The notes under the pieces were generated by a model, which saw only the letters and a list, made by a program, of their open reading frames with translations, searched no databases and was not told where the DNA came from. Shown piece after piece: positions 1 to 64,000 of a stretch of 64,000 nt of DNA; the stretch's first letter is position 1; every line of letters starts with the position of its first letter. This DNA is from Siderastrea radians. Taxonomy: Eukaryota; Cnidaria; Anthozoa; Scleractinia; Rhizangiidae. Position numbers and translations under genes: made by a program. The stretch covers positions 12,534,071 through 12,598,070 of the forward strand of contig OZ024892.1 in the NCBI GenBank assembly GCA_964017195.1. Direction: 5' to 3'.

Positions 1-420
1 AAGCTTAAAGTTTAACATGGCAAACAAAAATGAGGAAGTAACTGCGTAGTGAGGAGGAGGAGGAGGAATGAGGAGGAGGAGGAGGAAATGCGTAACGCCA
101 AAATGCGTAACACCAAAATGCGTAACGCCAGAATGCGTAGTGAGGAGGAGGAGGAGGAATGAGGAGGAGGAGGAGGAGGAGGAATGAGGGATGTTGCACA
201 TTTTGGTGTTGCACCAAAAATGTGCAGTGAGGAGTAGTGAGGAGTAAATGAGATGGTTAGATCGAGTAACCGCTTCAAACCGGTAGAAACTGCTCTGAAC
301 TGGTGCAACCTGCTTACAACCGGTTTAAAAATCAACCCTTTACATAAATAACTCATAAGGAAATGAGGAGCGGTGAGGAAGAAATGAGGAGTTGTGAGGA
401 GGAGGAATGAGCACGTATTT
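1..420. repeat. GAGGAGG / ATGCGTAAC low-complexity repeats
   Basis: The first 420 bases are built from GAGGAGGAGGAATGAGG runs and a short direct repeat containing ATGCGTAACGCCAAA (about 88-135). The ORFs in this stretch are proline/leucine/serine-rich translations of the repeat and are not called as genes. There is no other recognisable feature. Confidence 0.8.
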
Positions 421-542
421 TGCGCATGCGTATAACCTATTATGAGTAACTCACTCTACCACATACCTCATACCACATTAACTAACTCGTTATGAGTTAC
501 TAAAAGGGAGTTGTAAACGAATGTTTTTTCAGGAGTTAGTTC

Positions 543-1298
543 ATGGCCTATCTTTGCAAATATTGTCAAAAACCCTTTAGTCGTAGTGACAATCGCGACC
601 GACACGAGAAACAGAGTTGTCGTTTAGCTTACCAAACGGAAGACCAACCAGAACAACAGGAAAACATGCTTCCATATTCTCTTCCACCATCTCCCTCAGT
701 TGATGAAAATGAAGAAAATGAGAACATAGACGAAAGTGAAGACATTGGAGACAATGATAACATACATGAGGACGAAGAAGAAGAACAAGACCCCTGGGAA
801 CTTTTGAGAACTGAAGTCAAACTGGATCTCAGTCAGAAATACAGCAAACAGGTGGAGCAGTTCCAAGAAAAAGGGTTTTCTCAAACAGTGGCTGAGGCCA
901 AAGCGTTCAACCGTCTGCTTCCTTATTTTAGGGTAAAGTTAAGAAGGCTCTACCTAAAATCGCTCAAATGGTATGATCGTCTAAAAAGGGATCCAGTGCA
1001 CGAAGAAATTATTAAAACTTTGCATCGGCTTATGAAAGAAGAAGGAATGGACCGTGAAGAGGCTATGGAGGCAGCGGTTGATAGAAGAAAATTTTTATTA
1101 AATAGAGTTTTCCGTCGGCGATCGGTGCCTGAAGAGGAGGAGGCGGAAACTTCCGAAGAGGAAGACGGTGAAAACGATGAAGATGAGACGACCATTGAAA
1201 ATGAGACAGACACTGACAATCAAGATGATGAGGTAGACAGTGACGACGATGAGGAGATGAAGGAGGGGGAAGGAGCAAACAAACCAGGCTGGTTGTGA
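543..1298 (+). CDS. C2HC zinc-finger acidic protein, Polinton/adintovirus-associated type
   Basis: A 251-aa open frame. Residues 4-25 form a single zinc finger (C-x2-C-x12-H-x4-C), followed by a long acidic, glutamate/aspartate-rich region, a helical charged middle part (about residues 85-190) and a second acidic tail. The finger is nearly the same as that of the 65-aa ORF at 2200-2397, so the two are related. From memory, the combination of one N-terminal finger with this helical middle is found in cnidarian proteins near Polinton-type elements; this is recognition, not a search. A DNA-binding regulatory role is inferred from the finger only. The C-terminal Glu/Asp repeats make distant matches unreliable. 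Confidence 0.6.
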   Translation: MAYLCKYCQKPFSRSDNRDRHEKQSCRLAYQTEDQPEQQENMLPYSLPPSPSVDENEENENIDESEDIGDNDNIHEDEEEEQDPWELLRTEVKLDLSQKYSKQVEQFQEKGFSQTVAEAKAFNRLLPYFRVKLRRLYLKSLKWYDRLKRDPVHEEIIKTLHRLMKEEGMDREEAMEAAVDRRKFLLNRVFRRRSVPEEEEAETSEEEDGENDEDETTIENETDTDNQDDEVDSDDDEEMKEGEGANKPGWL

Positions 1299-2120
1299 AC
1301 CCAAGTTAATCAAAATGTACTACATTGAACGTGAATAAAATATGTGAGCTCTCCTAAACTATTGTCGTAATGATTGTTTTAAACTACCCAATAATAGTCT
1401 TGGAGTTGTGATGGGGTAGTGATGGAGGGAATGAGGAAGAAATAAGGAGGGTTACTCCCTATGAGTTATATGGAGTAGTAGACTTTGAACTCTAGAGTTG
1501 ACCTTTGACCCTTAGAGTTGACCTTGACCTTTGGACCCTGATCATGTGCTCATCACATGATTCGACCCCAGACCCTTCCCAATCACAGACCCACCCTTAG
1601 AATTTTGACACTCTGGATAAACAAATCGTACTTTCATCATCTCAAGCCTAGCTACAAGCCATGACATCCTCAAATTATCCTACCTCTCTCGCCACTTGGG
1701 TGGATAGCTCAGTGGTATGCTCTCGACATTTCAAATTGAACATTTCAAATCCCAAGAAAATAGTTGTGAGTTCAATTCCTCAATAGGTAAATGAGTACTA
1801 GATAGGATCCTTTCTACTTCACTCACCTCTCTACATCTTCTCTACTATCTTTCAGATCTCCGTCAACATGCTGGATCCAGGTTCAACCAACCCCCTTCTT
1901 TTTTCCCTTTCTTCTTCTCCTTCTACCCAAAATGGGGTGTGGTGCCTATGAGTAGGGGTTAATGATGACGTCATGATAGCACGTAATAGCAACGTGACTC
2001 GTTTTCCAGACCCTTTTTGGGACCCTATCGGTTTTGGTACAAAATCGTATGAGGTATTTCAGTCACTCTTTTGGAGCATATGGGTATACCCCTTTATAGT
2101 CAATGGTAGACACTCACACT
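1299..2120. other. intergenic, no gene seen
   Basis: Mostly AT-rich spacer with a GAGGAATGAGGAAGAAATAAGGAGG patch near 1425 and a short direct repeat of AGAGTTGACCTTTGACC around 1492-1530. No ORF or RNA gene could be supported. Confidence 0.5.
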
Positions 2121-2124
2121 CAAA

Positions 2125-2140
2125 ACATATATAAGTGCAA
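2125..2140 (+). promoter_or_regulatory. TATA-like box before the small zinc-finger ORF
   Basis: ACATATATAAGTGC lies about 65 bp before the ATG at 2200. The same arrangement (a TATA-like box a short distance before a small viral-type ORF) recurs at 3509 and in the 21-kb element. Confidence 0.4.
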
Positions 2141-2199
2141 ATGTTTAGCATTTGCTACTCATTCAGAGTGGAAGAGTGTTGTGAACACAAGGGATTAAC

Positions 2200-2397
2200 A
2201 TGTCTTATCTTTGTCAGTATTGTGACAGACCCTTTAGTCGCAAGTATAATAAGGACCGTCACGAGAAAGCTGGTTGTTGGAAACAAGTGAAAAACACGGT
2301 CACTATGCCTACTGTCTCTTCGGACAATGTGGAGTCTGTCAAACCCGATGAGTGTCCGGATAAAATAGTTAACCTTGGATCTGAGGAAAAGGAATAA
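2200..2397 (+). CDS. small C2HC zinc-finger protein
   Basis: A 65-aa ORF with an N-terminal finger (C5, C8, H21, C26 spacing) that matches the finger at 543-1298 at most positions, including the FSR and DRHEK motifs. The rest is short and unremarkable. It may be a truncated paralogue of the upstream gene or a separate small regulator. It ends in TAA at 2395-2397. Confidence 0.5.
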   Translation: MSYLCQYCDRPFSRKYNKDRHEKAGCWKQVKNTVTMPTVSSDNVESVKPDECPDKIVNLGSEEKE

Positions 2398-2829
2398 TTG
2401 ACCACAAAAAGTGTTTTTGGAGACAACCCAGATTGCCTTTGCCTGGATATACCCACACAACAACAAAAGATTCAGAAGGAACTGAACGGCTCCAATTGAG
2501 TATATACTCATTCATTACAACATTTTCATCAGATACTATTCTCGCCCGGGGTATTCTCGCCTCAAACTCCGATGAATTGGGGGATGAAAAATTAGTGAAT
2601 GGAGATCTGGTTGTTAAAGGATGGAAACCTCGTTACACTGCTCCTGCTTAATAGAGTTTGATAGTATTGTACTTGTAACTATTGTAAGATAAATAAAATA
2701 GAATGGTAGAGCATTACTAACTGGTTCCATGTTCCAGGGTCCAAAGGTCAATGTGGTCTGAACTACCCACTTAACAAGTTCGAGCAATCTCCATTGAACC
2801 CATCAACAAATGGCTTGGCCGACATGTAG

Positions 2830-3204
2830 TATTATTTTTACAAAAACGATGAGTTAGACGGTGAATACATCACCGAATTTGTCAGTGGCGGCCCAAAGAA
2901 CTATGGATATTTGAAATCGGGCGGCAAAACCGAATGCAAAGTGCGGGGGTTTAGTCTTAATGTGGAAGGCTCCAAGTACCTCAATTACCAACTGATGCGG
3001 GACAATGTCATCGCCGAGATCACTAACCCTCAAGAAAAACCACGGGAGTATCAAATTATGAAATCGTACCAAATTTACCGTGACCCGAAAAACTACACGT
3101 TGGAGAATCATCCGGAAAGCAAATTTTACCGCCTCGTGTACGACAAGCGAGTGATTGATCGGGCCACGTTTAAAACTTATCCTTACGGCTACTTCCGCGG
3201 TTGA
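2830..3204 (+). pseudogene. C-terminal fragment of Polinton-type DNA polymerase B
   Basis: The frame opens after a stop at 2827-2829 and runs to TGA at 3202-3204 (about 124 aa). It contains the motif string EFVSGGPKNYGY and ends in YPYGY plus a few residues. I recognise this as the end of the protein-primed family B polymerases encoded by Polintons/adintoviruses. Polymerase motifs A, B and C and the exonuclease domain are absent: upstream DNA holds unrelated short ORFs, so this is a decayed 3' fragment. It belongs to a different element from the one at 15,758-37,070. Confidence 0.7.
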
Positions 3205-3504
3205 AAAACGTCACATAGAACTTTACGGAACGCTTGTATATAGTTTTATTTTCTGGTCGTCTTTGCTAGGTTTCGAAGTCGACCATTTTTATTTTTTGTT
3301 TTCTTGTAGATAAATGTTTAAAATTCGTTAGTGTTATTTTATTATTATTTTTTTAATCGCAGGCTCTTTCGGCTTCGCCTGTTTGTTGTGATCCTTATGT
3401 AAAGGCTCGGTTGGAACCAGTGTTGTAAACATGAATAAGTTAAGTTGACCGAAAACAATAGTTGGTTTTCTGAGATACGGTGGGGTGTTTTCCGGGAATG
3501 AACA

Positions 3505-3520
3505 CAATAGACTATATAAC
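3505..3520 (+). promoter_or_regulatory. TATA-like box
   Basis: GACTATATAACCC lies about 40 bp before the ATG at 3553. Spacing and sequence fit a polymerase II core promoter for the following small ORF. Confidence 0.4.
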
Positions 3521-3552
3521 CCGTCACGTCCAATTTGCATTTCATTTCAGTC

Positions 3553-3759
3553 ATGGAAACCGCCGGTAAAGTTCAATTTACCTTAATCCCTATTTATAAA
3601 CGATGCAATGAAAAAAGAGGAGTCAAAGTCATTCATTACCAAGCCAGCTGGAAACAAATCGGACATTTTCAACCAGACCAAAGTATTGAAAAGGAATTAC
3701 AAAAAGGATTAGAAACCGGTATTACGCAAGTACTTGAACCAGACACGAATGACATATAA
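3553..3759 (+). CDS. small hypothetical protein (68 aa)
   Basis: The ORF could begin at 3535 (ATG within CATTTCATTTC), but the ATG at 3553 follows the TATA-like box at a typical distance. The product is charged and contains several lysine-rich stretches; no domain was recognised. It lies directly after the polymerase B fragment on the same strand and may be part of the same decayed element. Confidence 0.35.
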   Translation: METAGKVQFTLIPIYKRCNEKRGVKVIHYQASWKQIGHFQPDQSIEKELQKGLETGITQVLEPDTNDI

Positions 3760-3930
3760 TGAGCCCCACTTACGTGTACGTGACTTACGGTTATTATGCA
3801 AATGAGTTAGGGTTATTGAGCCGTAAACGTGTACGTGACCTAGGGTTAGGGTTTAATTGACAGGTCGGAACCCTTTGATTTGATTGACAGGTCGGCGGCG
3901 GCGGCATCCTTTGATACCTATCCTAGCCCA
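3760..3930. repeat. short direct repeats (ACGTGTACGTGAC; GATTGACAGGTCGG)
   Basis: ACGTGTACGTGAC occurs twice (about 3771 and 3827), as does TTGACAGGTCGG (about 3857 and 3883). TAGGGTTAGGGTTT lies between them. This could be the degraded edge of the viral-like remnant; no gene is present. Confidence 0.4.
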
Positions 3931-3939
3931 CATTACTAC

Positions 3940-5470
3940 TGTCAGTTGTACAAAGGTTTGATCCAAGAGGTACTTATTGATTAATTAACATGTGTATTAT
4001 ATGCTTGTTTTTTTTTTTCAGACCAAGATGAAGCAGTTTTCATGGGAGGCTGAGCATAAAAAAATGGAAACACATGTTGGCAATAGGACATTATTTATGG
4101 TGCATGGTGATGAATGTGCACATATGAAAGGACAATATTTTGTGGAGAGAATACAAATAAACATGATCTTTGCAGCAGCACTTCATATCTTATGTCTTTT
4201 TAACTTGTTGTTATTATTCTGGGGGAGGGGGTGACTTCTTTACTGCATGTTTGTCAAGACCACTGCAATTCAGATGTAAGTTAATTGTAACTGAGTCTTG
4301 ATGTTGGGGTGTTCACCAACAAGTGTATTTAACAACGAGTTCGCAAACTTTAGCCCTATAGTGAACTGAAGATACTTATAATGAAAAACAAATCATGATG
4401 GAATTGATTTACTTCTAACAACATCATGGCATTTTAGGATTTGTTCCATTAAAAGTTTTTCAATGCACCCAGGATTGTTTACTTACCTATCATTGTCAGC
4501 TGTGATGATATTTTACAGTGTGGTTGTTCAGTTTTGAACTCAGTAGGCCCAATATATAATAGACAAGCTTACTGTAGCAGAATTATTTGTACCTGTTATT
4601 ATATGGTTACTAATGTAGCTGAGAATTTATACCACGACATTATGCAAGCCAGACCTTAATATTAAACATTCTCAGCCTCCAGGGTAAGCATTGCATAAGC
4701 CTTTAGGTGAGTTGAATGATATTGAAAAATATGCCTTCTAACAGCCAATTAGAGTCGGAGTAGAAGGTGAAGTTTCTATAGGCATAACCAGAGATTTAAG
4801 ATTTTCAACCAAGAAAAGGGTTGCCCTTGAGTAGAAAAACTGCTGACAACAAACAACTTTTGTTAGAATGTGAGAATCTGTAAACATTTATTGTTGTTCT
4901 TTGTCTAATTTCTTTTAATGCATTTTCTTGCATTACCAACCATGTCCCATGTGTCAAAAATCCATCTAACGAGCGATTTCAGACTAAATAAATGTTAAAG
5001 CTTGTTTTATATCCGACGCTAAACGTCTACGGTCTAAAGTAAAAGAAACGATGTTTAAGGAAATGAAGAGTGCTAAAACGAGTCTCAACAAATAAGTTGT
5101 AGGCGGCCAACACAGAAACAAATGTTCCTATCCATCCACAACCGACCTTGTACAAAACGTATGGCCCTTACGTTGTTCTCGTTCCTTTTTATTCTGCGTT
5201 TCTTCTCGATCTTAGAGTCAACAACCGCCGCGAGAAGGATAGCCTCCCACGCAGTCGTTTTTAGGGGAGTCGTATTACCCTCCTAAAATACGACTCCCCT
5301 AAAAACGACTGCGTGGGAGGCTACGAGAAGGAAAGAACTCCAAGAAATATTTTGGTGGCCATCTTGAATTCAAGAGCTTGATCACGTGGTCACGCGTCAA
5401 CCAATCAGACATTTTTCGCCAGTCAATTCTCGATCCTTCACTGGCGAAAAATGTAGTACGCATGCGCTGC
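3940..5470 (+). repeat. diverged dispersed repeat, copy A
   Basis: This segment resembles 7005-9290 in the same orientation. Shared landmarks are TTGTACAAAGGTT.GATCCAAGAGGT near the left end, a short coding-like piece (3995-4234 here, 7112-7350 there) sharing FAAALHIL, a stretch around ACAAACAACTTTTGTT, and CACGTGGTCACGCGTC near the right end. The coding-like piece follows a poly-T/CAG acceptor-like site, which suggests an exon of a duplicated gene or transposon. I do not recognise the family. Confidence 0.55.
5231..5332. mobile_element. fold-back MITE with 34-bp perfect arms and 9-bp target duplication
   Basis: Arms at 5241-5274 and 5289-5322 are exact reverse complements (34 bp) around a 14-nt loop. 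CGAGAAGGA flanks both sides (5231-5239 and 5324-5332), consistent with a 9-bp target duplication. It lies inside repeat copy A and has no counterpart in copy B, so it inserted after the duplication. Confidence 0.75.
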
Positions 5471-5583
5471 GCAAAAAATCACGTGTCAGGTTTCCAGCTT
5501 TGTAATTGGTTCAGGAGCGAAAATGCCCGCGAGAAAAGAATTAGAAGACGGAGTGATGGCTGCCGTGTTATGGCGATAGCCAG

Positions 5584-5762
5584 ATGGCTTTTCTTCACGT
5601 CTGCGAGAAATCGAAACTAGATTTGTCCTCGTTATCAAGTGGATCATATTCTGTAGGCAATTTAGCATCCTGGGACAGTTCAACAAATGCTGCCAGTCGG
5701 TTTATTTTTCTGCAGTCGACGTCGAAAGATGCTGCCTCGCGAGGAAAAATAGCACAGAAAAG
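5584..5762 (+). CDS. possible short first exon, unknown gene
   Basis: An ORF from ATG 5584 reaches a good donor-like site (AAAAG|GTCAGT) at 5762. The predicted peptide is serine-rich and matches nothing I know. Upstream DNA is relatively GC-rich with GCGC motifs, as at a promoter. No second exon could be assigned, so this is tentative. Confidence 0.2.
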
Positions 5763-7004
5763 GTCAGTGATTTGAACGTTTTTGCTTGGTGTAAGTTTCA
5801 TGCCACCCGGTCCAAAAAGAAATTATAAAAGGGTAAAAAGTCGATTTCTGGGCTTTCTGTAGATATATGACTTGGCTTGGACCAGGTGGCAGGGAAATGA
5901 TAATTTCCTGATACGTGTAGACTGTTTTGGGTGAATAATTCGTACCATCTCGAATGTCATGGATGTTGTTCAGATGGTATCTTTTTCCGGTATTTTAATA
6001 CAAGTTATGACTACGAGATGTAAGCTTACTTTCTTTACTCGTTTATGTAGATTACGCCTATGCATGACTTTCTGTAAGCATGGTTTGCAGAGTTACAATA
6101 TTTTATTTGCCTTTTGTAATTTCCACAATCCCTTTTTGTATAATTTCATGCTGATACAATTGTGTAGTTTGAGAATAAATTTTCAACGTGTGGATTATTT
6201 TAATGTGTCTTAAGGTTTTTCACTCCCTGTTAGAAAGATGTTTGTTGTTTATCTGACGAGCAAGAACCAGATGGAAACATTTAAGCATTTAAGTGTAAAT
6301 TTTTTAAAATTACACATTTTTAGCAAGTAGATTTTTCACTCTTTGTCATAAACATTGCTTGATGAGCAAGAACCATTTGGGGTGTTTCTAGTTTTATATT
6401 TAAATTTTTTTTTTGGTTTTGTTCTTAGTTGTCAGTCAGTTCTTTATCTGTTGCTGTAGTGTAGCCCGAGGGAATATATTTATTTTCATTCTGAAACATA
6501 TTTGTACCCCCATCCCTTTTTTGCTTGGGGCACCTCCCCTGTAAGCTCATTTGGATATGTAATTGCTAACTCTGATCTGTTTTTAGTACATAAAAATATA
6601 CTGTTCTTACAGTTTTTATAGTCATGGACAAAATTACAATATTATTGGCCCAAAATTGGCAGTCACCAGAGTCACTAATACTAGTAAAATGATGCTTGTC
6701 ATAGACACAGACACATTGGGAATCAAACTTGATTTAAATTTTTGTGAAAATAATTTTCATAACCCCTGCTTTCCCTTTAGGTGTTGTCTTTGCCCCAGAA
6801 ATGCTGGGTGCAGGGTAGTTTCTGTTAAATGTGCACTTTTTAGCCCAGGATCATCAACTTTTTTTTAAGTTTTAACATAATGCTTGTCCAAAATGATAGT
6901 GGTACTAAATGCTTTCAAGATGTCACATGTTTCAGATCTTACCACCTTACACCCTCCTTTGATAATCAGAATTATAATAAAATGCTTACTTGCCTTTGTT
7001 TTCA
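5763..7004. other. non-coding, AT-rich
   Basis: No ORF over 90 aa with coding character, no RNA gene. Two similar stretches (about 6210-6290 and 6330-6400, each with GAGCAAGAACCA and a run of T/A) indicate a small local duplication. Confidence 0.5.
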
Positions 7005-9290
7005 AGTGTTGTCATTTGTACAAAGGTTGGATCCAAGAGGTGCTTGTTGATTAATTTCAAAACTGATTTAGTGTCAACATTTGTATCATATGCTTTTTTT
7101 TTCAGACCAAGATGAAAAAGTTTTCATGGAAGACTGAGCAAAAAAAATGGAAACACACATTGGCAACAGGACATTATTCATGTGATGGTGATAAATGTAC
7201 ACGTGTAAAAGGACATTATATTGTGGAGAGAATGCAAATAAACATGCTCTTTGCAGCAGCACTTCATATCTTGTATCTTCTCACCTTTTTGTTGTTGTTG
7301 TTGTTGCTGTTATTGGGGGAGTGGGTTACTCCTTTAGTGCAAGATTGTCAAGACCACTGTAATTCAGATATAAGTTAATTATAATGGGGTCTTGATGCTG
7401 GCAAGCTGTTGTTGGGCTGTTCACCTAAATGGGAAATGGTCAAAAGTATTGTGCTCAGACAGGACCCACCATGCGGCAAAAAGACAGGTGGTCTCTTCGT
7501 GTACCCCCTTTCCCCTTCCCCCCCCCCCCGTTTCCCCCACCGTTTGTATAGCCCCCACATTATCAGGAGTAGAAACTAAGAAAAAGATTCAATCCTCCCT
7601 GTGCCATTTCTCCAGCAATGCAAGCTTCAAGCACACCTAATATGAAAGTCTCAACTCAAATTTTGAGGCCAATAAATTTTGACCATATGGCTATCCAGAC
7701 AGGTGGTATCTTGCATAGCCCCCCTACCCCTACATGAGGTGGGTCCTCATCGAGTACACTTGTTATGACCACTTCCCTAATGGAATCAAATCATGATTGG
7801 AACTCATTTACTTCTTTTAGGATTTTGCTCAATTAAATGTTTTTCAATGTACCCAAGATTGTTTATTGAAATATATGTAATGTCAGCTGTTTCGGTGATT
7901 GTTCAGTTTGAAACTCACTAGGTGAAATAATAGACCAGCTTACTCTACAGCTGAATTATTTGGACCTGTTATTATATGGCTGGTAATACAGTTCAGAATT
8001 TATACCACACTCTGCAAGCGAGACCTTTCTGTTAAACAGTCTTAACCATTGCATGAGCCTTTAGGTCAGTGTAATTAATGTAGGTCAGCAACAAAACAGT
8101 TGGACATTTATCACATCCCTGGAAACCAGTTTATATGCAATAATTTCGAAAGAACTTTCAAAGTAGCACAAAAAGTGTACTGGACTGGCAAGTCGACTAC
8201 AACTGTAGGAGCAACAAAACAGTTGGACATTTGTCACATCCCTTCAAAAATCTAAATAATTGAATAATTCAAATCTTTTTTATTATGCTCAAAGCTCTTT
8301 GGGACTCTGTGCTATCTACTACTGAAGACAACTCCAAATTGATGTTCACAATTCTTGGTAAGGCCTTGGTGGCCTGTAGTCTTTAGTGATTTATAACTAA
8401 TTTTCAATCTAGTATTTGCAGTTACTAGTAAGTGCAAAGTACTGAATATTTAATTTGCCTTCTAACAACCAATAAGAATCGAAGTAGAATGGTGTAGTTT
8501 CTTTAGACATACAAGTTTTTTGACCATCCCGAAAAGGGTTGCCCTTGAGTAGAACAAGATCACAATGAGAACAAACAACTTTTGTTGGAGTGTGAGAATC
8601 TAAAACATTTAATTACTTCTTTGTGTAATTTTGTTTATGCATTTATAAGCTTAATATTTTTTCTAGCGGTACACAGTGCAGGTACTAACTCCACGCCAAA
8701 GTAATGCACTTATTTTATTAAGGAGGATACTCTATAATTTGAAAACTGGTACAACACTTAAAAAATTTTGTAACGGTCAACGTCAGGCACGATATTATTC
8801 TGCAATACAAAAAACACTTCCTACCAACATGCTATTTTTTAACTTACGTCCACACCGATTGAAAATGGCTTTACATTTTCCTAGACCTGTTTCCCCGACT
8901 GCTGCAGGCTTTCTAAGAAATCTCTTATTAGGGACAGTAAAATGTTTCAGTTTCTTGCAATTACAACCATGTCTCATGTGCTAAAATCTATCAAACGAGC
9001 GATGATCAAATGATGTTGCCAAGTGCCGAAACGATTCTCAAAACGCAAGTTACAGGTGGTGAACACGAAAACAAATCGTCCTGTCCATCCGCAACCAACC
9101 TCGTCTGAGACTTATAACCCTTACGCTGTTATCGTTCCTTCTACTTCTGTGTTTCTTCTCGAGCTAACAGTCAACAGTTGCCGAAAGAAAGAAAGACCTC
9201 CAACAACTTTGGTGGCCATCTTGAATGTAAGATCTCGATCACGTGGTCACGCGTCGACCAATCAGACATTTTTCGCCAGTGAATCTCGAT
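7005..9290 (+). repeat. diverged dispersed repeat, copy B
   Basis: Second copy of the repeat at 3940-5470. It carries extra DNA relative to copy A: a C-rich/G-poor insertion around 7420-7780 (poly-C at 7519-7530) and about 350 bp at 8660-8960. The coding-like piece at 7112-7350 contains the shared FAAALHIL motif followed by a leucine-rich hydrophobic run encoded by TTG/TTA repeats. Confidence 0.55.
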
Positions 9291-9770
9291 CCTCGATCTT
9301 AACTCTCGATCTTTCTCGATCCATACAAACAATCCCAGAAAGGCAGGGTATTTTCCAATAGTACTACCTTTAATACATTGAAAAACAAACGCTTTCACAC
9401 ATAACAAACTGTTTGCCTGTTAAGACGGAATAGAAAAAACGCCTGCACAATCTTCACTGAACAAAATGAAATGATCGCTTTACAGGCACCATGTTTGTTT
9501 TTCTTAAGCGCCCATTACAGTATCTCGTTGCTATGATACGCGGTTGCCATGCACGTGCAATTTTACTTCCGGTCGTCCGCAAATTTTTCGCGCGCTTTCT
9601 GGCCTCCCGGCGCCGGCCCGTCGCCGGTTCAAGTCGCCGATATTTTTTTTTATTTCGTTGCGACAAACACAAAAGAAACCTTTTTGTTTACTTTTGAAGT
9701 TGATTTTAATTTTGTACTTTACGTTTACAACATGTGAGTTGTGCCTTTATTTATTAAACTGGGTGTTTTA
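9291..9770. other. non-coding
   Basis: No supported gene. It includes a GC-rich island around 9580-9630 (GGCGCCGGCCCGTCGCCGG) immediately before the transposase relic, which might be its old promoter. Confidence 0.4.
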
Positions 9771-9777
9771 GTTGAAA

Positions 9778-10905
9778 ATGAGCTCAACGTTATCCACGTA
9801 CGCACGTAAACAGAAAGCGCAGCGATGGTTGCAGGTCGATGGGGAAATGCAGATCGCGAAAAGCCGACATTCAAAGATTTTCAGTGTCAGGTCGGGGATA
9901 GCAATGTCAATGACGCGAAGGCAAACCGAAATAGGTATTGTGCCATCATCCCGAACCCATAAAGAAATCCCTGTGTCAGCGGCCGTGACTTCGACTGCTC
10001 CCAAACTACCTAACGTCGCTTGCAAGAAAACTGTGGTCGATGTGCGAACCTGTGAACTGTCCTTCCGAACCTGAGCAACTCCAGTGTTTAGACAGCTCTT
10101 CAATAAACGAAGCTCTCGAGGCCACTGACTTGCAGCCACTGTCGCAAGACAGCGTGGAGCAGCATACAGCAAGAAAGGAAGCTTGTAAATTGTCCTTGAA
10201 AGCAGCTCTATCGCGCGAATTTCTTGCCCACATTGATAATGCTATTATTATTAAAAGCACACGATATAATACCTGACAAATAATGGTGAGCTCGATACAT
10301 CTGATGGGCAACGTCTGCTAACAACCTCACTTGAGAAATTAGCAAAAAGTAATTTAAGCGATCTAAAAGACTGTGACTGTGGAAAGGACTGAGAAATACG
10401 AATTTTGTTCGGTAAAACAAAACACAGTTGAAGAGTTTGAGTTCGAGTGCAGTCGATGTGAACAGAAATTCAGCTTGAAGAGTGATACCTCTGTCGTGAA
10501 AGCCACAACTCGTCCAAGGTCTGCAATACGTAATTTCGTTGCTCTTTCATTCCTTGTCAGTGGGCAGTATTTCAAAGATTATCATAAAATTCTCTGAACT
10601 CTAGGTCTGGACCAAGTCAGTTCGACTCAGTGGATCCACATTGTTGAGAGGTCTGTTGAATGGCTTGCGCCGTTCGTAAAACAGATCGCCAACTGGACCG
10701 TGAAAGAGGCGAGAACTCAAGCAATCCAACGGAAAAACCAATCACCATTACACATCCAGTTCGACGGCTTTTATCTGACTCGTGGCCATTATTCCAACAA
10801 CAGCTCAGCTCAGCTCAGCTCAGCTCAGCTACCGGACTACCGTCCACGATGCCAAGAATGGGAAAATTATCGCCTTAGCGACCAAGCCATTTAACGCTTA
10901 GGCAC
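9778..10905 (+). pseudogene. frameshifted transposase-like relic
   Basis: Several overlapping plus-strand frames (9778-10074, 10040-10276, 10373-10597, about 10600-10905) read as consecutive parts of one decayed protein. A CxxC motif (FECSRCEQKF) lies in the third, and the string QFDGFYLTRGHYSNNSS lies near 10760. From memory the last motif belongs to a transposase-like family abundant in cnidarians; I cannot name the superfamily with confidence. A (CAGCT)n microsatellite at about 10803-10830 interrupts the conserved block, and frameshifts separate the pieces, so it is not functional. Confidence 0.5.
10803..10830. repeat. (CAGCT)n microsatellite
   Basis: About five tandem copies of CAGCT inside the transposase relic. 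Slippage here probably contributed to its frame disruption. Confidence 0.85.
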
Positions 10906-11387
10906 CTGGCCATTGAAAAAAACGAGCGTCACTTCCGGTGCCACGAAAAATGTACTTTTCTCGTCGAAAAGTAAACGTAGCTGCTGCATTTTAAAAGAAT
11001 TCGAAAAAACATCTATTTTTCTCGATTTAAGCATCCTTTTTGCGAAAAAACAGAAAACAAAAAAATTATACCCAAAAGAGTGGTCAAAGAAGCACATTTT
11101 TTATTCTTATTTGTTCATTTTTCTTCGTAAGCCAAAACGCATGCTTAAATTTCTTCAAATCGGCTTATGAAATGGTATTGCAAGAAATTATGGACAAAAA
11201 AGTAAGTCTTTAATTAAAAAGGGATTTTTCTGTTTCTGATCACGTGACATTGGGCGTGGTCTGATGACGTCATAAACTGAACCATACTTGCCCTCAATGA
11301 ATGTTGTCCAAATTTGGTCCAATGAAAGCATACATGTGTTGAGTTACAGCAAACTCATTTTTCCCTAGCAACGGCCTCAAAAGATAC

Positions 11388-11510
11388 TGTAATGGGCCCA
11401 GGGGCGGGGGGGGGGGGGGGGGTGGAAGCAAACTTCGCCAATTTTTCGTGACCTGATGATCCACCAAAAATTGACGTCACATCCGGTTGAAAAAATCGGC
11501 GAGCAGCTCG
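11388..11510 (-). repeat. dispersed repeat with poly-G, inverted relative to 43265-43370
   Basis: The reverse complement of this stretch resembles 43265-43370. Shared words are CCGGATGTGACGTCAA, GGTGGATCATCAG and the CCCCGCCCCTG/GGGCCC block. A G-run of about 18 lies at 11406-11422. Confidence 0.55.
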
Positions 11511-11752
11511 CTCAGCAAGTTGCAAAATGGACGCTCGGGAGTTTACGGTTTCTTCTTTCTTGTGACCACCACTGACACGCAATTGCTTATCTTGAATACC
11601 AGAGATGTTACAAAGTTACTAGATCATCTATTTTAGCCGATATATTGGCAAAACAGAAATGTTTAGTACAGTTTTGATGGCATTTTCCAGGCAGCTTTGT
11701 GTAATGTCCTGGCGAGTATTTCGCAATTTTCAATACAGGTGCGGATCAAACT

Positions 11753-12115
11753 TTTGCTTCTCGTGACTCCTGATTCAGTGAAATCGTCAATTTAAATAGC
11801 CTATGATGCGTGAAATATAATGAAGAAAACGCCAGCAGTAACAGTTTGGATTGTTAACACCGGGAAGGTAATTAGCACTCGACGTAAAGTGCTGGAAGTC
11901 CTACTCTATCGAAACTTCTCTGCACATGATACCTGTTATCGTCTCTAACGAAGCCGCTCAAACTTTTGCCTCTCGTGACCCTTGATTCAAAGGAATCGTC
12001 AATTAAAATAGCCTATCCCAAGTATAATACAATGAAGAAAACGTCGGTAGTCACAGTATGTTGTGTTAACACTGGGAAGGTAATTAACACTCGCAGAAAA
12101 ATTGCTGGAAGCAGT
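11753..12115 (+). repeat. local tandem duplication (~160 bp x 2)
   Basis: About 11753-11915 and 11964-12113 align with moderate divergence. Shared words include CTCGTGAC, GAATCGTCAATT, TAGCCTAT and GGGAAGGTAATTA.CACTCG. No gene is apparent in it. Confidence 0.6.
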
Positions 12116-12415
12116 ATCGAAACCAACCGAGGACATGTTTAGAAGCACTCCTGATGCGGCAGACGTCTGTGTGCTCAAGCAGACTCAAGGTTAGTAGTCT
12201 TGTGTTTTCGAAGTTTCCCTTTTTACGATGATGGGTAGACACAATCTGTTTTTATCTGGGAATGTATTTTTTGTGTTTAGATGTTTTAAAAGAAGTCTGA
12301 ATAAAGAGAACTGCATAAATAATGATGAATAAAATCTGATGGAACGATTCCTAGGTAAGGGGGGGGGGGGGTGAGGGAAGGTGAGACGAAGAAACCAGCG
12401 TTGTATAATAACATA

Positions 12416-12592
12416 CAGTAGAATCCTGATTTCTCAATCTCTCCGTTTCTGAAAACTCCCAATAATTCGAACCAAAACTGGCTTCCCTTCCCCAGTCAAA
12501 GACTGTAATTTTACCCCCGATTTTTCAAACCACCAGATAATTCGAACCAATTTCCTTTTCCCCAGGAGGTTCAAAAAATCGGGATTCCACTG
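12416..12592. mobile_element. pogo/Tigger-type MITE (177 bp)
   Basis: It begins CAGTAGAATCCTGATTT and ends AAATCGGGATTCCACTG, imperfect inverted repeats, and is flanked by TA at 12414-12415 and 12593-12594. The TA duplication and CAGT..GAATCC ends fit non-autonomous pogo/Tigger elements. Internally it has two direct copies of AATTCGAACCAA. Confidence 0.65.
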
Positions 12593-13190
12593 TATCTTCG
12601 AGATTGGGATTAACCAATACAAATTGTCGAGATAATTGCGGGATTATCTAGCTATCTTGCCCTTTTAATATATCCCCTTTATATTTCTACAAGAAAAGGA
12701 AATAGTCCTTTATTGATCAGGCTTGTTTGGAATTTTAATTCCAGTGTTACTTACATTGCTTGCAATGTTGATGTTTTTGTCATGTGACTGACATTCTGTC
12801 CTAAAGGTCTTGATACTATAGGACATTAATTTTGTCTTTCAACTATCAGTAGTCCAAATTTGTTGCAACTTAAGTTGGAAGAAAAATTGCTCGGTGTTCT
12901 ATTTCTTTTAATGTGTAAAATCCAGAGTGATGTACATGTAGTGATGAATACTTTAGAATTCTTCATTTATTAAAATAATTTTAATTATTTTTTACAGGTA
13001 ACAACTTGTGCGATATCTGCCTTTAAGACCTTATATCCATTTTTGCTTAAAAAAAAATGATTATTTTGATTGACTTTTTGCACCTGAGGCTACATATTGT
13101 CTGCACTTTGCCTGCTGTAGTTATTTGATTTTGTTACAATACAGTGACTTCTACCAAGTATCTTCAAGTAGAAAACATAACCCTTAGTTA
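12593..13190. other. non-coding
   Basis: AT-rich sequence with no ORF of interest and no recognisable RNA gene. Confidence 0.5.
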
Positions 13191-13740
13191 AATCTATTGC
13201 ATTCATGTAATTAGTATCAAATCTTTAGCTTATTTACATATAGATACTTTCAGATTTGTGAATAAAAATGTATAACAAAAACAAAATTGAGCCAAAAGTA
13301 AGCCCAAGCATGTATCTATTTTATTGTCAAGTAGATATTTGTCATGTACTATCACATACCTTAAGTTAACCCTTTCACTCCCAGTCACAGGTGGCCAAAA
13401 TAAAAATTCAAGAAAATGCGTAATTTCATTTTTTTTTTATTTCCCAAACAAACAGTACCCTGCAAAAGTACTTGTCACACCATAGGATTCGGTCCACAGA
13501 CTCAAGAGTTAGCACTACATCACGTGTCTCCATAATTGACCCCAGGAGTAAAAGGGTTGTTAATAGAATCTATTGCTGTGATGGAATTTGTATCAAATCT
13601 TTAGCTTATTTGCATACAGTTACATAGTTGCATGTTCAGATTCATGAATAAAATACATAAAAATAAAATTGAGTGAGCCCAAGTATGTAACTAAGTTAAA
13701 TTATCATGTACATTATCATGTACTATCACATACATTTACA
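13190..13740 (+). repeat. ~180-bp direct duplication split by a TTAA-flanked MITE
   Basis: About 13190-13365 and 13562-13740 are direct copies sharing GTATCAAATCTTTAGCTTATTT and ATCATGTACTATCACATAC. The MITE between them is annotated separately. Confidence 0.6.
13370..13559. mobile_element. MITE with CCCTTT ends and TTAA duplication
   Basis: It starts CCCTTTCACTCCCAG and ends GGAGTAAAAGGGTTG, with TTAA at 13366-13369 and 13560-13563. The TTAA target duplication fits a piggyBac-type non-autonomous element. Confidence 0.55.
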
Positions 13741-14482
13741 TGTATTTGCTTAATAATTAACAGTAATGTGGATATGATATTATAATATCTAGTGGTTCTT
13801 GTAATGAATAGAAACTGAGCAATATTTGTTTTTAACAGCTGTTTCATTATTTTGATCTAGATTGCTGTGAAGACCCCTACAGTTGCTTTCAACACGTGGT
13901 TTGGGACTATTCTCGTGAGATTCCTGAGCCTCCAAAGGTTTGTTGCTGAGATAAGTACTTTGGTTGCAGACAGGATTTTTCACTTTGATTAGCATGCTGC
14001 ACACAAAGATTTACTGCTTTCCTTTTCATAAAGTGGCGGGGTCTGTCATGTAAGGAGACATGACCTGTAGCATACAATGGAGGAAGAGATGTTGGTTTCT
14101 GAGCCCTGATCTATGTAATTCTTTTGAACTGTGTTTGTTTAACATTGCTAGCCATCATTATTGTAGTAGTTACATTTAGGACGCGAATACCTGTATATCG
14201 GTTGTTGTCCATAAAATTTGTTACTCAGCAACAGAAACAGTGTTGTGCTACCATAACAACTTGTATGATATGATGAGAAACTGTCAACAGTCATCCATAA
14301 TAATAACCAGGGATGCATTATGATGTTGAAAATTTGTCAGTCTTTTCTGTGTTATACTCAACAGATGTGTTCTCAAACATTTGTTAACCAGCAACAATAC
14401 TCGTCTAGTGTTGTGCTACAGTTATTGCGTAGTTCCAGAAAAAATCGATACCCACCCCCTGGAAGGTCATTAGAAATTCCTA

Positions 14483-14487
14483 GGGGG
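14483..14487. repeat. BEL target-site duplication (left)
   Basis: GGGGG directly before the left LTR, repeated at 42012-42016 after the right LTR. Five bases is the usual duplication length for BEL/Pao. Confidence 0.8.
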
Positions 14488-14772
14488 TGTCGAGTAGACT
14501 TCACTCAAGAACTATTATGAACAGACTTTATTCATTGGATTTGTTTTCACTGTAAATATGTAGTTGCGAACATTGCGGTCAGCGGTTATGACTTTTAAGA
14601 TAGAACCCATATGCAAGGCACATGGTTTAGGTTTTCGTTCTTGTTAGGTTTAGGCCGCCATTACTACAGTTGTTGTTCTTATTTGATGTGATTTCTACGG
14701 CTTGAAGCAATACAATGCTATTCTGATCATCTCTGCCTACACTCTTTGATTACTACTCGTGTTTACGCGACA
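14488..14772 (+). repeat. left LTR of the BEL element
   Basis: 285 bp, TGTCGAG...GCGACA. It is identical to the right LTR except at 14609. The primer-binding site follows after four T residues. Confidence 0.93.
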
Positions 14773-14776
14773 TTTT

Positions 14777-14794
14777 TGGTGCCGGGACCAGGAT
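14777..14794 (+). promoter_or_regulatory. BEL primer-binding site
   Basis: TGGTGCCGGGACCAGGAT follows the left LTR. TGG at its start matches the complement of a tRNA CCA end. The priming tRNA cannot be named without a search. Confidence 0.65.
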
Positions 14795-15757
14795 ATGGCA
14801 GAGACTCTCGCAAAACTTCAAGCCTCTCGAGCGGGCTACCGAGCTCATCTGACACAAACACGCAAGAAGGCGCCGCAAATAATGGCTAAGGAAACGCCGA
14901 GTGAGCCTGGCCTTGTCTCACTAAACAACATTCTGGAGCAACTGGCCAGAAAGAAGTCAATTCTCAAGGAGCTAGACGAAAAAATCGCCGCCTTACTAGA
15001 AGATCCGGCTGAAATCGAAAAGGAGATTTTCGACACAGAAGTAATTCAAGAGGACATCGATGCAACCTCTTCACAGATAGGTAGTTTTATTCACCATTCA
15101 TTATCTGTTAAGCAAACTCCTCCTCCGAGTACTTCTCAGCCTAATCAGGCCAATACATCTAACCAGGGAACGCCCCCAGTTGTAACACTCGCCGCCGAAA
15201 ACACACAAGCGCCTCCTGGGACCTCATCACACTCTAGTTATGCAGGGACCTCTGCACCTCAAGGAACTCTTAATGAAACAACCGCTAGCGGAACCCCTCA
15301 AGCCCCTCAAATTTTCTCAGGCGCACAACCACCCTTGCAAGTCCTACCGGCAGACATACCAAACGCTATGCAAACCCTATCAAGTAACCAGGCCGGTTCT
15401 TCTAACCATGGTAGTCGTCTCCCCAAACTGAATCTTCCAACATTTACGGGAAACCCACTTCACTGGTGTACGTTTTGGGATTCCTTTGAAGCGTCAGTCC
15501 ACTGCAATGCAAATCTAAGTGGGGTACAAAGGTTTAGCTATCTCCAGGCCCAGCTAGTTGGGGATGCATCCAGGGCTATAGCTGGCTTTCCCCTCACCAA
15601 TAGCAATTACGAACAAGCTGTCAATCTACTCAAGGAGCGTTTTGGCCAGCCCAGCAAAATTACTAACGCACACATGCAAGCCCTACTGGATCTTCCAAGC
15701 TCCTCTTATCACTTAACAAGCCTGCAATCGTTCTATGATTCCATGGAAAGCCATGTG
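14795..15757 (+). pseudogene. BEL gag-pol, 5' part (321 codons), truncated by insertion
   Basis: The ATG at 14795 directly follows the primer-binding site and is preferred over the in-frame ATG at 14759, which lies inside the LTR. The protein begins with a charged coiled-coil-like region (residues about 1-95), then a Ser/Pro/Thr-rich linker. From about residue 215 it has the DUF1759-type gag region of BEL/Pao (LPKLNLPTFTGNPLHW). The virus-like element enters after the His-Val codons CAT GTG (15752-15757). The frame then runs 28 more codons into the insertion before a stop at 15823-15825. Confidence 0.85.
15752..15757. repeat. 6-bp target duplication of the virus-like element (left)
   Basis: CATGTG precedes the left terminus at 15758 and is repeated at 37071-37076 after the right terminus. 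Six bases is the duplication made by Polinton-type integrases. Confidence 0.92.
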
Positions 15758-15900
15758 AGTAGTATAACCCGACACTTTGGGACATTGAATCAAAAAGGCC
15801 TACCCCCCAACTTTTTAAACCAATGAGAGACTCGTGCCATTCCTTTTTATCATGTGATCCCGGTCAAGAGAATGGACCAATGAGGGTGGGGGTCAAAGGT

Positions 15901-16060
15901 CATTCAAGATGGCGGCTGATGGTGGGAGTGTGTTTTGGGGTAGGAGACCGCTGACCAGGAGGCAAAAAAGATCGCGGGCTCATTCAAGATGGCGGCTGAT
16001 GGTGGGAGTGTGTTTTGGGGTGGGAGACCGCTGACCAGGAGGCAAAAAGATCGCGGGCGC
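15901..16060 (+). repeat. 80-bp tandem repeat x2 in left TIR
   Basis: Units 15901-15980 and 15981-16060 both run from CATTCAAGATGGCGGCTGAT to GATCGCGGGC. Each unit holds one copy of the GCTGACC...GATCGCGGGC module that recurs at 17402 and 17511. Confidence 0.85.
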
Positions 16061-16326
16061 AGCACAACAGAAAAAAAGAGACGACCAGGAGGATGTTGGC
16101 AATGTGGCTTTTAATGACAATCATACTTTATACACGACACTGTTCTTGAAGAATCGTCGGCAAAAACATGCAAAGTTAGGAGGACGAGCTGGACGCGATC
16201 GTTCGTGGGGGTTTCTTTCTACCTTCATTTATCAGAGGAGTGAAGCAGTTTGTGGTATGTTGATGCAGCTTCTTGTCCAACGGAAAAGGTTTACGACGAA
16301 CATCTCTGTTATTTTCGGTGTGTAGC

Positions 16327-17025
16327 TCAAGATGATTCTAAACACGAGGGATCCGAGGTGCCACAGAGACCGCAACAATGTTCGTCGGGTGGGATGACAC
16401 ACCCTGCGTCTATACAACGTTGACAGGTGACACTACCCCAATTGGTATCCCAAGAGGTAGGTTTCCAAGTGGTATCGGTATCGACGGGTAAGACTTGGTG
16501 ACAAATTTTGCAGGGATCTCGAATGTCGTCGCGCTCACACCAATGAAAGGAAGGGAAGGTAAGTTTGTGTTCTTCTTTCTGCTGGATATTGGTATCGAGG
16601 CCTTGAAACCATCGATCGAGGGTCCGTTGTTTGACTTGAAGGTCTTGATTTTGTTCTTGGTAATCGGATGGGTAAGAACAGCCGGGATGAAAATGTCCTT
16701 TGCACCAGGCTTTGACAAAGGCGTGGGTGTCAATGGAGGTTTTGGGGGAATTGTTACAGAGTAGAAGTCCTTCGGTGGTTCGACGTTGTTGAAGGATGGC
16801 ATCGATATTCAAGGGGACAAAATGTTGGTAGATGGTACATGCCAGGGTGGGATTTTCTTGATGATAACGAGAATGGGCCAAGACGACTTCTCCTTTGTAT
16901 TTTTTCTTGCCGACGGTTTGCGTGGGATGATAATTCAATGGCATTTCTTCGAGGAGGAGATCGATTTTGCTACCGAGATTAAGATTGCGTATAATGCGTC
17001 GGACTTCATTGGCTAGGTCCTCCAT
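16327..17025 (-). CDS. Cys-rich zinc-binding-type protein, left TIR copy (232 aa)
   Basis: The first Met after the penton-tail fragment is at 17025 (MEDLANEV); the frame also stays open upstream through that fragment to 17151, so an N-terminal fusion is possible. The C-terminal third has many cysteines in CxxC pairs (CKICH, CQRC, CCGLC and others), which suggests two or three zinc sites. The rest has no domain I know. An identical gene lies in the right TIR (35802-36500), so the element carries two copies. Location at the ends fits a regulatory or end-binding protein, but this is inference only. Confidence 0.6.
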   Translation of the reverse strand: MEDLANEVRRIIRNLNLGSKIDLLLEEMPLNYHPTQTVGKKKYKGEVVLAHSRYHQENPTLACTIYQHFVPLNIDAILQQRRTTEGLLLCNNSPKTSIDTHAFVKAWCKGHFHPGCSYPSDYQEQNQDLQVKQRTLDRWFQGLDTNIQQKEEHKLTFPSFHWCERDDIRDPCKICHQVLPVDTDTTWKPTSWDTNWGSVTCQRCIDAGCVIPPDEHCCGLCGTSDPSCLESS

Positions 17026-17163
17026 GCTGGCTCGGGTAGGAAATGAAGGAAGGTAGGGGATGGCGTTGACTTTTTCTAGAGAGTTGAAGGGTAACGACCG
17101 TGTTGCCTGATTTGAAGGGAGCGGGTTGTCCATTGGCTGTTTGAATGTCAATGTGAATGGTGT
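17025..17163 (-). pseudogene. 3' fragment of a penton-like gene in left TIR
   Basis: The minus strand encodes DIQTANGQPAPFK.GNT..TLQLSRKSQ, matching the last ~32 codons of the penton-like gene at 19300-20352. About 75 of 86 DNA positions agree by eye. The homology starts exactly next to the internal terminus at 17164. It runs out at RKSQR, where the reading frame passes into unrelated residues. Confidence 0.75.
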
Positions 17164-17214
17164 AGTAGTAAGGGGGGTCGATATGGGACTTTGTATCGAA
17201 AAGGCCTACCCCCC
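17164..17214 (+). repeat. internal copy of the element terminus (left)
   Basis: AGTAGTA at 17164-17170 followed by TGGGACTTTGTATCGAAAAGGCCTACCCCCC mirrors the outer tip (AGTAGTA ... TGGGACATTGAATCAAAAAGGCCTACCCCCC at 15758-15808). Two weaker copies follow (about 17243-17277 and 17288-17314). The mirror copy is at 35613-35663. Confidence 0.85.
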
Positions 17215-17365
17215 ACATTCCATTCTGATGACGTCACAAAGCGATGGGACTTTGTATGGAGAAGGCCTACCCCTCGAGTTTGATAGGAATTTGGGATGGA
17301 AAAGACCCACCCCTAAACAATCAGAAGTGATGATCAGAAGTGATGACGTCATCAGAATGGAATGT
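17215..17365. repeat. 22-bp inverted repeat with TGACGTCA palindromes (left TIR)
   Basis: Arms 17215-17236 and 17344-17365 are exact reverse complements. Each contains the CREB/ATF-type palindrome TGACGTCA. The mirror pair is at 35462-35483 and 35591-35612. Confidence 0.85.
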
Positions 17366-17401
17366 TGTTGGAAATGAAGAGTTCACGTGTTTTTGTTTGG
17401 A

Positions 17402-17555
17402 AAACCGCTGACCGGTCTAGGAAAAGGAGATCGCGGGCTCAGATCAGCAAAGAGAGGACATTTCGTGACGCTTACATGACGTAGGGGAATCACCCTCTGG
17501 CTAGGGTGGGAAACCGCTGACCAGTTGGTTGAAAAAAAGGGGATCGCGGGCTCAA
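17402..17555 (+). repeat. iteron-like GCTGACC...GATCGCGGGCTCA modules 3 and 4
   Basis: ACCGCTGACCGGTCTAGG...GATCGCGGGCTCA (17403-17440) and ACCGCTGACCAGTTGG...GATCGCGGGCTCA (17513-17554) repeat the module found in the 80-bp tandem units near the tip. They lie just inside the internal terminus, as the outer modules lie just inside the outer tip. Confidence 0.75.
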
Positions 17556-17669
17556 AGGGTTGGGGTTCATACAGAGGTTTGATACCGATCGGATTTTTGT
17601 CGATACCGAGGTTCGATACCCCTCTCTTTTTTCCGATCCCGATTCGATGAGATGGTGGTGTTGGTGGGC

Positions 17670-17716
17670 AGCAGCAGCGGCGGCGGCGGCGGCGGCGGGC
17701 GCGCGCGCGCGCGCGG
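17670..17716. repeat. (GGC)n and (GC)n low-complexity run
   Basis: GCAGCAGCGGCGGCGG... passes into GCGCGCGCGCGCGCG. The same run occurs inverted at about 35112-35158. (GATC)4 lies at 17937-17953. Long ORFs here (polyalanine or polyarginine) are products of the repeat. Confidence 0.85.
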
Positions 17717-18117
17717 GGAATCGGCGGCCGCGGCGCGCGCTTGGCGCACGCTGTGGGGGAAACCAAGATCTTTTTAATGTGAGTTCGAATCCCGGTCGGG
17801 GGTGGAAAAAAACAATTTTTTTGGAAAAAAGCATGGAAATTTTTTTTTTTTTCGGGTCGAAGCGAGTAGGAGACAATGGATGGAAGAGTGTTTCTTGGGG
17901 ATTTGGGTGGGAGGGTTTTTTTTTTGGGTTAGAAGCGATCGATCGATCGATCGAGTTCGGCTCGGTTTGAAAAACAAAAATCCCTTTTTTAAAAAACAAA
18001 ACAAAAGAGAGTTGATTGATTTTATTTGGATGACACAGGTTTTTTTTTATTCATGTCAAGGTAGCCTGTGGACTCTGTCATGATCCTTCTTTTCTTCCCC
18101 TGGAGTTCTGTGTTGTT

Positions 18118-18259
18118 GTGAAGGAAACAAAAGGATCACCAAGCTGTCAACAGATTGCTTGCTTGCTTGCTTCACGTTCATTGAAATTGACTGGTGAAGG
18201 CTTCTTCTTCTTGTTTGTCATGGGCCAGAATAGTTTTGACGGTTTCGGTAATATCGTCC
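18118..18259 (-). pseudogene. orphan 3' end of the 34191-34649 gene at the inner TIR edge
   Basis: The TIR boundary cuts the coiled-coil gene of the right end at about codon 126. The left TIR therefore carries only its last ~27 codons, without a start, abutting the 3' end of the 18289-18804 gene. Confidence 0.75.
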
Positions 18260-18288
18260 CACCAGTTCTAGTGCTGATAAAGATGGTT

Positions 18289-18804
18289 TCAAGCTTGAGA
18301 CTGGATCCATTGGTAAAACAAATAGGTTTCTTGTTTGGGACAATGGTGGGTGGGTTTCGCGTGACGACCGCAGGTTAATCCTACATCAAACCCCATGGCG
18401 ATGAGTTTCTCGACTTTAGGACATCCAAAGTCTTCCAAGTTAATGCAAGGAATCTGTAGCTCGTTTAGTAGATTCTTTTCCAAATATCCTCCCTTGTAAG
18501 CTACCATGTATTGGTGTTGCGTTCTGCAACGATGATAGGCTGACTCGATCATGGTTTTGACCAGATGTTGAGGTAAGGCTTTTTCTTGCTTGCTCGATTC
18601 AAAGCGTAAGCCGTGAATATGATGGTAGATATAGTTGACCGTTTTACGATCTCGCTTTTCCAACGAGAGGTAAGGCAACTTGTTTTCCAAGAACCAGCTG
18701 AAACTCCCGTGCTGTAAACTGTAAACACCCATTTCCCTTACAATAAACGGTTGATGGTTCACTTGATACCCATCCAAATCGACAATCATACAGATTTGTT
18801 CCAT
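18289..18804 (-). CDS. 171-aa protein, possible RNase H-fold (DEDD exonuclease-like) protein
   Basis: Starts MEQICMIVDLDGY. A first acidic motif (DLDGY, residues 9-13), a central VAYKGGYLEKNLL block and a C-terminal Cys/His-rich part (CGRHAKPTHHC) are arranged as in small DEDD-exonuclease-like proteins I recall from invertebrate mobile elements. The assignment rests on pattern only, and the classical DxE first motif is not present. It is the last gene of the minus-strand block, ending 30 bp from the TIR. It diverges from the 19012 gene across a region with two TGACGTCA sites. Confidence 0.45.
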   Translation of the reverse strand: MEQICMIVDLDGYQVNHQPFIVREMGVYSLQHGSFSWFLENKLPYLSLEKRDRKTVNYIYHHIHGLRFESSKQEKALPQHLVKTMIESAYHRCRTQHQYMVAYKGGYLEKNLLNELQIPCINLEDFGCPKVEKLIAMGFDVGLTCGRHAKPTHHCPKQETYLFYQWIQSQA

Positions 18805-19011
18805 GTTGTCTTCTGTCTAAAACAGAATTGATTTGGTTTAACTGTCACCCTAAATAGGTACAGACTTGCCCCATGACGTCATAACCGTCTTTGTCGGTAG
18901 ATTGCTTGTCGGAACATGTCGAAACATACCCGTTGACGTCACAATCCACACCCACCTTGTTTTGTATATAGAAATTTTATTGCGCGCCTTTTCTAAAGGG
19001 AACGATCAAAG
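18805..19011. promoter_or_regulatory. divergent promoter with two TGACGTCA (CRE/ATF-like) sites
   Basis: The intergenic region separates the minus-strand 18289-18804 gene from the plus-strand 19012 gene. TGACGTCA occurs at 18874-18881 and 18934-18941, and TTGTATATAGAA at about 18960-18971 lies 40 bp before the ATG at 19012. Confidence 0.55.
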
Positions 19012-19230
19012 ATGGCCGGTTGTTTTCTCTATCTCTCGTCAAGTTTTAAGGATTGGTTTCTTTACAAGACACACTTGTACCTGTGTAAGCAGTTGTATGA
19101 ACCTACTGACTTACCGGAACCGACAGACGATCCTTTACAGGCGATTGAACTCTGTCAAGGGAATATCGGGCGTTGGATCGTGTTTATGGTCTGGTTGGAA
19201 ACCTGTCCGAGCGCGTTTCCTTGTTTTTAA
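19012..19230 (+). CDS. 72-aa hypothetical protein, paralogue of the 125-aa gene at 30399
   Basis: Begins MAGCFLYLSSSF about 40 bp after a TATA-like box. Its end (NIGRWIVFMVWLETCPSAF) resembles NLYRWVVFVLWLKAHPNAW in the minus-strand gene 30399-30770, so both belong to one family. It is aromatic-rich with a hydrophobic segment of about 10 residues. Function unknown. It lies 69 bp before the penton-like gene on the same strand. Confidence 0.5.
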   Translation: MAGCFLYLSSSFKDWFLYKTHLYLCKQLYEPTDLPEPTDDPLQAIELCQGNIGRWIVFMVWLETCPSAFPCF

Positions 19231-19257
19231 GGAGCCTTGGGAGGTCAAGGTCCTTAC

Positions 19258-19272
19258 ATAGGTATAAAAAAG
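19258..19272 (+). promoter_or_regulatory. TATA-like box of the penton-like gene
   Basis: AGGTATAAAAAAGG lies about 35 bp before the ATG at 19300. It would exclude the upstream in-frame ATG at 19237 as the start. Confidence 0.55.
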
Positions 19273-19299
19273 GCAACCATGGGCTATTTTGTTGTCACC

Positions 19300-20352
19300 A
19301 TGAGTTTCTACATCACCCTCCTCAGTGATCAAGCGCAAGGCACGGGTCAAAAATTTACTGCCAGACTTCCTCATTCACATTATCTGGTAGAAGATGATTG
19401 GGAAGCGGCCTTGGTGCATATCTCACACCCTGGTTTTAATCAACAATTGGGAGATCAAACCAAGCAGAATTGGACGCAAGAAGATAGTCAAAAACATTGG
19501 ATGAAAACAGATATCAGATACATACCAAAACGCGGCGATGGAACGGCTCCCATTCAAGTCACCAAACAAATCCATTTACCGCCAGGGTATTACCACAATT
19601 TGAAAGAAGCATGGATCGCCATCGGTTACGAAATGGAAAAACAACACATGGAAGTCATGATGGATATAGCCAAAATGGACGTGGACGATCAGGCTAAACG
19701 ACGAGAACTAGCCGCTCTCAACCTGGCTCAACCCTACGTGAAAATCACCAATGCCGGCATTGCCTCCGAATTAGATTCCTTGTATGTACTCATTCCAGCC
19801 AACATGCAATTTGAAATGGAATGGAAATTAGCTGGCTTGATGGGATTGGTGAAAGATGGAACGCGTACGGAACGCGTGGTCCAAGAAAAAAATTATCTGG
19901 TGAAACATATTGTGGATTACAACGATCGTCATAAATGGGAACCAACCACCGGTCCTGTAGCCAAATATCCCCCGTTGGGTCATGTTTCCGTCAGCTTTAC
20001 CCACCCCGATTTCGATTATTACTTCTTCTTGGGGCCGAATCTGAGTCGACAACCTTTTCCCAGTACGCCCACGGTCAAACCACAAGAAGGACAACAACAA
20101 CTCATGATTTACACCGATCTCGTCGCACAGAGCATTGTGGGAAATCAACAAAAAGGGTTTTTACGTACCATGGATGCCGGCAATACCGATCATCAGTTTG
20201 ATACCACGCAACGGATGTATTTTCCTCTTGGTAAAACGATCTTTGACAGCATTGCCATTGACATTCAAACAGCCAATGGACAGCCTGCTCCTTTCAAACA
20301 AGGCAACACCATCCTCACTCTTCAACTCTCCAGAAAAAGTCAACGGACATAA
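19300..20352 (+). CDS. penton/minor-capsid-like protein A (350 aa)
   Basis: The start at 19300 (MSFYITLLSDQ) matches the N-termini of the two paralogues at 27188 and 28255 (SFYVTL, then an RLP motif, then W-x-V/A-x-L). The upstream ATGs at 19237 and 19279 lie before or next to the TATA-like box. All three proteins end in a similar strand-rich segment with a leucine-rich L-x-L-x-x-x-R/K ending. From memory, this type is the single-jelly-roll or penton-like structural protein of Polintons. Unlike the other structural genes it is on the plus strand, converging on the PLA2 gene. A diverged copy of its 3' end lies in both TIRs. Confidence 0.65.
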   Translation: MSFYITLLSDQAQGTGQKFTARLPHSHYLVEDDWEAALVHISHPGFNQQLGDQTKQNWTQEDSQKHWMKTDIRYIPKRGDGTAPIQVTKQIHLPPGYYHNLKEAWIAIGYEMEKQHMEVMMDIAKMDVDDQAKRRELAALNLAQPYVKITNAGIASELDSLYVLIPANMQFEMEWKLAGLMGLVKDGTRTERVVQEKNYLVKHIVDYNDRHKWEPTTGPVAKYPPLGHVSVSFTHPDFDYYFFLGPNLSRQPFPSTPTVKPQEGQQQLMIYTDLVAQSIVGNQQKGFLRTMDAGNTDHQFDTTQRMYFPLGKTIFDSIAIDIQTANGQPAPFKQGNTILTLQLSRKSQRT

Positions 20353-20375
20353 AAACAGGACGTGGTTGTTTACAT

Positions 20376-20399
20376 GGGGTCCCCCAGGAGGGGGACCCC
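20376..20399. terminator. GC-rich hairpin between convergent genes
   Basis: GGGGTCCCCC-AGGA-GGGGGACCCC forms a perfect 10-bp stem with a 4-nt loop, 24 bp after the stop of the penton-like gene. It may act as a 3'-end or transcription-blocking element; role inferred. Confidence 0.5.
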
Positions 20400-20446
20400 C
20401 CTCCCCCTCTCTGAGGTCCCATCAGGCCTAGCGGGGAACGACGCGA

Positions 20447-20617
20447 AACCATAAAAACAGAGGGTGCGCCTGGCTGGAGCATCTTATCATGACCACGAGA
20501 AATTATTGGAAGAGTTTGAAACATTCGAAGACGATTTAGAGGTGAAGGCAGAACGTGTCCAAAACAAGAGTCTTGCTGAACAATTAGAGAAGAGAGAGCA
20601 GCGGGGAGGTGTGTGAC
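20447..20617 (+). pseudogene. possible frameshifted small coiled-coil ORF
   Basis: CCATAAAAACAG (20449) lies about 40 bp before an ATG at 20489 whose frame closes after 16 codons. The overlapping frame reads a charged coiled-coil peptide (HEKLLEEFETFEDDLEVKAE) to a TGA at 20615-20617. A one-base shift would link the two, so it may be a broken small gene. Alternatively it is chance. Confidence 0.25.
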
Positions 20618-20789
20618 TTTTTAAAGCACATGAATGACAAATGGGAACAATTGAGATGTGGACGATCCGTTTGATTTGGATGATTCTGTTTCTTGAACAA
20701 AAAAAAAGACAGGTGCAGACATTTTCATTTTGTTTTATTTTCTCCCAAAAGAACACAACATGGACTGTAACACGAGGTGATTAAGACAA

Positions 20790-21149
20790 TTACAATTTTA
20801 AACGTTTCTTGGCTTGCATGATTTTTTTGACCACGCGTTCCGTCTTGGTTTTCTTGCCGGGTAACCGATCAATGGCTTGGATCATCTTGGTATCGGCTTT
20901 CCATTTGTCTTGCAAATTCTTGGCACGGCTGTAATCAATGTCGTGTTGTTTAGCAATCTGGTCCAAGCGATTGATCCCGGGATCTCCACGTTTCAGACGT
21001 TTGGCTAAATGCGTCCCAGGGCCCATGTACTGATAGCCAGGCCAATGAAATTCTTTCCCGGTTTTGGCGATCCATTTTTGGACATCCACCGCCCCACCGG
21101 ATTGGCGGCGTTTCCGTTTGACGCCCCGTCTCCTCCTCTGGGTGGGCAT
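20790..21149 (-). CDS. parvovirus VP1u-type phospholipase A2 protein (119 aa)
   Basis: The second Met (21149) is chosen because it gives the MPTQRRRRGVKRKRRQSGG leader that resembles those of neighbouring small genes. Residues 41-48 (YMGPGTHL) match the Ca-binding GPG loop, and H69-D70 with Y73 match the HDxxY active site of parvoviral PLA2; a downstream ADTKM segment also fits. In parvoviruses this domain opens endosomal membranes during entry, and the same role for particles of this element is inferred. The basic, GG-containing leader suggests packaging and possible protease trimming. It ends the minus-strand structural block. Confidence 0.85.
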   Translation of the reverse strand: MPTQRRRRGVKRKRRQSGGAVDVQKWIAKTGKEFHWPGYQYMGPGTHLAKRLKRGDPGINRLDQIAKQHDIDYSRAKNLQDKWKADTKMIQAIDRLPGKKTKTERVVKKIMQAKKRLKL

Positions 21150-21153
21150 CTTT

Positions 21154-21792
21154 TTACTCACTGTCGTAATCCAATCGACGTCGTAACTTTTTACCTCGGT
21201 GCCAATCTTCCCAACCGGGTAAGGGTTTTAATGCTTGCACTTCACGGGAGACGCCTTTGCCTTTACCTTTGCCTTTGCGACTGTCGGCTAACTTTTTTTC
21301 CAACGTCTTGCGTTGTTCTCGAATGGCTTCTAAACGCGATTGTAGATCCCCTCGACTGGTGGATGGGCTCCCTTTCTTGACAATTTTACCAGTGGTGACT
21401 GCTCCTTTGCCTTTCTTGGTGGCAGGGGTAATGGGTGGTTTGGGGGTGGACGGGCTGCCTTTTATCATGCGCTTCAACCATTGTTCCACGGGTCCCGTCA
21501 CCAAATCCCCGGCTTCTTCTTCTTCCTCGCCTGGCGGTGCACCCGGGGCACCAACCCCCACCCCGCCAGGAAATTGACGGATGCGTTTGGTTAACTTGGT
21601 TAATTCTTGACTCATCGGTTTGATTTGAGCATTGACCACGGCGGGGGGTAATTCGGGATTGGCTAACAAGACATGTTTTTTGGCGGCTAACGTGGCGGCT
21701 TTGTTCAACAAGGCATTTTCGGTGAGTTCTCCTTTGTAATATTGAATGAGTTGTTCCAAGTCCTTGTGGGGAATCATGTACACCTCGTCCAT
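21154..21792 (-). CDS. conserved Polinton/adintovirus-type hypothetical protein (212 aa)
   Basis: Begins MDEVYMIPHKDLEQLIQYY. The N-terminal ~70 residues look like a compact helical domain, followed by a glycine/proline/glutamate linker, a lysine-rich tail and a final coiled coil (residues about 160-185). From memory the N-terminal motif recurs in Polinton-associated proteins of many animals. It overlaps the upstream gene by 19 bp and stops 4 bp before the PLA2 start. A virion role is inferred from position. Confidence 0.6.
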   Translation of the reverse strand: MDEVYMIPHKDLEQLIQYYKGELTENALLNKAATLAAKKHVLLANPELPPAVVNAQIKPMSQELTKLTKRIRQFPGGVGVGAPGAPPGEEEEEAGDLVTGPVEQWLKRMIKGSPSTPKPPITPATKKGKGAVTTGKIVKKGSPSTSRGDLQSRLEAIREQRKTLEKKLADSRKGKGKGKGVSREVQALKPLPGWEDWHRGKKLRRRLDYDSE

Positions 21793-22010
21793 CGTTGACT
21801 ACAGTCAGAGCAAAGTTCCCCGTCTTCCACTGCACGACAGCTCTCACAAAGACGGGATCTCAACATATGTTGGTACTCTCGATACAACAGGTGATATTTA
21901 TGCTTCCAATAAGAACAGGCGTCTTTCCACTTGTCGGTGGCCCGATTGGCCTCTTGTAACAGGGTGATCCATGTGGCCAGGGTTAACGGGTCGGTCGAGC
22001 ACATTGACAT
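21774..22010 (-). CDS. small zinc-finger-like protein (78 aa)
   Basis: The ORF could begin at 22064, but Met codons at 22010 and 22004 lie after a CTATAAAAAGG box at about 22112. The C-terminal half has CESC and CSDC pairs, likely one zinc site. It overlaps both neighbours (28 and 19 bp), as expected in a tightly packed viral block. Function unknown. Confidence 0.5.
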   Translation of the reverse strand: MSMCSTDPLTLATWITLLQEANRATDKWKDACSYWKHKYHLLYREYQHMLRSRLCESCRAVEDGELCSDCSQRWTRCT

Positions 22011-22309
22011 AACACGTGATGTAGTCCTTGAAACAATCCGCGTCCTTTTTGTTGGACCAACCACTGACGACGTTTTTTGACGGAATGTTGACGACGTCCC
22101 AAATCCCGTAGCACCTTTTTATAGGGTTGAAGTTTGGCCAGGATGGGTGGGGTGACGGGAATCTTGTTTTTTAAGAAGTTTAAGACCAGTTCACTCACAG
22201 CATTGATTTGATCGGCATTGGCATGTTGTAACAACTCTTGTCGTTTGGAGCCATTGGCTTCTTGTAACATGGACCGTAAAAACGGCAATTGACGTCGAAG
22301 ACGTTGCAT
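21983..22309 (-). CDS. 108-aa conserved Polinton-type protein
   Basis: Contains ADQINAVSELVLNFLKNKI and PYKKVLRDLG followed by a basic KKRRQWLVQQKGRG segment. I recall this helical-plus-basic layout from small proteins encoded beside Polinton capsid genes in many invertebrates. The QKGRG sequence is similar to the GG-type leaders of neighbours. A role in the particle core is inferred. Confidence 0.6.
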   Translation of the reverse strand: MQRLRRQLPFLRSMLQEANGSKRQELLQHANADQINAVSELVLNFLKNKIPVTPPILAKLQPYKKVLRDLGRRQHSVKKRRQWLVQQKGRGLFQGLHHVLCQCARPTR

Positions 22310-22312
22310 CGT

Positions 22313-22483
22313 TTACCGAGGACGGCGACGATAGCGTTGGTTGGCTTTTTGAATGGTGCGTTTTATACGTTTATCCGTTTCCAAGGCCACGGCTTTCCCC
22401 AATCCCGCCATGGCGGGGACCAATAGATTTAAAAAACCGCCTCGTTGACGACGACGTCGTCGTCGTCTCCTCAAGGATACCAT
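22313..22483 (-). CDS. small basic protein (56 aa) with RRRRRRRRQRGG leader
   Basis: The start MVSL is followed by eight arginines and QRGG, then a short hydrophobic stretch (FLNLLVPAMAGLGKAV) and a basic tail ending RYRRRPR. It is 3 bp from the downstream gene and overlaps the upstream gene by 13 bp. The leader is shared with the genes at 22471, 26692 and others. Resemblance to adenovirus core peptides (short, arginine-rich, protease-processed) is in character, not alignment. Confidence 0.65.
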   Translation of the reverse strand: MVSLRRRRRRRRQRGGFLNLLVPAMAGLGKAVALETDKRIKRTIQKANQRYRRRPR

Positions 22484-22665
22484 GAGTGCAACAACACACG
22501 TTGAAGGGCTTTGTTTTGTTTGATGGCATCTCGCGTCTCTTTATAGCCTTGACGGGTATTGCGTTTGAAATCTTGCCACCAGCCACGGCCTTGTTGTCTG
22601 ATTAAACCCCCTCCTCTTTGACGTCGTTTCCTTTTTCTGCGTCGTCGTCGTCGTTGGACGGCCAT
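22471..22665 (-). CDS. small basic protein (64 aa) with RKRKRRQRGGG leader
   Basis: Begins MAVQRRRRRRKRKRRQRGGG and continues with a tryptophan- and glutamine-containing basic domain. A GATAAAAAGCC box lies about 35 bp upstream. It overlaps the 3' end of the membrane-protein gene by 64 bp. Probable DNA-condensing or core protein (inferred). Confidence 0.65.
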   Translation of the reverse strand: MAVQRRRRRRKRKRRQRGGGLIRQQGRGWWQDFKRNTRQGYKETRDAIKQNKALQRVLLHSWYP

Positions 22666-23288
22666 GGTTCTAAGAGCGTGGGACTGGGAGGGAGCGGCTT
22701 TTTATCTATCCAATAGTCTTTGGGTCTCAAGGGACGAGGACATCCGTCCACATAGCATAGGGCTTCCACGGGTTGGTACATAAAATGACGGCGGTAATCT
22801 TGTAGACACCGTTTGGGTAACGGAGGGGTGAAATCCACAATGGTATCATCCAACGTTTGCATCTTGATCAAAAACCTTTCCAGGTCCTCGAAAGGAACAC
22901 CACGCACATAGGTTTTCAATTCGGTCAAGGCTTTGGCATACGTGGTAAACGCAAACCGACTCATGGTCACTTTAAACCGGTATTGTTTAAAATCGTTCCA
23001 TCCTTTGACCACCGTACCCACGGCCGCCAAACACGCCACCAAAGTACTGTTTTCCAAGAGGGGTCCGGCAATCATGCCCGCTGCCATCAGGAGTAATGCC
23101 AAGCCATTGAACAAGGCGTTGACAAACTTGAAATGATTCAGCATTTTCCGATAACACCACCACTGTTTGTGGTAAAAGGCATACAAGGAATCCATGCGTT
23201 GCAAAAGTTCCGGTTTGAATTTTTCACCGTGGCTTCTGGACAACGGTCCATTCAATAAGGACACCACGGTTTTTCTTTTACTTGACAT
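22602..23288 (-). CDS. conserved two-TM protein (228 aa)
   Basis: The start at 23288 (MSSKRKTV) lies 5 bp after the ATPase stop; the longer ORF runs back through the ATPase gene and is rejected. Two hydrophobic segments (about residues 56-77 and 79-95) form a hairpin preceded by a W/C-rich amphipathic stretch. The C-terminal half is soluble and ends in an acidic tail. From memory, two-TM proteins of this kind sit beside the ATPase in Polintons and adintoviruses. Membrane association is seen; function is not known. Confidence 0.6.
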   Translation of the reverse strand: MSSKRKTVVSLLNGPLSRSHGEKFKPELLQRMDSLYAFYHKQWWCYRKMLNHFKFVNALFNGLALLLMAAGMIAGPLLENSTLVACLAAVGTVVKGWNDFKQYRFKVTMSRFAFTTYAKALTELKTYVRGVPFEDLERFLIKMQTLDDTIVDFTPPLPKRCLQDYRRHFMYQPVEALCYVDGCPRPLRPKDYWIDKKPLPPSPTLLEPWPSNDDDDAEKGNDVKEEGV

Positions 23289-23293
23289 CCTGA

Positions 23294-23950
23294 TCACTGC
23301 GACGTTTTTTGATACGTGCGCGTCCATCCCTCGTCTTTTAAGACGTGGCTCAACAAGCGTTGTTGATCGGAAGAGGCCGGGTGCAAATCCAACACCAAAT
23401 AGCCATAAGGCCGTGCAGTGGCGTGATGAAACGTCTCTAACGTGTCTTTCCACGTGGTCGGAAACGATTGCAGCATGACGTTGCGTACCCCTAATTGATC
23501 CCGGGGGTTCTTGAACGCCACAATGTAATGGGCATTGCGGGATATACTTTTCGCATAGCGACCCACGGGAAACATGTCTTGACACAAGTACAACACCGTC
23601 ACCCCTTGATGATGTGAATGTTTGGTGAATAAATCCAACACGCGTTTATCGTGACTCCCTTCATCCATTAAATCATCCAAGACCAGGACCCCCTGTCCTT
23701 GAGGAAACCATTGCACCAAGGCGTCATGATCGGGAATCCCTTCGTGAAACAGCACCCCTTGATCTTGCATGCCTCGAAATCGATCTTGCCAGGCCCCATA
23801 ACAATAATGCACTTGAGTCGGCGGGGTGTCAAACAAATCCGGGTTCTCTACCAAGAGTTTTTCCGTAAACACGGTTTTCCCACATCCCGAAGGCCCCACC
23901 ACCAAGATAGAGGAGGGGGTATGAAAACGAAACTGTTTCGCCGTTTGCAT
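23294..23950 (-). CDS. packaging ATPase, FtsK/HerA (A32-like) type (218 aa)
   Basis: Start at 23950 (MQTAKQF). The frame extends upstream but only through the tRNA gene. Walker A GPSGCGKT is at residues 19-26 and Walker B VLVLDD at 88-93. The length is normal for Polinton/adintovirus packaging ATPases, which pump DNA into capsids. It follows the tRNA and protease genes and precedes the two-TM gene, all on the minus strand. Confidence 0.9.
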   Translation of the reverse strand: MQTAKQFRFHTPSSILVVGPSGCGKTVFTEKLLVENPDLFDTPPTQVHYCYGAWQDRFRGMQDQGVLFHEGIPDHDALVQWFPQGQGVLVLDDLMDEGSHDKRVLDLFTKHSHHQGVTVLYLCQDMFPVGRYAKSISRNAHYIVAFKNPRDQLGVRNVMLQSFPTTWKDTLETFHHATARPYGYLVLDLHPASSDQQRLLSHVLKDEGWTRTYQKTSQ

Positions 23951-23996
23951 GATGATGATGATACTACCCAGGGGAAAAAAAAGGCACCTTTTTATT

Positions 23997-24083
23997 GGAG
24001 TCGGTGGGACTCGAACCCACGCACAATCCCCCACACCTGTTTTTTAGGGGATCCAAAGGCTCTACCAACTGAGCTACGACTCC
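23997..24083 (-). tRNA. tRNA gene with atypical anticodon arm (87 nt)
   Basis: On the minus strand, acceptor GGAGTCG pairs with CGACTCC, the D arm is GCTC-AGTTGGTA-GAGC and the T arm is GTGGG-TTCGAGT-CCCAC, all perfect. A box TAGCTCAGTTGG and B box GGTTCGAGTCC are consensus. A T8 run about 15 nt downstream is a good polymerase III stop. The interval between D and T arms is 38 nt instead of about 23. It folds as an extended GATCCCC/GGGGGATT stem, so an intron or a non-standard arm is present and the anticodon cannot be assigned. Confidence 0.75.
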
Positions 24084-24113
24084 GTCACCGTTTTTTCCAA
24101 CGAACTTTTTTAT

Positions 24114-24653
24114 TTAACCATTCCGTTGATGATACGGATGACAACAAAGTTGATACCATCTGGCTTCTTGACCTACAATGAGTTGCTGAAGGCGTTGACC
24201 GGCTTGATGGTCATTGCTGACATAATCATGATCGGAAAACTCATTTAAAAATTCTTGCAAGGTCCGGCCACGGGCTTTGGCTTTCAAGTACAACAACGCA
24301 TAATCGCCACAGGACTTGCTTGAGATGGCTTGGAGGGACTTGCCATTGGTCACCACATATTTCCAATGTTGAACAATCCACGCTCGTAACGGGGCAGCTT
24401 GCACGTACGTGTCCAATGGCAAGGCATAACTGTCGAGGACTTCACACACGTTTCCCTCGGTCCACACCGCCAACCAATGTTGTCCTGGTTGATCGTGCGG
24501 GTCGGTGTTGACAATGTACCCTTGCGGAGTGGTCTTGACAGGACTCTTGGGTAATCGATCACAGGCCACTGTCCCGTAAAACATCGGTTTCAATTGGGGG
24601 TCGTCACGGGCTAAATAATCCAACTGCACATTATTCAAGGCCACGTGTTCCAT
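24114..24653 (-). CDS. adenain-like cysteine protease (179 aa)
   Basis: Start at 24653 (MEHVALNN); upstream codons belong to the capsid gene's 3' end in another frame. His59 (GQHWLAVW), Asp74 (VLDSYALP), Gln108 and Cys115 (SKSCGDYA) give the His-Asp/Glu-Gln-Cys order of the adenovirus protease/Ulp1 clan. Polintons and adintoviruses carry this enzyme for particle maturation. Its likely substrates are the neighbouring GG-containing small proteins. It begins 10 bp after the capsid stop. Confidence 0.9.
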   Translation of the reverse strand: MEHVALNNVQLDYLARDDPQLKPMFYGTVACDRLPKSPVKTTPQGYIVNTDPHDQPGQHWLAVWTEGNVCEVLDSYALPLDTYVQAAPLRAWIVQHWKYVVTNGKSLQAISSKSCGDYALLYLKAKARGRTLQEFLNEFSDHDYVSNDHQAGQRLQQLIVGQEARWYQLCCHPYHQRNG

Positions 24654-24663
24654 CTTCTTTTTT

Positions 24664-26064
24664 TCAGTGTTGGTAAATGTTGTACAACACGGCTCCGTTG
24701 CGGTCAATCTCCAGCAAGTTCTCAAATTCCCCATACACGAGCACGGTTATATTGGTAGTGGGCGCGGCTCCAAATTCCAAACTGAGTTGTAAATCGCCTG
24801 TTTGCTTGGGGTTGAGGGTTTGACTGTCAGCACATCCATTGGCCACATTGTCATACATGTACAAGGTACAATTTTTAGCTTGGCCCCAATCTTCTAGTTC
24901 CACCATATTGCCTTTCTTTTTACACCAGGCTCCACTGGCTTGCAGAAAACGGAAGTAGCCTAGATTATCTCGGGTGCCATTGTCATGCACCAACTGCAGG
25001 GTTTCATAAGGGTATTCTTCTCCTTTGACAATCTGTTTAATGGAGGTCAGCCCAAATTTCTGGAAGCAGAAGGGATCTCGGGTCACATCGCCATTGAAGG
25101 CGCGGCTGTCCACTAACCCCACAATCAATCGGTCAGGCACTCTGTTTTGAAACAGGTTGGGGATATCAAAGCGGACCAGGTTGCCTTGCATGCTAAAGGT
25201 CCGGATTTCACTGCGGACGGTGGGGTAGGCAGCCACTTCGCCTTCATTGTGTCTTTTTTCAGACAAACTCTGGTAGATGGCGTCATTCAAACGCAGTTGA
25301 CAGAGATGAAACCGTAGTTTGACATCGCCTTCCATCAATCGGCCGGCGAGAGCCACGCCATTCAAAAACAGGTTCGGACCATTGAAATGAAATTTCATCT
25401 TGATTTCGATGCCAGGCACCAACAGTTTGCCGGTGTGAAACACTTCCAAGTGCGGGGTAAACACCAGACTGTGGGTGACACCTCCAGCATACTTGGCGGT
25501 TTCGGCTACCATGGCGGCCAAGGCTCCTTTGTGATTGGCACTGAGATTCCTGTAGTCTGCATGCGGTCCAGCACTGTTGGTATTGTTGTCGGTCCATTGG
25601 GGTGGGGAATCCACTTGATTGTACCAGCCTTGGGGTCCCAACACGGTCTTGCCATCTTCTCGGTCATAATTCAGCAAGGTTTCCAGGTAAGCTTTGTAAT
25701 GATAGGTGTCGGATTGAGGACTGATCAACGTGCCATTCAACTGCAAGTCAATTTGTTTGATGATAGAATGGGCCAAATTGTTGACGGGCCACAATTTCTC
25801 CGCGGCCACCAAGTTCCCGTTATCATCCTTTTTCAATCTCAATTCCATGGTAAAGTAACTGCGTCCCAAATCCACAAAATCGTCCAAGCCTGGCACAATG
25901 AATTCCATGGGATTGATGCCCGTGGTGGTGGGTTGAATGGTGACCATGCGATAGGCATTGATGCTAATGTCGGTGTCTGGCACCTGGAAAAGCCGTAACG
26001 CCGGGTTGATTGTCCCTTCGGAACGTGGGTGAGCCGGTGGGGTTTGCGTACTCACGTCAGGCAT
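24664..26064 (-). CDS. major capsid protein, double jelly-roll type (466 aa)
   Basis: The largest gene of the structural block. It is rich in beta-type sequence with few lysine clusters. Features I recognise from Polinton hexon-like proteins are the PGLDDFVDLGRSYF motif near residue 60 and an overall order of alternating strand-rich halves. Its position (directly before the protease and ATPase) is the standard capsid-module order. It would form pseudo-hexameric capsomers. A TATAAAAACCCC box lies about 50 bp upstream (26112-26124). Confidence 0.82.
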   Translation of the reverse strand: MPDVSTQTPPAHPRSEGTINPALRLFQVPDTDISINAYRMVTIQPTTTGINPMEFIVPGLDDFVDLGRSYFTMELRLKKDDNGNLVAAEKLWPVNNLAHSIIKQIDLQLNGTLISPQSDTYHYKAYLETLLNYDREDGKTVLGPQGWYNQVDSPPQWTDNNTNSAGPHADYRNLSANHKGALAAMVAETAKYAGGVTHSLVFTPHLEVFHTGKLLVPGIEIKMKFHFNGPNLFLNGVALAGRLMEGDVKLRFHLCQLRLNDAIYQSLSEKRHNEGEVAAYPTVRSEIRTFSMQGNLVRFDIPNLFQNRVPDRLIVGLVDSRAFNGDVTRDPFCFQKFGLTSIKQIVKGEEYPYETLQLVHDNGTRDNLGYFRFLQASGAWCKKKGNMVELEDWGQAKNCTLYMYDNVANGCADSQTLNPKQTGDLQLSLEFGAAPTTNITVLVYGEFENLLEIDRNGAVLYNIYQH

Positions 26065-26066
26065 GT

Positions 26067-26300
26067 TTAACGTCGTCGTCGTCGTCGAGTGGTGGTACCT
26101 CGTCGTCGTGAGGGGTTTTTATAGCGTCGTGCTAAGCGTTGTCTCAAATCAAACCCGGGCACTCTCATCACCTCGGGACTCAACCAGCCTCCCCGTTGTC
26201 GTCGCATGAGTTTCCAAAAAGGATACAGTCCTCCCCATTGAGACAAACCCCGATCACTACGGATCCGTCGAGGTCGCGAAGGCACGGGCTCCATGTTCAC
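26067..26300 (-). CDS. small basic protein (77 aa), MRRQRGG motif
   Basis: Contains MRRQRGGW at about residues 32-39 and an arginine-only tail (RRRGTTTRRRRRR). The internal GG site may be cut by the adenain-like protease, leaving a basic peptide, as for adenovirus core peptides; this is inference. It ends 2 bp before the capsid start and overlaps the upstream gene by 4 bp (ATG at 26300 or 26294). Confidence 0.62.
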   Translation of the reverse strand: MNMEPVPSRPRRIRSDRGLSQWGGLYPFWKLMRRQRGGWLSPEVMRVPGFDLRQRLARRYKNPSRRRGTTTRRRRRR

Positions 26301-26635
26301 ACTCCAAAAATATCCCGCGCTCGTTTCACTTGTTTGGGAAACAAAGCACTGGCCACCCGCACGGCTTCTTTCACGTTCTTCTGATTCAACGCTTTCTTGG
26401 CTTGTTTGGTGATTTCTTTTTTAAGGACGTCTTCGGCTTTGCGTTTGATCCCGCGTGTCAAACCCGTTTCCAAGCCTCTCTTGATATTACTAGGTAATTT
26501 CAAAGGATTTCGCGTGCTTTTAAGGCCTTGGAACCCACCACGCAAAAGATCCGTCACCAACCCTTTGCCTTTTTGATCATACCACTCGTCGGTCCGAAAT
26601 CGTGTCAAACTTCCCCCACGCATTGTACTCTTCAC
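26297..26635 (-). CDS. basic helical protein (112 aa), MRGGS near N-terminus
   Basis: Two starts are possible (26635, 26623); the second gives MRGGSL at the very N-terminus. The rest is lysine-rich and helical, with a short GLVTDLLRGGF amphipathic segment containing another GG. TATAAAAAGAG lies about 45 bp upstream. Possibly a cement or core protein comparable in place to adenovirus pVI (inferred; no alignment available). Confidence 0.55.
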   Translation of the reverse strand: MKSTMRGGSLTRFRTDEWYDQKGKGLVTDLLRGGFQGLKSTRNPLKLPSNIKRGLETGLTRGIKRKAEDVLKKEITKQAKKALNQKNVKEAVRVASALFPKQVKRARDIFGV

Positions 26636-26691
26636 GCTTTACCAAGGATCACGTTTGGTTGGTGTCACAGCACTCGTCTCTTTTTATACCG

Positions 26692-26880
26692 TCATCGTCG
26701 TTTTTTCCGAAAAGCGGCTTCCAACCCTTTTTTAGCCCCGTAACTCGCAGCACCCCCCGCGGCACCCAACGCCACGGCTTTTCCTCCAGCGATCAAGGCA
26801 GGAATGAGAGCGGCCAGTGGGAATAAACCCCCTCGTTGCCTTCTTCTTCGTCTCGTTCGACGCACTCTTGTCTTTGGCAT
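26692..26880 (-). CDS. small basic/hydrophobic protein (62 aa) with RRRRRQRGG leader
   Basis: Start at 26880 (MPKTRVRRTRRRRRQRGG), 30-40 bp after TATAAAAAGAAAA. The leader is followed by a strongly hydrophobic alanine/leucine/glycine segment (LFPLAALIPALIAGGKAVAL) and a short basic tail. The layout is the same as in the 22313-22483 gene, so the two are paralogues. Membrane insertion after leader removal is a plausible role. Confidence 0.62.
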   Translation of the reverse strand: MPKTRVRRTRRRRRQRGGLFPLAALIPALIAGGKAVALGAAGGAASYGAKKGLEAAFRKKRR

Positions 26881-26923
26881 GTTTGTTTGTTTGTTTTTCA
26901 CAACCCTTGTTTTCTTTTTATAC

Positions 26924-27151
26924 TCACATGAGGTTGCACGTAAACGATTCCCCCGCATAGCGTTTTCGTTTCCCACTTTTGATCTCTGCCATGCGTTTCA
27001 AATGCGCTTTTCTGGCATTCTTTTTAGCCAACTTTTCTATCCCTTTGGTGATGGACCAAGCGGCTTTAGGAATCCCGGCAATCACTGCGTTGATCCCTTC
27101 CCCCGCTTGGGGACGCTGTCGTCGTCGTCGTCGTCGTCGTTTCGGAGGCAT
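26924..27151 (-). CDS. small basic protein (75 aa) with RRRRRRRQRPQAGEG leader
   Basis: Start at 27151 (MPPKRRRRRRRQR), following a CATAAAAAAGAG box at 27181-27191. The leader resembles those of the other small genes but lacks GG (PQAGEG instead). A hydrophobic GINAVIAGIPKAAWSITKGI segment and a basic tail follow. Confidence 0.6.
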   Translation of the reverse strand: MPPKRRRRRRRQRPQAGEGINAVIAGIPKAAWSITKGIEKLAKKNARKAHLKRMAEIKSGKRKRYAGESFTCNLM

Positions 27152-27187
27152 GATGATTGACTGGGAGTTCCTTCTCATCTCTCTTTT

Positions 27188-28237
27188 TTATGCCTTTTTG
27201 AAGTGTAACGTGACAATGGTATGGCCGTCACCAAACTTGACCAAGTCGCCTCCCCTACCAATCGTTTCGGCCACTTGAACGTGAATGATTTCCACCACCT
27301 CGTTTCGAAGAGGTAGGTATTGAATGTGCAACGGTTCAAAGTACAGGGTACCACGTCCTTGTCGTTTGTACTGGACTTCACGCAACAAATCGGTCACGCG
27401 ATTGCCCACCACACTGCTGCCTGCCACGTCCGAGTACACGTGGAGCGTTCGCGTGGGATCCCCCACCACCGCCCGAAACGCCACGTTCAAGTTGGTGAAA
27501 CGCCAATTCACACTGAAACTCAACCAAATCCATGTGGTCCCTTGACTATCCGTGGTCACTTGATAATACTCCGGGTCGTTCTTGCTATTTCTCAATTCAA
27601 TGTCATCTTTAAGGGGGACCCGGCCATCACGGAATTCGATGGTCAAGTTGGGTCCCAACGCATAGTTTCCTTGGTCGTTTTGTTTAAACCATCCCATTTT
27701 TTCGGCCATGAGATGATGAATGGCCAAGTGGGGGATGTACATGAAGAAGTTGGTGCCGTCTATACGCCCATACTTGTACCGTGAGACATTGCGATTGTTC
27801 ATCACCAAATCCTCGCCGTCCCACTCAAAGGTCGTACACGTCTTCTTTCCATTGTCCGTATCCGGTACACCATAGTAGGGCAGGTAAGCAATGGTCATAC
27901 GTTGTGTCACCCATTGCAAAAAGGCTTTCATGAAGGTCACGCCATCCACAATGGAAGGATCGTCTTTCAAATCGGCCATTTTCATATTGAAGGTACGGAC
28001 CTCACGTGCCTTGGAGGTCAATCGATAACAAGAGGTGCCAAACACGTTCTGATCCGCTGGCAGCAGATTAAAAATGTTGACCCCCGTGTCTGGTAAGGAA
28101 ATGGCACTCAACCCCACTTGCCATCCACCCCCCGTGAGCTGTAACGGTTGAGGTAAACGAATCTTGAAGGAATTGGCTTGGTTGTTGGGAAATTCACGTC
28201 GGTTGGCATGACTGGGTAACGTCACGTAGAACGACAT
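27188..28237 (-). CDS. penton/minor-capsid-like protein B (349 aa)
   Basis: The start at 28237 (MSFYVTLPSHA) matches its paralogues; the lysine-rich extension to 28258 overlaps the neighbouring stop. It has the RLPQPLQL and W-x-VGL motifs of the family and ends with VTLHFKKA, similar to LTLHFKRE in paralogue C. Adjacent tandem paralogues B and C differ enough to suggest distinct vertex or fibre roles rather than a recent copy. Confidence 0.68.
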   Translation of the reverse strand: MSFYVTLPSHANRREFPNNQANSFKIRLPQPLQLTGGGWQVGLSAISLPDTGVNIFNLLPADQNVFGTSCYRLTSKAREVRTFNMKMADLKDDPSIVDGVTFMKAFLQWVTQRMTIAYLPYYGVPDTDNGKKTCTTFEWDGEDLVMNNRNVSRYKYGRIDGTNFFMYIPHLAIHHLMAEKMGWFKQNDQGNYALGPNLTIEFRDGRVPLKDDIELRNSKNDPEYYQVTTDSQGTTWIWLSFSVNWRFTNLNVAFRAVVGDPTRTLHVYSDVAGSSVVGNRVTDLLREVQYKRQGRGTLYFEPLHIQYLPLRNEVVEIIHVQVAETIGRGGDLVKFGDGHTIVTLHFKKA

Positions 28238-28254
28238 GTTTGTCTTCTTCTTCT

Positions 28255-29298
28255 TCACACGACCACTTCCCTTTTAAAGTGGAGGGTCAGGAGGGTATGC
28301 CCTTCGCCAAATGTCACGAGATCCCCATTGATTTCGGCCATTTGCGTTTCCACGATTTCCACCACTTCATTGCGTACTGGGACATATTGAATATGTCGAG
28401 GTTCAAAGTGCGTGGTTTCTTTGGGGTGGTACTTGATTTCTCGTAAGAGATCCGTGATACGACCCCCTACCATACTGCTGGTCCCTACATCACAATACAC
28501 GTGCAAAGGACGCGTGGGAGCAAATTCCGACGGGACACGAAAGGCCCCGTTCAAATTCACAAACCGCCAAGGGCACGATAGACTCAATTTCAGATAATCC
28601 CCCTCCACTTTCCAAAAGAGGGGTTTGTTGCTGGTATCGCGGACATCCGTCGGGTTGGGAATGGTAGAAATGCCATCCAATTCTTGCAAGAGATTGGGAC
28701 CCAATCGATACTGGCCGGGGGACACTTGTTCAATCCATCCCATTCTCAGGGCCAAGGTTCTGCCCCATGACACGTGCGCCACTTGTCGTTTGTAATCCAC
28801 ATTGGTAGTATTCAACAACAAATCCCCTTCGGTGGTCCATTCAAAGGTCGGGGCCAATTTGACACCATTGTCCTCGGCCCATTTGTTTTTGGGGACGGTT
28901 TGTTTCGCCCGTTCTTGCTGGTAACGATACACCAGTTGGTGAAAAAATTGAACTCCCGTCAACGAGGTCATCTCCTTTCTCATATCTCGCCCGTAGACAG
29001 TGAGTTCGCGGCGTTCATGGTACCAGCGATCGTTCCCTTGATCGTCTTGGACATACACCCGTTCGTGCCATCGTACGTACAACAGAGGATGGGAATCGCC
29101 CACGCCTCCTTCTTCCGCTAGCACTGGAATGGTGGGTAACGATAAACTCGCCATACCCACCATCCATCCTCGTCCCATAAATCGAATGGGTTTGGGCAAT
29201 CGGTTTCTGAAATGATGACTCTTGTTCCCAGGAAACTCTTTGGTACTCGCATGACTCATCAACGTCACGTAAAACGAAGAATTGGGCACCCACGTCAT
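28255..29298 (-). CDS. penton/minor-capsid-like protein C (347 aa)
   Basis: Starts MTWVPNSSFYVTLMSHAS. It shares the SFYVTL, RLPKPI and W-x-VGM motifs and the conserved ending with paralogue B, 17 bp downstream. It follows the integrase by 6 bp. The family is recognised as Polinton structural protein from memory; the jelly-roll fold is assumed, not shown. Confidence 0.68.
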   Translation of the reverse strand: MTWVPNSSFYVTLMSHASTKEFPGNKSHHFRNRLPKPIRFMGRGWMVGMASLSLPTIPVLAEEGGVGDSHPLLYVRWHERVYVQDDQGNDRWYHERRELTVYGRDMRKEMTSLTGVQFFHQLVYRYQQERAKQTVPKNKWAEDNGVKLAPTFEWTTEGDLLLNTTNVDYKRQVAHVSWGRTLALRMGWIEQVSPGQYRLGPNLLQELDGISTIPNPTDVRDTSNKPLFWKVEGDYLKLSLSCPWRFVNLNGAFRVPSEFAPTRPLHVYCDVGTSSMVGGRITDLLREIKYHPKETTHFEPRHIQYVPVRNEVVEIVETQMAEINGDLVTFGEGHTLLTLHFKREVVV

Positions 29299-29304
29299 GC
29301 CTGT

Positions 29305-30453
29305 CTAGTCGCGTCGTCGTCGTCGTCTTTTGTTTTTCTGGGGTGGGCTTGTCTCTTTCTTTGTCTGGGGCGGTCGGAGGGAGGTCACGTCTCCCCTAGC
29401 AATCCAACTGTTGTACTTGTCCGGCCACCCTTTCCACTTGACCAACAGGCGATCATTTTGACGCTTAAGTACCTTTTCGATACGAAACACATCGGACACG
29501 TGTACTTTTTGTAAATCCTCCTTGTAAAACGTGCCATCGACGGGCGTGTCATCCCATTCGCGAATCTTGTAGGTGGGCACAGGACCCGGCACCACACGAT
29601 GCACGACAAACACTTCTTCGGTCCAACCGGGTAAATACCCTTTTTCAAACGTACGATGAATCTTGTTGAGACGCACACGATCCCCTACTTTGAATTTGGG
29701 TTGGGAGTGTTTTCTTTTCAAACGTTTCTCGTACAGGCGTTTCCACACGGCTTCATCGTTTTCCCACGTCACGTCTTGAGGGGCCATACCAATACTTCGA
29801 TGACGTGTGGCATTGTAGCCTTGGACCAACTCGGGTAACACATTGTCAAATTTCAACGTGTTGGCAGCAGTGAAATAGCGGTACAAACGTTCTTTCAAGG
29901 TGCGGTTAAATCGTTCCACCACACTCGCTTTGGCATCCCCTTGGGTAGAAAAATGCTGGATTCCTTGCTCCTCGAGCCAACGTTGAAACGTGCGATTGTA
30001 AAATTCCTTCCCTCGATCCGTTTGCAATCGATTGGGACGTCGACCTCCTTGTTTCAAAATCTTGTCAAACGCTTGGACCAAAGCCACCCCCGTTTTGCCT
30101 TTCAACGGTTGCACCCACGCGTATTTCGACAACACATCCAACACCGTCAGTAAATACCGAATGCCACGATTATACTTGGCCAAGGGTTGTACTTCCACCA
30201 AATCCGCCACCCATTGATCGTCTAAGCCTCCTACGATCACGGGCAAGGTTGGAAAACGACGACGTCGAGGTTTATGCAACGTGTAGGCCAAATCCCGTTC
30301 CAAGATCCGTTGGGCTTTTTTCAAGGGGAGGTGATGGGCCTTGGCAAACCGTTGCACGCCTCCTAAACTGCCCGGGGCTCGAGGATCGTGGTAACGGGTC
30401 AACCATGATTGCGAGACATCGAGTTTCGTTCGTTTGGTCTTTCGAGGCGCCAT
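29305..30453 (-). CDS. retroviral-type integrase with chromodomain (382 aa)
   Basis: A basic N-terminal part is followed by the rve core with D84 (WVADLV), D146 (QTDRGKEF) and E180 (SVVERFN), giving the D-D-E triad. An SH3-like basic region follows, then a chromodomain at about residues 321-352 (VLKRQNDRLLVKWKGW), and an arginine tail. Polinton integrases have this rve plus chromodomain architecture and make 6-bp target duplications, as found here (CATGTG). The frame is complete. The start overlaps the upstream gene by 55 bp. Confidence 0.93.
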   Translation of the reverse strand: MAPRKTKRTKLDVSQSWLTRYHDPRAPGSLGGVQRFAKAHHLPLKKAQRILERDLAYTLHKPRRRRFPTLPVIVGGLDDQWVADLVEVQPLAKYNRGIRYLLTVLDVLSKYAWVQPLKGKTGVALVQAFDKILKQGGRRPNRLQTDRGKEFYNRTFQRWLEEQGIQHFSTQGDAKASVVERFNRTLKERLYRYFTAANTLKFDNVLPELVQGYNATRHRSIGMAPQDVTWENDEAVWKRLYEKRLKRKHSQPKFKVGDRVRLNKIHRTFEKGYLPGWTEEVFVVHRVVPGPVPTYKIREWDDTPVDGTFYKEDLQKVHVSDVFRIEKVLKRQNDRLLVKWKGWPDKYNSWIARGDVTSLRPPQTKKETSPPQKNKRRRRRRD

Positions 30454-30770
30454 ACTTTCTCACACTCATCCCACAAGGTGTGTATGGAAGGGATGGTGTG
30501 GGGATGCGCCTTTTGAATGATTCGATACCATCGCCATGCGTTCGGATGAGCTTTTAACCATAAGACAAACACCACCCATCGATACAGGTTGCGGTCTACA
30601 TGGGTTTCTTCAAAGATCTGGAGAGGAGGCGTATCCTCGGGACATGGGGGAATGGGGATTTTGACACCGGGTTGATGATCATATAAGACTTGGCAAAGGG
30701 ATTGATGGCATTGCCATTGCACCAGGGACAACAAACCCTCCCACGCATAACACAACCACACAGACTCCAT
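30399..30770 (-). CDS. 123-aa hypothetical protein, paralogue of the 19012 gene
   Basis: The start at 30770 (MESVWLCY) is preferred over 30776. A CTATAAAAGG box lies about 40 bp upstream. It is rich in Trp and Cys, and NLYRWVVFVLWLKAHPNAW is shared in pattern with the plus-strand 19012-19230 gene. The other half has a proline-rich PIPPCPEDTPP stretch. Function unknown. Confidence 0.5.
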   Translation of the reverse strand: MESVWLCYAWEGLLSLVQWQCHQSLCQVLYDHQPGVKIPIPPCPEDTPPLQIFEETHVDRNLYRWVVFVLWLKAHPNAWRWYRIIQKAHPHTIPSIHTLWDECEKVWRLERPNERNSMSRNHG

Positions 30771-30883
30771 GGTCACACTAATAAAAATTTTATTCTACAA
30801 CATCAGCCTTTTATAGATTTCACAAGTCAAAAAAAGTCAAAAGAGCGCGCGTATTTCATTTTACCGGCGCCCCGGTCGATGAT

Positions 30884-30887
<4 letters not shown>

Positions 30888-30921
<34 letters not shown>
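30888..30921. repeat. 34-base poly-T homopolymer
   Basis: An uninterrupted T run (poly-A in the sense of the flanking minus-strand genes) between the 123-aa gene and the GRF gene. It could mark a captured cDNA tail or slippage at a polyadenylation region. Confidence 0.8.
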
Positions 30922-30992
30922 CCGGACCTGCTTTTTCATTTGTTTTTATCATGTATCATAATCATTGTTCATTAAAAACAGTTCGTGTGTCT

Positions 30993-31664
30993 TTACTTGG
31001 TCGTGTCTTGTCTTTGTTTTTTTCGGTTCTTGGGTTTCAAGGGTTTGTCGGCCCATTGAAAGAAAGGACATCGATCCTCGGGTGTTTCTTTGCATGTGAA
31101 ATAAGGGCGGTTGGGGTTGGCTTGGGATCGGCTGATTCGTAAGACCACGGGTTCTTCACAGTCACACACCAGGGTTCTTTTGAGATAATCAGGATGGAGT
31201 TTTTCATTAATGATCTTGAGATAAGTGGCGATTTGATCTTGATGACAAAAGAGGCCACATTTCTTTTCTTGGCATTTGATGTAAGTGTCTCCTGTGGTTT
31301 GGGCTTGAAAGCAAGTTAGGTCTGTTTGATGCATAGGGCAGACAACGGATTGACAAGCTTGTTCCATAGGCGGTAGTTGTACTTGATAACTAGCAGCAGG
31401 CGGATTTAACAAATTGAGAATATTGTCACCATTGAATAAGTCATCCATATTGATGAGCGGTGTTGGTGGCGGCGGCGGTACTGGTGGTGGTGACAATGTG
31501 GTCGTTGTAGGTGTTGACGGTACTGGTGGTGGTGAAGAAGGATCCACTTGGGGTGGTTTTTTGATTTTGATTTTTTTGTCTTTTTTGGACTTTTTCTCCG
31601 TGGGTGCAGGGGGTAAAGCAGTGACCATCTTTTCGAGTTGTTGCAAAGGTCTCTTCGTGGCCAT
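30993..31664 (-). CDS. GRF-type zinc-finger protein (223 aa)
   Basis: Residues 1-100 are low-complexity: a lysine-rich stretch, then long proline/threonine runs. A Cys/His cluster follows (C109, C118, C131, C136, C140), then a zf-GRF motif with C167, C169, C191 and C199 followed by FFQW. GRF fingers bind single-stranded nucleic acid in topoisomerases and nucleases. A single-strand DNA-binding or transcription role in the element is inferred. TATAAAATAG lies about 45 bp upstream. Confidence 0.7.
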   Translation of the reverse strand: MATKRPLQQLEKMVTALPPAPTEKKSKKDKKIKIKKPPQVDPSSPPPVPSTPTTTTLSPPPVPPPPPTPLINMDDLFNGDNILNLLNPPAASYQVQLPPMEQACQSVVCPMHQTDLTCFQAQTTGDTYIKCQEKKCGLFCHQDQIATYLKIINEKLHPDYLKRTLVCDCEEPVVLRISRSQANPNRPYFTCKETPEDRCPFFQWADKPLKPKNRKKQRQDTTK

Positions 31665-31776
31665 GGTGAATTGAAGAGAGAAAGAATGAAAAAAAAGAAC
31701 ACGCTATTTTATAGGCGATGATGACGTGATGTTGACGTGATCTTAGCTAGGATTGGTGGAGACAAAAAAATAAGGG

Positions 31777-32295
31777 TCAACGTTCAGGTCCATCGGGTAT
31801 GTCGATGCCCGCCCATCCACGTTGACGTAAGGTTGCACGTGACCACCCAAAAATGTTATCCACGTCTTCATGTGTCAAACCCAAAAGTTCATAGGTGAAC
31901 GTACTAAATTGGTGTCGAAAAGACACGATTTCTTCTAAAATTTGTTCTGTCACGATGTCGGGGCTCGTGATGTGCACGATGAATTCGATGTCGTTAGGTT
32001 GCCAACACGGGACGTCCATGTGATATTGGGTCAGTAGATTGCGCCACGATTGATACACCAAATCCAAAGACAGATGGCGTAACCCTTCTTTGATGGCCTC
32101 ATTAATATGGCGCATATGAAGTAATACTTCTTCACTGTAAACGGGTTGAGTGGGTGGTTCTAGATCGTGCACGTGACGATGAATATGTTTGAGAATGGCC
32201 ACGATCCAACATCGTTTCCATCGGCATTCGACCATTTCTTGATAAAAACGAGTGTTATAATCGATATTGCCGCTTGCAGTAAAAGGAGATTCCAT
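31777..32295 (-). CDS. 172-aa hypothetical protein
   Basis: Start at 32295 (MESPFTASG), after a hydrophobic extension that runs into the promoter region. It is helical, with several His and Trp residues and no domain I recognise. It is the first gene of the minus-strand block, transcribed from the divergent promoter region at 32296-32448. Confidence 0.5.
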   Translation of the reverse strand: MESPFTASGNIDYNTRFYQEMVECRWKRCWIVAILKHIHRHVHDLEPPTQPVYSEEVLLHMRHINEAIKEGLRHLSLDLVYQSWRNLLTQYHMDVPCWQPNDIEFIVHITSPDIVTEQILEEIVSFRHQFSTFTYELLGLTHEDVDNIFGWSRATLRQRGWAGIDIPDGPER

Positions 32296-32448
32296 TTTAG
32301 GGACTTGTTTTGTTTTTTGGTCTCTCCATACATTGAACAAATAAAAAGTGATGAGTGGTGCCTGTATATATAAGAAAAAGAAGCTGTCAATCAAAACAGT
32401 CTATATATCACCTTTCTATCTTTTCAACGCATCATTTTTTTTGTTAGC
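32296..32448. promoter_or_regulatory. divergent promoter between the two gene blocks
   Basis: Contains TGTATATATAAGAAAAAG (about 32362-32379), readable as TATA on both strands, and GTCTATATATCACC (about 32398-32411) about 40-50 bp before the plus-strand start at 32449. All genes to the left (except those near 19-20 kb) are minus; all to the right are plus. Confidence 0.6.
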
Positions 32449-32976
32449 ATGGCAAGTAACACCGAGTCCGACGATGATCTTAATGACTTTATGGATTTAT
32501 GGGAACAGGAAGGTGGTGCTGTACCGCAACGACGCAACCATTATCAATTTCGACGTGTTAAATTCCGAGAACGTCAAGCCAAGAGCTATGGAATCACACG
32601 TACAAGCTATCACTTACGCGTGGAAAACCCGCCAGAGAGTTTTCCAGAAGGGCATGGCAATATTGTGCGCGCGTTTGAAGAAGGATTGGCGGATCAAATC
32701 GAAGATCTCACGCGTAATATGCCGGACCATGACAGAATACAAATCTATTTATCTTCCAACCGACTTCAATCGGTCCACACCTCAGCCAATGTAACTATCG
32801 GCGATTGGCGAGACCCCTTATCCGGGGCCCGCCGCATATTGGATCAGATTAGTAAAATGTTGAACTCAAATGAGAACTTTGAAGTCGACGACAGTTTGCA
32901 GTTGGATGTGACGCACATCACCATGCCAGATGGTGTAACACCTGTCGAGCTCGTTTCGAGACGGAAGAGGATATAG
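32449..32976 (+). CDS. 175-aa protein like the N-terminal region of Polinton polymerase B
   Basis: Contains MPDHDRIQIYLSSNRLQ and the segment LDQISKMLNSNENFEVDDSL. I recognise this from the N-terminal, pre-exonuclease part of polymerase-B-type proteins of related elements, not from a search. Here the frame ends in TAG shortly after. The next 70 bp read in another frame as a short CxxC peptide, followed directly by the SLOG gene, so no exonuclease or polymerase motifs follow. It may be a retained free-standing domain or the stub of a deleted polymerase. Confidence 0.65.
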   Translation: MASNTESDDDLNDFMDLWEQEGGAVPQRRNHYQFRRVKFRERQAKSYGITRTSYHLRVENPPESFPEGHGNIVRAFEEGLADQIEDLTRNMPDHDRIQIYLSSNRLQSVHTSANVTIGDWRDPLSGARRILDQISKMLNSNENFEVDDSLQLDVTHITMPDGVTPVELVSRRKRI

Positions 32977-33046
32977 AACTTTGTTCGAGCTGTTCACGTC
33001 GAATACAAAAAGAACCCCACGTTGAACACACCTTAATTATTTAACC

Positions 33047-33748
33047 ATGCCGACGAGTCACTACCACATCTACAGCGGAGGAGCCATTGGCATCGACGAA
33101 TATGCAGAACAATGCGCTAAAGAATATGGCATGCAGATGCATATTATCATACCACCCCAACACAGTCGAAGCAAATTTATCACACCACTCCGTCAACAAG
33201 ATCTCAACGAAGCCGAGCCGCACTTAAAACGAGCCGGAGAAAGAAGTGGCAAACACTTGTTTACTCCAAATACGTTTTCACGCCATCTTCAACTACGCAA
33301 TTTTCACATCGTCAAACCTGCCACCATCGTGTACGCTTTTGGTTATTTCCAACACACAAATGACATTAACTACACAGCAGCACGTGACATTTACCATGAC
33401 ACCACCTTGAAAAGGCAAAGCATTCAAGGAGGAACGGGATGGACGGTGCAATTGGCTGTCGATCAGCACAAACAAATTTATTTTTACAACATACCAGAAA
33501 AACGATGGTACGAAAACCATCAAGATCATTATTATTGGAACGAAAATCAATGGACATCTTACAGTGGATTTATTCCAATGCAAGGATCACCCACGCTTCA
33601 TAAACACAGCGCCGTAGTAGGAACAAGACACCCCCCACCAGACACTTTGGCCGAAGTCAAAAGGCTCTTTCAAACCACCAGTTCTTTAGAAAACATTGTT
33701 GATAAAAACAGTGATCTTTACAGTCACATTCAAGAACATGGCGACTGA
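33047..33748 (+). CDS. SLOG-superfamily (DprA/LOG-type Rossmann) protein (233 aa)
   Basis: SGGAIGID at residues 10-17 is the nucleotide-binding G-loop pattern of the SLOG superfamily. A distinctive C-terminal part (about residues 95-170) carries RNF, YAFGYF and GGTGWTVQLA motifs. SLOG proteins bind nucleotides or nucleotide-derived ligands; in bacteria several sense signals in defence systems. What this one binds is unknown. The start at 33047 follows a 70-bp gap, and the stop overlaps the next gene by 11 bp. Confidence 0.7.
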   Translation: MPTSHYHIYSGGAIGIDEYAEQCAKEYGMQMHIIIPPQHSRSKFITPLRQQDLNEAEPHLKRAGERSGKHLFTPNTFSRHLQLRNFHIVKPATIVYAFGYFQHTNDINYTAARDIYHDTTLKRQSIQGGTGWTVQLAVDQHKQIYFYNIPEKRWYENHQDHYYWNENQWTSYSGFIPMQGSPTLHKHSAVVGTRHPPPDTLAEVKRLFQTTSSLENIVDKNSDLYSHIQEHGD

Positions 33749-33992
33749 AGACCACAACACCACTTTCGAACAAATGATGGATGACATCACTCAAAACGAA
33801 GATCTGTCAATCGAACAAAAAATGAAACGTATTGGTCAATGCTTTAAAAAAGAAATGGAACGCATCAGTCGCGACTTTCAAACCCGCCTTCATCAAGACA
33901 TGGAACACGAACTACAATATCTCCGCACTCAACTCAAAGACATATGGAAACCTCACCTCACATGGAAACCCCAGTTACAATGGAAACGATAA
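33738..33992 (+). CDS. 84-aa coiled-coil protein
   Basis: Start at 33738 (MATEDHNTT), overlapping the SLOG stop; the longer frame from 33696 is rejected. Heptad-like charged repeats (about residues 20-60) indicate a coiled coil, followed by a Trp/Lys/Pro tail. Unrecognised. Confidence 0.5.
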   Translation: MATEDHNTTFEQMMDDITQNEDLSIEQKMKRIGQCFKKEMERISRDFQTRLHQDMEHELQYLRTQLKDIWKPHLTWKPQLQWKR

Positions 33993-34189
33993 AAACGGTG
34001 CATTTCCAAGAACACGTGGTCCGTTACACTTACCAATACGATCCATCCGCGCCCCTCGTACAAACGTCACCCCTCATCGATGATCGATCTCATCACGTCA
34101 CACCTTTCACTATAAAAAGACAATACCTCAAAGCTAAACTTCATTGGACTCATCTACAACGCAAGCAACAACAGCAACGACGATCTTAA
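33980..34189 (+). CDS. small hypothetical protein (69 aa)
   Basis: The frame opens at 33944, but ATG 33980 (METIKTVHF) avoids most of the overlap with the preceding gene. A Gln/Arg-rich end (RKQQQQRRS) stops 1 bp before the next ATG. Unrecognised; retained because of the tight spacing. Confidence 0.4.
   Translation: METIKTVHFQEHVVRYTYQYDPSAPLVQTSPLIDDRSHHVTPFTIKRQYLKAKLHWTHLQRKQQQQRRS
34108..34120 (+). promoter_or_regulatory. TATA-like box before the 34191 gene
   Basis: TCACTATAAAAAGAC, same type as the boxes in the minus-strand block, about 75 bp before the ATG. Confidence 0.45.
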
Positions 34190-34190
34190 T

Positions 34191-34649
34191 ATGGACTACT
34201 GCAAGAATTTAGATCCCAAAACCTTCAACAACACTCATGACTACATATTAGAACTGGTTCGACAAGGTCTACAAGCTGGTTATGATCTCGAAGACGTGAC
34301 CGAGCACTACAAAGAATTGATTCAAGATGAAGCCACCGCCATCATGAAAAATACCGAACACAACAAACTCAAAAAACAAATCCAAAGAGATTTGGACAAT
34401 CTAGCGGTCATTGACAGAAACAACACCATTGTCTTTCCTTTGGAACTAGCAGGACGAACCTACAAGACTGATGAACGAGACCAGTATTTTGAGGAGATTT
34501 TACAAAAGAGACTCGAACGACGACACAAAGTCAACAAACTGCGTGAAAGTGTTCTCCAACATAATTTGGACGATATTACCGAAACCGTCAAAACTATTCT
34601 GGCCCATGACAAACAAGAAGAAGAAGCCTTCACCAGTCAATTTCAATGA
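34191..34649 (+). CDS. 152-aa coiled-coil protein crossing the TIR boundary
   Basis: Charged, helical sequence from end to end (DYILELVRQGL; KLKKQIQRDLDNL). Codons from about 126 onward lie in the right TIR (from 34568), so the same 3' end without a start is found at 18118-18259. Last gene of the plus-strand block. Function unknown. Confidence 0.55.
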   Translation: MDYCKNLDPKTFNNTHDYILELVRQGLQAGYDLEDVTEHYKELIQDEATAIMKNTEHNKLKKQIQRDLDNLAVIDRNNTIVFPLELAGRTYKTDERDQYFEEILQKRLERRHKVNKLRESVLQHNLDDITETVKTILAHDKQEEEAFTSQFQ

Positions 34650-35461
34650 ACGTGAAGCAAGCAAGCAAGCAATCTGTTGACAGCTTGGTGATCCTTTTGT
34701 TTCCTTCACAACAACACAGAACTCCAGGGGAAGAAAAGAAGGATCATGACAGAGTCCACAGGCTACCTTGACATGAATAAAAAAAAACCTGTGTCATCCA
34801 AATAAAATCAATCAACTCTCTTTTGTTTTGTTTTTTAAAAAAGGGATTTTTGTTTTTCAAACCGAGCCGAACTCGATCGATCGATCGATCGCTTCTAACC
34901 CAAAAAAAAAACCCTCCCACCCAAATCCCCAAGAAACACTCTTCCATCCATTGTCTCCTACTCGCTTCGACCCGAAAAAAAAAAAAATTTCCATGCTTTT
35001 TTCCAAAAAAATTGTTTTTTTCCACCCCCGACCGGGATTCGAACTCACATTAAAAAGATCTTGGTTTCCCCCACAGCGTGCGCCAAGCGCGCGCCGCGGC
35101 CGCCGATTCCCCGCGCGCGCGCGCGCGCCCGCCGCCGCCGCCGCCGCCGCTGCTGCTGCCCACCAACACCACCATCTCATCGAATCGGGATCGGAAAAAA
35201 GAGAGGGGTATCGAACCTCGGTATCGACAAAAATCCGATCGGTATCAAACCTCTGTATGAACCCCAACCCTTTGAGCCCGCGATCCCCTTTTTTTCAACC
35301 AACTGGTCAGCGGTTTCCCACCCTAGCCAGAGGGTGATTCCCCTACGTCATGTAAGCGTCACGAAATGTCCTCTCTTTGCTGATCTGAGCCCGCGATCTC
35401 CTTTTCCTAGACCGGTCAGCGGTTTTCCAAACAAAAACACGTGAACTCTTCATTTCCAACA

Positions 35462-35612
35462 ACATTCCATTCTGATGACGTCATCACTTCTGATCATCAC
35501 TTCTGATTGTTTAGAAGTGGGTCTTTTCCATCCCAAATTCCTATCAAACTCGAGGGGTAGGCCTTCTCCATACAAAGTCCCATCGCTTTGTGACGTCATC
35601 AGAATGGAATGT
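35462..35612. repeat. 22-bp inverted repeat with TGACGTCA (right TIR)
   Basis: Mirror of 17215-17365: arms at 35462-35483 and 35591-35612. Confidence 0.85.
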
Positions 35613-35663
35613 GGGGGGTAGGCCTTTTCGATACAAAGTCCCATATCGACCCCCCTTACTACT
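35613..35663 (-). repeat. internal copy of the element terminus (right)
   Basis: Mirror of 17164-17214. TACTACT ends at 35663 and is followed directly by the penton-tail fragment. An element bounded by the two internal termini would be 17164-35663 (18.5 kb). Confidence 0.85.
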
Positions 35664-35802
35664 ACACCATTCACATTGACATTCAAACAGCCAATGGACA
35701 ACCCGCTCCCTTCAAATCAGGCAACACGGTCGTTACCCTTCAACTCTCTAGAAAAAGTCAACGCCATCCCCTACCTTCCTTCATTTCCTACCCGAGCCAG
35801 CA
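35664..35802 (+). pseudogene. 3' fragment of a penton-like gene in right TIR
   Basis: Same fragment as 17025-17163. Reads DIQTANGQPAPFKSGNT..., then LSRKSQ, then passes into the leader of the Cys-rich gene. Confidence 0.75.
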
Positions 35803-36500
35803 TGGAGGACCTAGCCAATGAAGTCCGACGCATTATACGCAATCTTAATCTCGGTAGCAAAATCGATCTCCTCCTCGAAGAAATGCCATTGAATTATCAT
35901 CCCACGCAAACCGTCGGCAAGAAAAAATACAAAGGAGAAGTCGTCTTGGCCCATTCTCGTTATCATCAAGAAAATCCCACCCTGGCATGTACCATCTACC
36001 AACATTTTGTCCCCTTGAATATCGATGCCATCCTTCAACAACGTCGAACCACCGAAGGACTTCTACTCTGTAACAATTCCCCCAAAACCTCCATTGACAC
36101 CCACGCCTTTGTCAAAGCCTGGTGCAAAGGACATTTTCATCCCGGCTGTTCTTACCCATCCGATTACCAAGAACAAAATCAAGACCTTCAAGTCAAACAA
36201 CGGACCCTCGATCGATGGTTTCAAGGCCTCGATACCAATATCCAGCAGAAAGAAGAACACAAACTTACCTTCCCTTCCTTTCATTGGTGTGAGCGCGACG
36301 ACATTCGAGATCCCTGCAAAATTTGTCACCAAGTCTTACCCGTCGATACCGATACCACTTGGAAACCTACCTCTTGGGATACCAATTGGGGTAGTGTCAC
36401 CTGTCAACGTTGTATAGACGCAGGGTGTGTCATCCCACCCGACGAACATTGTTGCGGTCTCTGTGGCACCTCGGATCCCTCGTGTTTAGAATCATCTTGA
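35802..36500 (+). CDS. Cys-rich zinc-binding-type protein, right TIR copy (232 aa)
   Basis: Same protein as 16327-17025 by the translated frames. Starts MEDLANEV and ends after a GLCGTSDPSC cysteine cluster. The only complete gene wholly inside the TIRs, hence two copies per element. Confidence 0.6.
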   Translation: MEDLANEVRRIIRNLNLGSKIDLLLEEMPLNYHPTQTVGKKKYKGEVVLAHSRYHQENPTLACTIYQHFVPLNIDAILQQRRTTEGLLLCNNSPKTSIDTHAFVKAWCKGHFHPGCSYPSDYQEQNQDLQVKQRTLDRWFQGLDTNIQQKEEHKLTFPSFHWCERDDIRDPCKICHQVLPVDTDTTWKPTSWDTNWGSVTCQRCIDAGCVIPPDEHCCGLCGTSDPSCLESS

Positions 36501-36766
36501 GCTACACACCGAAAATAACAGAGATGTTCGTCGTAAACCTTTTCCGTTGGACAAGAAGCTGCATCAACATACCACAAACTGCTTCACTCCTCTGATAAAT
36601 GAAGGTAGAAAGAAACCCCCACGAACGATCGCGTCCAGCTCGTCCTCCTAACTTTGCATGTTTTTGCCGACGATTCTTCAAGAACAGTGTCGTGTATAAA
36701 GTATGATTGTCATTAAAAGCCACATTGCCAACATCCTCCTGGTCGTCTCTTTTTTTCTGTTGTGCT

Positions 36767-36926
36767 GCGCCCGCGATCTTTTTGCCTCCTGGTCAGCGGT
36801 CTCCCACCCCAAAACACACTCCCACCATCAGCCGCCATCTTGAATGAGCCCGCGATCTTTTTTGCCTCCTGGTCAGCGGTCTCCTACCCCAAAACACACT
36901 CCCACCATCAGCCGCCATCTTGAATG
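36767..36926 (-). repeat. 80-bp tandem repeat x2 in right TIR
   Basis: Mirror of 15901-16060; units 36767-36846 and 36847-36926. Confidence 0.85.
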
Positions 36927-37070
36927 ACCTTTGACCCCCACCCTCATTGGTCCATTCTCTTGACCGGGATCACATGATAAAAAGGAATGGCACGAGTCTC
37001 TCATTGGTTTAAAAAGTTGGGGGGGTAGGCCTTTTTGATTCAATGTCCCAAAGTGTCGGGTTATACTACT

Positions 37071-37076
37071 CATGTG
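37071..37076. repeat. 6-bp target duplication of the virus-like element (right)
   Basis: CATGTG, identical to 15752-15757 and in the same gag-pol reading frame. Confidence 0.92.
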
Positions 37077-40000
37077 AGAGGTTTGGGGTCACTTGGAAAA
37101 TCCCATGAAACCTATGGAGATTTGCTCGTCCCAATTGTTCTAGGAAAGCTACCCCATGAACTGAGGCAGAACCTTGCCCGCGAACATGATAATCTGGAAT
37201 GGAAATTTCAACAGCTAAGAGAAGCCATTTTTAGGGAAATTAGGATCTTAGAGGCTGGTATCAATGTTAATTCACCAAACATGCCCCAACCTGGAAGCTC
37301 CACAACAGTAACAAGCCAATTCCTCACCCAGACTCAAGGAAAACAGCCAAACCTGACAAAGTCTAAAACTCCTGCTCAAAGGAAGTGCACCTACTGCAAG
37401 GGCCCCCATCCATCATATCATTGTAATGTGGTAACTGATTGTCAGCAAAGGTGGTCTATAGTTAAGAGGGAAGGACTTTGTTTCAACTGTCTAGGAAACC
37501 ACAAGTCTACCGCTTGCCAGTCAAAGTATCGTTGTCACAAATGTAGAGGAAAACATCATACAAGCCTCTGTCCAGGTGAACAAATGTCAGGGGGGACCCC
37601 TACTAACCCTACAGCCTCCACCAGTCCCCCTCAAGGCACAAGTCAACAGCCAACATCATCTGTTCATGCTACCCTTGCACCGATCACAGATCCCTCATCT
37701 TCATCTCATGTCCCAACCAGTGGTGGTCGCACTTCACTTTTGAAAACAGCTATAGCAACTGTCAGCAAAGATCATGTTTATTGTGAAGCAAACATTCTTC
37801 TTGATGAAGGAGCGCAACGCTCATTTATTACTCAAACGCTAGCCAATCAACTTGGCCTTCCACTAACAGAAACTGAATCAATTTCCTTATCAGCCTTTGG
37901 AGCCCAACCATCAGCAAGCAGATATTTACCAGTTGCCACTATCAATGTTGTAACCACTCATGGAGAGAAAATTCCATTACGTGTGCTTGTGGTGGAGAAA
38001 ATTGCAACGCCCCTTCAAAATCATCTCTGCCGAGAGATCCAAGACATGCCACACCTTCGGGGATTGAGACTTGCCCATCCCATCACCTCAGATGAACACT
38101 TTGCCATTTCTCTCCTGATTGGAGCAGACCATTACTGGGACATAGTTGATGACACAGTTATCCGTGGACAGGGACCCACTGCTGTTGCCTCAAAGCTTGG
38201 TTACCTGTTATCTGGACCACTGCAAACCTCCCTTACCAAACCCTCTGAAACTTGTGTCAATTTGCTGCACACGCTATCATCTACCAAGAAAGAAGAGTTT
38301 GACTTGGAACAGTTCTGGTCCTTGGAAGCTATTGGAATCTCTCCACAATCAGAGAAGAATGATCATGAAACTTTCCTGGATAACTACATCAACACTTCAA
38401 TCACGAGGAATCCTGACGGCAGTTTCAATGCCAAATTCCCCTGGAAGGAAGACTGCCCGATACTTCCAACCAATTACATCACATGTGAAAGGCGCACCCG
38501 CTCTATGGTTCGTCGTCTTGCTGCCACACCCCAACTCTTGACTACCTATGGGAACATTATAGCTGAGCAAGAAACACGCGGTTTCATTGAGAGAGTTGAT
38601 GATGCACAGCCTTCAGACTATGCACACTATATCCCTCACCACCCAGTAAAGAAAGACTCAGCTACAACACCAATCAGAATCGTTTATGACTGCAGCTTCC
38701 ACTCTTCAATCAACAACCCCAGCCTGAATGACTGCCTTCATGCTGGCCCACCATTCCTCAATGACATGTGTTCGATTCTTCTGCGATTCCGCACCTTCAC
38801 CTATGGCTTGTCGACAGACATCGAGAAGGCGTTTCTCCATGTTGGCCTTGACGAAAGTGATAGAGACTTCACCAGATTTTTCTGGTTATCTAACCCTGAG
38901 GATCCAGAAGGCAAGTTCCAAGTGTACCGCTTCAAGACCGTCCTGTTTGGTTCCACCAGCTCCCCGTTCATGTTAAATGCAACACTTCACCATCACCTAG
39001 CCAACTACAACACACCTGTGGCTGAGGACATGAAGGAGAATATCTATGTTGATAATATCATCTCGGGTTGCAATGAGGAACAGGACACTGTTGGCTACTA
39101 TGAGGAAGCGCGTTCGATCATGAATGAAGCGCACTTCAACCTCCGTTCCTGGTCTTCAAACAGCCCGTCGCTTAGAGAGCAAGCTGCAAAGGATAATACC
39201 GCGGATGCAAATGAAATCGTGAACATCCTTGGTCTGAAATGGAACACATCCTCAGATACCCTCAGTCTGGCACCCCAAAAAATCTTCCAGCCTTCGGACC
39301 AGCCTATCACCAAACGTTGTGTGCTACAAATCTCGTCGAAGACTTATGATCCACTTGGACTTTTGTCCCCTGTAACCATCAGGGCCAAACTTCTTATCCA
39401 AGAACTATGGCAACAAAAACTTGAATGGGATGAACCGCTTCCACTAACACTCAAAACCAAATGGCACAGTATTGCAGAAGATATTCAAGAGGCCAGCAAG
39501 AATACCCTACCAAGATGTTTCTTCTCGGAATATGTGTCACCAACCTCCACAACCTACTTACACGTATTTGCTGATAGTAGCCTCAAAGCATACGGAGCCG
39601 TCGCCTATGTTTCTCATGGTCATCAGTCCTCTCTAGTCATGGCAAAGTCTCGTGTTGCCCCCTTGAAAGAGTTAACCTTACCGCAGTTGGAGCTCATGGC
39701 AGCATTGATTGGCGCAAGACTAGCCAGCTTCGTCTCCCGCGCGCTCAAGCCAAGGTACCCCAATCTTAAAGTCAAACTGTGGTCTGATAGTGAAATAGTC
39801 CTTCACTGGCTTCACAGTAACAAACAGTTAAAACCATTCATTGGAAATCGCACTAGAGAGATCAAGAGTCTATTTCCAGTATCACTTTGGAGCCATTGCC
39901 CAACAAATGACAACCCTGCCGACTTACTCACTCGAGGAATCAGCGCCACAGAGTTACACGCTTCAACCCTATGGAAGCATGGTCCACATTGGTTGCCATC

Positions 40001-41759
40001 TGAGTCGCAGTGGCCATCTTGGAATTCCTCTCAAGTCTTACACATACAAGCTCCTGAAGCAATCGCTGCCGAAGACACCACAGATGAATCCACTCAAACA
40101 GAACCACCAGAAGAGACAGCAGGTATTCACTGTATTATGGATGTATCCCGATACAGTACCCTAACGAAGTTGCTCGCTGTCACAGCCTATGTCTTACGAT
40201 TCGTGAAGAACCTGCAGAACCGAGAGAACAGACAGTTAGGACCATTATCTGCTAAGGAACAACAACAGGCTCGCAACAAGTGGATCCAGAACTGTCAAGG
40301 ATTGACCTACACTGCAGAAATTGCTAACCTCCTATCCCGCTCCAGTACTCGCCTAACCTTGGTGAGGCAGCTTCGCCTATTTCTTGATTGTGATGGTTTC
40401 ATTCGTTGTGGGGGGAGGCTCCACAATGCTCCACTCAGTAACTCAGCCAAGTTCCCATACCTACTGCCACCAAGCCATCCACTCACAAAGCTGATTGTCT
40501 ATGACGCTCATAGAAAGCAACTACACTCTGGTGTCAATTCAACGGTGACTGCACTCCGCCAAGACTGCTGGATAACCTCCATACGCCAGTACGTCAGAAA
40601 ACTACTCCGGACATGCGTGACCTGTCGGAAGCTAGAGGGAGTAGCCTTCAGAGCTCCAGATCCTGCTCCCTTACCCAAACTGAGAGTCCAAGAAACAGCA
40701 CCCTTTGCAGTAACTGGAGTGGATTTCACTGGATCGTTATATGTACGCTCAGAGAACAGTGAGACCAAGTGCTACATCTGTCTATTCACCTGCGCTGTAA
40801 CAAGAGCAGTTCACTTGGAAGTTGTTTCCGACTTGACAGAGAGAAGCTTTCTGCAAGCATTTCGTCGCTTCGCAAGCCACAAGTCCCTACCTTACAACAT
40901 GATATCTGACAATGCTTCTACCTATCTGGCTGCCGCTGACGAACTGAAGCAACTCTTCCAATCACCCTCTCTAAAGGAATCCCTCAGCAGACGGGGTGTT
41001 GAATGGCAGTTAATTCCCAAGAGAGCACCATGGTACGGGGGATTTTGGGAGCGTCTCATTGGACTAACCAAGAAGGCTATCAAGAAAACACTAGGAAGAG
41101 CAATGATTACCCTGACTGAGCTCCAGACACTTGCAGCTGAAGTTGAGGCCATCCTCAATGACCGTCCCATCACACATGTATCAAGTGATGTGAGTGATGA
41201 AGAGCCGTTGACACCTTCACATCTCCTGTATGGACGAAGAATCACCCGTTTACCTTATCCTGAAATTGAAGATGAAGTATCAGATCTAACCTTTGGTGAT
41301 GACTCTCCCCTGAGACAAAGAGCTAACAAGCAAGCACTGACCTTACAACAGTTTTGGTACCGATGGAAACACGAGTATCTGACTTCCCTGCGCGAATTCC
41401 ATAGGAGTACTGGAACCAATAAGCAGTCCATTAAGAAAGGAGAGGTGGTGTTAGTCCATGATGAGAAACCTAGATCAACCTGGAAACTTGCTGTTGTAGA
41501 AAGTTTGATTGAGGGTGGCGACGGATTGATTCGAGCTGCTATCACTAAGCTCTATCCACTGGAGGTATGTGCAAATGAGGCGATGCCCCCGACAGAAGAT
41601 GACACCAGCGAACAAGCCATTATGGTTCCTACCCCAAGTCAGAAAAGACCTCGTAGAGCCAAGGCTCTGGAAGCAATGCAGAAAATAGCTGAATGGGCAA
41701 GGGACATTCGTGCCCTCCCCGGAGGATGTCGAGTAGACTTCACTCAAGAACTATTATGA
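37077..41759 (+). pseudogene. BEL gag-pol, 3' part (1560 codons plus stop)
   Basis: In frame with the 5' part across the target duplication. Order of domains: end of the gag region; three CCHC-type zinc knuckles (about 37387-37575); DUF1758 aspartic protease (LLDEGAQRSFI); reverse transcriptase with STDIEKAFL and YVDNI; Peptidase_A17-type region; RNase H (VFADSSLKAYGAV); integrase H2C2 zinc site; rve core with D (GVDFTG), D (SDNAS) and E (WERLIG); and a DUF5641-type tail. The stop lies inside the right LTR. No frame lesion is seen on this side; the only break is the insertion. Confidence 0.93.
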
Positions 41760-42011
41760 ACAGACTTTATTCATTGGATTTGTTTTCACTGTAAATATGT
41801 AGTTGCGAACATTGCGGTCAGCGGTTATGACTTTTAAGATAGAACCCGTATGCAAGGCACATGGTTTAGGTTTTCGTTCTTGTTAGGTTTAGGCCGCCAT
41901 TACTACAGTTGTTGTTCTTATTTGATGTGATTTCTACGGCTTGAAGCAATACAATGCTATTCTGATCATCTCTGCCTACACTCTTTGATTACTACTCGTG
42001 TTTACGCGACA
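41727..42011 (+). repeat. right LTR of the BEL element
   Basis: 285 bp, one mismatch with the left LTR (G at 41848). The gag-pol stop codon is at 41757-41759, within the LTR. Confidence 0.93.
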
Positions 42012-42016
42012 GGGGG
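42012..42016. repeat. BEL target-site duplication (right)
   Basis: GGGGG, matching 14483-14487. Confidence 0.8.
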
Positions 42017-43264
42017 AAGGGGGTCTTAAAAGCCAAAATTTTACAAGCAAAGTATGAAGCTAAGCTGGAATCTCTTGAGGGGGGGTGCATAACAGAAAAA
42101 CCTTCTGGGAGAAAAGATATTTTCTGATACTACACATTATACATGTAATGAGTATTCAAAGTATAGGGAGAGATGTTGGTCATCATCCATATACATGTAG
42201 TTGACCATAATGACGTAACCATGCAGAAACCAGTTTGGACTGAAGAGTTTAGTTGTTAGCCACTGACAGCAACATGTTACTGACAAGATATTGTCTGTTA
42301 TTAATTAATTACATGTATTTGTAATTCCCAGGAAAGATATGTATACAGTGGGAATGGAGCTGCCCTTAATTGTTAGTCTTGATAATCTGTCAGGCAAATC
42401 TGTTGGTGAAAAATATTCATGACCTTTGTGACCAGGCTGAGGTTACTGGTTCATTCCTTGATTTATAAATCTTCTGTCCACAACCACAGTGTCAGTGCAT
42501 GATCGGACTGTGCGATGAATAAGCTGACGGCATATTGACTTCAGGCAACATCTGGCTCCAATTAAAGACAGCTTTTGTGTAGCAGTTTAATTATGAAATT
42601 ACCAAGCTATTTACACCAGTAGTGTGCACAATTAAGTAATCAAAATGTATAATAATACTTAATAGAACAATGATAATAAAGCGTTATCGTTTGTCTTACG
42701 ATGGGGTCATTTGTGATGTAGATCAATTATATATTGAGAATATAATAATACAGGAAAAAGAAAAGAAAACAGATAAAGGGAAGTCTAGGCGGTCAACAGC
42801 GACAAAGCACCACATGTTTGTTATATCAGATTCTGTGTGGTGAACAGTCTCTCCAAAAAACAAAGAGTGTTAATGGGGTTCCCACTCGTTAGAAACGCCG
42901 TCATTGCCATGTTCTGTTAAAAGGAGTCTTTTTCTGCAACATAGGCTTTTTAAATAAAGAATCACTCACCTTGAAGTCATCATTTTGACTGATTTTCCGA
43001 ATCCTGTGAAATTCGAGGGAGAGAAAGCCGACATTTTTCATACAAAAGAACGCTCCAAAACAACGCAGTTTATAAACCTTTATTTAGAATGTTTTCTTAA
43101 CTAATAACATGGAAGGAAAGAGTACATATTTCATTTCATTGTCACGAAAAAATAACCGAAAAATTTATCGCCGATGAAAAAATATGGCCATTTTTCTCAC
43201 CGACTGAACGAAACTGTGGCCGTCAATTTTGATTTTCCCGCCCGCGGGAGAAAAAGGCTGTTTT
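42017..43264. other. non-coding
   Basis: No ORF with coding character, no RNA gene. AT-rich with poly-A patches. Confidence 0.5.
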
Positions 43265-43370
43265 CGGACCGGATGTGACGTCAAATTTCGGTGGATCATC
43301 AGACCACAAAAAAAGTCCCAGGCGCAGTCAAGTGTTCTCCCCCGCCCCTGAATGGGCCCTTGATCAAGGC
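43265..43370 (+). repeat. dispersed repeat, inverted relative to 11388-11510
   Basis: Shares CCGGATGTGACGTCAA, GGTGGATCATCAGACC and CCCCGCCCCTG with the reverse complement of 11388-11510. Confidence 0.55.
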
Positions 43371-43469
43371 CCTTGAAGCTGTCAGCTTTGTGCCCGCGCT
43401 AATTCACGTCAGCAGTGCAAATCGTAGAGCGCGCGCAAACTGTGTTCAGACACCTTAAGCTCCCCAATA

Positions 43470-45249
43470 GACCATTTCATTATGACGTCACACGCGCTAA
43501 GGTTTCTGGTAGTTGTAGTAAAGATCGCGCCCAGTGTCGCACGATCGCGGAAAAGTGTCAAAACATCAGCAGGTGTTTCACAAAGTTATGTGCTTGATTG
43601 CTATACAAATACAAAGAAATTCAGCGGGGAGTTTTTTTTTTTTCGATAAACGAGGAATTGCGATGAGTGTTGTTAACGAACATTTTAATGGAAAACGTTT
43701 TTTCTAAATTCTGGACGAGTGTGTAGCAGGAAAACGTGTTCTAACAATGTGCCAATATAGTCCCTCATGAGAAAAAGAATCGAAGGGGAGGAGGAAGTTT
43801 CTGAGATAGGAGATACAGAACAATAAGAACCGTGACAGTTTTTAAATAACAGAACCAAATGGAGATCGAAGCAATAAAAATTTTATATCTAGCATAGTGC
43901 AAAACAAAACGAGGAATCCATTAAAATGCTTTGAGCGACTCGCTCTGAGATTTAATAAAAACAAAACAAAGCATCAATATTTCGCTTTTAGTGAATCGGC
44001 AGTTCTAAGTTAAATCATTAAAATGGAAGAGAAATACCATTCACTACTACAAGTTAACGCAAAACATGTAAAGATGATTGAAATATTCCGTCAACTGAAA
44101 AAGCAAGCAATGTTATTCGCACTAAGACGGCCGAACGATTTTTTACGTCCAAACAATTGCAACCCACATTGACCCAATGTGCAGTACCAAAGGAAAGCAA
44201 ACTGGCTTGAGAAACAACACTAACTCGATCTAGAATAGTTTCTATTACTATTTTTTTGAATTATTTTCACCATTTTGCGAAATAAGACAAGCGTAATAAA
44301 CAAAACCTACAAAGACAAAATCTTGAAAGTTTATACGCACAACATTTTCTCTCCAAGATTAACTGTAATAAATGCAATTGCAATACCAGATCGCTTATTT
44401 TACTTTTAATAGGAAATTCCATGAAAAGACAAACAGAGAAAAAGGGAAAACAAGCCTTTAGGTATGAAAAAATATTCAGAATAGCACTTGCCGTCCTGGG
44501 AAATTAAAATGCCCCGAGTACAATTCCGCTTATTAAGTTTAAATTGGACACTGTTTTGTACCAAATTTCTGCAAGTTTTTTAAACATCTCAAGAAACCTA
44601 TTGTAAATGTGGATTCGCTCAGTTAAAAAATTCTTACGAAGTCAATCCACAGTCAAATATGTAATTTACCAACGGTTGTGAAGTGGAAGAAATACTTAAA
44701 AATCGATCGTTGTCCTTGAAAATAAAAACGACACTGACAATACAGTCTGTTCTCGAACAAGGATTTCTTTGCTCTAACCTCTCCAATTTCTTGTAAAACC
44801 GCCGTCGAGTATTCTTCAGGTCTGTTCCTTGTAGCAGCAAGCTTTTAAAAGAAATGTCTTCAAAAGACTTCATCCTAAGGATGCATGTAAAATTACCGGG
44901 CTGAAAATCGAGCGTACAAGAAGCCATCCGCAAAAACGTTTTGTAACGCACCGAGTGCGAAACGATTAAAAAAAAATCGAAAATCTTGCAAAATAAAGCT
45001 TCCTTACTTTTACATTGTTGTCTCTTGATGTGTCCTGGTGGGGTAAAAGCAGGTTTGTCGCTTATGTCACTCGAGGTCCTCTCAATTATGCGCGTTAACA
45101 TTATAGACGTGACATGATCGACCAACTCGGCCGCCATTGCATTGCATGTGTTTTTGTGGATTATTTTGAATTTTCCCGCGATTGAGGGGGCAATCTTTAC
45201 TACAACTGCCAGAAACCTTTGCGTGTATGACGTCATAATTAAAATGGTC
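43470..45249. mobile_element. non-autonomous DNA transposon, TA-flanked, ~90-bp TIRs
   Basis: Begins GACCATTTCATTATGACGTCA and ends in its imperfect reverse complement; similarity of the ends extends about 90 bp, through AAGGTTTCTGG.AGTTGTAGTAAAGAT. TA flanks both sides (43468-43469, 45250-45251), as in Tc1/mariner-type insertions. A 200-codon minus-strand ORF (44634-45236) starts in the right TIR; it resembles no transposase and may be chance. Confidence 0.65.
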
Positions 45250-45598
45250 TATTAATTGTGGTTGGGACAGAAAACGGCTGCGAGAGCCTGAAACTGGTAT
45301 CAAAGATTAGGTTTGAACGAATGGTACACGAATTTCCGTTTGGAACATTCCGTCCGGAAAAACAGGACTACCTTTTCAGACGTTCCGTTGCTCCCGGAAA
45401 TTTTCCTCTGGAACGACACGAAAAGTCGTGTACCATTTACTTTCCAACCGGAATTTCCGGAAAGTTGTTGTAAACGGTAAACAACCCGAAATTCTTTTAC
45501 TCCTACCAAATTAAACGCCCAAATAACCGGGATAAAGCTCTACTTAGTAAAAACACTAAAAAGGTAAGACAGTGAAGGCAAGCGCAGTCAAAAGTTAC

Positions 45599-45720
45599 GC
45601 CATTCTAGTCCCCAGAGCCCGCCTGGCCCTCTAGGCCGCCGGCGCCTGGGCACAAGGACCATCCTCGCGCCCAGACGCCGTCGGCTAAGAGGGCCAGGCT
45701 GCTCTGGGGACGAGAATGAA
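45599..45720. repeat. inverted-repeat element with CATTCT.GTCCCCAGAGC ends
   Basis: Left CATTCTAGTCCCCAGAGC and right GCTCTGGGGACGAGAATG are near reverse complements, and internal GCCTGGCCCTCT also pairs. The same end motif occurs at 57476-57553 in a Dicer intron. A poly-G of about 12 lies nearby (45746). Confidence 0.65.
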
Positions 45721-47020
45721 GCTACGCCGCAGTGATACGCCATTGGGGGGGGGGGGGGGAGGGGGACTGTCACGCTTAGAGTGCTTGTCACGCTCACGAT
45801 TTTCCTTCTTTGTTAGCGTACGGTGTCAAGCTTTCTCCCATGTAACAGCTTAATGTCAATGTCACGTTGTCAGAATCAGTGTCTCTTTCTAAGGTAATGT
45901 GGCTTTTTCAGAGCAGAATTACAAGGAAAAGCCTGGCTTATCAAAAATCATCAGTTGTAAATCTTAATCCAATTAACACGGAGCAATTAAAAAATGCGGG
46001 AGTTGAAGAGATGTTTAGTCACGCGCGTTCGCGGTTAATTTGCAAAGGTGGAAAGTTTCAGCGCAAAAATTATAAGCGTAATTGTAAGCCAACGTTGTTA
46101 GTATAGTTTTTGAGATGTCCAGTTAACGTTGACAGTTTTGAGGATCGATATCTATAAATCTTAAAGGTTCTGGCATTCTGAGGTAAGCTCTAGTTTAAAT
46201 TTTTGTTCTCTGGCTCTTTGTGCCCGACGGATCTTGGCCGCTTCGAGTGCTTAACATATTAAATCTGAAAACATTGTCTGTAATTTTTAAGCGAGTTGTG
46301 TCGATATATTACAATTTTAATGTTCGCTATCGTAGAAATGTGTTGTGGAGATTTGGAAATAAGCTCCAAAACCCACCAGTTCACGTTTGTAACATAACAG
46401 GCTTATGGAAAGCAGTTTGAATTGAGCTGGAGCCACAGCCTTTCAAGGTGGGTGGGGAAGAGAAAGGGACTTGCGTGTAACGGAGGGTTCACAAGGTTAT
46501 TGTATTTTGTTAACCTGTTAATGTTAGGGTTACATATCTGTTTAAAGCCGGCTACGTTTTCGTTGGTGTTGCTGTAGTGGTTGCTCAGAGTCCCTATCAT
46601 TTCAACACAGGAAAAAATGTTTGATTATGCTACATTGTTTTATTGGTATTATGCGTGACAGTTATAGGATGGGGACTGGATCTTATGATCCGGAGTGACA
46701 GAAAATACCCACAACTCCAAACGAAAGCATTGGAAGAGAGTAATCCTCCAAGTTTTTTTCCTTCTAGTACATCTTTATTCCACATGATAACGTGGCTGGG
46801 TTCCAGCTGAACAAATTTCCGTTGTAACGAGAATAATAAAGAATTAAAGATATACAACACAGGACCTAATCAATGTGTTCCTAAACAAACAACATGTCAA
46901 GTTCAAAGAAGGTGTTCAAGCAAGGGTTACACGACGGGTGAGAGTCGAAACAGAAACCGATCTCCATATATTAATATTCCCGCTCGCAGCTTTTTAATTT
47001 GCTGAATTTTAAATTGTTAG
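45721..47020. other. non-coding, or upstream introns of the helicase relic
   Basis: An ORF at 45867-46106 and others here lack recognisable domains. No further helicase exon could be identified. Confidence 0.4.
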
Positions 47021-49405
47021 ATCATAGCGAACTCCAAGAATCAGAAAGTAGTGTTGGGACTTGGGTGCGCTGCTCTGTTCCCAAATGTCGTGCAAGTTGT
47101 CAAACCGGACATCAAGTACAATGCATCTGCTGCTGGTGAGTTTTTACTGTGCAAAACACTCGCTTTTTTTCCTTAAATCTCGCCGGAAGTAGATGCAAAC
47201 CGGGAAAATCGCTAATACTCGCCTGGTGCGAAGTGTAGAAAGCGGGACAGAAAGCGTGGATGCTTGCGCACAAACGGTGAAACAAAAATAGCCGGCGGTG
47301 ATTTCTCGTTTTATCAAAATGCTGATTTTGTTCGAAATAAATGTTAATTTTTGTTTTCCTTTTCAGGAGCTGTTCCTGTACTGCCAAGGCTACCTAACTC
47401 AAGTTTTGGACCACGAATGACGGACAGGTTTGTACAGTTCACGTTGCAGTTCTTTTTATGTTTGTCCGCGATTTGTTTTGTTTCTTTAGTCTTACTAAAA
47501 AAATCAATCGTTTTCTTTCAGGTGTTTTTATTCACCCCAAGTCTGTTAATTTTCAAGTGAATAATTTCCACAGTCCATAGCTTGTTTATCACGAGAAGGT
47601 CAAGACTTGTAAGGTAAGATACTCCAGTTGTTGGAGAACTAAAACTCACATGCAACAGCTTATGTCAGCATTTGAATCTCGCAACTCCCCTTCTGCAAGT
47701 TGCAAGAAAAATTGCACCGTGTAATTTGGTATTATTTGCATGTAGTTTTAATTTCATTTTTGTCGCTCTTCTATTTGCTGCCTTTATTTAAATACGTTTT
47801 TCAACAAAGGACGTTACCCCTTTGGATAGCGAACCACTGCGGCGACACAGACGAAAACATCACTTAGACGGGTGTGCCAAAAAAATCGTCAAGGGGAATC
47901 TTCAAGTATTCTAACATGGAGTGTTTTTCTCATGACAGGTTTACATCCGGGACTGTAGTATGGTATCAGTATATTCATTGCTTTTGTTCTGTGGTGATTG
48001 CTTGTCCGTAAACTTGGAGAAAGGAGTTTTTGTAATTTCCATTGACGATGGGTGGATTCGGTTTTCAGCATGTTCACGTAAGGTTTGTAAACTATTTTTA
48101 AATTTATAAACAAACAAACGTATATAACTGACACATAACTCAGTTTTCTTTTTATTCACTACTTTTTCCTCTTTCAACCAGGGCGCCTAGGGCGCAAATG
48201 CTTTTACATATTTTTTATTCATTACAATATAATTTATAACTTGAAAAACCTGACGTGTTCACTCTCTTTATTAAAAATCTAGTTAAAAAACTGTCAATAA
48301 ATATACTAGCTGAAAAACTTATTCTAATAGTGGAAATTAAAAAAAAAAATGCCAAGAGGCTTTTTAGTTGGCATTTGAAAAAAAGTGGACATGTACTACC
48401 TATACTAGAATGCAGGATTTATTCTAGAAGCTGGGTTATGTGGGGCCTCGGCACGCGCTCCCCTTCCCCTGTTGTAAATTGTTAGTGTCTGTAAGTTCCT
48501 CCAGTGGTAGAGTACGTACTCTTTGGTGGACCTTTTCCAGGTTTGCGGTGAACAAGTGCAAAATAATTGACAAATTTTCATGCTCGAGAGCTTGAAGAAA
48601 CAGGAACAAGGGCTTCCTTGGTTTAATTTTGTTGCCACATTTGACAAACTTGCAAATTTTTATGCGCAAATATATTTTAAATTGCAAACATCCCACAATG
48701 CTGCACTCTAGAATAAACCCTGCTGACTATGTCTGTTACTGAAGTATCTATCTACATAAGTTACGCCTAATATAAAATGGATACACCTGAAACTATTGCG
48801 GAATCATTGCACGCAATTTTAAATTGCATATTGTGTCCTACCCGGAAATTGTTTAAAAGTCTAAATTTCTCACAATGTTGCAAAAATAAAGCGCGAGTTT
48901 TCCTCTGCAACAACTTCGTAATCCAGACCTTTCAATAACACTTCAATTTGACCAGAGTTAATAGCTTTTTCTGCTGTCTAAACTCACCCTTGCTCCTCTA
49001 ATGTCAATACATTATCATGGTTATGGCAGTGCTCTCCTGTGGTGATGTTTATTATGCTGTGAAAAGGGGTTCCTTTTTTGACGCCATGGATGAAATCCTA
49101 AAGTATAACCACTCAAATAAAAGCTATTGAGCCGTACTTTCCTGTGGTGCAGTCAGTTGTCCGTTATCTAGAAAACCGAAATTTGGATTTTTGTCAAATT
49201 TCAAACTTGGTCACCTTCCATAACTATTACTGTTCTGATTCTTTTTTGTCTTTCCTTGCAGGTTGCTTCTCTGGTGCGAGACCTGAGAACAGAACTTGAC
49301 CGATTACTAGAAAAGAAAATAGAAAACCCCAGTTTTGATCTCCCGAGCTGTGCACGAGGAAGCAGGGTTATTGACGCTATTGTGCAGTTGATTACTACTC
49401 AATAA
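47021..49405 (+). pseudogene. DExH-box RNA helicase, C-terminal exons only, with lesions
   Basis: Five exon-like blocks bounded by AG/GT: 47021-47135, 47367-47427, 47522-47613, 47939-48082 and 49262-49405 (TAA end). They encode the C-terminal OB-fold region of DExH helicases (VVLGLGCAALFPNV; IHPKSVNFQ; LLLFCGD; DDGWIRFSA), closest in pattern to the DHX36/DHX57/DHX29 group. Two faults: the phase between blocks 2 and 3 is off by one, and block 3 has TAG where the family usually has Trp (HSP-stop-LVY). The motor domains are not present upstream. Probably a partial gene copy; an unusual splice choice around block 3 is the alternative. Confidence 0.65.
49030..49150 (-). repeat. unit of the Dicer-intron minisatellite family
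   Basis: In reverse complement this stretch (CACAGGAAAGTAC...AGCTTTTATTT...TAGGATTTCATCCA) matches the ~115-bp units at 56570-57045. Confidence 0.6.
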
Positions 49406-51820
49406 TATATGGCAATTCGCCAATCACAGCGGAGATAAATAACCCAATGAACCAATCAGAATCTGATACAAACATGTAACCAGTGCCAGGCGCAGGAAGA
49501 CAAACGAAGTTAACCCGAAGAGACCCTAAGACCCCTGCAGGTTCCAAAACTCATCGTGATCTTCTGAGGAGAACCGAAGACTTTAGGATTGCCGAAGTTC
49601 AAACGAAGACTTCCGAAAATTGCCGACGTTCAGGCGAAGACTTACGAAGTTTGGTGAAGTAAAGAGGTTTGACTCCGACTTGTTTTTAAATACTTGCTTT
49701 AGACTTTTCGGCCAGGGGGGGGAAAGCAACTTCCCATACATTCTCTTAAATGAAATCCAAACGATGTTCTCACAACTTGCAAAGCAATCTGTGAGGTTCT
49801 AGTCAGCGGATATGCCTCCTACGCGTGCGCAGATGTTGCATGCTCCAACGGAACTTGAACGCTGAAGGGAAAAAAGTTATGGCGGCCAAAGGCGGCGGAT
49901 TCGGTTTTGTCCCTTCGTTTAGGTAATTGACGAATTGATCGTATTTTAAACTTTTATCATATTTTCGTGCATTTTGCTTCTTATGAAGGCAAAAGTTTAC
50001 TCTCGAAGTTTTTTAGTCGCAAAGTAGAACAGTAGCGCTTCGCTCAATCCAGTCTGTGCTGATCGACTGTATAGAATCAGATAGAATTTTCTGAAGCTGG
50101 GTTAAAAACTGGGATCGGGTTCAAAGTACTGAACTGTGAAATGATCTTGTTAACACATAACTGGATTATTGATAATAAAGTCCTATTCTGTGCGTAGCTA
50201 TTGTTTCCATGCATTAGTTAAATAGCTGTTTTGATTGAATTTATTTCCATCGATGTTTTACGGCACATTTCCCGTTGCAATTTATTTAGACCACGCTGGA
50301 GGAAAACATGCAAACCGAGTACATGCAGCCATAACTGTCTCATCTCATGCTATCAATTCGTTACAGAATGAGATGTCAAAAGAAACATTGACAGTATTTT
50401 TATTTATCACATGCATCAGTTCAGCGATAGACAAAGACCAAAATTACGTTGCGGAGTAAAAGAAATAAAATCCTGAATAGTTCAAGCGCTTTCTCTCGGT
50501 GAGAAGTTTATTTACGTTGAATTATCTAATTCTAGCATTCAACTTTGAAACGTTTCTCGCAAACCTGGTCTCCAAGTATAAACAAGCGAAACGTGACTGC
50601 CGTACAGCTCGCAGCTGATCCACTCGCCACTGCAACAAACAAGAGAGTGCGAAAACACAAGCGTCTTCATCGATGTCGCTTCCATCGAATATTCTCTTGT
50701 ACGAAACTGACAGTAAGTTCCATGAGAGATTAGCCGCTCACCGCTTACTTTCCCCCGACAAAATACACAAAACTTTTGCAAACTATTTCGAGTAAGTTTA
50801 TCGTCGATCAGAAATATTTATTATGACGAACACTGCCGTCCACGTTTTGACTGGACCGCTTTGCAAGTTGTGAGAACATCGTTTCTCGGTCCCAGGCCTC
50901 ACTTCTATCCCCCCCCCTGCTTTTCGGCTAACGCTTAAGCCTTCATCAGATTGATAAATGATTTAAATGTCTTAAGCAAGTATTTGAAAACAAGTCAGAG
51001 TCAAACTTTATACTTCACTATGTCAACTCCTGACTATAATTACTCAACTTCCGAAGTTTGTTGGATGTTTTCAAAGGTTTTGGAAGGTTGTTCTTCCAGG
51101 CTTCCAGCTCTGTTAATAAAAACTGTATGACTACTTGTATTGTAAGTAGGTAACAATATAATCCCCTGCAATTTTGAATGAAGAAACATCGCACTCACAC
51201 CGCACTCTTTGAAAACTTGAAAGTTTTACCTATTCTTGCTTATTCCAGAATCCTTACAAAATTATGTGATTAGCTAGTAAATTCAAATACTATTAAATTA
51301 TTGCCCTCTAAAGAAAGTTTAATAACTAAATTTAACCTTTGGTAAAGTCAATTTTATAAAGGTATGAAATTCACTGTATGGTGTAAAACAATTAAACCGG
51401 GTACCAAGGAAATGTTACTACTTGATCTGACTTAGTAAGTCTGTTAATCTCTAAACACGTAAACTCTAATTGACAAGCTAAAATGTAAACTCGGGGTTTC
51501 TATGAAAGTCGTTACAAACCGAGAGCATAACCTATTGACCGAAGTATTCAGCACTGATGGCGAATAACTTTGTTGCTAGTTTTGTTTTAAGATTTCTGTA
51601 ATAATGCAAGCCCACCCAGGTGATTTATCGAAAATTAGGGCATCGCTGCACAGCCAATAAAATTGCAATTTTCGCCGGCCATTTGTGAGTCACTGGGTCA
51701 TGCTGAAATTATTTATTGCCAGAAGCATTGCTTTGACCTGCGACCAACTAAAAAGCCCCCTTTCAGCAATTCTTAAAGGCCCATGTAGGAGCTCCTCTGG
51801 TTGGTTCTCACGCGCTTGGT
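49406..51820. other. non-coding between helicase relic and Dicer 3' end
   Basis: No gene supported. Contains GAAGAC-rich short repeats (49495-49650). A GTTTGACTC.GACTTGTTTTTAAATACTTGC motif at 49667 recurs inverted at about 50975-51008 and direct near 59099, marking a dispersed repeat. Confidence 0.45.
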
Positions 51821-51992
51821 TCACTCATGCACTGGGCTTGTTCCATGCGATGTGCTTCTTTCCAGCGCCTGCACTGCCCGCTTGGCAGCGGTTAACTTGG
51901 CAATCTTAGAGTTGTTACCCTTACCAACAAACTCTCCCCAGTACACTCGCAGAGTACGTTCGATTTTTCCGTCGGGTAGCGTTTTTGCTTCA
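51821..51992 (-). CDS. Dicer: Dicer last exon: dsRNA-binding domain end
   Basis: Encodes [16 protein letters not shown] and [16 protein letters not shown], the C-terminal dsRBD helix, then a stop at 51821-51823. Confidence 0.88.
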
Positions 51993-54900
51993 CTATGAAT
52001 ACAAGAAAACAAAACGAAACTAAATTAGTACGTGCTCTTATGGTATTTTCAAACTGTTCATCCTTCACACTAAGATGATGTTAGGTGTTAGGAAATTTAG
52101 GCGGCGTGAACTTTGATGCTGCGTACGTTCAGTGTTTTATTCGAAACCAGGGGTCCTCTATCTCTATTCTCTTTATGGGCGTAATTTTCCTTCTCGTCAT
52201 GGATAGGAAATCACTTGTTTGGAGTCTGTGGCTTGAACTGATGACGTAAAAAGAGACCATCTGGGAAGTCAACGATCTCATTGCTTAAGGTTCGTTTCGG
52301 TAAGAAGGCGTATTAGTTCGATAGTGGGCTCTAATAATGTGTTCTGTGCTGAGACGAGAAAGTCTACTCCATTTTACAACCAGAATACTTACAAAGACAA
52401 CAGTTGTGGTAATGTCTAGCATCCTGCCCAGGGTGAGTAGTCAACTAGTTCACGGAAGTACTCAAAATAATTAAAGTGAAACTGGAATGACACAGCAATT
52501 GCGATATTCACATACCTGAAGTCGCAGTTGCTGTCCAACTCGTGCACATGTCTGATAGGATTGAACGGGATGTTCACAGAATAGTGATCTAAAAGGAAAA
52601 AAGTCGTTTTTGTCAGCATACGGTAAATATTTGTCCAAAATGTCTCTTAGATTGTATCATGTTTATCTCATCTAGATGTTCACTCCCTGTTGTTAATTGT
52701 ATTTTCGAAACATATCCCCATCTCTGGGCCACTTCCCAATTCTACGAGAATAGTCGACAGTGCTATGTAAACGATCATGATGGGGATCGGAAACGTCCGC
52801 ACGACCCTCAGACAGTCTTCTCTGTACCAAGCTTAATGTCTTTAGCGTTTGCGTTTGTTTCATTTTCGTGATTCCTGCCAATCGTTTAAGGTTCGAGGAA
52901 ATTAAACTCGTAAAAATGAATCAACAGAACTGAGGAAATGTACAAAAATAAGGTTTTTGCTATGACAAGCATTTATGAACTGGAATTTTTGAACGGGAAG
53001 CTTTGCACTTTCCTCTTTATACGTAAGTGACTTATTGAACATCGAGAACATTTGATCATCAAATTCAGATTTTCTCGGCTCTAAACCTCGTGAAAACACG
53101 TGAAAGCGAAGAAGGTTTTGTACGTCCTTAGTGCATTGAGTGGTGACTTACCGATGTATGGTTTCATCATGCAGTAGTAAACTCCCCAGACCTTAGTCAA
53201 ATCCATACCGCTGTCCAAAAATACTGCACCAGCCACGGACTCAAAGATGTCACCCAGGACCTTGGGCGCCTCAATTCCTTCTTCATCTCGTTCAGATACG
53301 ATAATAAACGGGTCTGCAGTGACCTACAAATCAATGGCAAGTCAAGTCTGCTTTCATAGCATGAAACGACTTCGGTACGAAAATTTGGCTTTGATTCGAG
53401 CCATGCGCGTCTATCTTTGGCATCAAAGGAGTTAGAGCACCTTTAGTATTGCCTTTGACGAAATTCAATTCAATTTGATTTTATTTAAACACGGTAAAAT
53501 TCATCAGGATTACATAACAATAAAGAATAAAATATCCTAGACATCTCAAACATTACAATGCTGACTAAACCTGTTTTCCATGAATGCCGTGTCTCAAAAA
53601 ATAAAAATGAAGATTAATTAATCGCTTAAATTGACGTAAGCGATTTTGTCTCCCTAAGATTACAGGGCAGGCTGTTCCAGAGAGTTGTGCCGCTATAACT
53701 AAAGCTATTTTTCAAGTAATTAGTTCGAGGGAAAGGGACAACTAGTTTCTTTGCAGAGTCCCTTAAGGAATAGGGCGTTCCATCACGACACAAATGCGAT
53801 ACGCACCACAGGTTTTCTTTTACTTTTGGCAACACCACACAAACGTCGACTAAACAACGAAGTCACTCTAGTCGTGCAGAATCCAGATGTTCGAAAACTC
53901 CCGTGATGTTCCCAAACAAGGAATAGAGGGCTTTTGGTCACACAAGTCATACAAGCATTTAGCTTACTCTTGTAACACAATTGCGCGTTTAAGTCACGTG
54001 AGTCACACTAATGTTTGCATGACTCGCAAAACTGTAAGGTTCTACAGAGAGTGCGTTCAAGTCACGCACGCAGGCAATGCAAAGGTTACCTTCACTCAAG
54101 AAATGTTCCTATCTAAAAGTGGAAGCGCGTTTAAGTCAAATAATTGATGCAAATGATTGCGTGACTTGTGTAACTATCCCGCAAGGGTCAAAGATATTTC
54201 AAAAAGTCTTTAGCGAGGAAGACACAGGAGTACCACCTACCGGATTAGAGCGATTCTGATTCCGCTCCTCGTTCTCATCCTCCACTCTGGTGATAAAATT
54301 CTCGATGGTTTTAAACCACCGCGGTGACATCTGTTTCAAATACTTGTTATACTTGTACTGCACAGCAATAGTTGCAAAGATGTTGTTATTTACCAAGGCC
54401 TGGCGGATGTCGGTCAGCTGCCCAGGAGACAATTTGGCGTGACGGAAGTACAAGTGTTGTGTGACCAGAAAATCCAACAAAGCATCTCCAAGGAACTCCA
54501 GTCTTTGATAACACGGCGTGACGCGGTTACCCTGATACGAGGCGTGTGTTAGAGCCTCTAGCAGATGCAATTTTGAACGAAAAGTGTAATGAATTGAATT
54601 TTTTTCAAAAGTTTCCAAGCCGGAAACCATGCGTGACACCATATCCTCATTACGGCGAGCTCCTGTCGAAGATTCTTGATAAGACCAAAATCGCGCGTAA
54701 CACCCCGTCTTGCTTTTCTTTCTTTCTTTTTTTATGTCGTCACCTTCCGGAAGAACCTTAAGACCAAGGAACTTCATGAGGCGGAGAGCGCCGACATACC
54801 CACAGGATATCAAATACGCTCCTATGAGGGCCTCAATGCTGTCGGCGACAGACTTATCAGCTATCACTTGAGTGTTGCACTTGGCTGTCTTGTCACCAGT

Positions 54901-57900
54901 ACCCTGAGCCCCATCAGCATCTTCGACTTCCATTTGCGTATCTTCAGGACCGGAAGCTACGTTATCGACTTCCATGGCTGTAACATCTGAGCCCGCGATA
55001 CTTTCCTGCGAGATACCGCTGAATTGGCATCCCGTGGGACACCACGTGTTACGCGCAAGTTGTGTGCTCTGTTGACACCCAGCTAAGGATTTCTTGGCAG
55101 CCGCACGGAACAGCGCCAGATTACTGATCTGCTTCACCTTGCGCTGGGTGAGTTTCCCCTCGTCCTTGTCTTTATAGGTGCAGAACAGGTGAAGTGACAC
55201 TGCCAGCTTCAGGAAAGCATCTCCGAGCATCTCAAGTCTCTCCAGGTTAAAGGCGTCCCCACTGTGGTTGGTGGTCAGGGCTTGAAGAACAAGGGCGGAG
55301 TCGGGAAGGCGAGTCTGACCTTGGCCACCACGAAATAGAGACCTCAGATCTGAAAACAGCCCTGGAAACTCCTCACCACCATGATCGTCATCATCATCGA
55401 CTTCCATGGCCTTTGCAGCAGCACTGCTCTTATCAGCACCAAGCAAACTCTTTTCATCATTGGCATCACCAGTACCAATCGGAGACAACTTGGATTCGTC
55501 TGTGTTGTGACGTTCTCCAGCGTCGTCGTCGTCGTCGTGATCGTCGCCGTCGTCATCAACTTCCATGGCCATCTCCGCAGCAGCACCAATCTTATCAGCG
55601 CGAAGCAAACTCTTTTCATCATTGGCATCATCAGCACCAATCGGAGGCAAATTGGATTCATCTGTGTTGTCACGTTCTCCAGCGATCATGCCCTTGAGAT
55701 CACCAACCAGCAGAAGAGCGTTCAGACGATACAGAATAGACGGCAGCAGCAAGGACACACTTAAAAGAGAGGCTTGAACAGGCACCATGTCACAGAACTC
55801 CGGAACAAGAAAAATAACATCATGCTTACTTTTGGATGACTGCTTTCTGTCCACCAAGAAATTGACTCTACCGGAAATGTCTTTCACTTCAATGAGAGGC
55901 TGATCCTTGAAAGTGACGGACTTTCCATAGTTCTGCCGGAAGTAGCCTTCGTACGTTTTGGCTTTGGATCTGTCAGGGAAGGGGGACAATGGAGTGACAT
56001 CATGACGTACCTTCACAACAGCAAACCTTTGTCGGGAATCCATGTAATTCTTTGTGACTACCATGTCCTCTCTAATGAGCTCATTTCTGCTAGACTGATC
56101 ACATGATCGTGCAAGGGAGGCTTCTAATCGCATAGCATCTTCCATGAGTTCACAGTCCACAAGGCGTCCTTCACCTCCCACTAAAACAACAAAATAACCA
56201 TCCGCACTGCCATCTTCATGCTTGGGCTTTAATTCCACGTGCTCGCGCAGAACGTGGCTGAACAAGAAGCAGTGGAACTTCTGAACAGTGCTCAAGTCGC
56301 GTCTGGTGAGCGTGGGATGCAGCGGTGACTTGTGACATTTCATGGATACCGTCACTTCTCCATAGTCGGGATACAGTTTGAATGGTCGCACCTGAAGATT
56401 GAACAAGTCAGCAAATAAGCGTTCTTGTTATACAAATAGGCAACACTCGAGGCTGGACTGTCTAATGCTAAAACAGCAGATAAATAACAGCACGTCTCAA
56501 TAGCTCTCACTGAATGGTCAGATCATCCATAAAAACTGGACCATCAAGCCAAACGGCCTCACAGGAAATCACTGCTCACATAATCGACAGACTCGAACGT
56601 TCGAACACCATATCAAACGGTATTCAAGAGTACTGCTCAGTAGCGCTAGCTTTTATATGAATGGTCACACTTCAGGATTTCATCCAGAGACTCAACAGTA
56701 AGAACCACCTTGCACAGCATAATAAACAGTACCACGGGAAAGTATTGATAAGTAGCTTCCATTGTAATGGCCACATTTAAGGACTTTATTCACAAACTCA
56801 AAAGGTTAAACTACCTTGTACAGTACGATAAACAGCACCACAGGAAAGTACAGCTTTTATTTTAAAGGTCACACTATAGGATTTCATCCACAGACTCCAA
56901 AGGTTGAACCACCTTGTACAGCACAATAAAGAACACTACAAGAAAGTACTACTCAGTAGCTTTCATTTCAATGGCCGCACTTTAGGATTTCGTCTACAGA
57001 CTCAAAAGTTAGAACCACCTTGTACAGCACAATAAACAGCATCTTAGCCACATTTTACCCCCAAAGGGCTCAGTGAACAATCAAGTACTAACCGCTGGAA
57101 TTGGGGCATTTGTCAACAAGCCAAACATGTGACAGGCACCGTCTGTGAAGAATGGCGCGCTAATACCAACATCCTGCCGGCTGGTGAGTTTGGTGATGCG
57201 TATGCTGATAGCCGTGAGGTACTGGGGCTGTCTATACTGCACCAAGCTGCCTATGAATGCCTCGGGGACCTACGAACGAATAGAGTATATTAACAAACAA
57301 TCTCTGTTTAGAGAGGTTTGTAATAAAAAGGCAAAAAAAGGCACCTCCCTCCCTCCCTCGTCCCTAAGGCCCCTCCCCTCCCCTCCCCTCAGAAAATTAC
57401 ACTTCTCGCCAAGCACTACAACCACAAAGCACTAATTAGAAACTGAAGCGAAAACAAGAAGCCAGGGCTACATTCCGTCTGACCCTCTTAGCCGGCGGGG
57501 GCCTTCGCACGAGGTCCTCATGCAAAGGCTCCCGCCGGCTCTGGGGACGAGAATGCCGGTGCTAAAGAAGAGAAAACATGAACCTGGTGCCCAGCGAAGA
57601 AAAACATGCCACTGGCGCCAAGGGCAAGAAAGCGTGCCAACGGTGCCAAGCTCGGGAAAACAGTCGACCGGTGCCAAACGCGGGAAAACATGGAAACTGG
57701 GTGTCTAGCGCCAAAAAACGCATCACTTTACCAGACCAAACACATGAATTTCGCTCTTCTTCGCAAGCGACTCAATGCACCCCTATTTTTGCCTATAGTT
57801 TCGCTTCTTTTGCTACGCTTTAGATTTCCACCGGTGAAAATTTTCTCTCATGTTTTGATTGCTTTGGTTAGGCTTCCTAAAATCCCGTCAGTCACTGGTA

Positions 57901-60900
57901 AAGCAGGTCTATAGGAAATACGAAACTGGTGAATATTGTTTTCTGTGCTCTCTGCTTGGCCAATAACACTCGAAATATCTTTCTTAAATCGCCAACTTAC
58001 AAGTACTTTCCCTTTTGCACAATGGAGTTTTTCTCCATTGAGTATTCTCTAAAGCAATGACGACCACGTCAGATATGTCAAAGACAATTGCAACGCCCAA
58101 CAGATTCTGGCAACATGTTATGAAACATCGAAATAGGTGAGTCACGCAGGAGCCGGGTTTTCAGTCGAGGCTGGCTCGTTACCTTCCTCTCATAGACTCT
58201 TTTTCGTTTCTTTGTTCCTGCTTTCTTTCTTTTCCCTCCATCGGGTTCAGTTTCATCTTCCTCTGAATCACTTTCTTCATCTGATAAACTGCGAACTGGC
58301 AACAAATCATCATCAAGCTCGCCAATCCTGTGAAGCTGTATGCAGGCATCAAGTGCAGCAGCCATCTTGGCGAGATTTTTCCGTGGCATAGGAGGACTCT
58401 GTTAAAATACAAGTTTAAGGTAAAAACAAACCCTCAAATTTAAAACTTTACTTAACTACAAAATGCAGAAGAAAACAGAGGTATTGAAAGATTTGGGCCG
58501 TGATATTAAAGTCAATCTTAAAATCTACTTATTGATGGTAAGGAAGCGTGCATATTTTATTTACAAACCCTCCACAAACCTTTTGTTTTAAAGTCCTAAA
58601 CTCGTACATAAAATTGCACTGTTTTCCAATCAGTTCAGTAAGAAATCAGAGCCAAGATCCACACTCGACTAAAGGACGCTTATAAAAAAATAGAGTTTTA
58701 ACCCTTCAAAGTCTCGGCTTTGTTCTTTACAAGCGTTCTTTAAAAACGTCTTTATTTTCCCTGTAAGCACTCTAAAGTTTCATCAAATAGATTTTTACAC
58801 AAAGATTAGAGTGGCAAATATCACAGAAAACTAAAACTGTTTCACAAAAGTTATGGTGTTAAGCGACAAACATACCCCAGCAGTCAGAGTAAAATACGTT
58901 GCACTCACAAGAACAGTTGTACGTAGTTGACAGTTAATCGGCATTTCCAGTTTACATCTGTAAACATCTCCAATTTCCTCGATCCTGTATACTGGCTTGG
59001 GCTGAGTGAACCTGTCCCCAGGCAACTTGGAACAATACCTGTGGACACAGAAACAAGGAGGTTTATGACATGTTTCACAACAATTGCTTTGATAGTAAGG
59101 TGAAAAGGCTTGACTCTGACCTTGTTTTTAGTTACTTGCTCAAGACGTTTCGGCTAGCGTAATGGCTCAAACGGATCGCGGATCTTAAGGTGGCTCGAAA
59201 GGGTTTTTAAATGTTATAAACCTTTTGAAATGAGGAAAGATTACAAGGAAGTATTTCTGAGCATGTGGGCAATCTATGAATATTTTGACAACTCTTTTGT
59301 CGGGCAATACTTTAAGGCTGGTTGTGACGTCATAGCCGTTACCATGACAACTCTAAAGGCCCAGTAAAAGAGCGCCCAAATTTCAGTTTACGCCAATTAT
59401 CCAAAAAACTAAGTGGGTGACCTACCTTTTTTGATGCATTTTTAGAAAACTCCCTAAATTCTTTAACTTCTCTGACGGTATGGCAAAAATTTATTCAGTA
59501 GAACTTAAGTTATATCGAAAAAGCCATTTTTAAATTACAAAAAATTCCCACTGAATAACTTTCTTCCAAAAGCTTCTATCTGAATTGGCACACTTAGTGT
59601 TACACGCATGCATAAAATCAGGATGGGTCACCGAGCAAAATTTCGAGATAAAAACAAATGTTTCGTGCAAGTTTTATTTCCGGTTTGCACGATTTTACGC
59701 GGCATTTAAGGTGATTCCGTCGAAAAAGAAGTTGTAATGAGAATTTGTTGAAACTTTGAACAGTTATTATTTTAACCTAGTACATTAAAAAAATAAAATA
59801 AAAAGGGGGGGTCACCGTGCCTGATTTCACACTACAGGGCTGTAGTATATAGGTACTTTGCTAGCTTTCGACAGCAATATTAAAAAACCTATCCTTGTAC
59901 CAAAGACACCCAACACTTTAACAAAGTTATTACTAGCAATGAAATATAAGCATTATTCTTATGGTGCAACAACCATATTACAGTAAAATGTCTTAAAATT
60001 GCCGTAAAAATGAAGCTAATGAAATTAAATGGGCAAATCGAGCGTCTGCACGGTTCCCGAGTGAAACGCCTAAAATCTGACTGTAACAGTGAATTAACCG
60101 GAATATTTCAAAATTGAATAATGAAAAATTCTTGAAATTTGAATATATCATGTAAATTCGTATTTTACTTAAATAGATGGAATAAAAAAGTGGGGTCACC
60201 GAGTTCGTTTAGGAGAAAACGACCATTTATTTCGCTGAACAGCTGCGCTTTCATAGAAAACCTATCAAGTTCCAGACGCGCGCGCGCTCGTGTGCGCGTA
60301 AATCACTCAAAAAATGATGTGCAGAAAGGATGCGCAATGCAATTGAATGGAATCACCTTAACTTCCGGCAGTTTGCGCGCACGACTTATTGAGGACGGTG
60401 CCTCCTATTGTTACTGCGCATCTCGGGATATTCGGGTTTCTTAAGGAATTTGCCCCCTATTACAACAATATTTTGCGCGGTTTATGACTATGTGGAAAAA
60501 GCAGATCTTAGCGAGGGCTATCAGAATCCTGAAAGAAAATAGGGGGTAACCACGCATTTTTCAGAGATAATTGAGCTTTAATTTTGAAAGAAATTGCCAT
60601 ACATTCTTTGTATTTTAACGCTTTTTTAGGTTTATGGTTGTTTAATTGTCTCTGAAAAATGCGTGGCTACCAACATTTTTCTTTTTGGATTCCAGCAGGT
60701 CTTGCTGAGATCTTCTTTTTCCCCATAGTCATAACCTTTGCAAAAACACATCTATATTAGGAGGCACCGTCCTTAATACAAATTTGGATTCACTCAGCTG
60801 ACGCATGCATTCTAGCGATGTCGTGTGCAGGCTACGCGCGCGCGGCTAAAAACACTTTTGATCTTTTGAGCCTCCTTAAGCGCGCGCTAGAGATTCGTGG

Positions 60901-63686
60901 ACCTCTGTAATGGCAATGTGGTCGTTCCCAGCGGTCAGGTCTTTTGTTGATATAGAAAACGTCGCGCTTGAAAATTTGCCTCGTGTACAACAACTTTGAC
61001 GTTACCACAGTCCATGTGATGGCTGTTTTGGTGAATGACATGACCTTTGCAGTTGTGGTCAAACAGAGAGACAACCTTTCTACGTTCTGTAATCTGCGTC
61101 TGCAGTTGTCTTTCTGTTTGACCATAGTGTACAAAATCATAATTTGTGCAGCTGAGTTTGTAAACTATTCCTGCTGATGCTGGTCTGCATCCTTTTGCGC
61201 TTTCCGACGTGGAAAGAGGGCCAATTCGTTCTGAAATGCCTCGCAAGTAGTAAGCCACGAGAAGTGAGTTTGGATGTCGGTAGGTCTGATAACGATCTCT
61301 CGCAGCATAGTTAAGACGACGGATAAATGTTCTCCTGCAGTACCACTTTTGCTCAATTTGTTCCAGAACACAACTACTCAAGTTTTAACAATTGCTTAAC
61401 GTAGACTCGGAATAGAAGGAATAGAGTATTCGGTGTTTGGTCAAAGATCCTGAATCAGTCTACGTTTTTTGTTGGCCATTATTACCTGGATAAGAGAGAG
61501 ATACTGCTACTCAATGTGACTCTTGCTCCTCGTCCGTTCTCTGGTTTGTACGGAGGAATCAAATCTGTGTCAGCTGCCTCGTCACATTCTTCTTCAGTAG
61601 GTTCAGTGCGATTTTGGCACATGTCCGACAGAAAATCTTCAATTGAGCGCATTATCTGAAGATAGAAAAATAATTCTCTTTAATACGCACTTATTGATTG
61701 AGTGGGAGGGCCAGAACGGGAAAATTTTCGGTTCGAGCTCATGGCTTACGGACCGAGTGCCGAGAGAACCATACACTAAGCCCCCAAAAAGTACAGGCTT
61801 ATACAGGATCCGCGCTTTGCCGTCCTGCTTTTCCGAATTGGTTCTCTTCAACAAACGATCAGGGAAACTGAAGATAGCACCTTGTTATACCTCAAAGACA
61901 GGCCAAAAACAGTAGATCGTCACGAACTTTTAGACACTCGAAGGCTACAAGCTTTCCTTTATTTTTGTATTGTGACTTTCTGCCAGCATTGTCATTGTGC
62001 AACCCTTTAAGCACTTTGATTTAGCCACTTCCCTTTCAGTTTAAGGTGTATTCAATACAACAACAAATTCCCTATCCTTCCAGGAAGGAGGAAGTAGTAA
62101 TGCACGGAGTTCCTTAATGCGTATGACACTGGACTTACGCACAAAGGGCTGAATGTGTGGGCTACCTTGTAACTGGGGGGAGGAGGGTAATAATGGTGAG
62201 GAGGTGGAAAGACCTTTTTAGGGTTTGAAATTAGTAATTTGGGACATTTTTGGATTGGAAATTTTCTGGTGGACTTTCTTTGGGTCAAACGATTTTACTG
62301 ATTTTGGCGGGACTTTTTTAGAGTTGATAAAAACGTGCATACCTGAAAGTTCTCAATTTAACAAACAATTGCATCTGTTCAGTTTCATTAACAGAAAGAA
62401 TTCTGTTTTTCATGCCTGTCAGATACATAAGGAATAATTAAAGGTTGACGTATAAACTCTCTTGGTTTTTCCTTTTTTATGCAGATCAAAAGAACTTCTG
62501 TTTAAAGGCTACGTTCTGGGCCATTGGACTTTTTTGGGGTTTGTTCACATCTCCCCATCACTAATATCCCTGAGTACCCAACCCCTCCCCCCTCCCCCCG
62601 CCCTGAGCCTTGTAACCAGGGGCTATCATTAAGGGCCGTAACCTGTAAAACCTGTTACAGCTGAGTACGCTTGATGGGACCTCAGCATCACAGGTGAACG
62701 TGTCTCTTTTTGATACAAGTTTACTCACAAAGCAACAAGTTTGTTATGGGTCTAAAGATCAAGACAAGAGGTGATTCAAAACTTAATGACAGCCCTGGTA
62801 ACCACATTCTCATATGACCCCATGTCACTCGCTTGTAAACGAGAGAGACAGTAGGCGACCTTGAGCCAACTCATAATGTGGAGGAGCAACAGGGGGGTGG
62901 GAGCCCAGGAGAAAAGGGGGAAGGAGATGTGTGGGAGGTGGCACTAGAGGGGGCGGGAAGCAGGAGAAATAAGGGGATTTAATTATGCAACATTGCACAG
63001 TATTTCACGATTGAAAAAATGCAAAGACGCAGGAGGCAACAAAAATAGGGCATACACTGGGATTAAAGGGGGTCTGTCCCCTATTCCCTCTGTTCCCCCT
63101 GTCCCCACTCTGATAATCAGACTAACTGCCTTGTAACCTGTGTGCAACTTAACATTTTTTAACCATTATGGTTTCTCCTTCAGTATTGGATATGGTCACA
63201 ATTATTTTGATTTAGCAGTTGGCAGGAGAATTTGTTATTTTAATGACAGAAAAGTTACCTGTAATTCATGCTCCTTTTCAACCTTCTCCTCTTCGTCTAC
63301 CAGAATACAATAGCTGGAATCTTTTGCACGGGCTCTGCCCTTTGACTGCACATAGGAGCGAAAGCTCTTTGGGAAATCAAAACGGCAAACCAGGTTACAC
63401 TTGGGAATATCTAATCCCTCCTCAACAACACAAGTTGCAATCAGCAGGTTGAATTCATGCCTCCTGAACTGCCGCAGAACTTCTTCCTGCTTTTTAAAGT
63501 TCATTTCTGTTTCATTGGAGTAGTTAACTTTTCCACCTGTCCCGTGGCCAATCACAAACTTGCTTTTGATGAAGGTAAGTTCATGATCTAGCCTGGCAGC
63601 AATGTTGATCTGCTCACTGAGGACTAAAGCTGTGTATCTTCTTTCCACAAATACAATGCCGCAGAGCCTGTTGTCTTGTTCAGAAT
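51821..63686 (-). CDS. Dicer: Dicer ribonuclease (partial; nine 3' exons, 1,228 codons)
   Basis: Exons, minus strand, 5' to 3': 63259-63686, 61486-61655, 58909-59038, 58183-58398, 57093-57269, 54241-56391, 53152-53323, 52516-52588, 51821-51992. All junctions are AG/GT and phases add up to one continuous frame. Domains: helicase C ([20 protein letters not shown]), Dicer dimerisation domain (DUF283), acidic linker, platform and PAZ region, RNase IIIa ([22 protein letters not shown]), RNase IIIb ([24 protein letters not shown]) and a C-terminal dsRNA-binding domain. It cuts dsRNA into small RNAs. The DEAD-like N-terminal half lies beyond 64000. All catalytic Glu/Asp motifs are present, so it looks functional. 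Confidence 0.93.
52516..52588 (-). CDS. Dicer: Dicer exon: between RNase IIIb and dsRBD
   Basis: Encodes [20 protein letters not shown]. Acceptor TTTTAG, donor TTCAG|GTATGT. The 73-nt length preserves the frame. Confidence 0.88.
53152..53323 (-). CDS. Dicer: Dicer exon: second half of RNase IIIb
   Basis: Encodes [16 protein letters not shown] and [18 protein letters not shown], including the second catalytic Asp/Glu pair. Acceptor TGTAG, donor ATCG|GTAAGT. Confidence 0.92.
53460..53985 (-). pseudogene. CR1/L2-like LINE 3' fragment
   Basis: In a Dicer intron. The minus-strand frame 53626-53838 includes [20 protein letters not shown], the typical end of a LINE ORF2. A neighbouring frame continues it after a frameshift. 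The 3' end shows an ATTGA-like tail (53463-53480). Confidence 0.65.
54241..56391 (-). CDS. Dicer: Dicer exon: PAZ, RNase IIIa and first part of RNase IIIb (717 codons)
   Basis: Starts [13 protein letters not shown] after a TTCAG acceptor; ends ..SNP at donor CCG|GTAGGT. Between PAZ and RNase IIIa lies a duplicated acidic segment (see 55381-55690). RNase IIIa has [11 protein letters not shown] and [11 protein letters not shown]; IIIb has [11 protein letters not shown]. Confidence 0.93.
55381..55690 (-). repeat. tandem duplication in Dicer coding sequence (~50 codons x 2)
   Basis: Two copies of an acidic segment: [22 protein letters not shown] and AMEVDDD, the second with a longer aspartate run (GATGAC repeats). 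It inserts about 100 residues between PAZ and RNase IIIa. Confidence 0.85.
56570..57045. repeat. ~115-bp tandem repeat (about 4 units) in a Dicer intron
   Basis: Units share CACCTTGTACAGCACAATAAA, GGAAAGTA, GCTTTTATTT/GCTTTCATTT and TTTAGGATTTC. Divergence between units is noticeable. Confidence 0.75.
57093..57269 (-). CDS. Dicer: Dicer exon: platform region
   Basis: Encodes [20 protein letters not shown] and a following beta-rich segment. Acceptor CGTAG, donor GCG|GTTAGT. Confidence 0.8.
57476..57553. repeat. second inverted-repeat element with GTCCCC/GGGGAC-type end
   Basis: CATTCCGTCTGACCC...GGCTCTGGGGACGAGAATG with inner GCCGGCGGG/CCCGCCGGC pairing; same family as 45599-45720. Confidence 0.55.
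58183..58398 (-). CDS. Dicer: Dicer exon: acidic/basic linker
   Basis: Encodes [20 protein letters not shown], then a Ser/Glu/Asp-rich stretch and [12 protein letters not shown]. Acceptor AACAG, donor AAG|GTAACG. Confidence 0.88.
58909..59038 (-). CDS. Dicer: Dicer exon: dimerisation domain (DUF283)
   Basis: Encodes [19 protein letters not shown] and [10 protein letters not shown]. Acceptor CACAG, donor CTT|GTGAGT. Confidence 0.9.
60391..60775. mobile_element. MITE with AGGACGGTGCCTCCTA ends
   Basis: GAGGACGGTGCCTCCTA (60391-) and TAGGAGGCACCGTCCTTA (-60775) are inverted repeats. A second, inner inverted pair (ACCACGCATTTTTCAGAGA.AATT / CTCTGAAAAATGCGTGGC, about 60550-60670) suggests two nested fold-backs. 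In a Dicer intron. Confidence 0.65.
60832..61381 (-). pseudogene. Penelope-like element fragment with GIY-YIG-type domain
   Basis: The minus-strand frame 60935-61381 contains [20 protein letters not shown] and later HEANF, the pattern of the GIY-YIG endonuclease at the end of Penelope-like retroelements. Flanks show no full-length reverse transcriptase, so it is a relic in a Dicer intron. Confidence 0.65.
61486..61655 (-). CDS. Dicer: Dicer exon: start of dimerisation domain
   Basis: Encodes [11 protein letters not shown], an acidic stretch, then [15 protein letters not shown], typical of the DUF283 start. Donor AG|GTAATA. Confidence 0.88.
63259..63686 (-). CDS. Dicer: Dicer exon: helicase C domain
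   Basis: Acceptor TATAG before 63686; donor CAG|GTAACT after 63259. Encodes [31 protein letters not shown] and [13 protein letters not shown]. First two bases complete a codon from an exon outside the window. Confidence 0.9.
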
Positions 63687-64000
63687 CTATAGACCAAAAA
63701 ACACAAATAAAAAGTTAATGCACAAAAAAGCTAAATGTGCCTCTCTTTATGCCAAGCCTTAAACAGGAAATGTAGCTCCACATTTATTCTATTCTTAATC
63801 TGAATTTATATTGAGTCAGATGTCAGTTTTGAGGTCACAAATCAAGCAAAACATGAATGATTTATTCATTTTCAGTTTAAATCATCCTCTGGGACATGTA
63901 GGGTGAGAGAGAAAGATGAAATGGAGAGGAAGGGGGTGGGGGTATTGGCAAAGAAAAGTTTTCTCCCCAGCTCTTTGGTCAATTTTTGTCCTGCCCATTT
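63687..64000. other. Dicer intron up to the window edge
   Basis: No exon seen. The upstream Dicer exons encoding the rest of the helicase must lie beyond 64000. Confidence 0.6.

What the first reader, a model, noticed from the sequence alone, without database searches (positions are those of the whole stretch)
15758..37070. Intact virus-type capsid and integration module without any DNA polymerase gene
Seen: complete frames for integrase, packaging ATPase, adenain-like protease, capsid, three penton-like proteins and PLA2, a 6-bp target duplication and near-identical TIRs, but no family B polymerase, helicase or other replicase in either strand of the 16.3-kb core. Known: Polintons and adintoviruses normally encode a protein-primed polymerase B. 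Inference: this is either a satellite-like lineage replicated by a related element or by the host, or a recent internal deletion. A packaging-competent, polymerase-less element would be a new lifestyle for this group.
Basis: partly seen in the sequence, partly recalled or inferred. Interest (0 to 1): 0.9.

Follow-up and report, generated by a model that had tools for sequence, protein, structure and literature searches.

The report
Virus-like element missing its polymerase
In an animal genome, probably a stony coral's, a family of virus-like mobile elements keeps its shell, packaging and integration genes and a small protein that looks like the primer for copying DNA, but has lost the DNA-copying enzyme itself, which close relatives in the same genome still carry, so it probably lives as a satellite of them.

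Summary
The element is window 15758-37070 (21,313 bp) with 6-bp target duplications (CATGTG) and ~2.5-kb inverted repeats, and no polymerase or helicase by Pfam in six frames of 18260-33261. It is not a one-off: the same genome has at least 45 family-A copies by the DprA-like gene, and 41 of 45 lie at the same distance from a stop-free capsid gene. Short left-side stretches of 20 further copies show no polymerase. A related family C, with capsid, ATPase, PLA2 and integrase 87-98% identical, carries a ~1,357-aa polymerase B.

The new point is p175 (32449-32976). It is homologous to the N-terminal part of that polymerase (blastp 3e-15 against three sequences), where the published terminal-protein domain lies; its middling model points the same way. 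It is under purifying selection (dN/dS 0.23). In one degraded family-B copy it is followed by the polymerase's last 37 residues, a deletion scar.

Best reading: a satellite-like lineage that lost its polymerase by internal deletion, kept the primer, and is copied in trans by family C. Trans-replication is inferred, not shown.

The parts
15758..37070 (.). whole element, 21,313 bp, flanked by 6-bp target duplication CATGTG (15752-15757 and 37071-37076)
15758..18259 (+). left terminal inverted repeat (~2.5 kb); starts AGTAGTA; holds a second, internal AGTAGTA at element offset 1407 (window 17164)
34568..37070 (-). right terminal inverted repeat; internal AGTAGTA at offset 1408 from the right end
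16327..17133 (-). 268-aa ORF in the outer cap of the TIR (mirror copy 35694-36500 +); its first codons overprint a penton-3 3' fragment; not found in the six other elements examined; no Pfam or PHROGs match
18289..18804 (-). 171-aa protein (called exo18289 here; nuclease identity is recalled and untested), found in the A and B elements examined, not in C; missing from 2 of 20 A stretches
20790..21149 (-). phospholipase A2-like, PF08398
21154..21792 (-). 212-aa Lys-rich protein shared by the A, B and C elements examined
21983..22309 (-). 108-aa basic protein shared by the A, B and C elements examined
22602..23327 (-). protein with SLATT_1 similarity (below Pfam cut-off), shared by the A, B and C elements examined
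23294..23950 (-). packaging-type P-loop ATPase (AAA_16, Pox_A32, below cut-offs)
24114..24734 (-). adenain-like cysteine protease (PF00770, below cut-off)
24664..26064 (-). major capsid protein candidate; 91 scored copies in the genome, 91 of 91 stop-free
26297..26623 (-). 108-aa basic protein, minor virion type by position
29305..30453 (-). retroviral-type (rve) integrase with chromodomain
30399..30770 (-). 123-aa protein overlapping the integrase start; shared by the A, B and C elements examined
30993..31664 (-). GRF zinc-ribbon protein
31777..32295 (-). 172-aa protein p172, in the A and B elements examined, not in C; dN/dS A vs B2 0.18
32449..32976 (+). p175: stand-alone homologue of the N-terminal (D1, terminal-protein) part of a polymerase B; Ser149 invariant, in the loop before the last predicted strand
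33047..33748 (+). DprA-like (SLOG) protein, phage-type (phrog_768, 7e-12)
34191..34649 (+). 152-aa protein p152; its 3' end runs into the right TIR, so its tail is repeated at the left

Best explanation
This is one copy of a multi-copy, satellite-like lineage derived from Polinton/adintovirus-type elements. An ancestor lost most of its polymerase B gene by an internal deletion and kept the N-terminal domain, which survives as the separate gene p175. That domain corresponds to the terminal protein that supplies the hydroxyl group to start copying at the ends. The element keeps its own capsid, protease, packaging ATPase and integrase genes. Its DNA is probably copied in trans, on a linear extrachromosomal form, by the polymerase B of family C, which shares the AGTAGTA end sequence and most virion proteins; p175 may prime its own ends. 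The copy is then packaged or re-inserted by the integrase. Shown here: the polymerase-less layout in many copies, the shared ends, the p175-polymerase homology, one scar, and selection on p175. Inferred: terminal-protein activity, trans-replication by family C, and packaging.
For: 1) Lineage: 45 family-A DprA rows at >=94% identity; 41 of 45 pair with a stop-free capsid gene at 8,115-8,388 bp (window 8,380). 2) Right side: the 20 best-scoring A loci of 45 (window included) all carry p172-p175-DprA-p152. Left side: in 750-bp stretches of 20 further A copies (of 39 not read whole) the TIR-side sequence is present in 20 of 20, exo18289 in 18 of 20, a polymerase match in 0 of 20. One more A copy, read whole in pieces, has only the p175 part. 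3) Helper: three family-C elements have capsid 94%, ATPase 94%, PLA2 95-98%, integrase 87-89% identity and a ~1,357-aa frame, PF03175 at 3.4e-43 in the one scanned; 34 polymerase copies scored of 2,514 candidates, 31 of 34 without a stop. None of the 34 lies within 30 kb of 45 A or 17 B rows; 9 of 82 C rows have one. 4) p175 vs polymerase N-terminus: blastp 3e-15 against three sequences, hhalign 97.6%; tblastn about 1e-11 against the window. AF2 order beta-beta-alpha-beta-beta-alpha-beta; 47 of 50 rows of the VIA list and 31 of 50 of the Foldseek PDB list are Y-family polymerases, mostly at the C-terminal little finger/PAD, as published for D1/terminal proteins (PMC11071308, sections 7 and 8). 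5) Scar: in L049 p175 is followed after about 30 bp by the polymerase's last 37 residues, 51% identical, E 1-2e-5. 6) Selection: p175 A vs B2 dN/dS 0.23, Fisher 6e-9; B1 vs B2 0.20, 1e-11; A vs B1 0.39, 0.05. 7) All seven elements examined (A 2, B 2, C 3) have 6-bp TSDs and AGTAGTA ends.
Confidence: 0.64

Rival explanations
1. One-off or recently deleted defective copy: the window element is a broken member of a polymerase-bearing family.
For: Close relatives with a polymerase exist in the same genome, and a deletion scar exists in a related copy.
Against: 41 of 45 family-A rows keep the same spacing; 20 of 20 right-side loci have the same polymerase-less gene order and 20 of 20 left-side stretches have no polymerase match. 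In the three C elements read, the polymerase lies at the PLA2 side while p175 lies next to DprA, so A is not a simple deletion of the C layout.
Confidence: 0.04
2. Host-only replication: the element moves by integrase-driven cut-and-paste and is copied only by host polymerases; p175 has some other role.
For: No polymerase was found, and the integrase frame is complete.
Against: Nearly identical ~2.5-kb TIRs and a nested second terminus present at both ends suggest end-to-end copying of a linear form; constraint on p175 suggests a kept function; many near-identical copies.
Confidence: 0.13
3. Satellite of an unrelated or exogenous virus: p175 primes with a polymerase brought by a co-infecting virus, not by endogenous family C.
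For: Virophage-type satellites are known; p175 and the family-C primer part are only 25-30% identical.
Against: Family C shares ends and main virion genes and is present with open polymerase frames in the same genome. IMG/VR scans with capsid, integrase and DprA returned no relative, though that collection may hold few animal viruses.
Confidence: 0.13
4. An unrecognised replicase is encoded by one of the genes seen only in A and B (exo18289, p172, p152).
For: These genes were found in the polymerase-less elements and not in the three C elements; p172 and p152 are conserved (dN/dS 0.18 and 0.27).
Against: Each is at most 172 aa; no Pfam or PHROGs replicase match; exo18289 is missing in 2 of 20 A stretches. 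Not settled: the model of exo18289 is unusable (pLDDT 42), and p172 and p152 were not folded.
Confidence: 0.06

Closest known systems
Polintons/Mavericks and adintoviruses (animal double-jelly-roll DNA viruses)
   Same: rve integrase with chromodomain, TIRs, 6-bp target duplication, protease, ATPase and capsid-type genes, PLA2; 5'-AG ends (recalled as typical); the family-C relatives have polymerase B
   Different: no polymerase B; the primer domain stands alone; three penton-like genes; phage-type DprA-like and SLATT-like genes
Meldviruses and adabscoviruses without a recognisable replicase (Buck et al. 2024, PMC11071296; outline, section 16 and passages seen)
   Same: adenovirus- or adomavirus-class virion genes without a recognisable replicase
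   Different: those lack integrase as well, or are inferred circles; here the integrase is kept, the lost gene leaves an identifiable remnant, and polymerase-bearing relatives sit in the same genome
Adenovirus and PRD1 terminal proteins; polinton polymerase D1 domain (PMC11071308; sections 6-8 and passages seen)
   Same: same order of strands and helices, a Ser in the loop before the last strand, little-finger/PAD-like fold matches
   Different: there the terminal protein works with a polymerase of the same genome; here none is encoded
Virophages such as mavirus
   Same: capsid-bearing integrating satellites (recalled)
   Different: mavirus encodes its own polymerase B and helicase (PMC11071308); here the polymerase is missing

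Membership tests
Polinton/Maverick (feature list partly recalled) | retroviral-type integrase with chromodomain | tested here: met
[quoted passage not shown]
Polinton/Maverick (feature list partly recalled) | protein-primed DNA polymerase B | tested here: not met
   only an N-terminal homologue remains as p175
Polinton/Maverick (feature list partly recalled) | double-jelly-roll major capsid and penton-type proteins | tested here: inconclusive
   Pfam Capsid_N E 0.17, no significant PDB sequence match; a relative labelled F54H12.2-like; no fold was predicted
Polinton/Maverick (feature list partly recalled) | packaging ATPase and adenain-type protease | tested here: inconclusive
   AAA_16/Pox_A32 and Peptidase_C5 below cut-offs; protease vs PDB not significant
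Adintovirus (definition in PMC11071296) | PolB with N-terminal OTU-like domain | tested here: not met
   no PolB
Adintovirus (definition in PMC11071296) | hexon reciprocally recognisable by BLASTp | not tested
   no adintovirus reference hexon was compared
Terminal protein / D1 domain (PMC11071308) | homology to the N-terminal part of a eukaryotic protein-primed polymerase B | tested here: met
Terminal protein / D1 domain (PMC11071308) | little-finger/PAD-like fold | tested here: inconclusive
Terminal protein / D1 domain (PMC11071308) | Ser or Tyr between alpha2 and the last strand | tested here: met
   Ser149, invariant in 7 of 7 aligned rows, in the loop between helix 126-140 and strand 150-158
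Terminal protein / D1 domain (PMC11071308) | helix-breaking Gly or Pro near the linking residue | tested here: not met
   none within ten residues of Ser149 in p175
Terminal protein / D1 domain (PMC11071308) | covalent linkage to the first nucleotide | not testable with these tools
   needs biochemistry
Satellite virus | own capsid but dependence on a helper for genome replication | not testable with these tools
   inferred from the missing polymerase plus polymerase-bearing relatives

The most novel reading that the evidence does not exclude
An animal genome hosts an endogenous virus-satellite pair: a polymerase-bearing Polinton-type family and a polymerase-less family that keeps capsid, packaging and integration genes and has turned the polymerase's terminal-protein domain into a free-standing primer, which loads the relative's polymerase onto the satellite's ends. 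Helper and satellite swap virion genes (capsid 94% but DprA 40-48% identical), so both may be packaged in nearly the same particle.
Probability: 0.54. Interest if true: 0.85.

Novelty: new variant of a known kind. Interest (0 to 1): 0.72.

Why it matters
Capsid-bearing, integrating elements that lack a polymerase yet are present in many near-identical copies would show that Polinton-type viruses can evolve satellites of themselves inside one animal genome. The stand-alone primer domain gives a natural separation of priming from polymerisation in this group and makes the structure-based proposal that the polinton D1 domain is a terminal protein directly testable. A helper-satellite pair in one genome also offers a system in which to ask how such satellites affect their helper.

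Tried and rejected
Rejected: one-off defective copy. Rejected as a family replicase: the 268-aa TIR ORF, because it was not found in the six other elements examined, its start overprints a penton-3 fragment, and it has no Pfam or PHROGs match and no significant PDB sequence match. Considered: p172 as a second primer domain; profile comparison not significant.

Led nowhere: IMG/VR scans with capsid, capsid alignment, DprA, integrase and TIR ORF and one bacterial-genome scan gave no relatives; DprA in plasmids none; TIR ORF, SLATT-like protein and p175 against phages none. exo18289, DprA-like and p175 against PDB sequences: nothing significant. Model of exo18289 unusable (pLDDT 42). Capsid profile, protease and penton-1 against PDB sequences gave nothing significant. 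Viral fold library with p175: no E<=0.001; an adintovirus protein (rank 3) and mavirus polymerase (rank 9) among unrelated rows. The PF03175 search of the own genome did not complete. In one search the line 'DprA A vs B1' compared the window with itself by mistake and is not used.

Not in print: searches listed no paper whose title or abstract start reports a polymerase-less Polinton lineage with a free-standing primer domain. Beyond those listings I saw PMC11071296 (outline, section 16, passages), PMC11071308 (sections 6, 7, 8, passages) and PMC8097293 (passages); the library lacks most subscription journals.


Full report
What is there. The finding lies in a genome of 804.8 Mb in 439 contigs. 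The host is an animal, probably a stony coral: relatives of the capsid protein include Oculina patagonica records at 59-60% identity. The element occupies 15758-37070, 21,313 bp, flanked by the 6-bp repeat CATGTG. It sits inside a BEL/Pao-type retroelement (type recalled from its proteins) whose 288-nt LTRs are 99% alike; joining 60 bp of each flank gives an open Gag-like frame. The inverted repeats are about 2.5 kb with one indel and two mismatches, so the insertion is probably young.

Genes. Pfam supports an rve integrase with chromodomain, a GRF zinc ribbon and a PLA2 domain; the ATPase, protease and SLATT matches are below cut-offs. The plus-strand gene at 33047 is a DprA-like protein of a phage type (phrog_768 7e-12; 15 phage records, 20-30% identity). 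In Klebsiella phage Pylas and a crAss-like phage the same domain lies inside giant frames, annotated virion RNA polymerase in Pylas and DprA-like in the crAss-like phage. Capsid and penton names rest on gene order, labels of relatives and recall; sequence comparison with solved structures gave nothing significant.

No polymerase. Six X-at-stop frames of 18260-33261 against Pfam returned rve, Chromo, PLA2, GRF, SLATT and AAA_16 (internal controls, all on the minus strand) and no polymerase, primase or helicase; the three plus frames returned nothing. The rest of the core and the TIRs were checked ORF by ORF. No gap between gene models exceeds 565 bp.

Not a single broken copy. In the same genome 91 capsid copies were scored of 2,163 candidates, 91 of 91 full-length or nearly so and without a stop, at 93-100% identity. 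The DprA search scored 150 of 1,227 candidates: 45 rows at >=94% identity (family A, 44 of 45 without a stop), 17 that I call family B (60-81%), and a large group at 43-49% (family C). Of the 45 A rows 41 pair with a scored capsid gene at 8,115-8,388 bp; 4 have no partner in the capped capsid list; B pairs 2 of 17 and C 7 of 61. The 20 best A loci of 45 (the window is one) all carry p172, p175, DprA and p152; p175 matches over 1-175 in 17 of 20 and 1-159 in 3. In 750-bp left-side stretches of 20 further A copies, out of 39 paired ones not read whole, the TIR-side sequence is found in 20 of 20, exo18289 in 18 of 20, and a polymerase match in none. One A copy (C5:50184853) was read whole in pieces; only its p175 matches the polymerase.

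The polymerase-bearing relatives. Three family-C elements read in pieces share capsid 94%, ATPase 94%, protease 88-94%, PLA2 95-98%, penton-1 93% and integrase 87-89% with the window, but penton-2 is 52%, GRF 35-40% and DprA 40-41% (45-48% in most rows), and exo18289, p172 and p152 were not found. Each carries a polymerase frame of 1,355-1,358 aa at the PLA2 side (one shown); the one scanned matches PF03175 at 3.4e-43. The own-genome search scored 34 of 2,514 candidates, 31 of 34 without a stop. None of the 34 lies within 30 kb of the 45 A or 17 B rows; 9 of 82 C rows have one.

A scar. In family-B copy L049, about 30 bp after the p175 match, the polymerase's last 37 residues follow in another frame at 51% identity (E 1-2e-5; readable). 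This is what an internal deletion of about 1,100 codons would leave. The other B copy and 21 A loci show no such tail. That B copy is degraded elsewhere, so the deletion could be its own.

Selection. p175 A vs B2 has dN 0.14 and dS 0.60 (ratio 0.23, Fisher 6e-9), B1 vs B2 0.20 (1e-11), A vs B1 0.39 (p 0.05). Other genes: DprA 0.18, p172 0.18, p152 0.27 (A vs B2), capsid A vs C 0.14, polymerase within C 0.18, exo18289 A vs B1 0.96 on five changes. A decaying copy would push ratios up, so constraint is real; whether all of it acted after the deletion cannot be told if the deletions were independent.

Ends. All seven elements examined (A 2, B 2, C 3) begin AGTAGTA and have perfect 6-bp duplications, so one replication-integration machinery could serve all. 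The window element has a second AGTAGTA 1.4 kb inside each end, directly after a 100-bp penton-3 3' fragment; these are the only four AGTAGTA sites of the element on either strand. The simplest reading is that an older element landed in the penton gene of another and the new outer end was copied to both sides; this fits end-to-end copying of a linear form (inference).

Mechanism. Most likely a satellite-like lineage: polymerase deleted, primer kept, virion and integration genes kept, copied in trans by family C. Copy number, shared ends, retained p175 and polymerase-bearing relatives are shown; primer chemistry, trans-replication and packaging are inferred.

Novelty. Virion-gene sets without a recognisable replicase have been reported, but without integrase or as inferred circles (PMC11071296, section 16 and passages); a vertebrate Maverick survey reports 96% of copies defective (PMC8097293, passages). 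My searches listed no polymerase-less, integrase-bearing lineage with a free primer domain. By the tested definitions it is not an adintovirus and lacks a defining Polinton gene; it is a derivative of that group.

Noticed in passing
window 2851-3192 and 3559-3753 (+): Relic of another polymerase B in the left flank outside the element: 115 C-terminal residues at 60-61% identity (E 1e-35) and a 67-residue primer-domain-like piece (36%).
   Followed up: partly
window 33047-33748: A phage-type DprA-like (SLOG) protein recurs in these animal elements (own-genome rows at 43-100% identity); in an N4-like and a crAss-like phage the same domain sits in giant frames, annotated virion RNA polymerase in the N4-like one.
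   Followed up: partly
window 22602-23327: SLATT-like protein (named after bacterial immunity effectors; below cut-off) in all A, B and C elements examined, together with a SLOG-type protein in one element.
   Followed up: no
window 17064-17164 and mirror: Nested terminus: a 100-bp penton-3 3' fragment abuts a second internal AGTAGTA on both sides, i.e. a composite element with a new outer cap.
   Followed up: partly
families A and C, own genome: Capsid and several virion genes are 93-98% identical while DprA is 40-48% identical between families: modules appear to be exchanged between elements.
   Followed up: no
L072 and L074: Two of 20 family-A stretches lack exo18289 although the flanking TIR-side sequence is present, so that gene may be dispensable.
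   Followed up: no
window 54199-56427 and 63235-63714 (-): Frames that look like exons of a Dicer-type gene (recalled from the translation, not searched).
   Followed up: no
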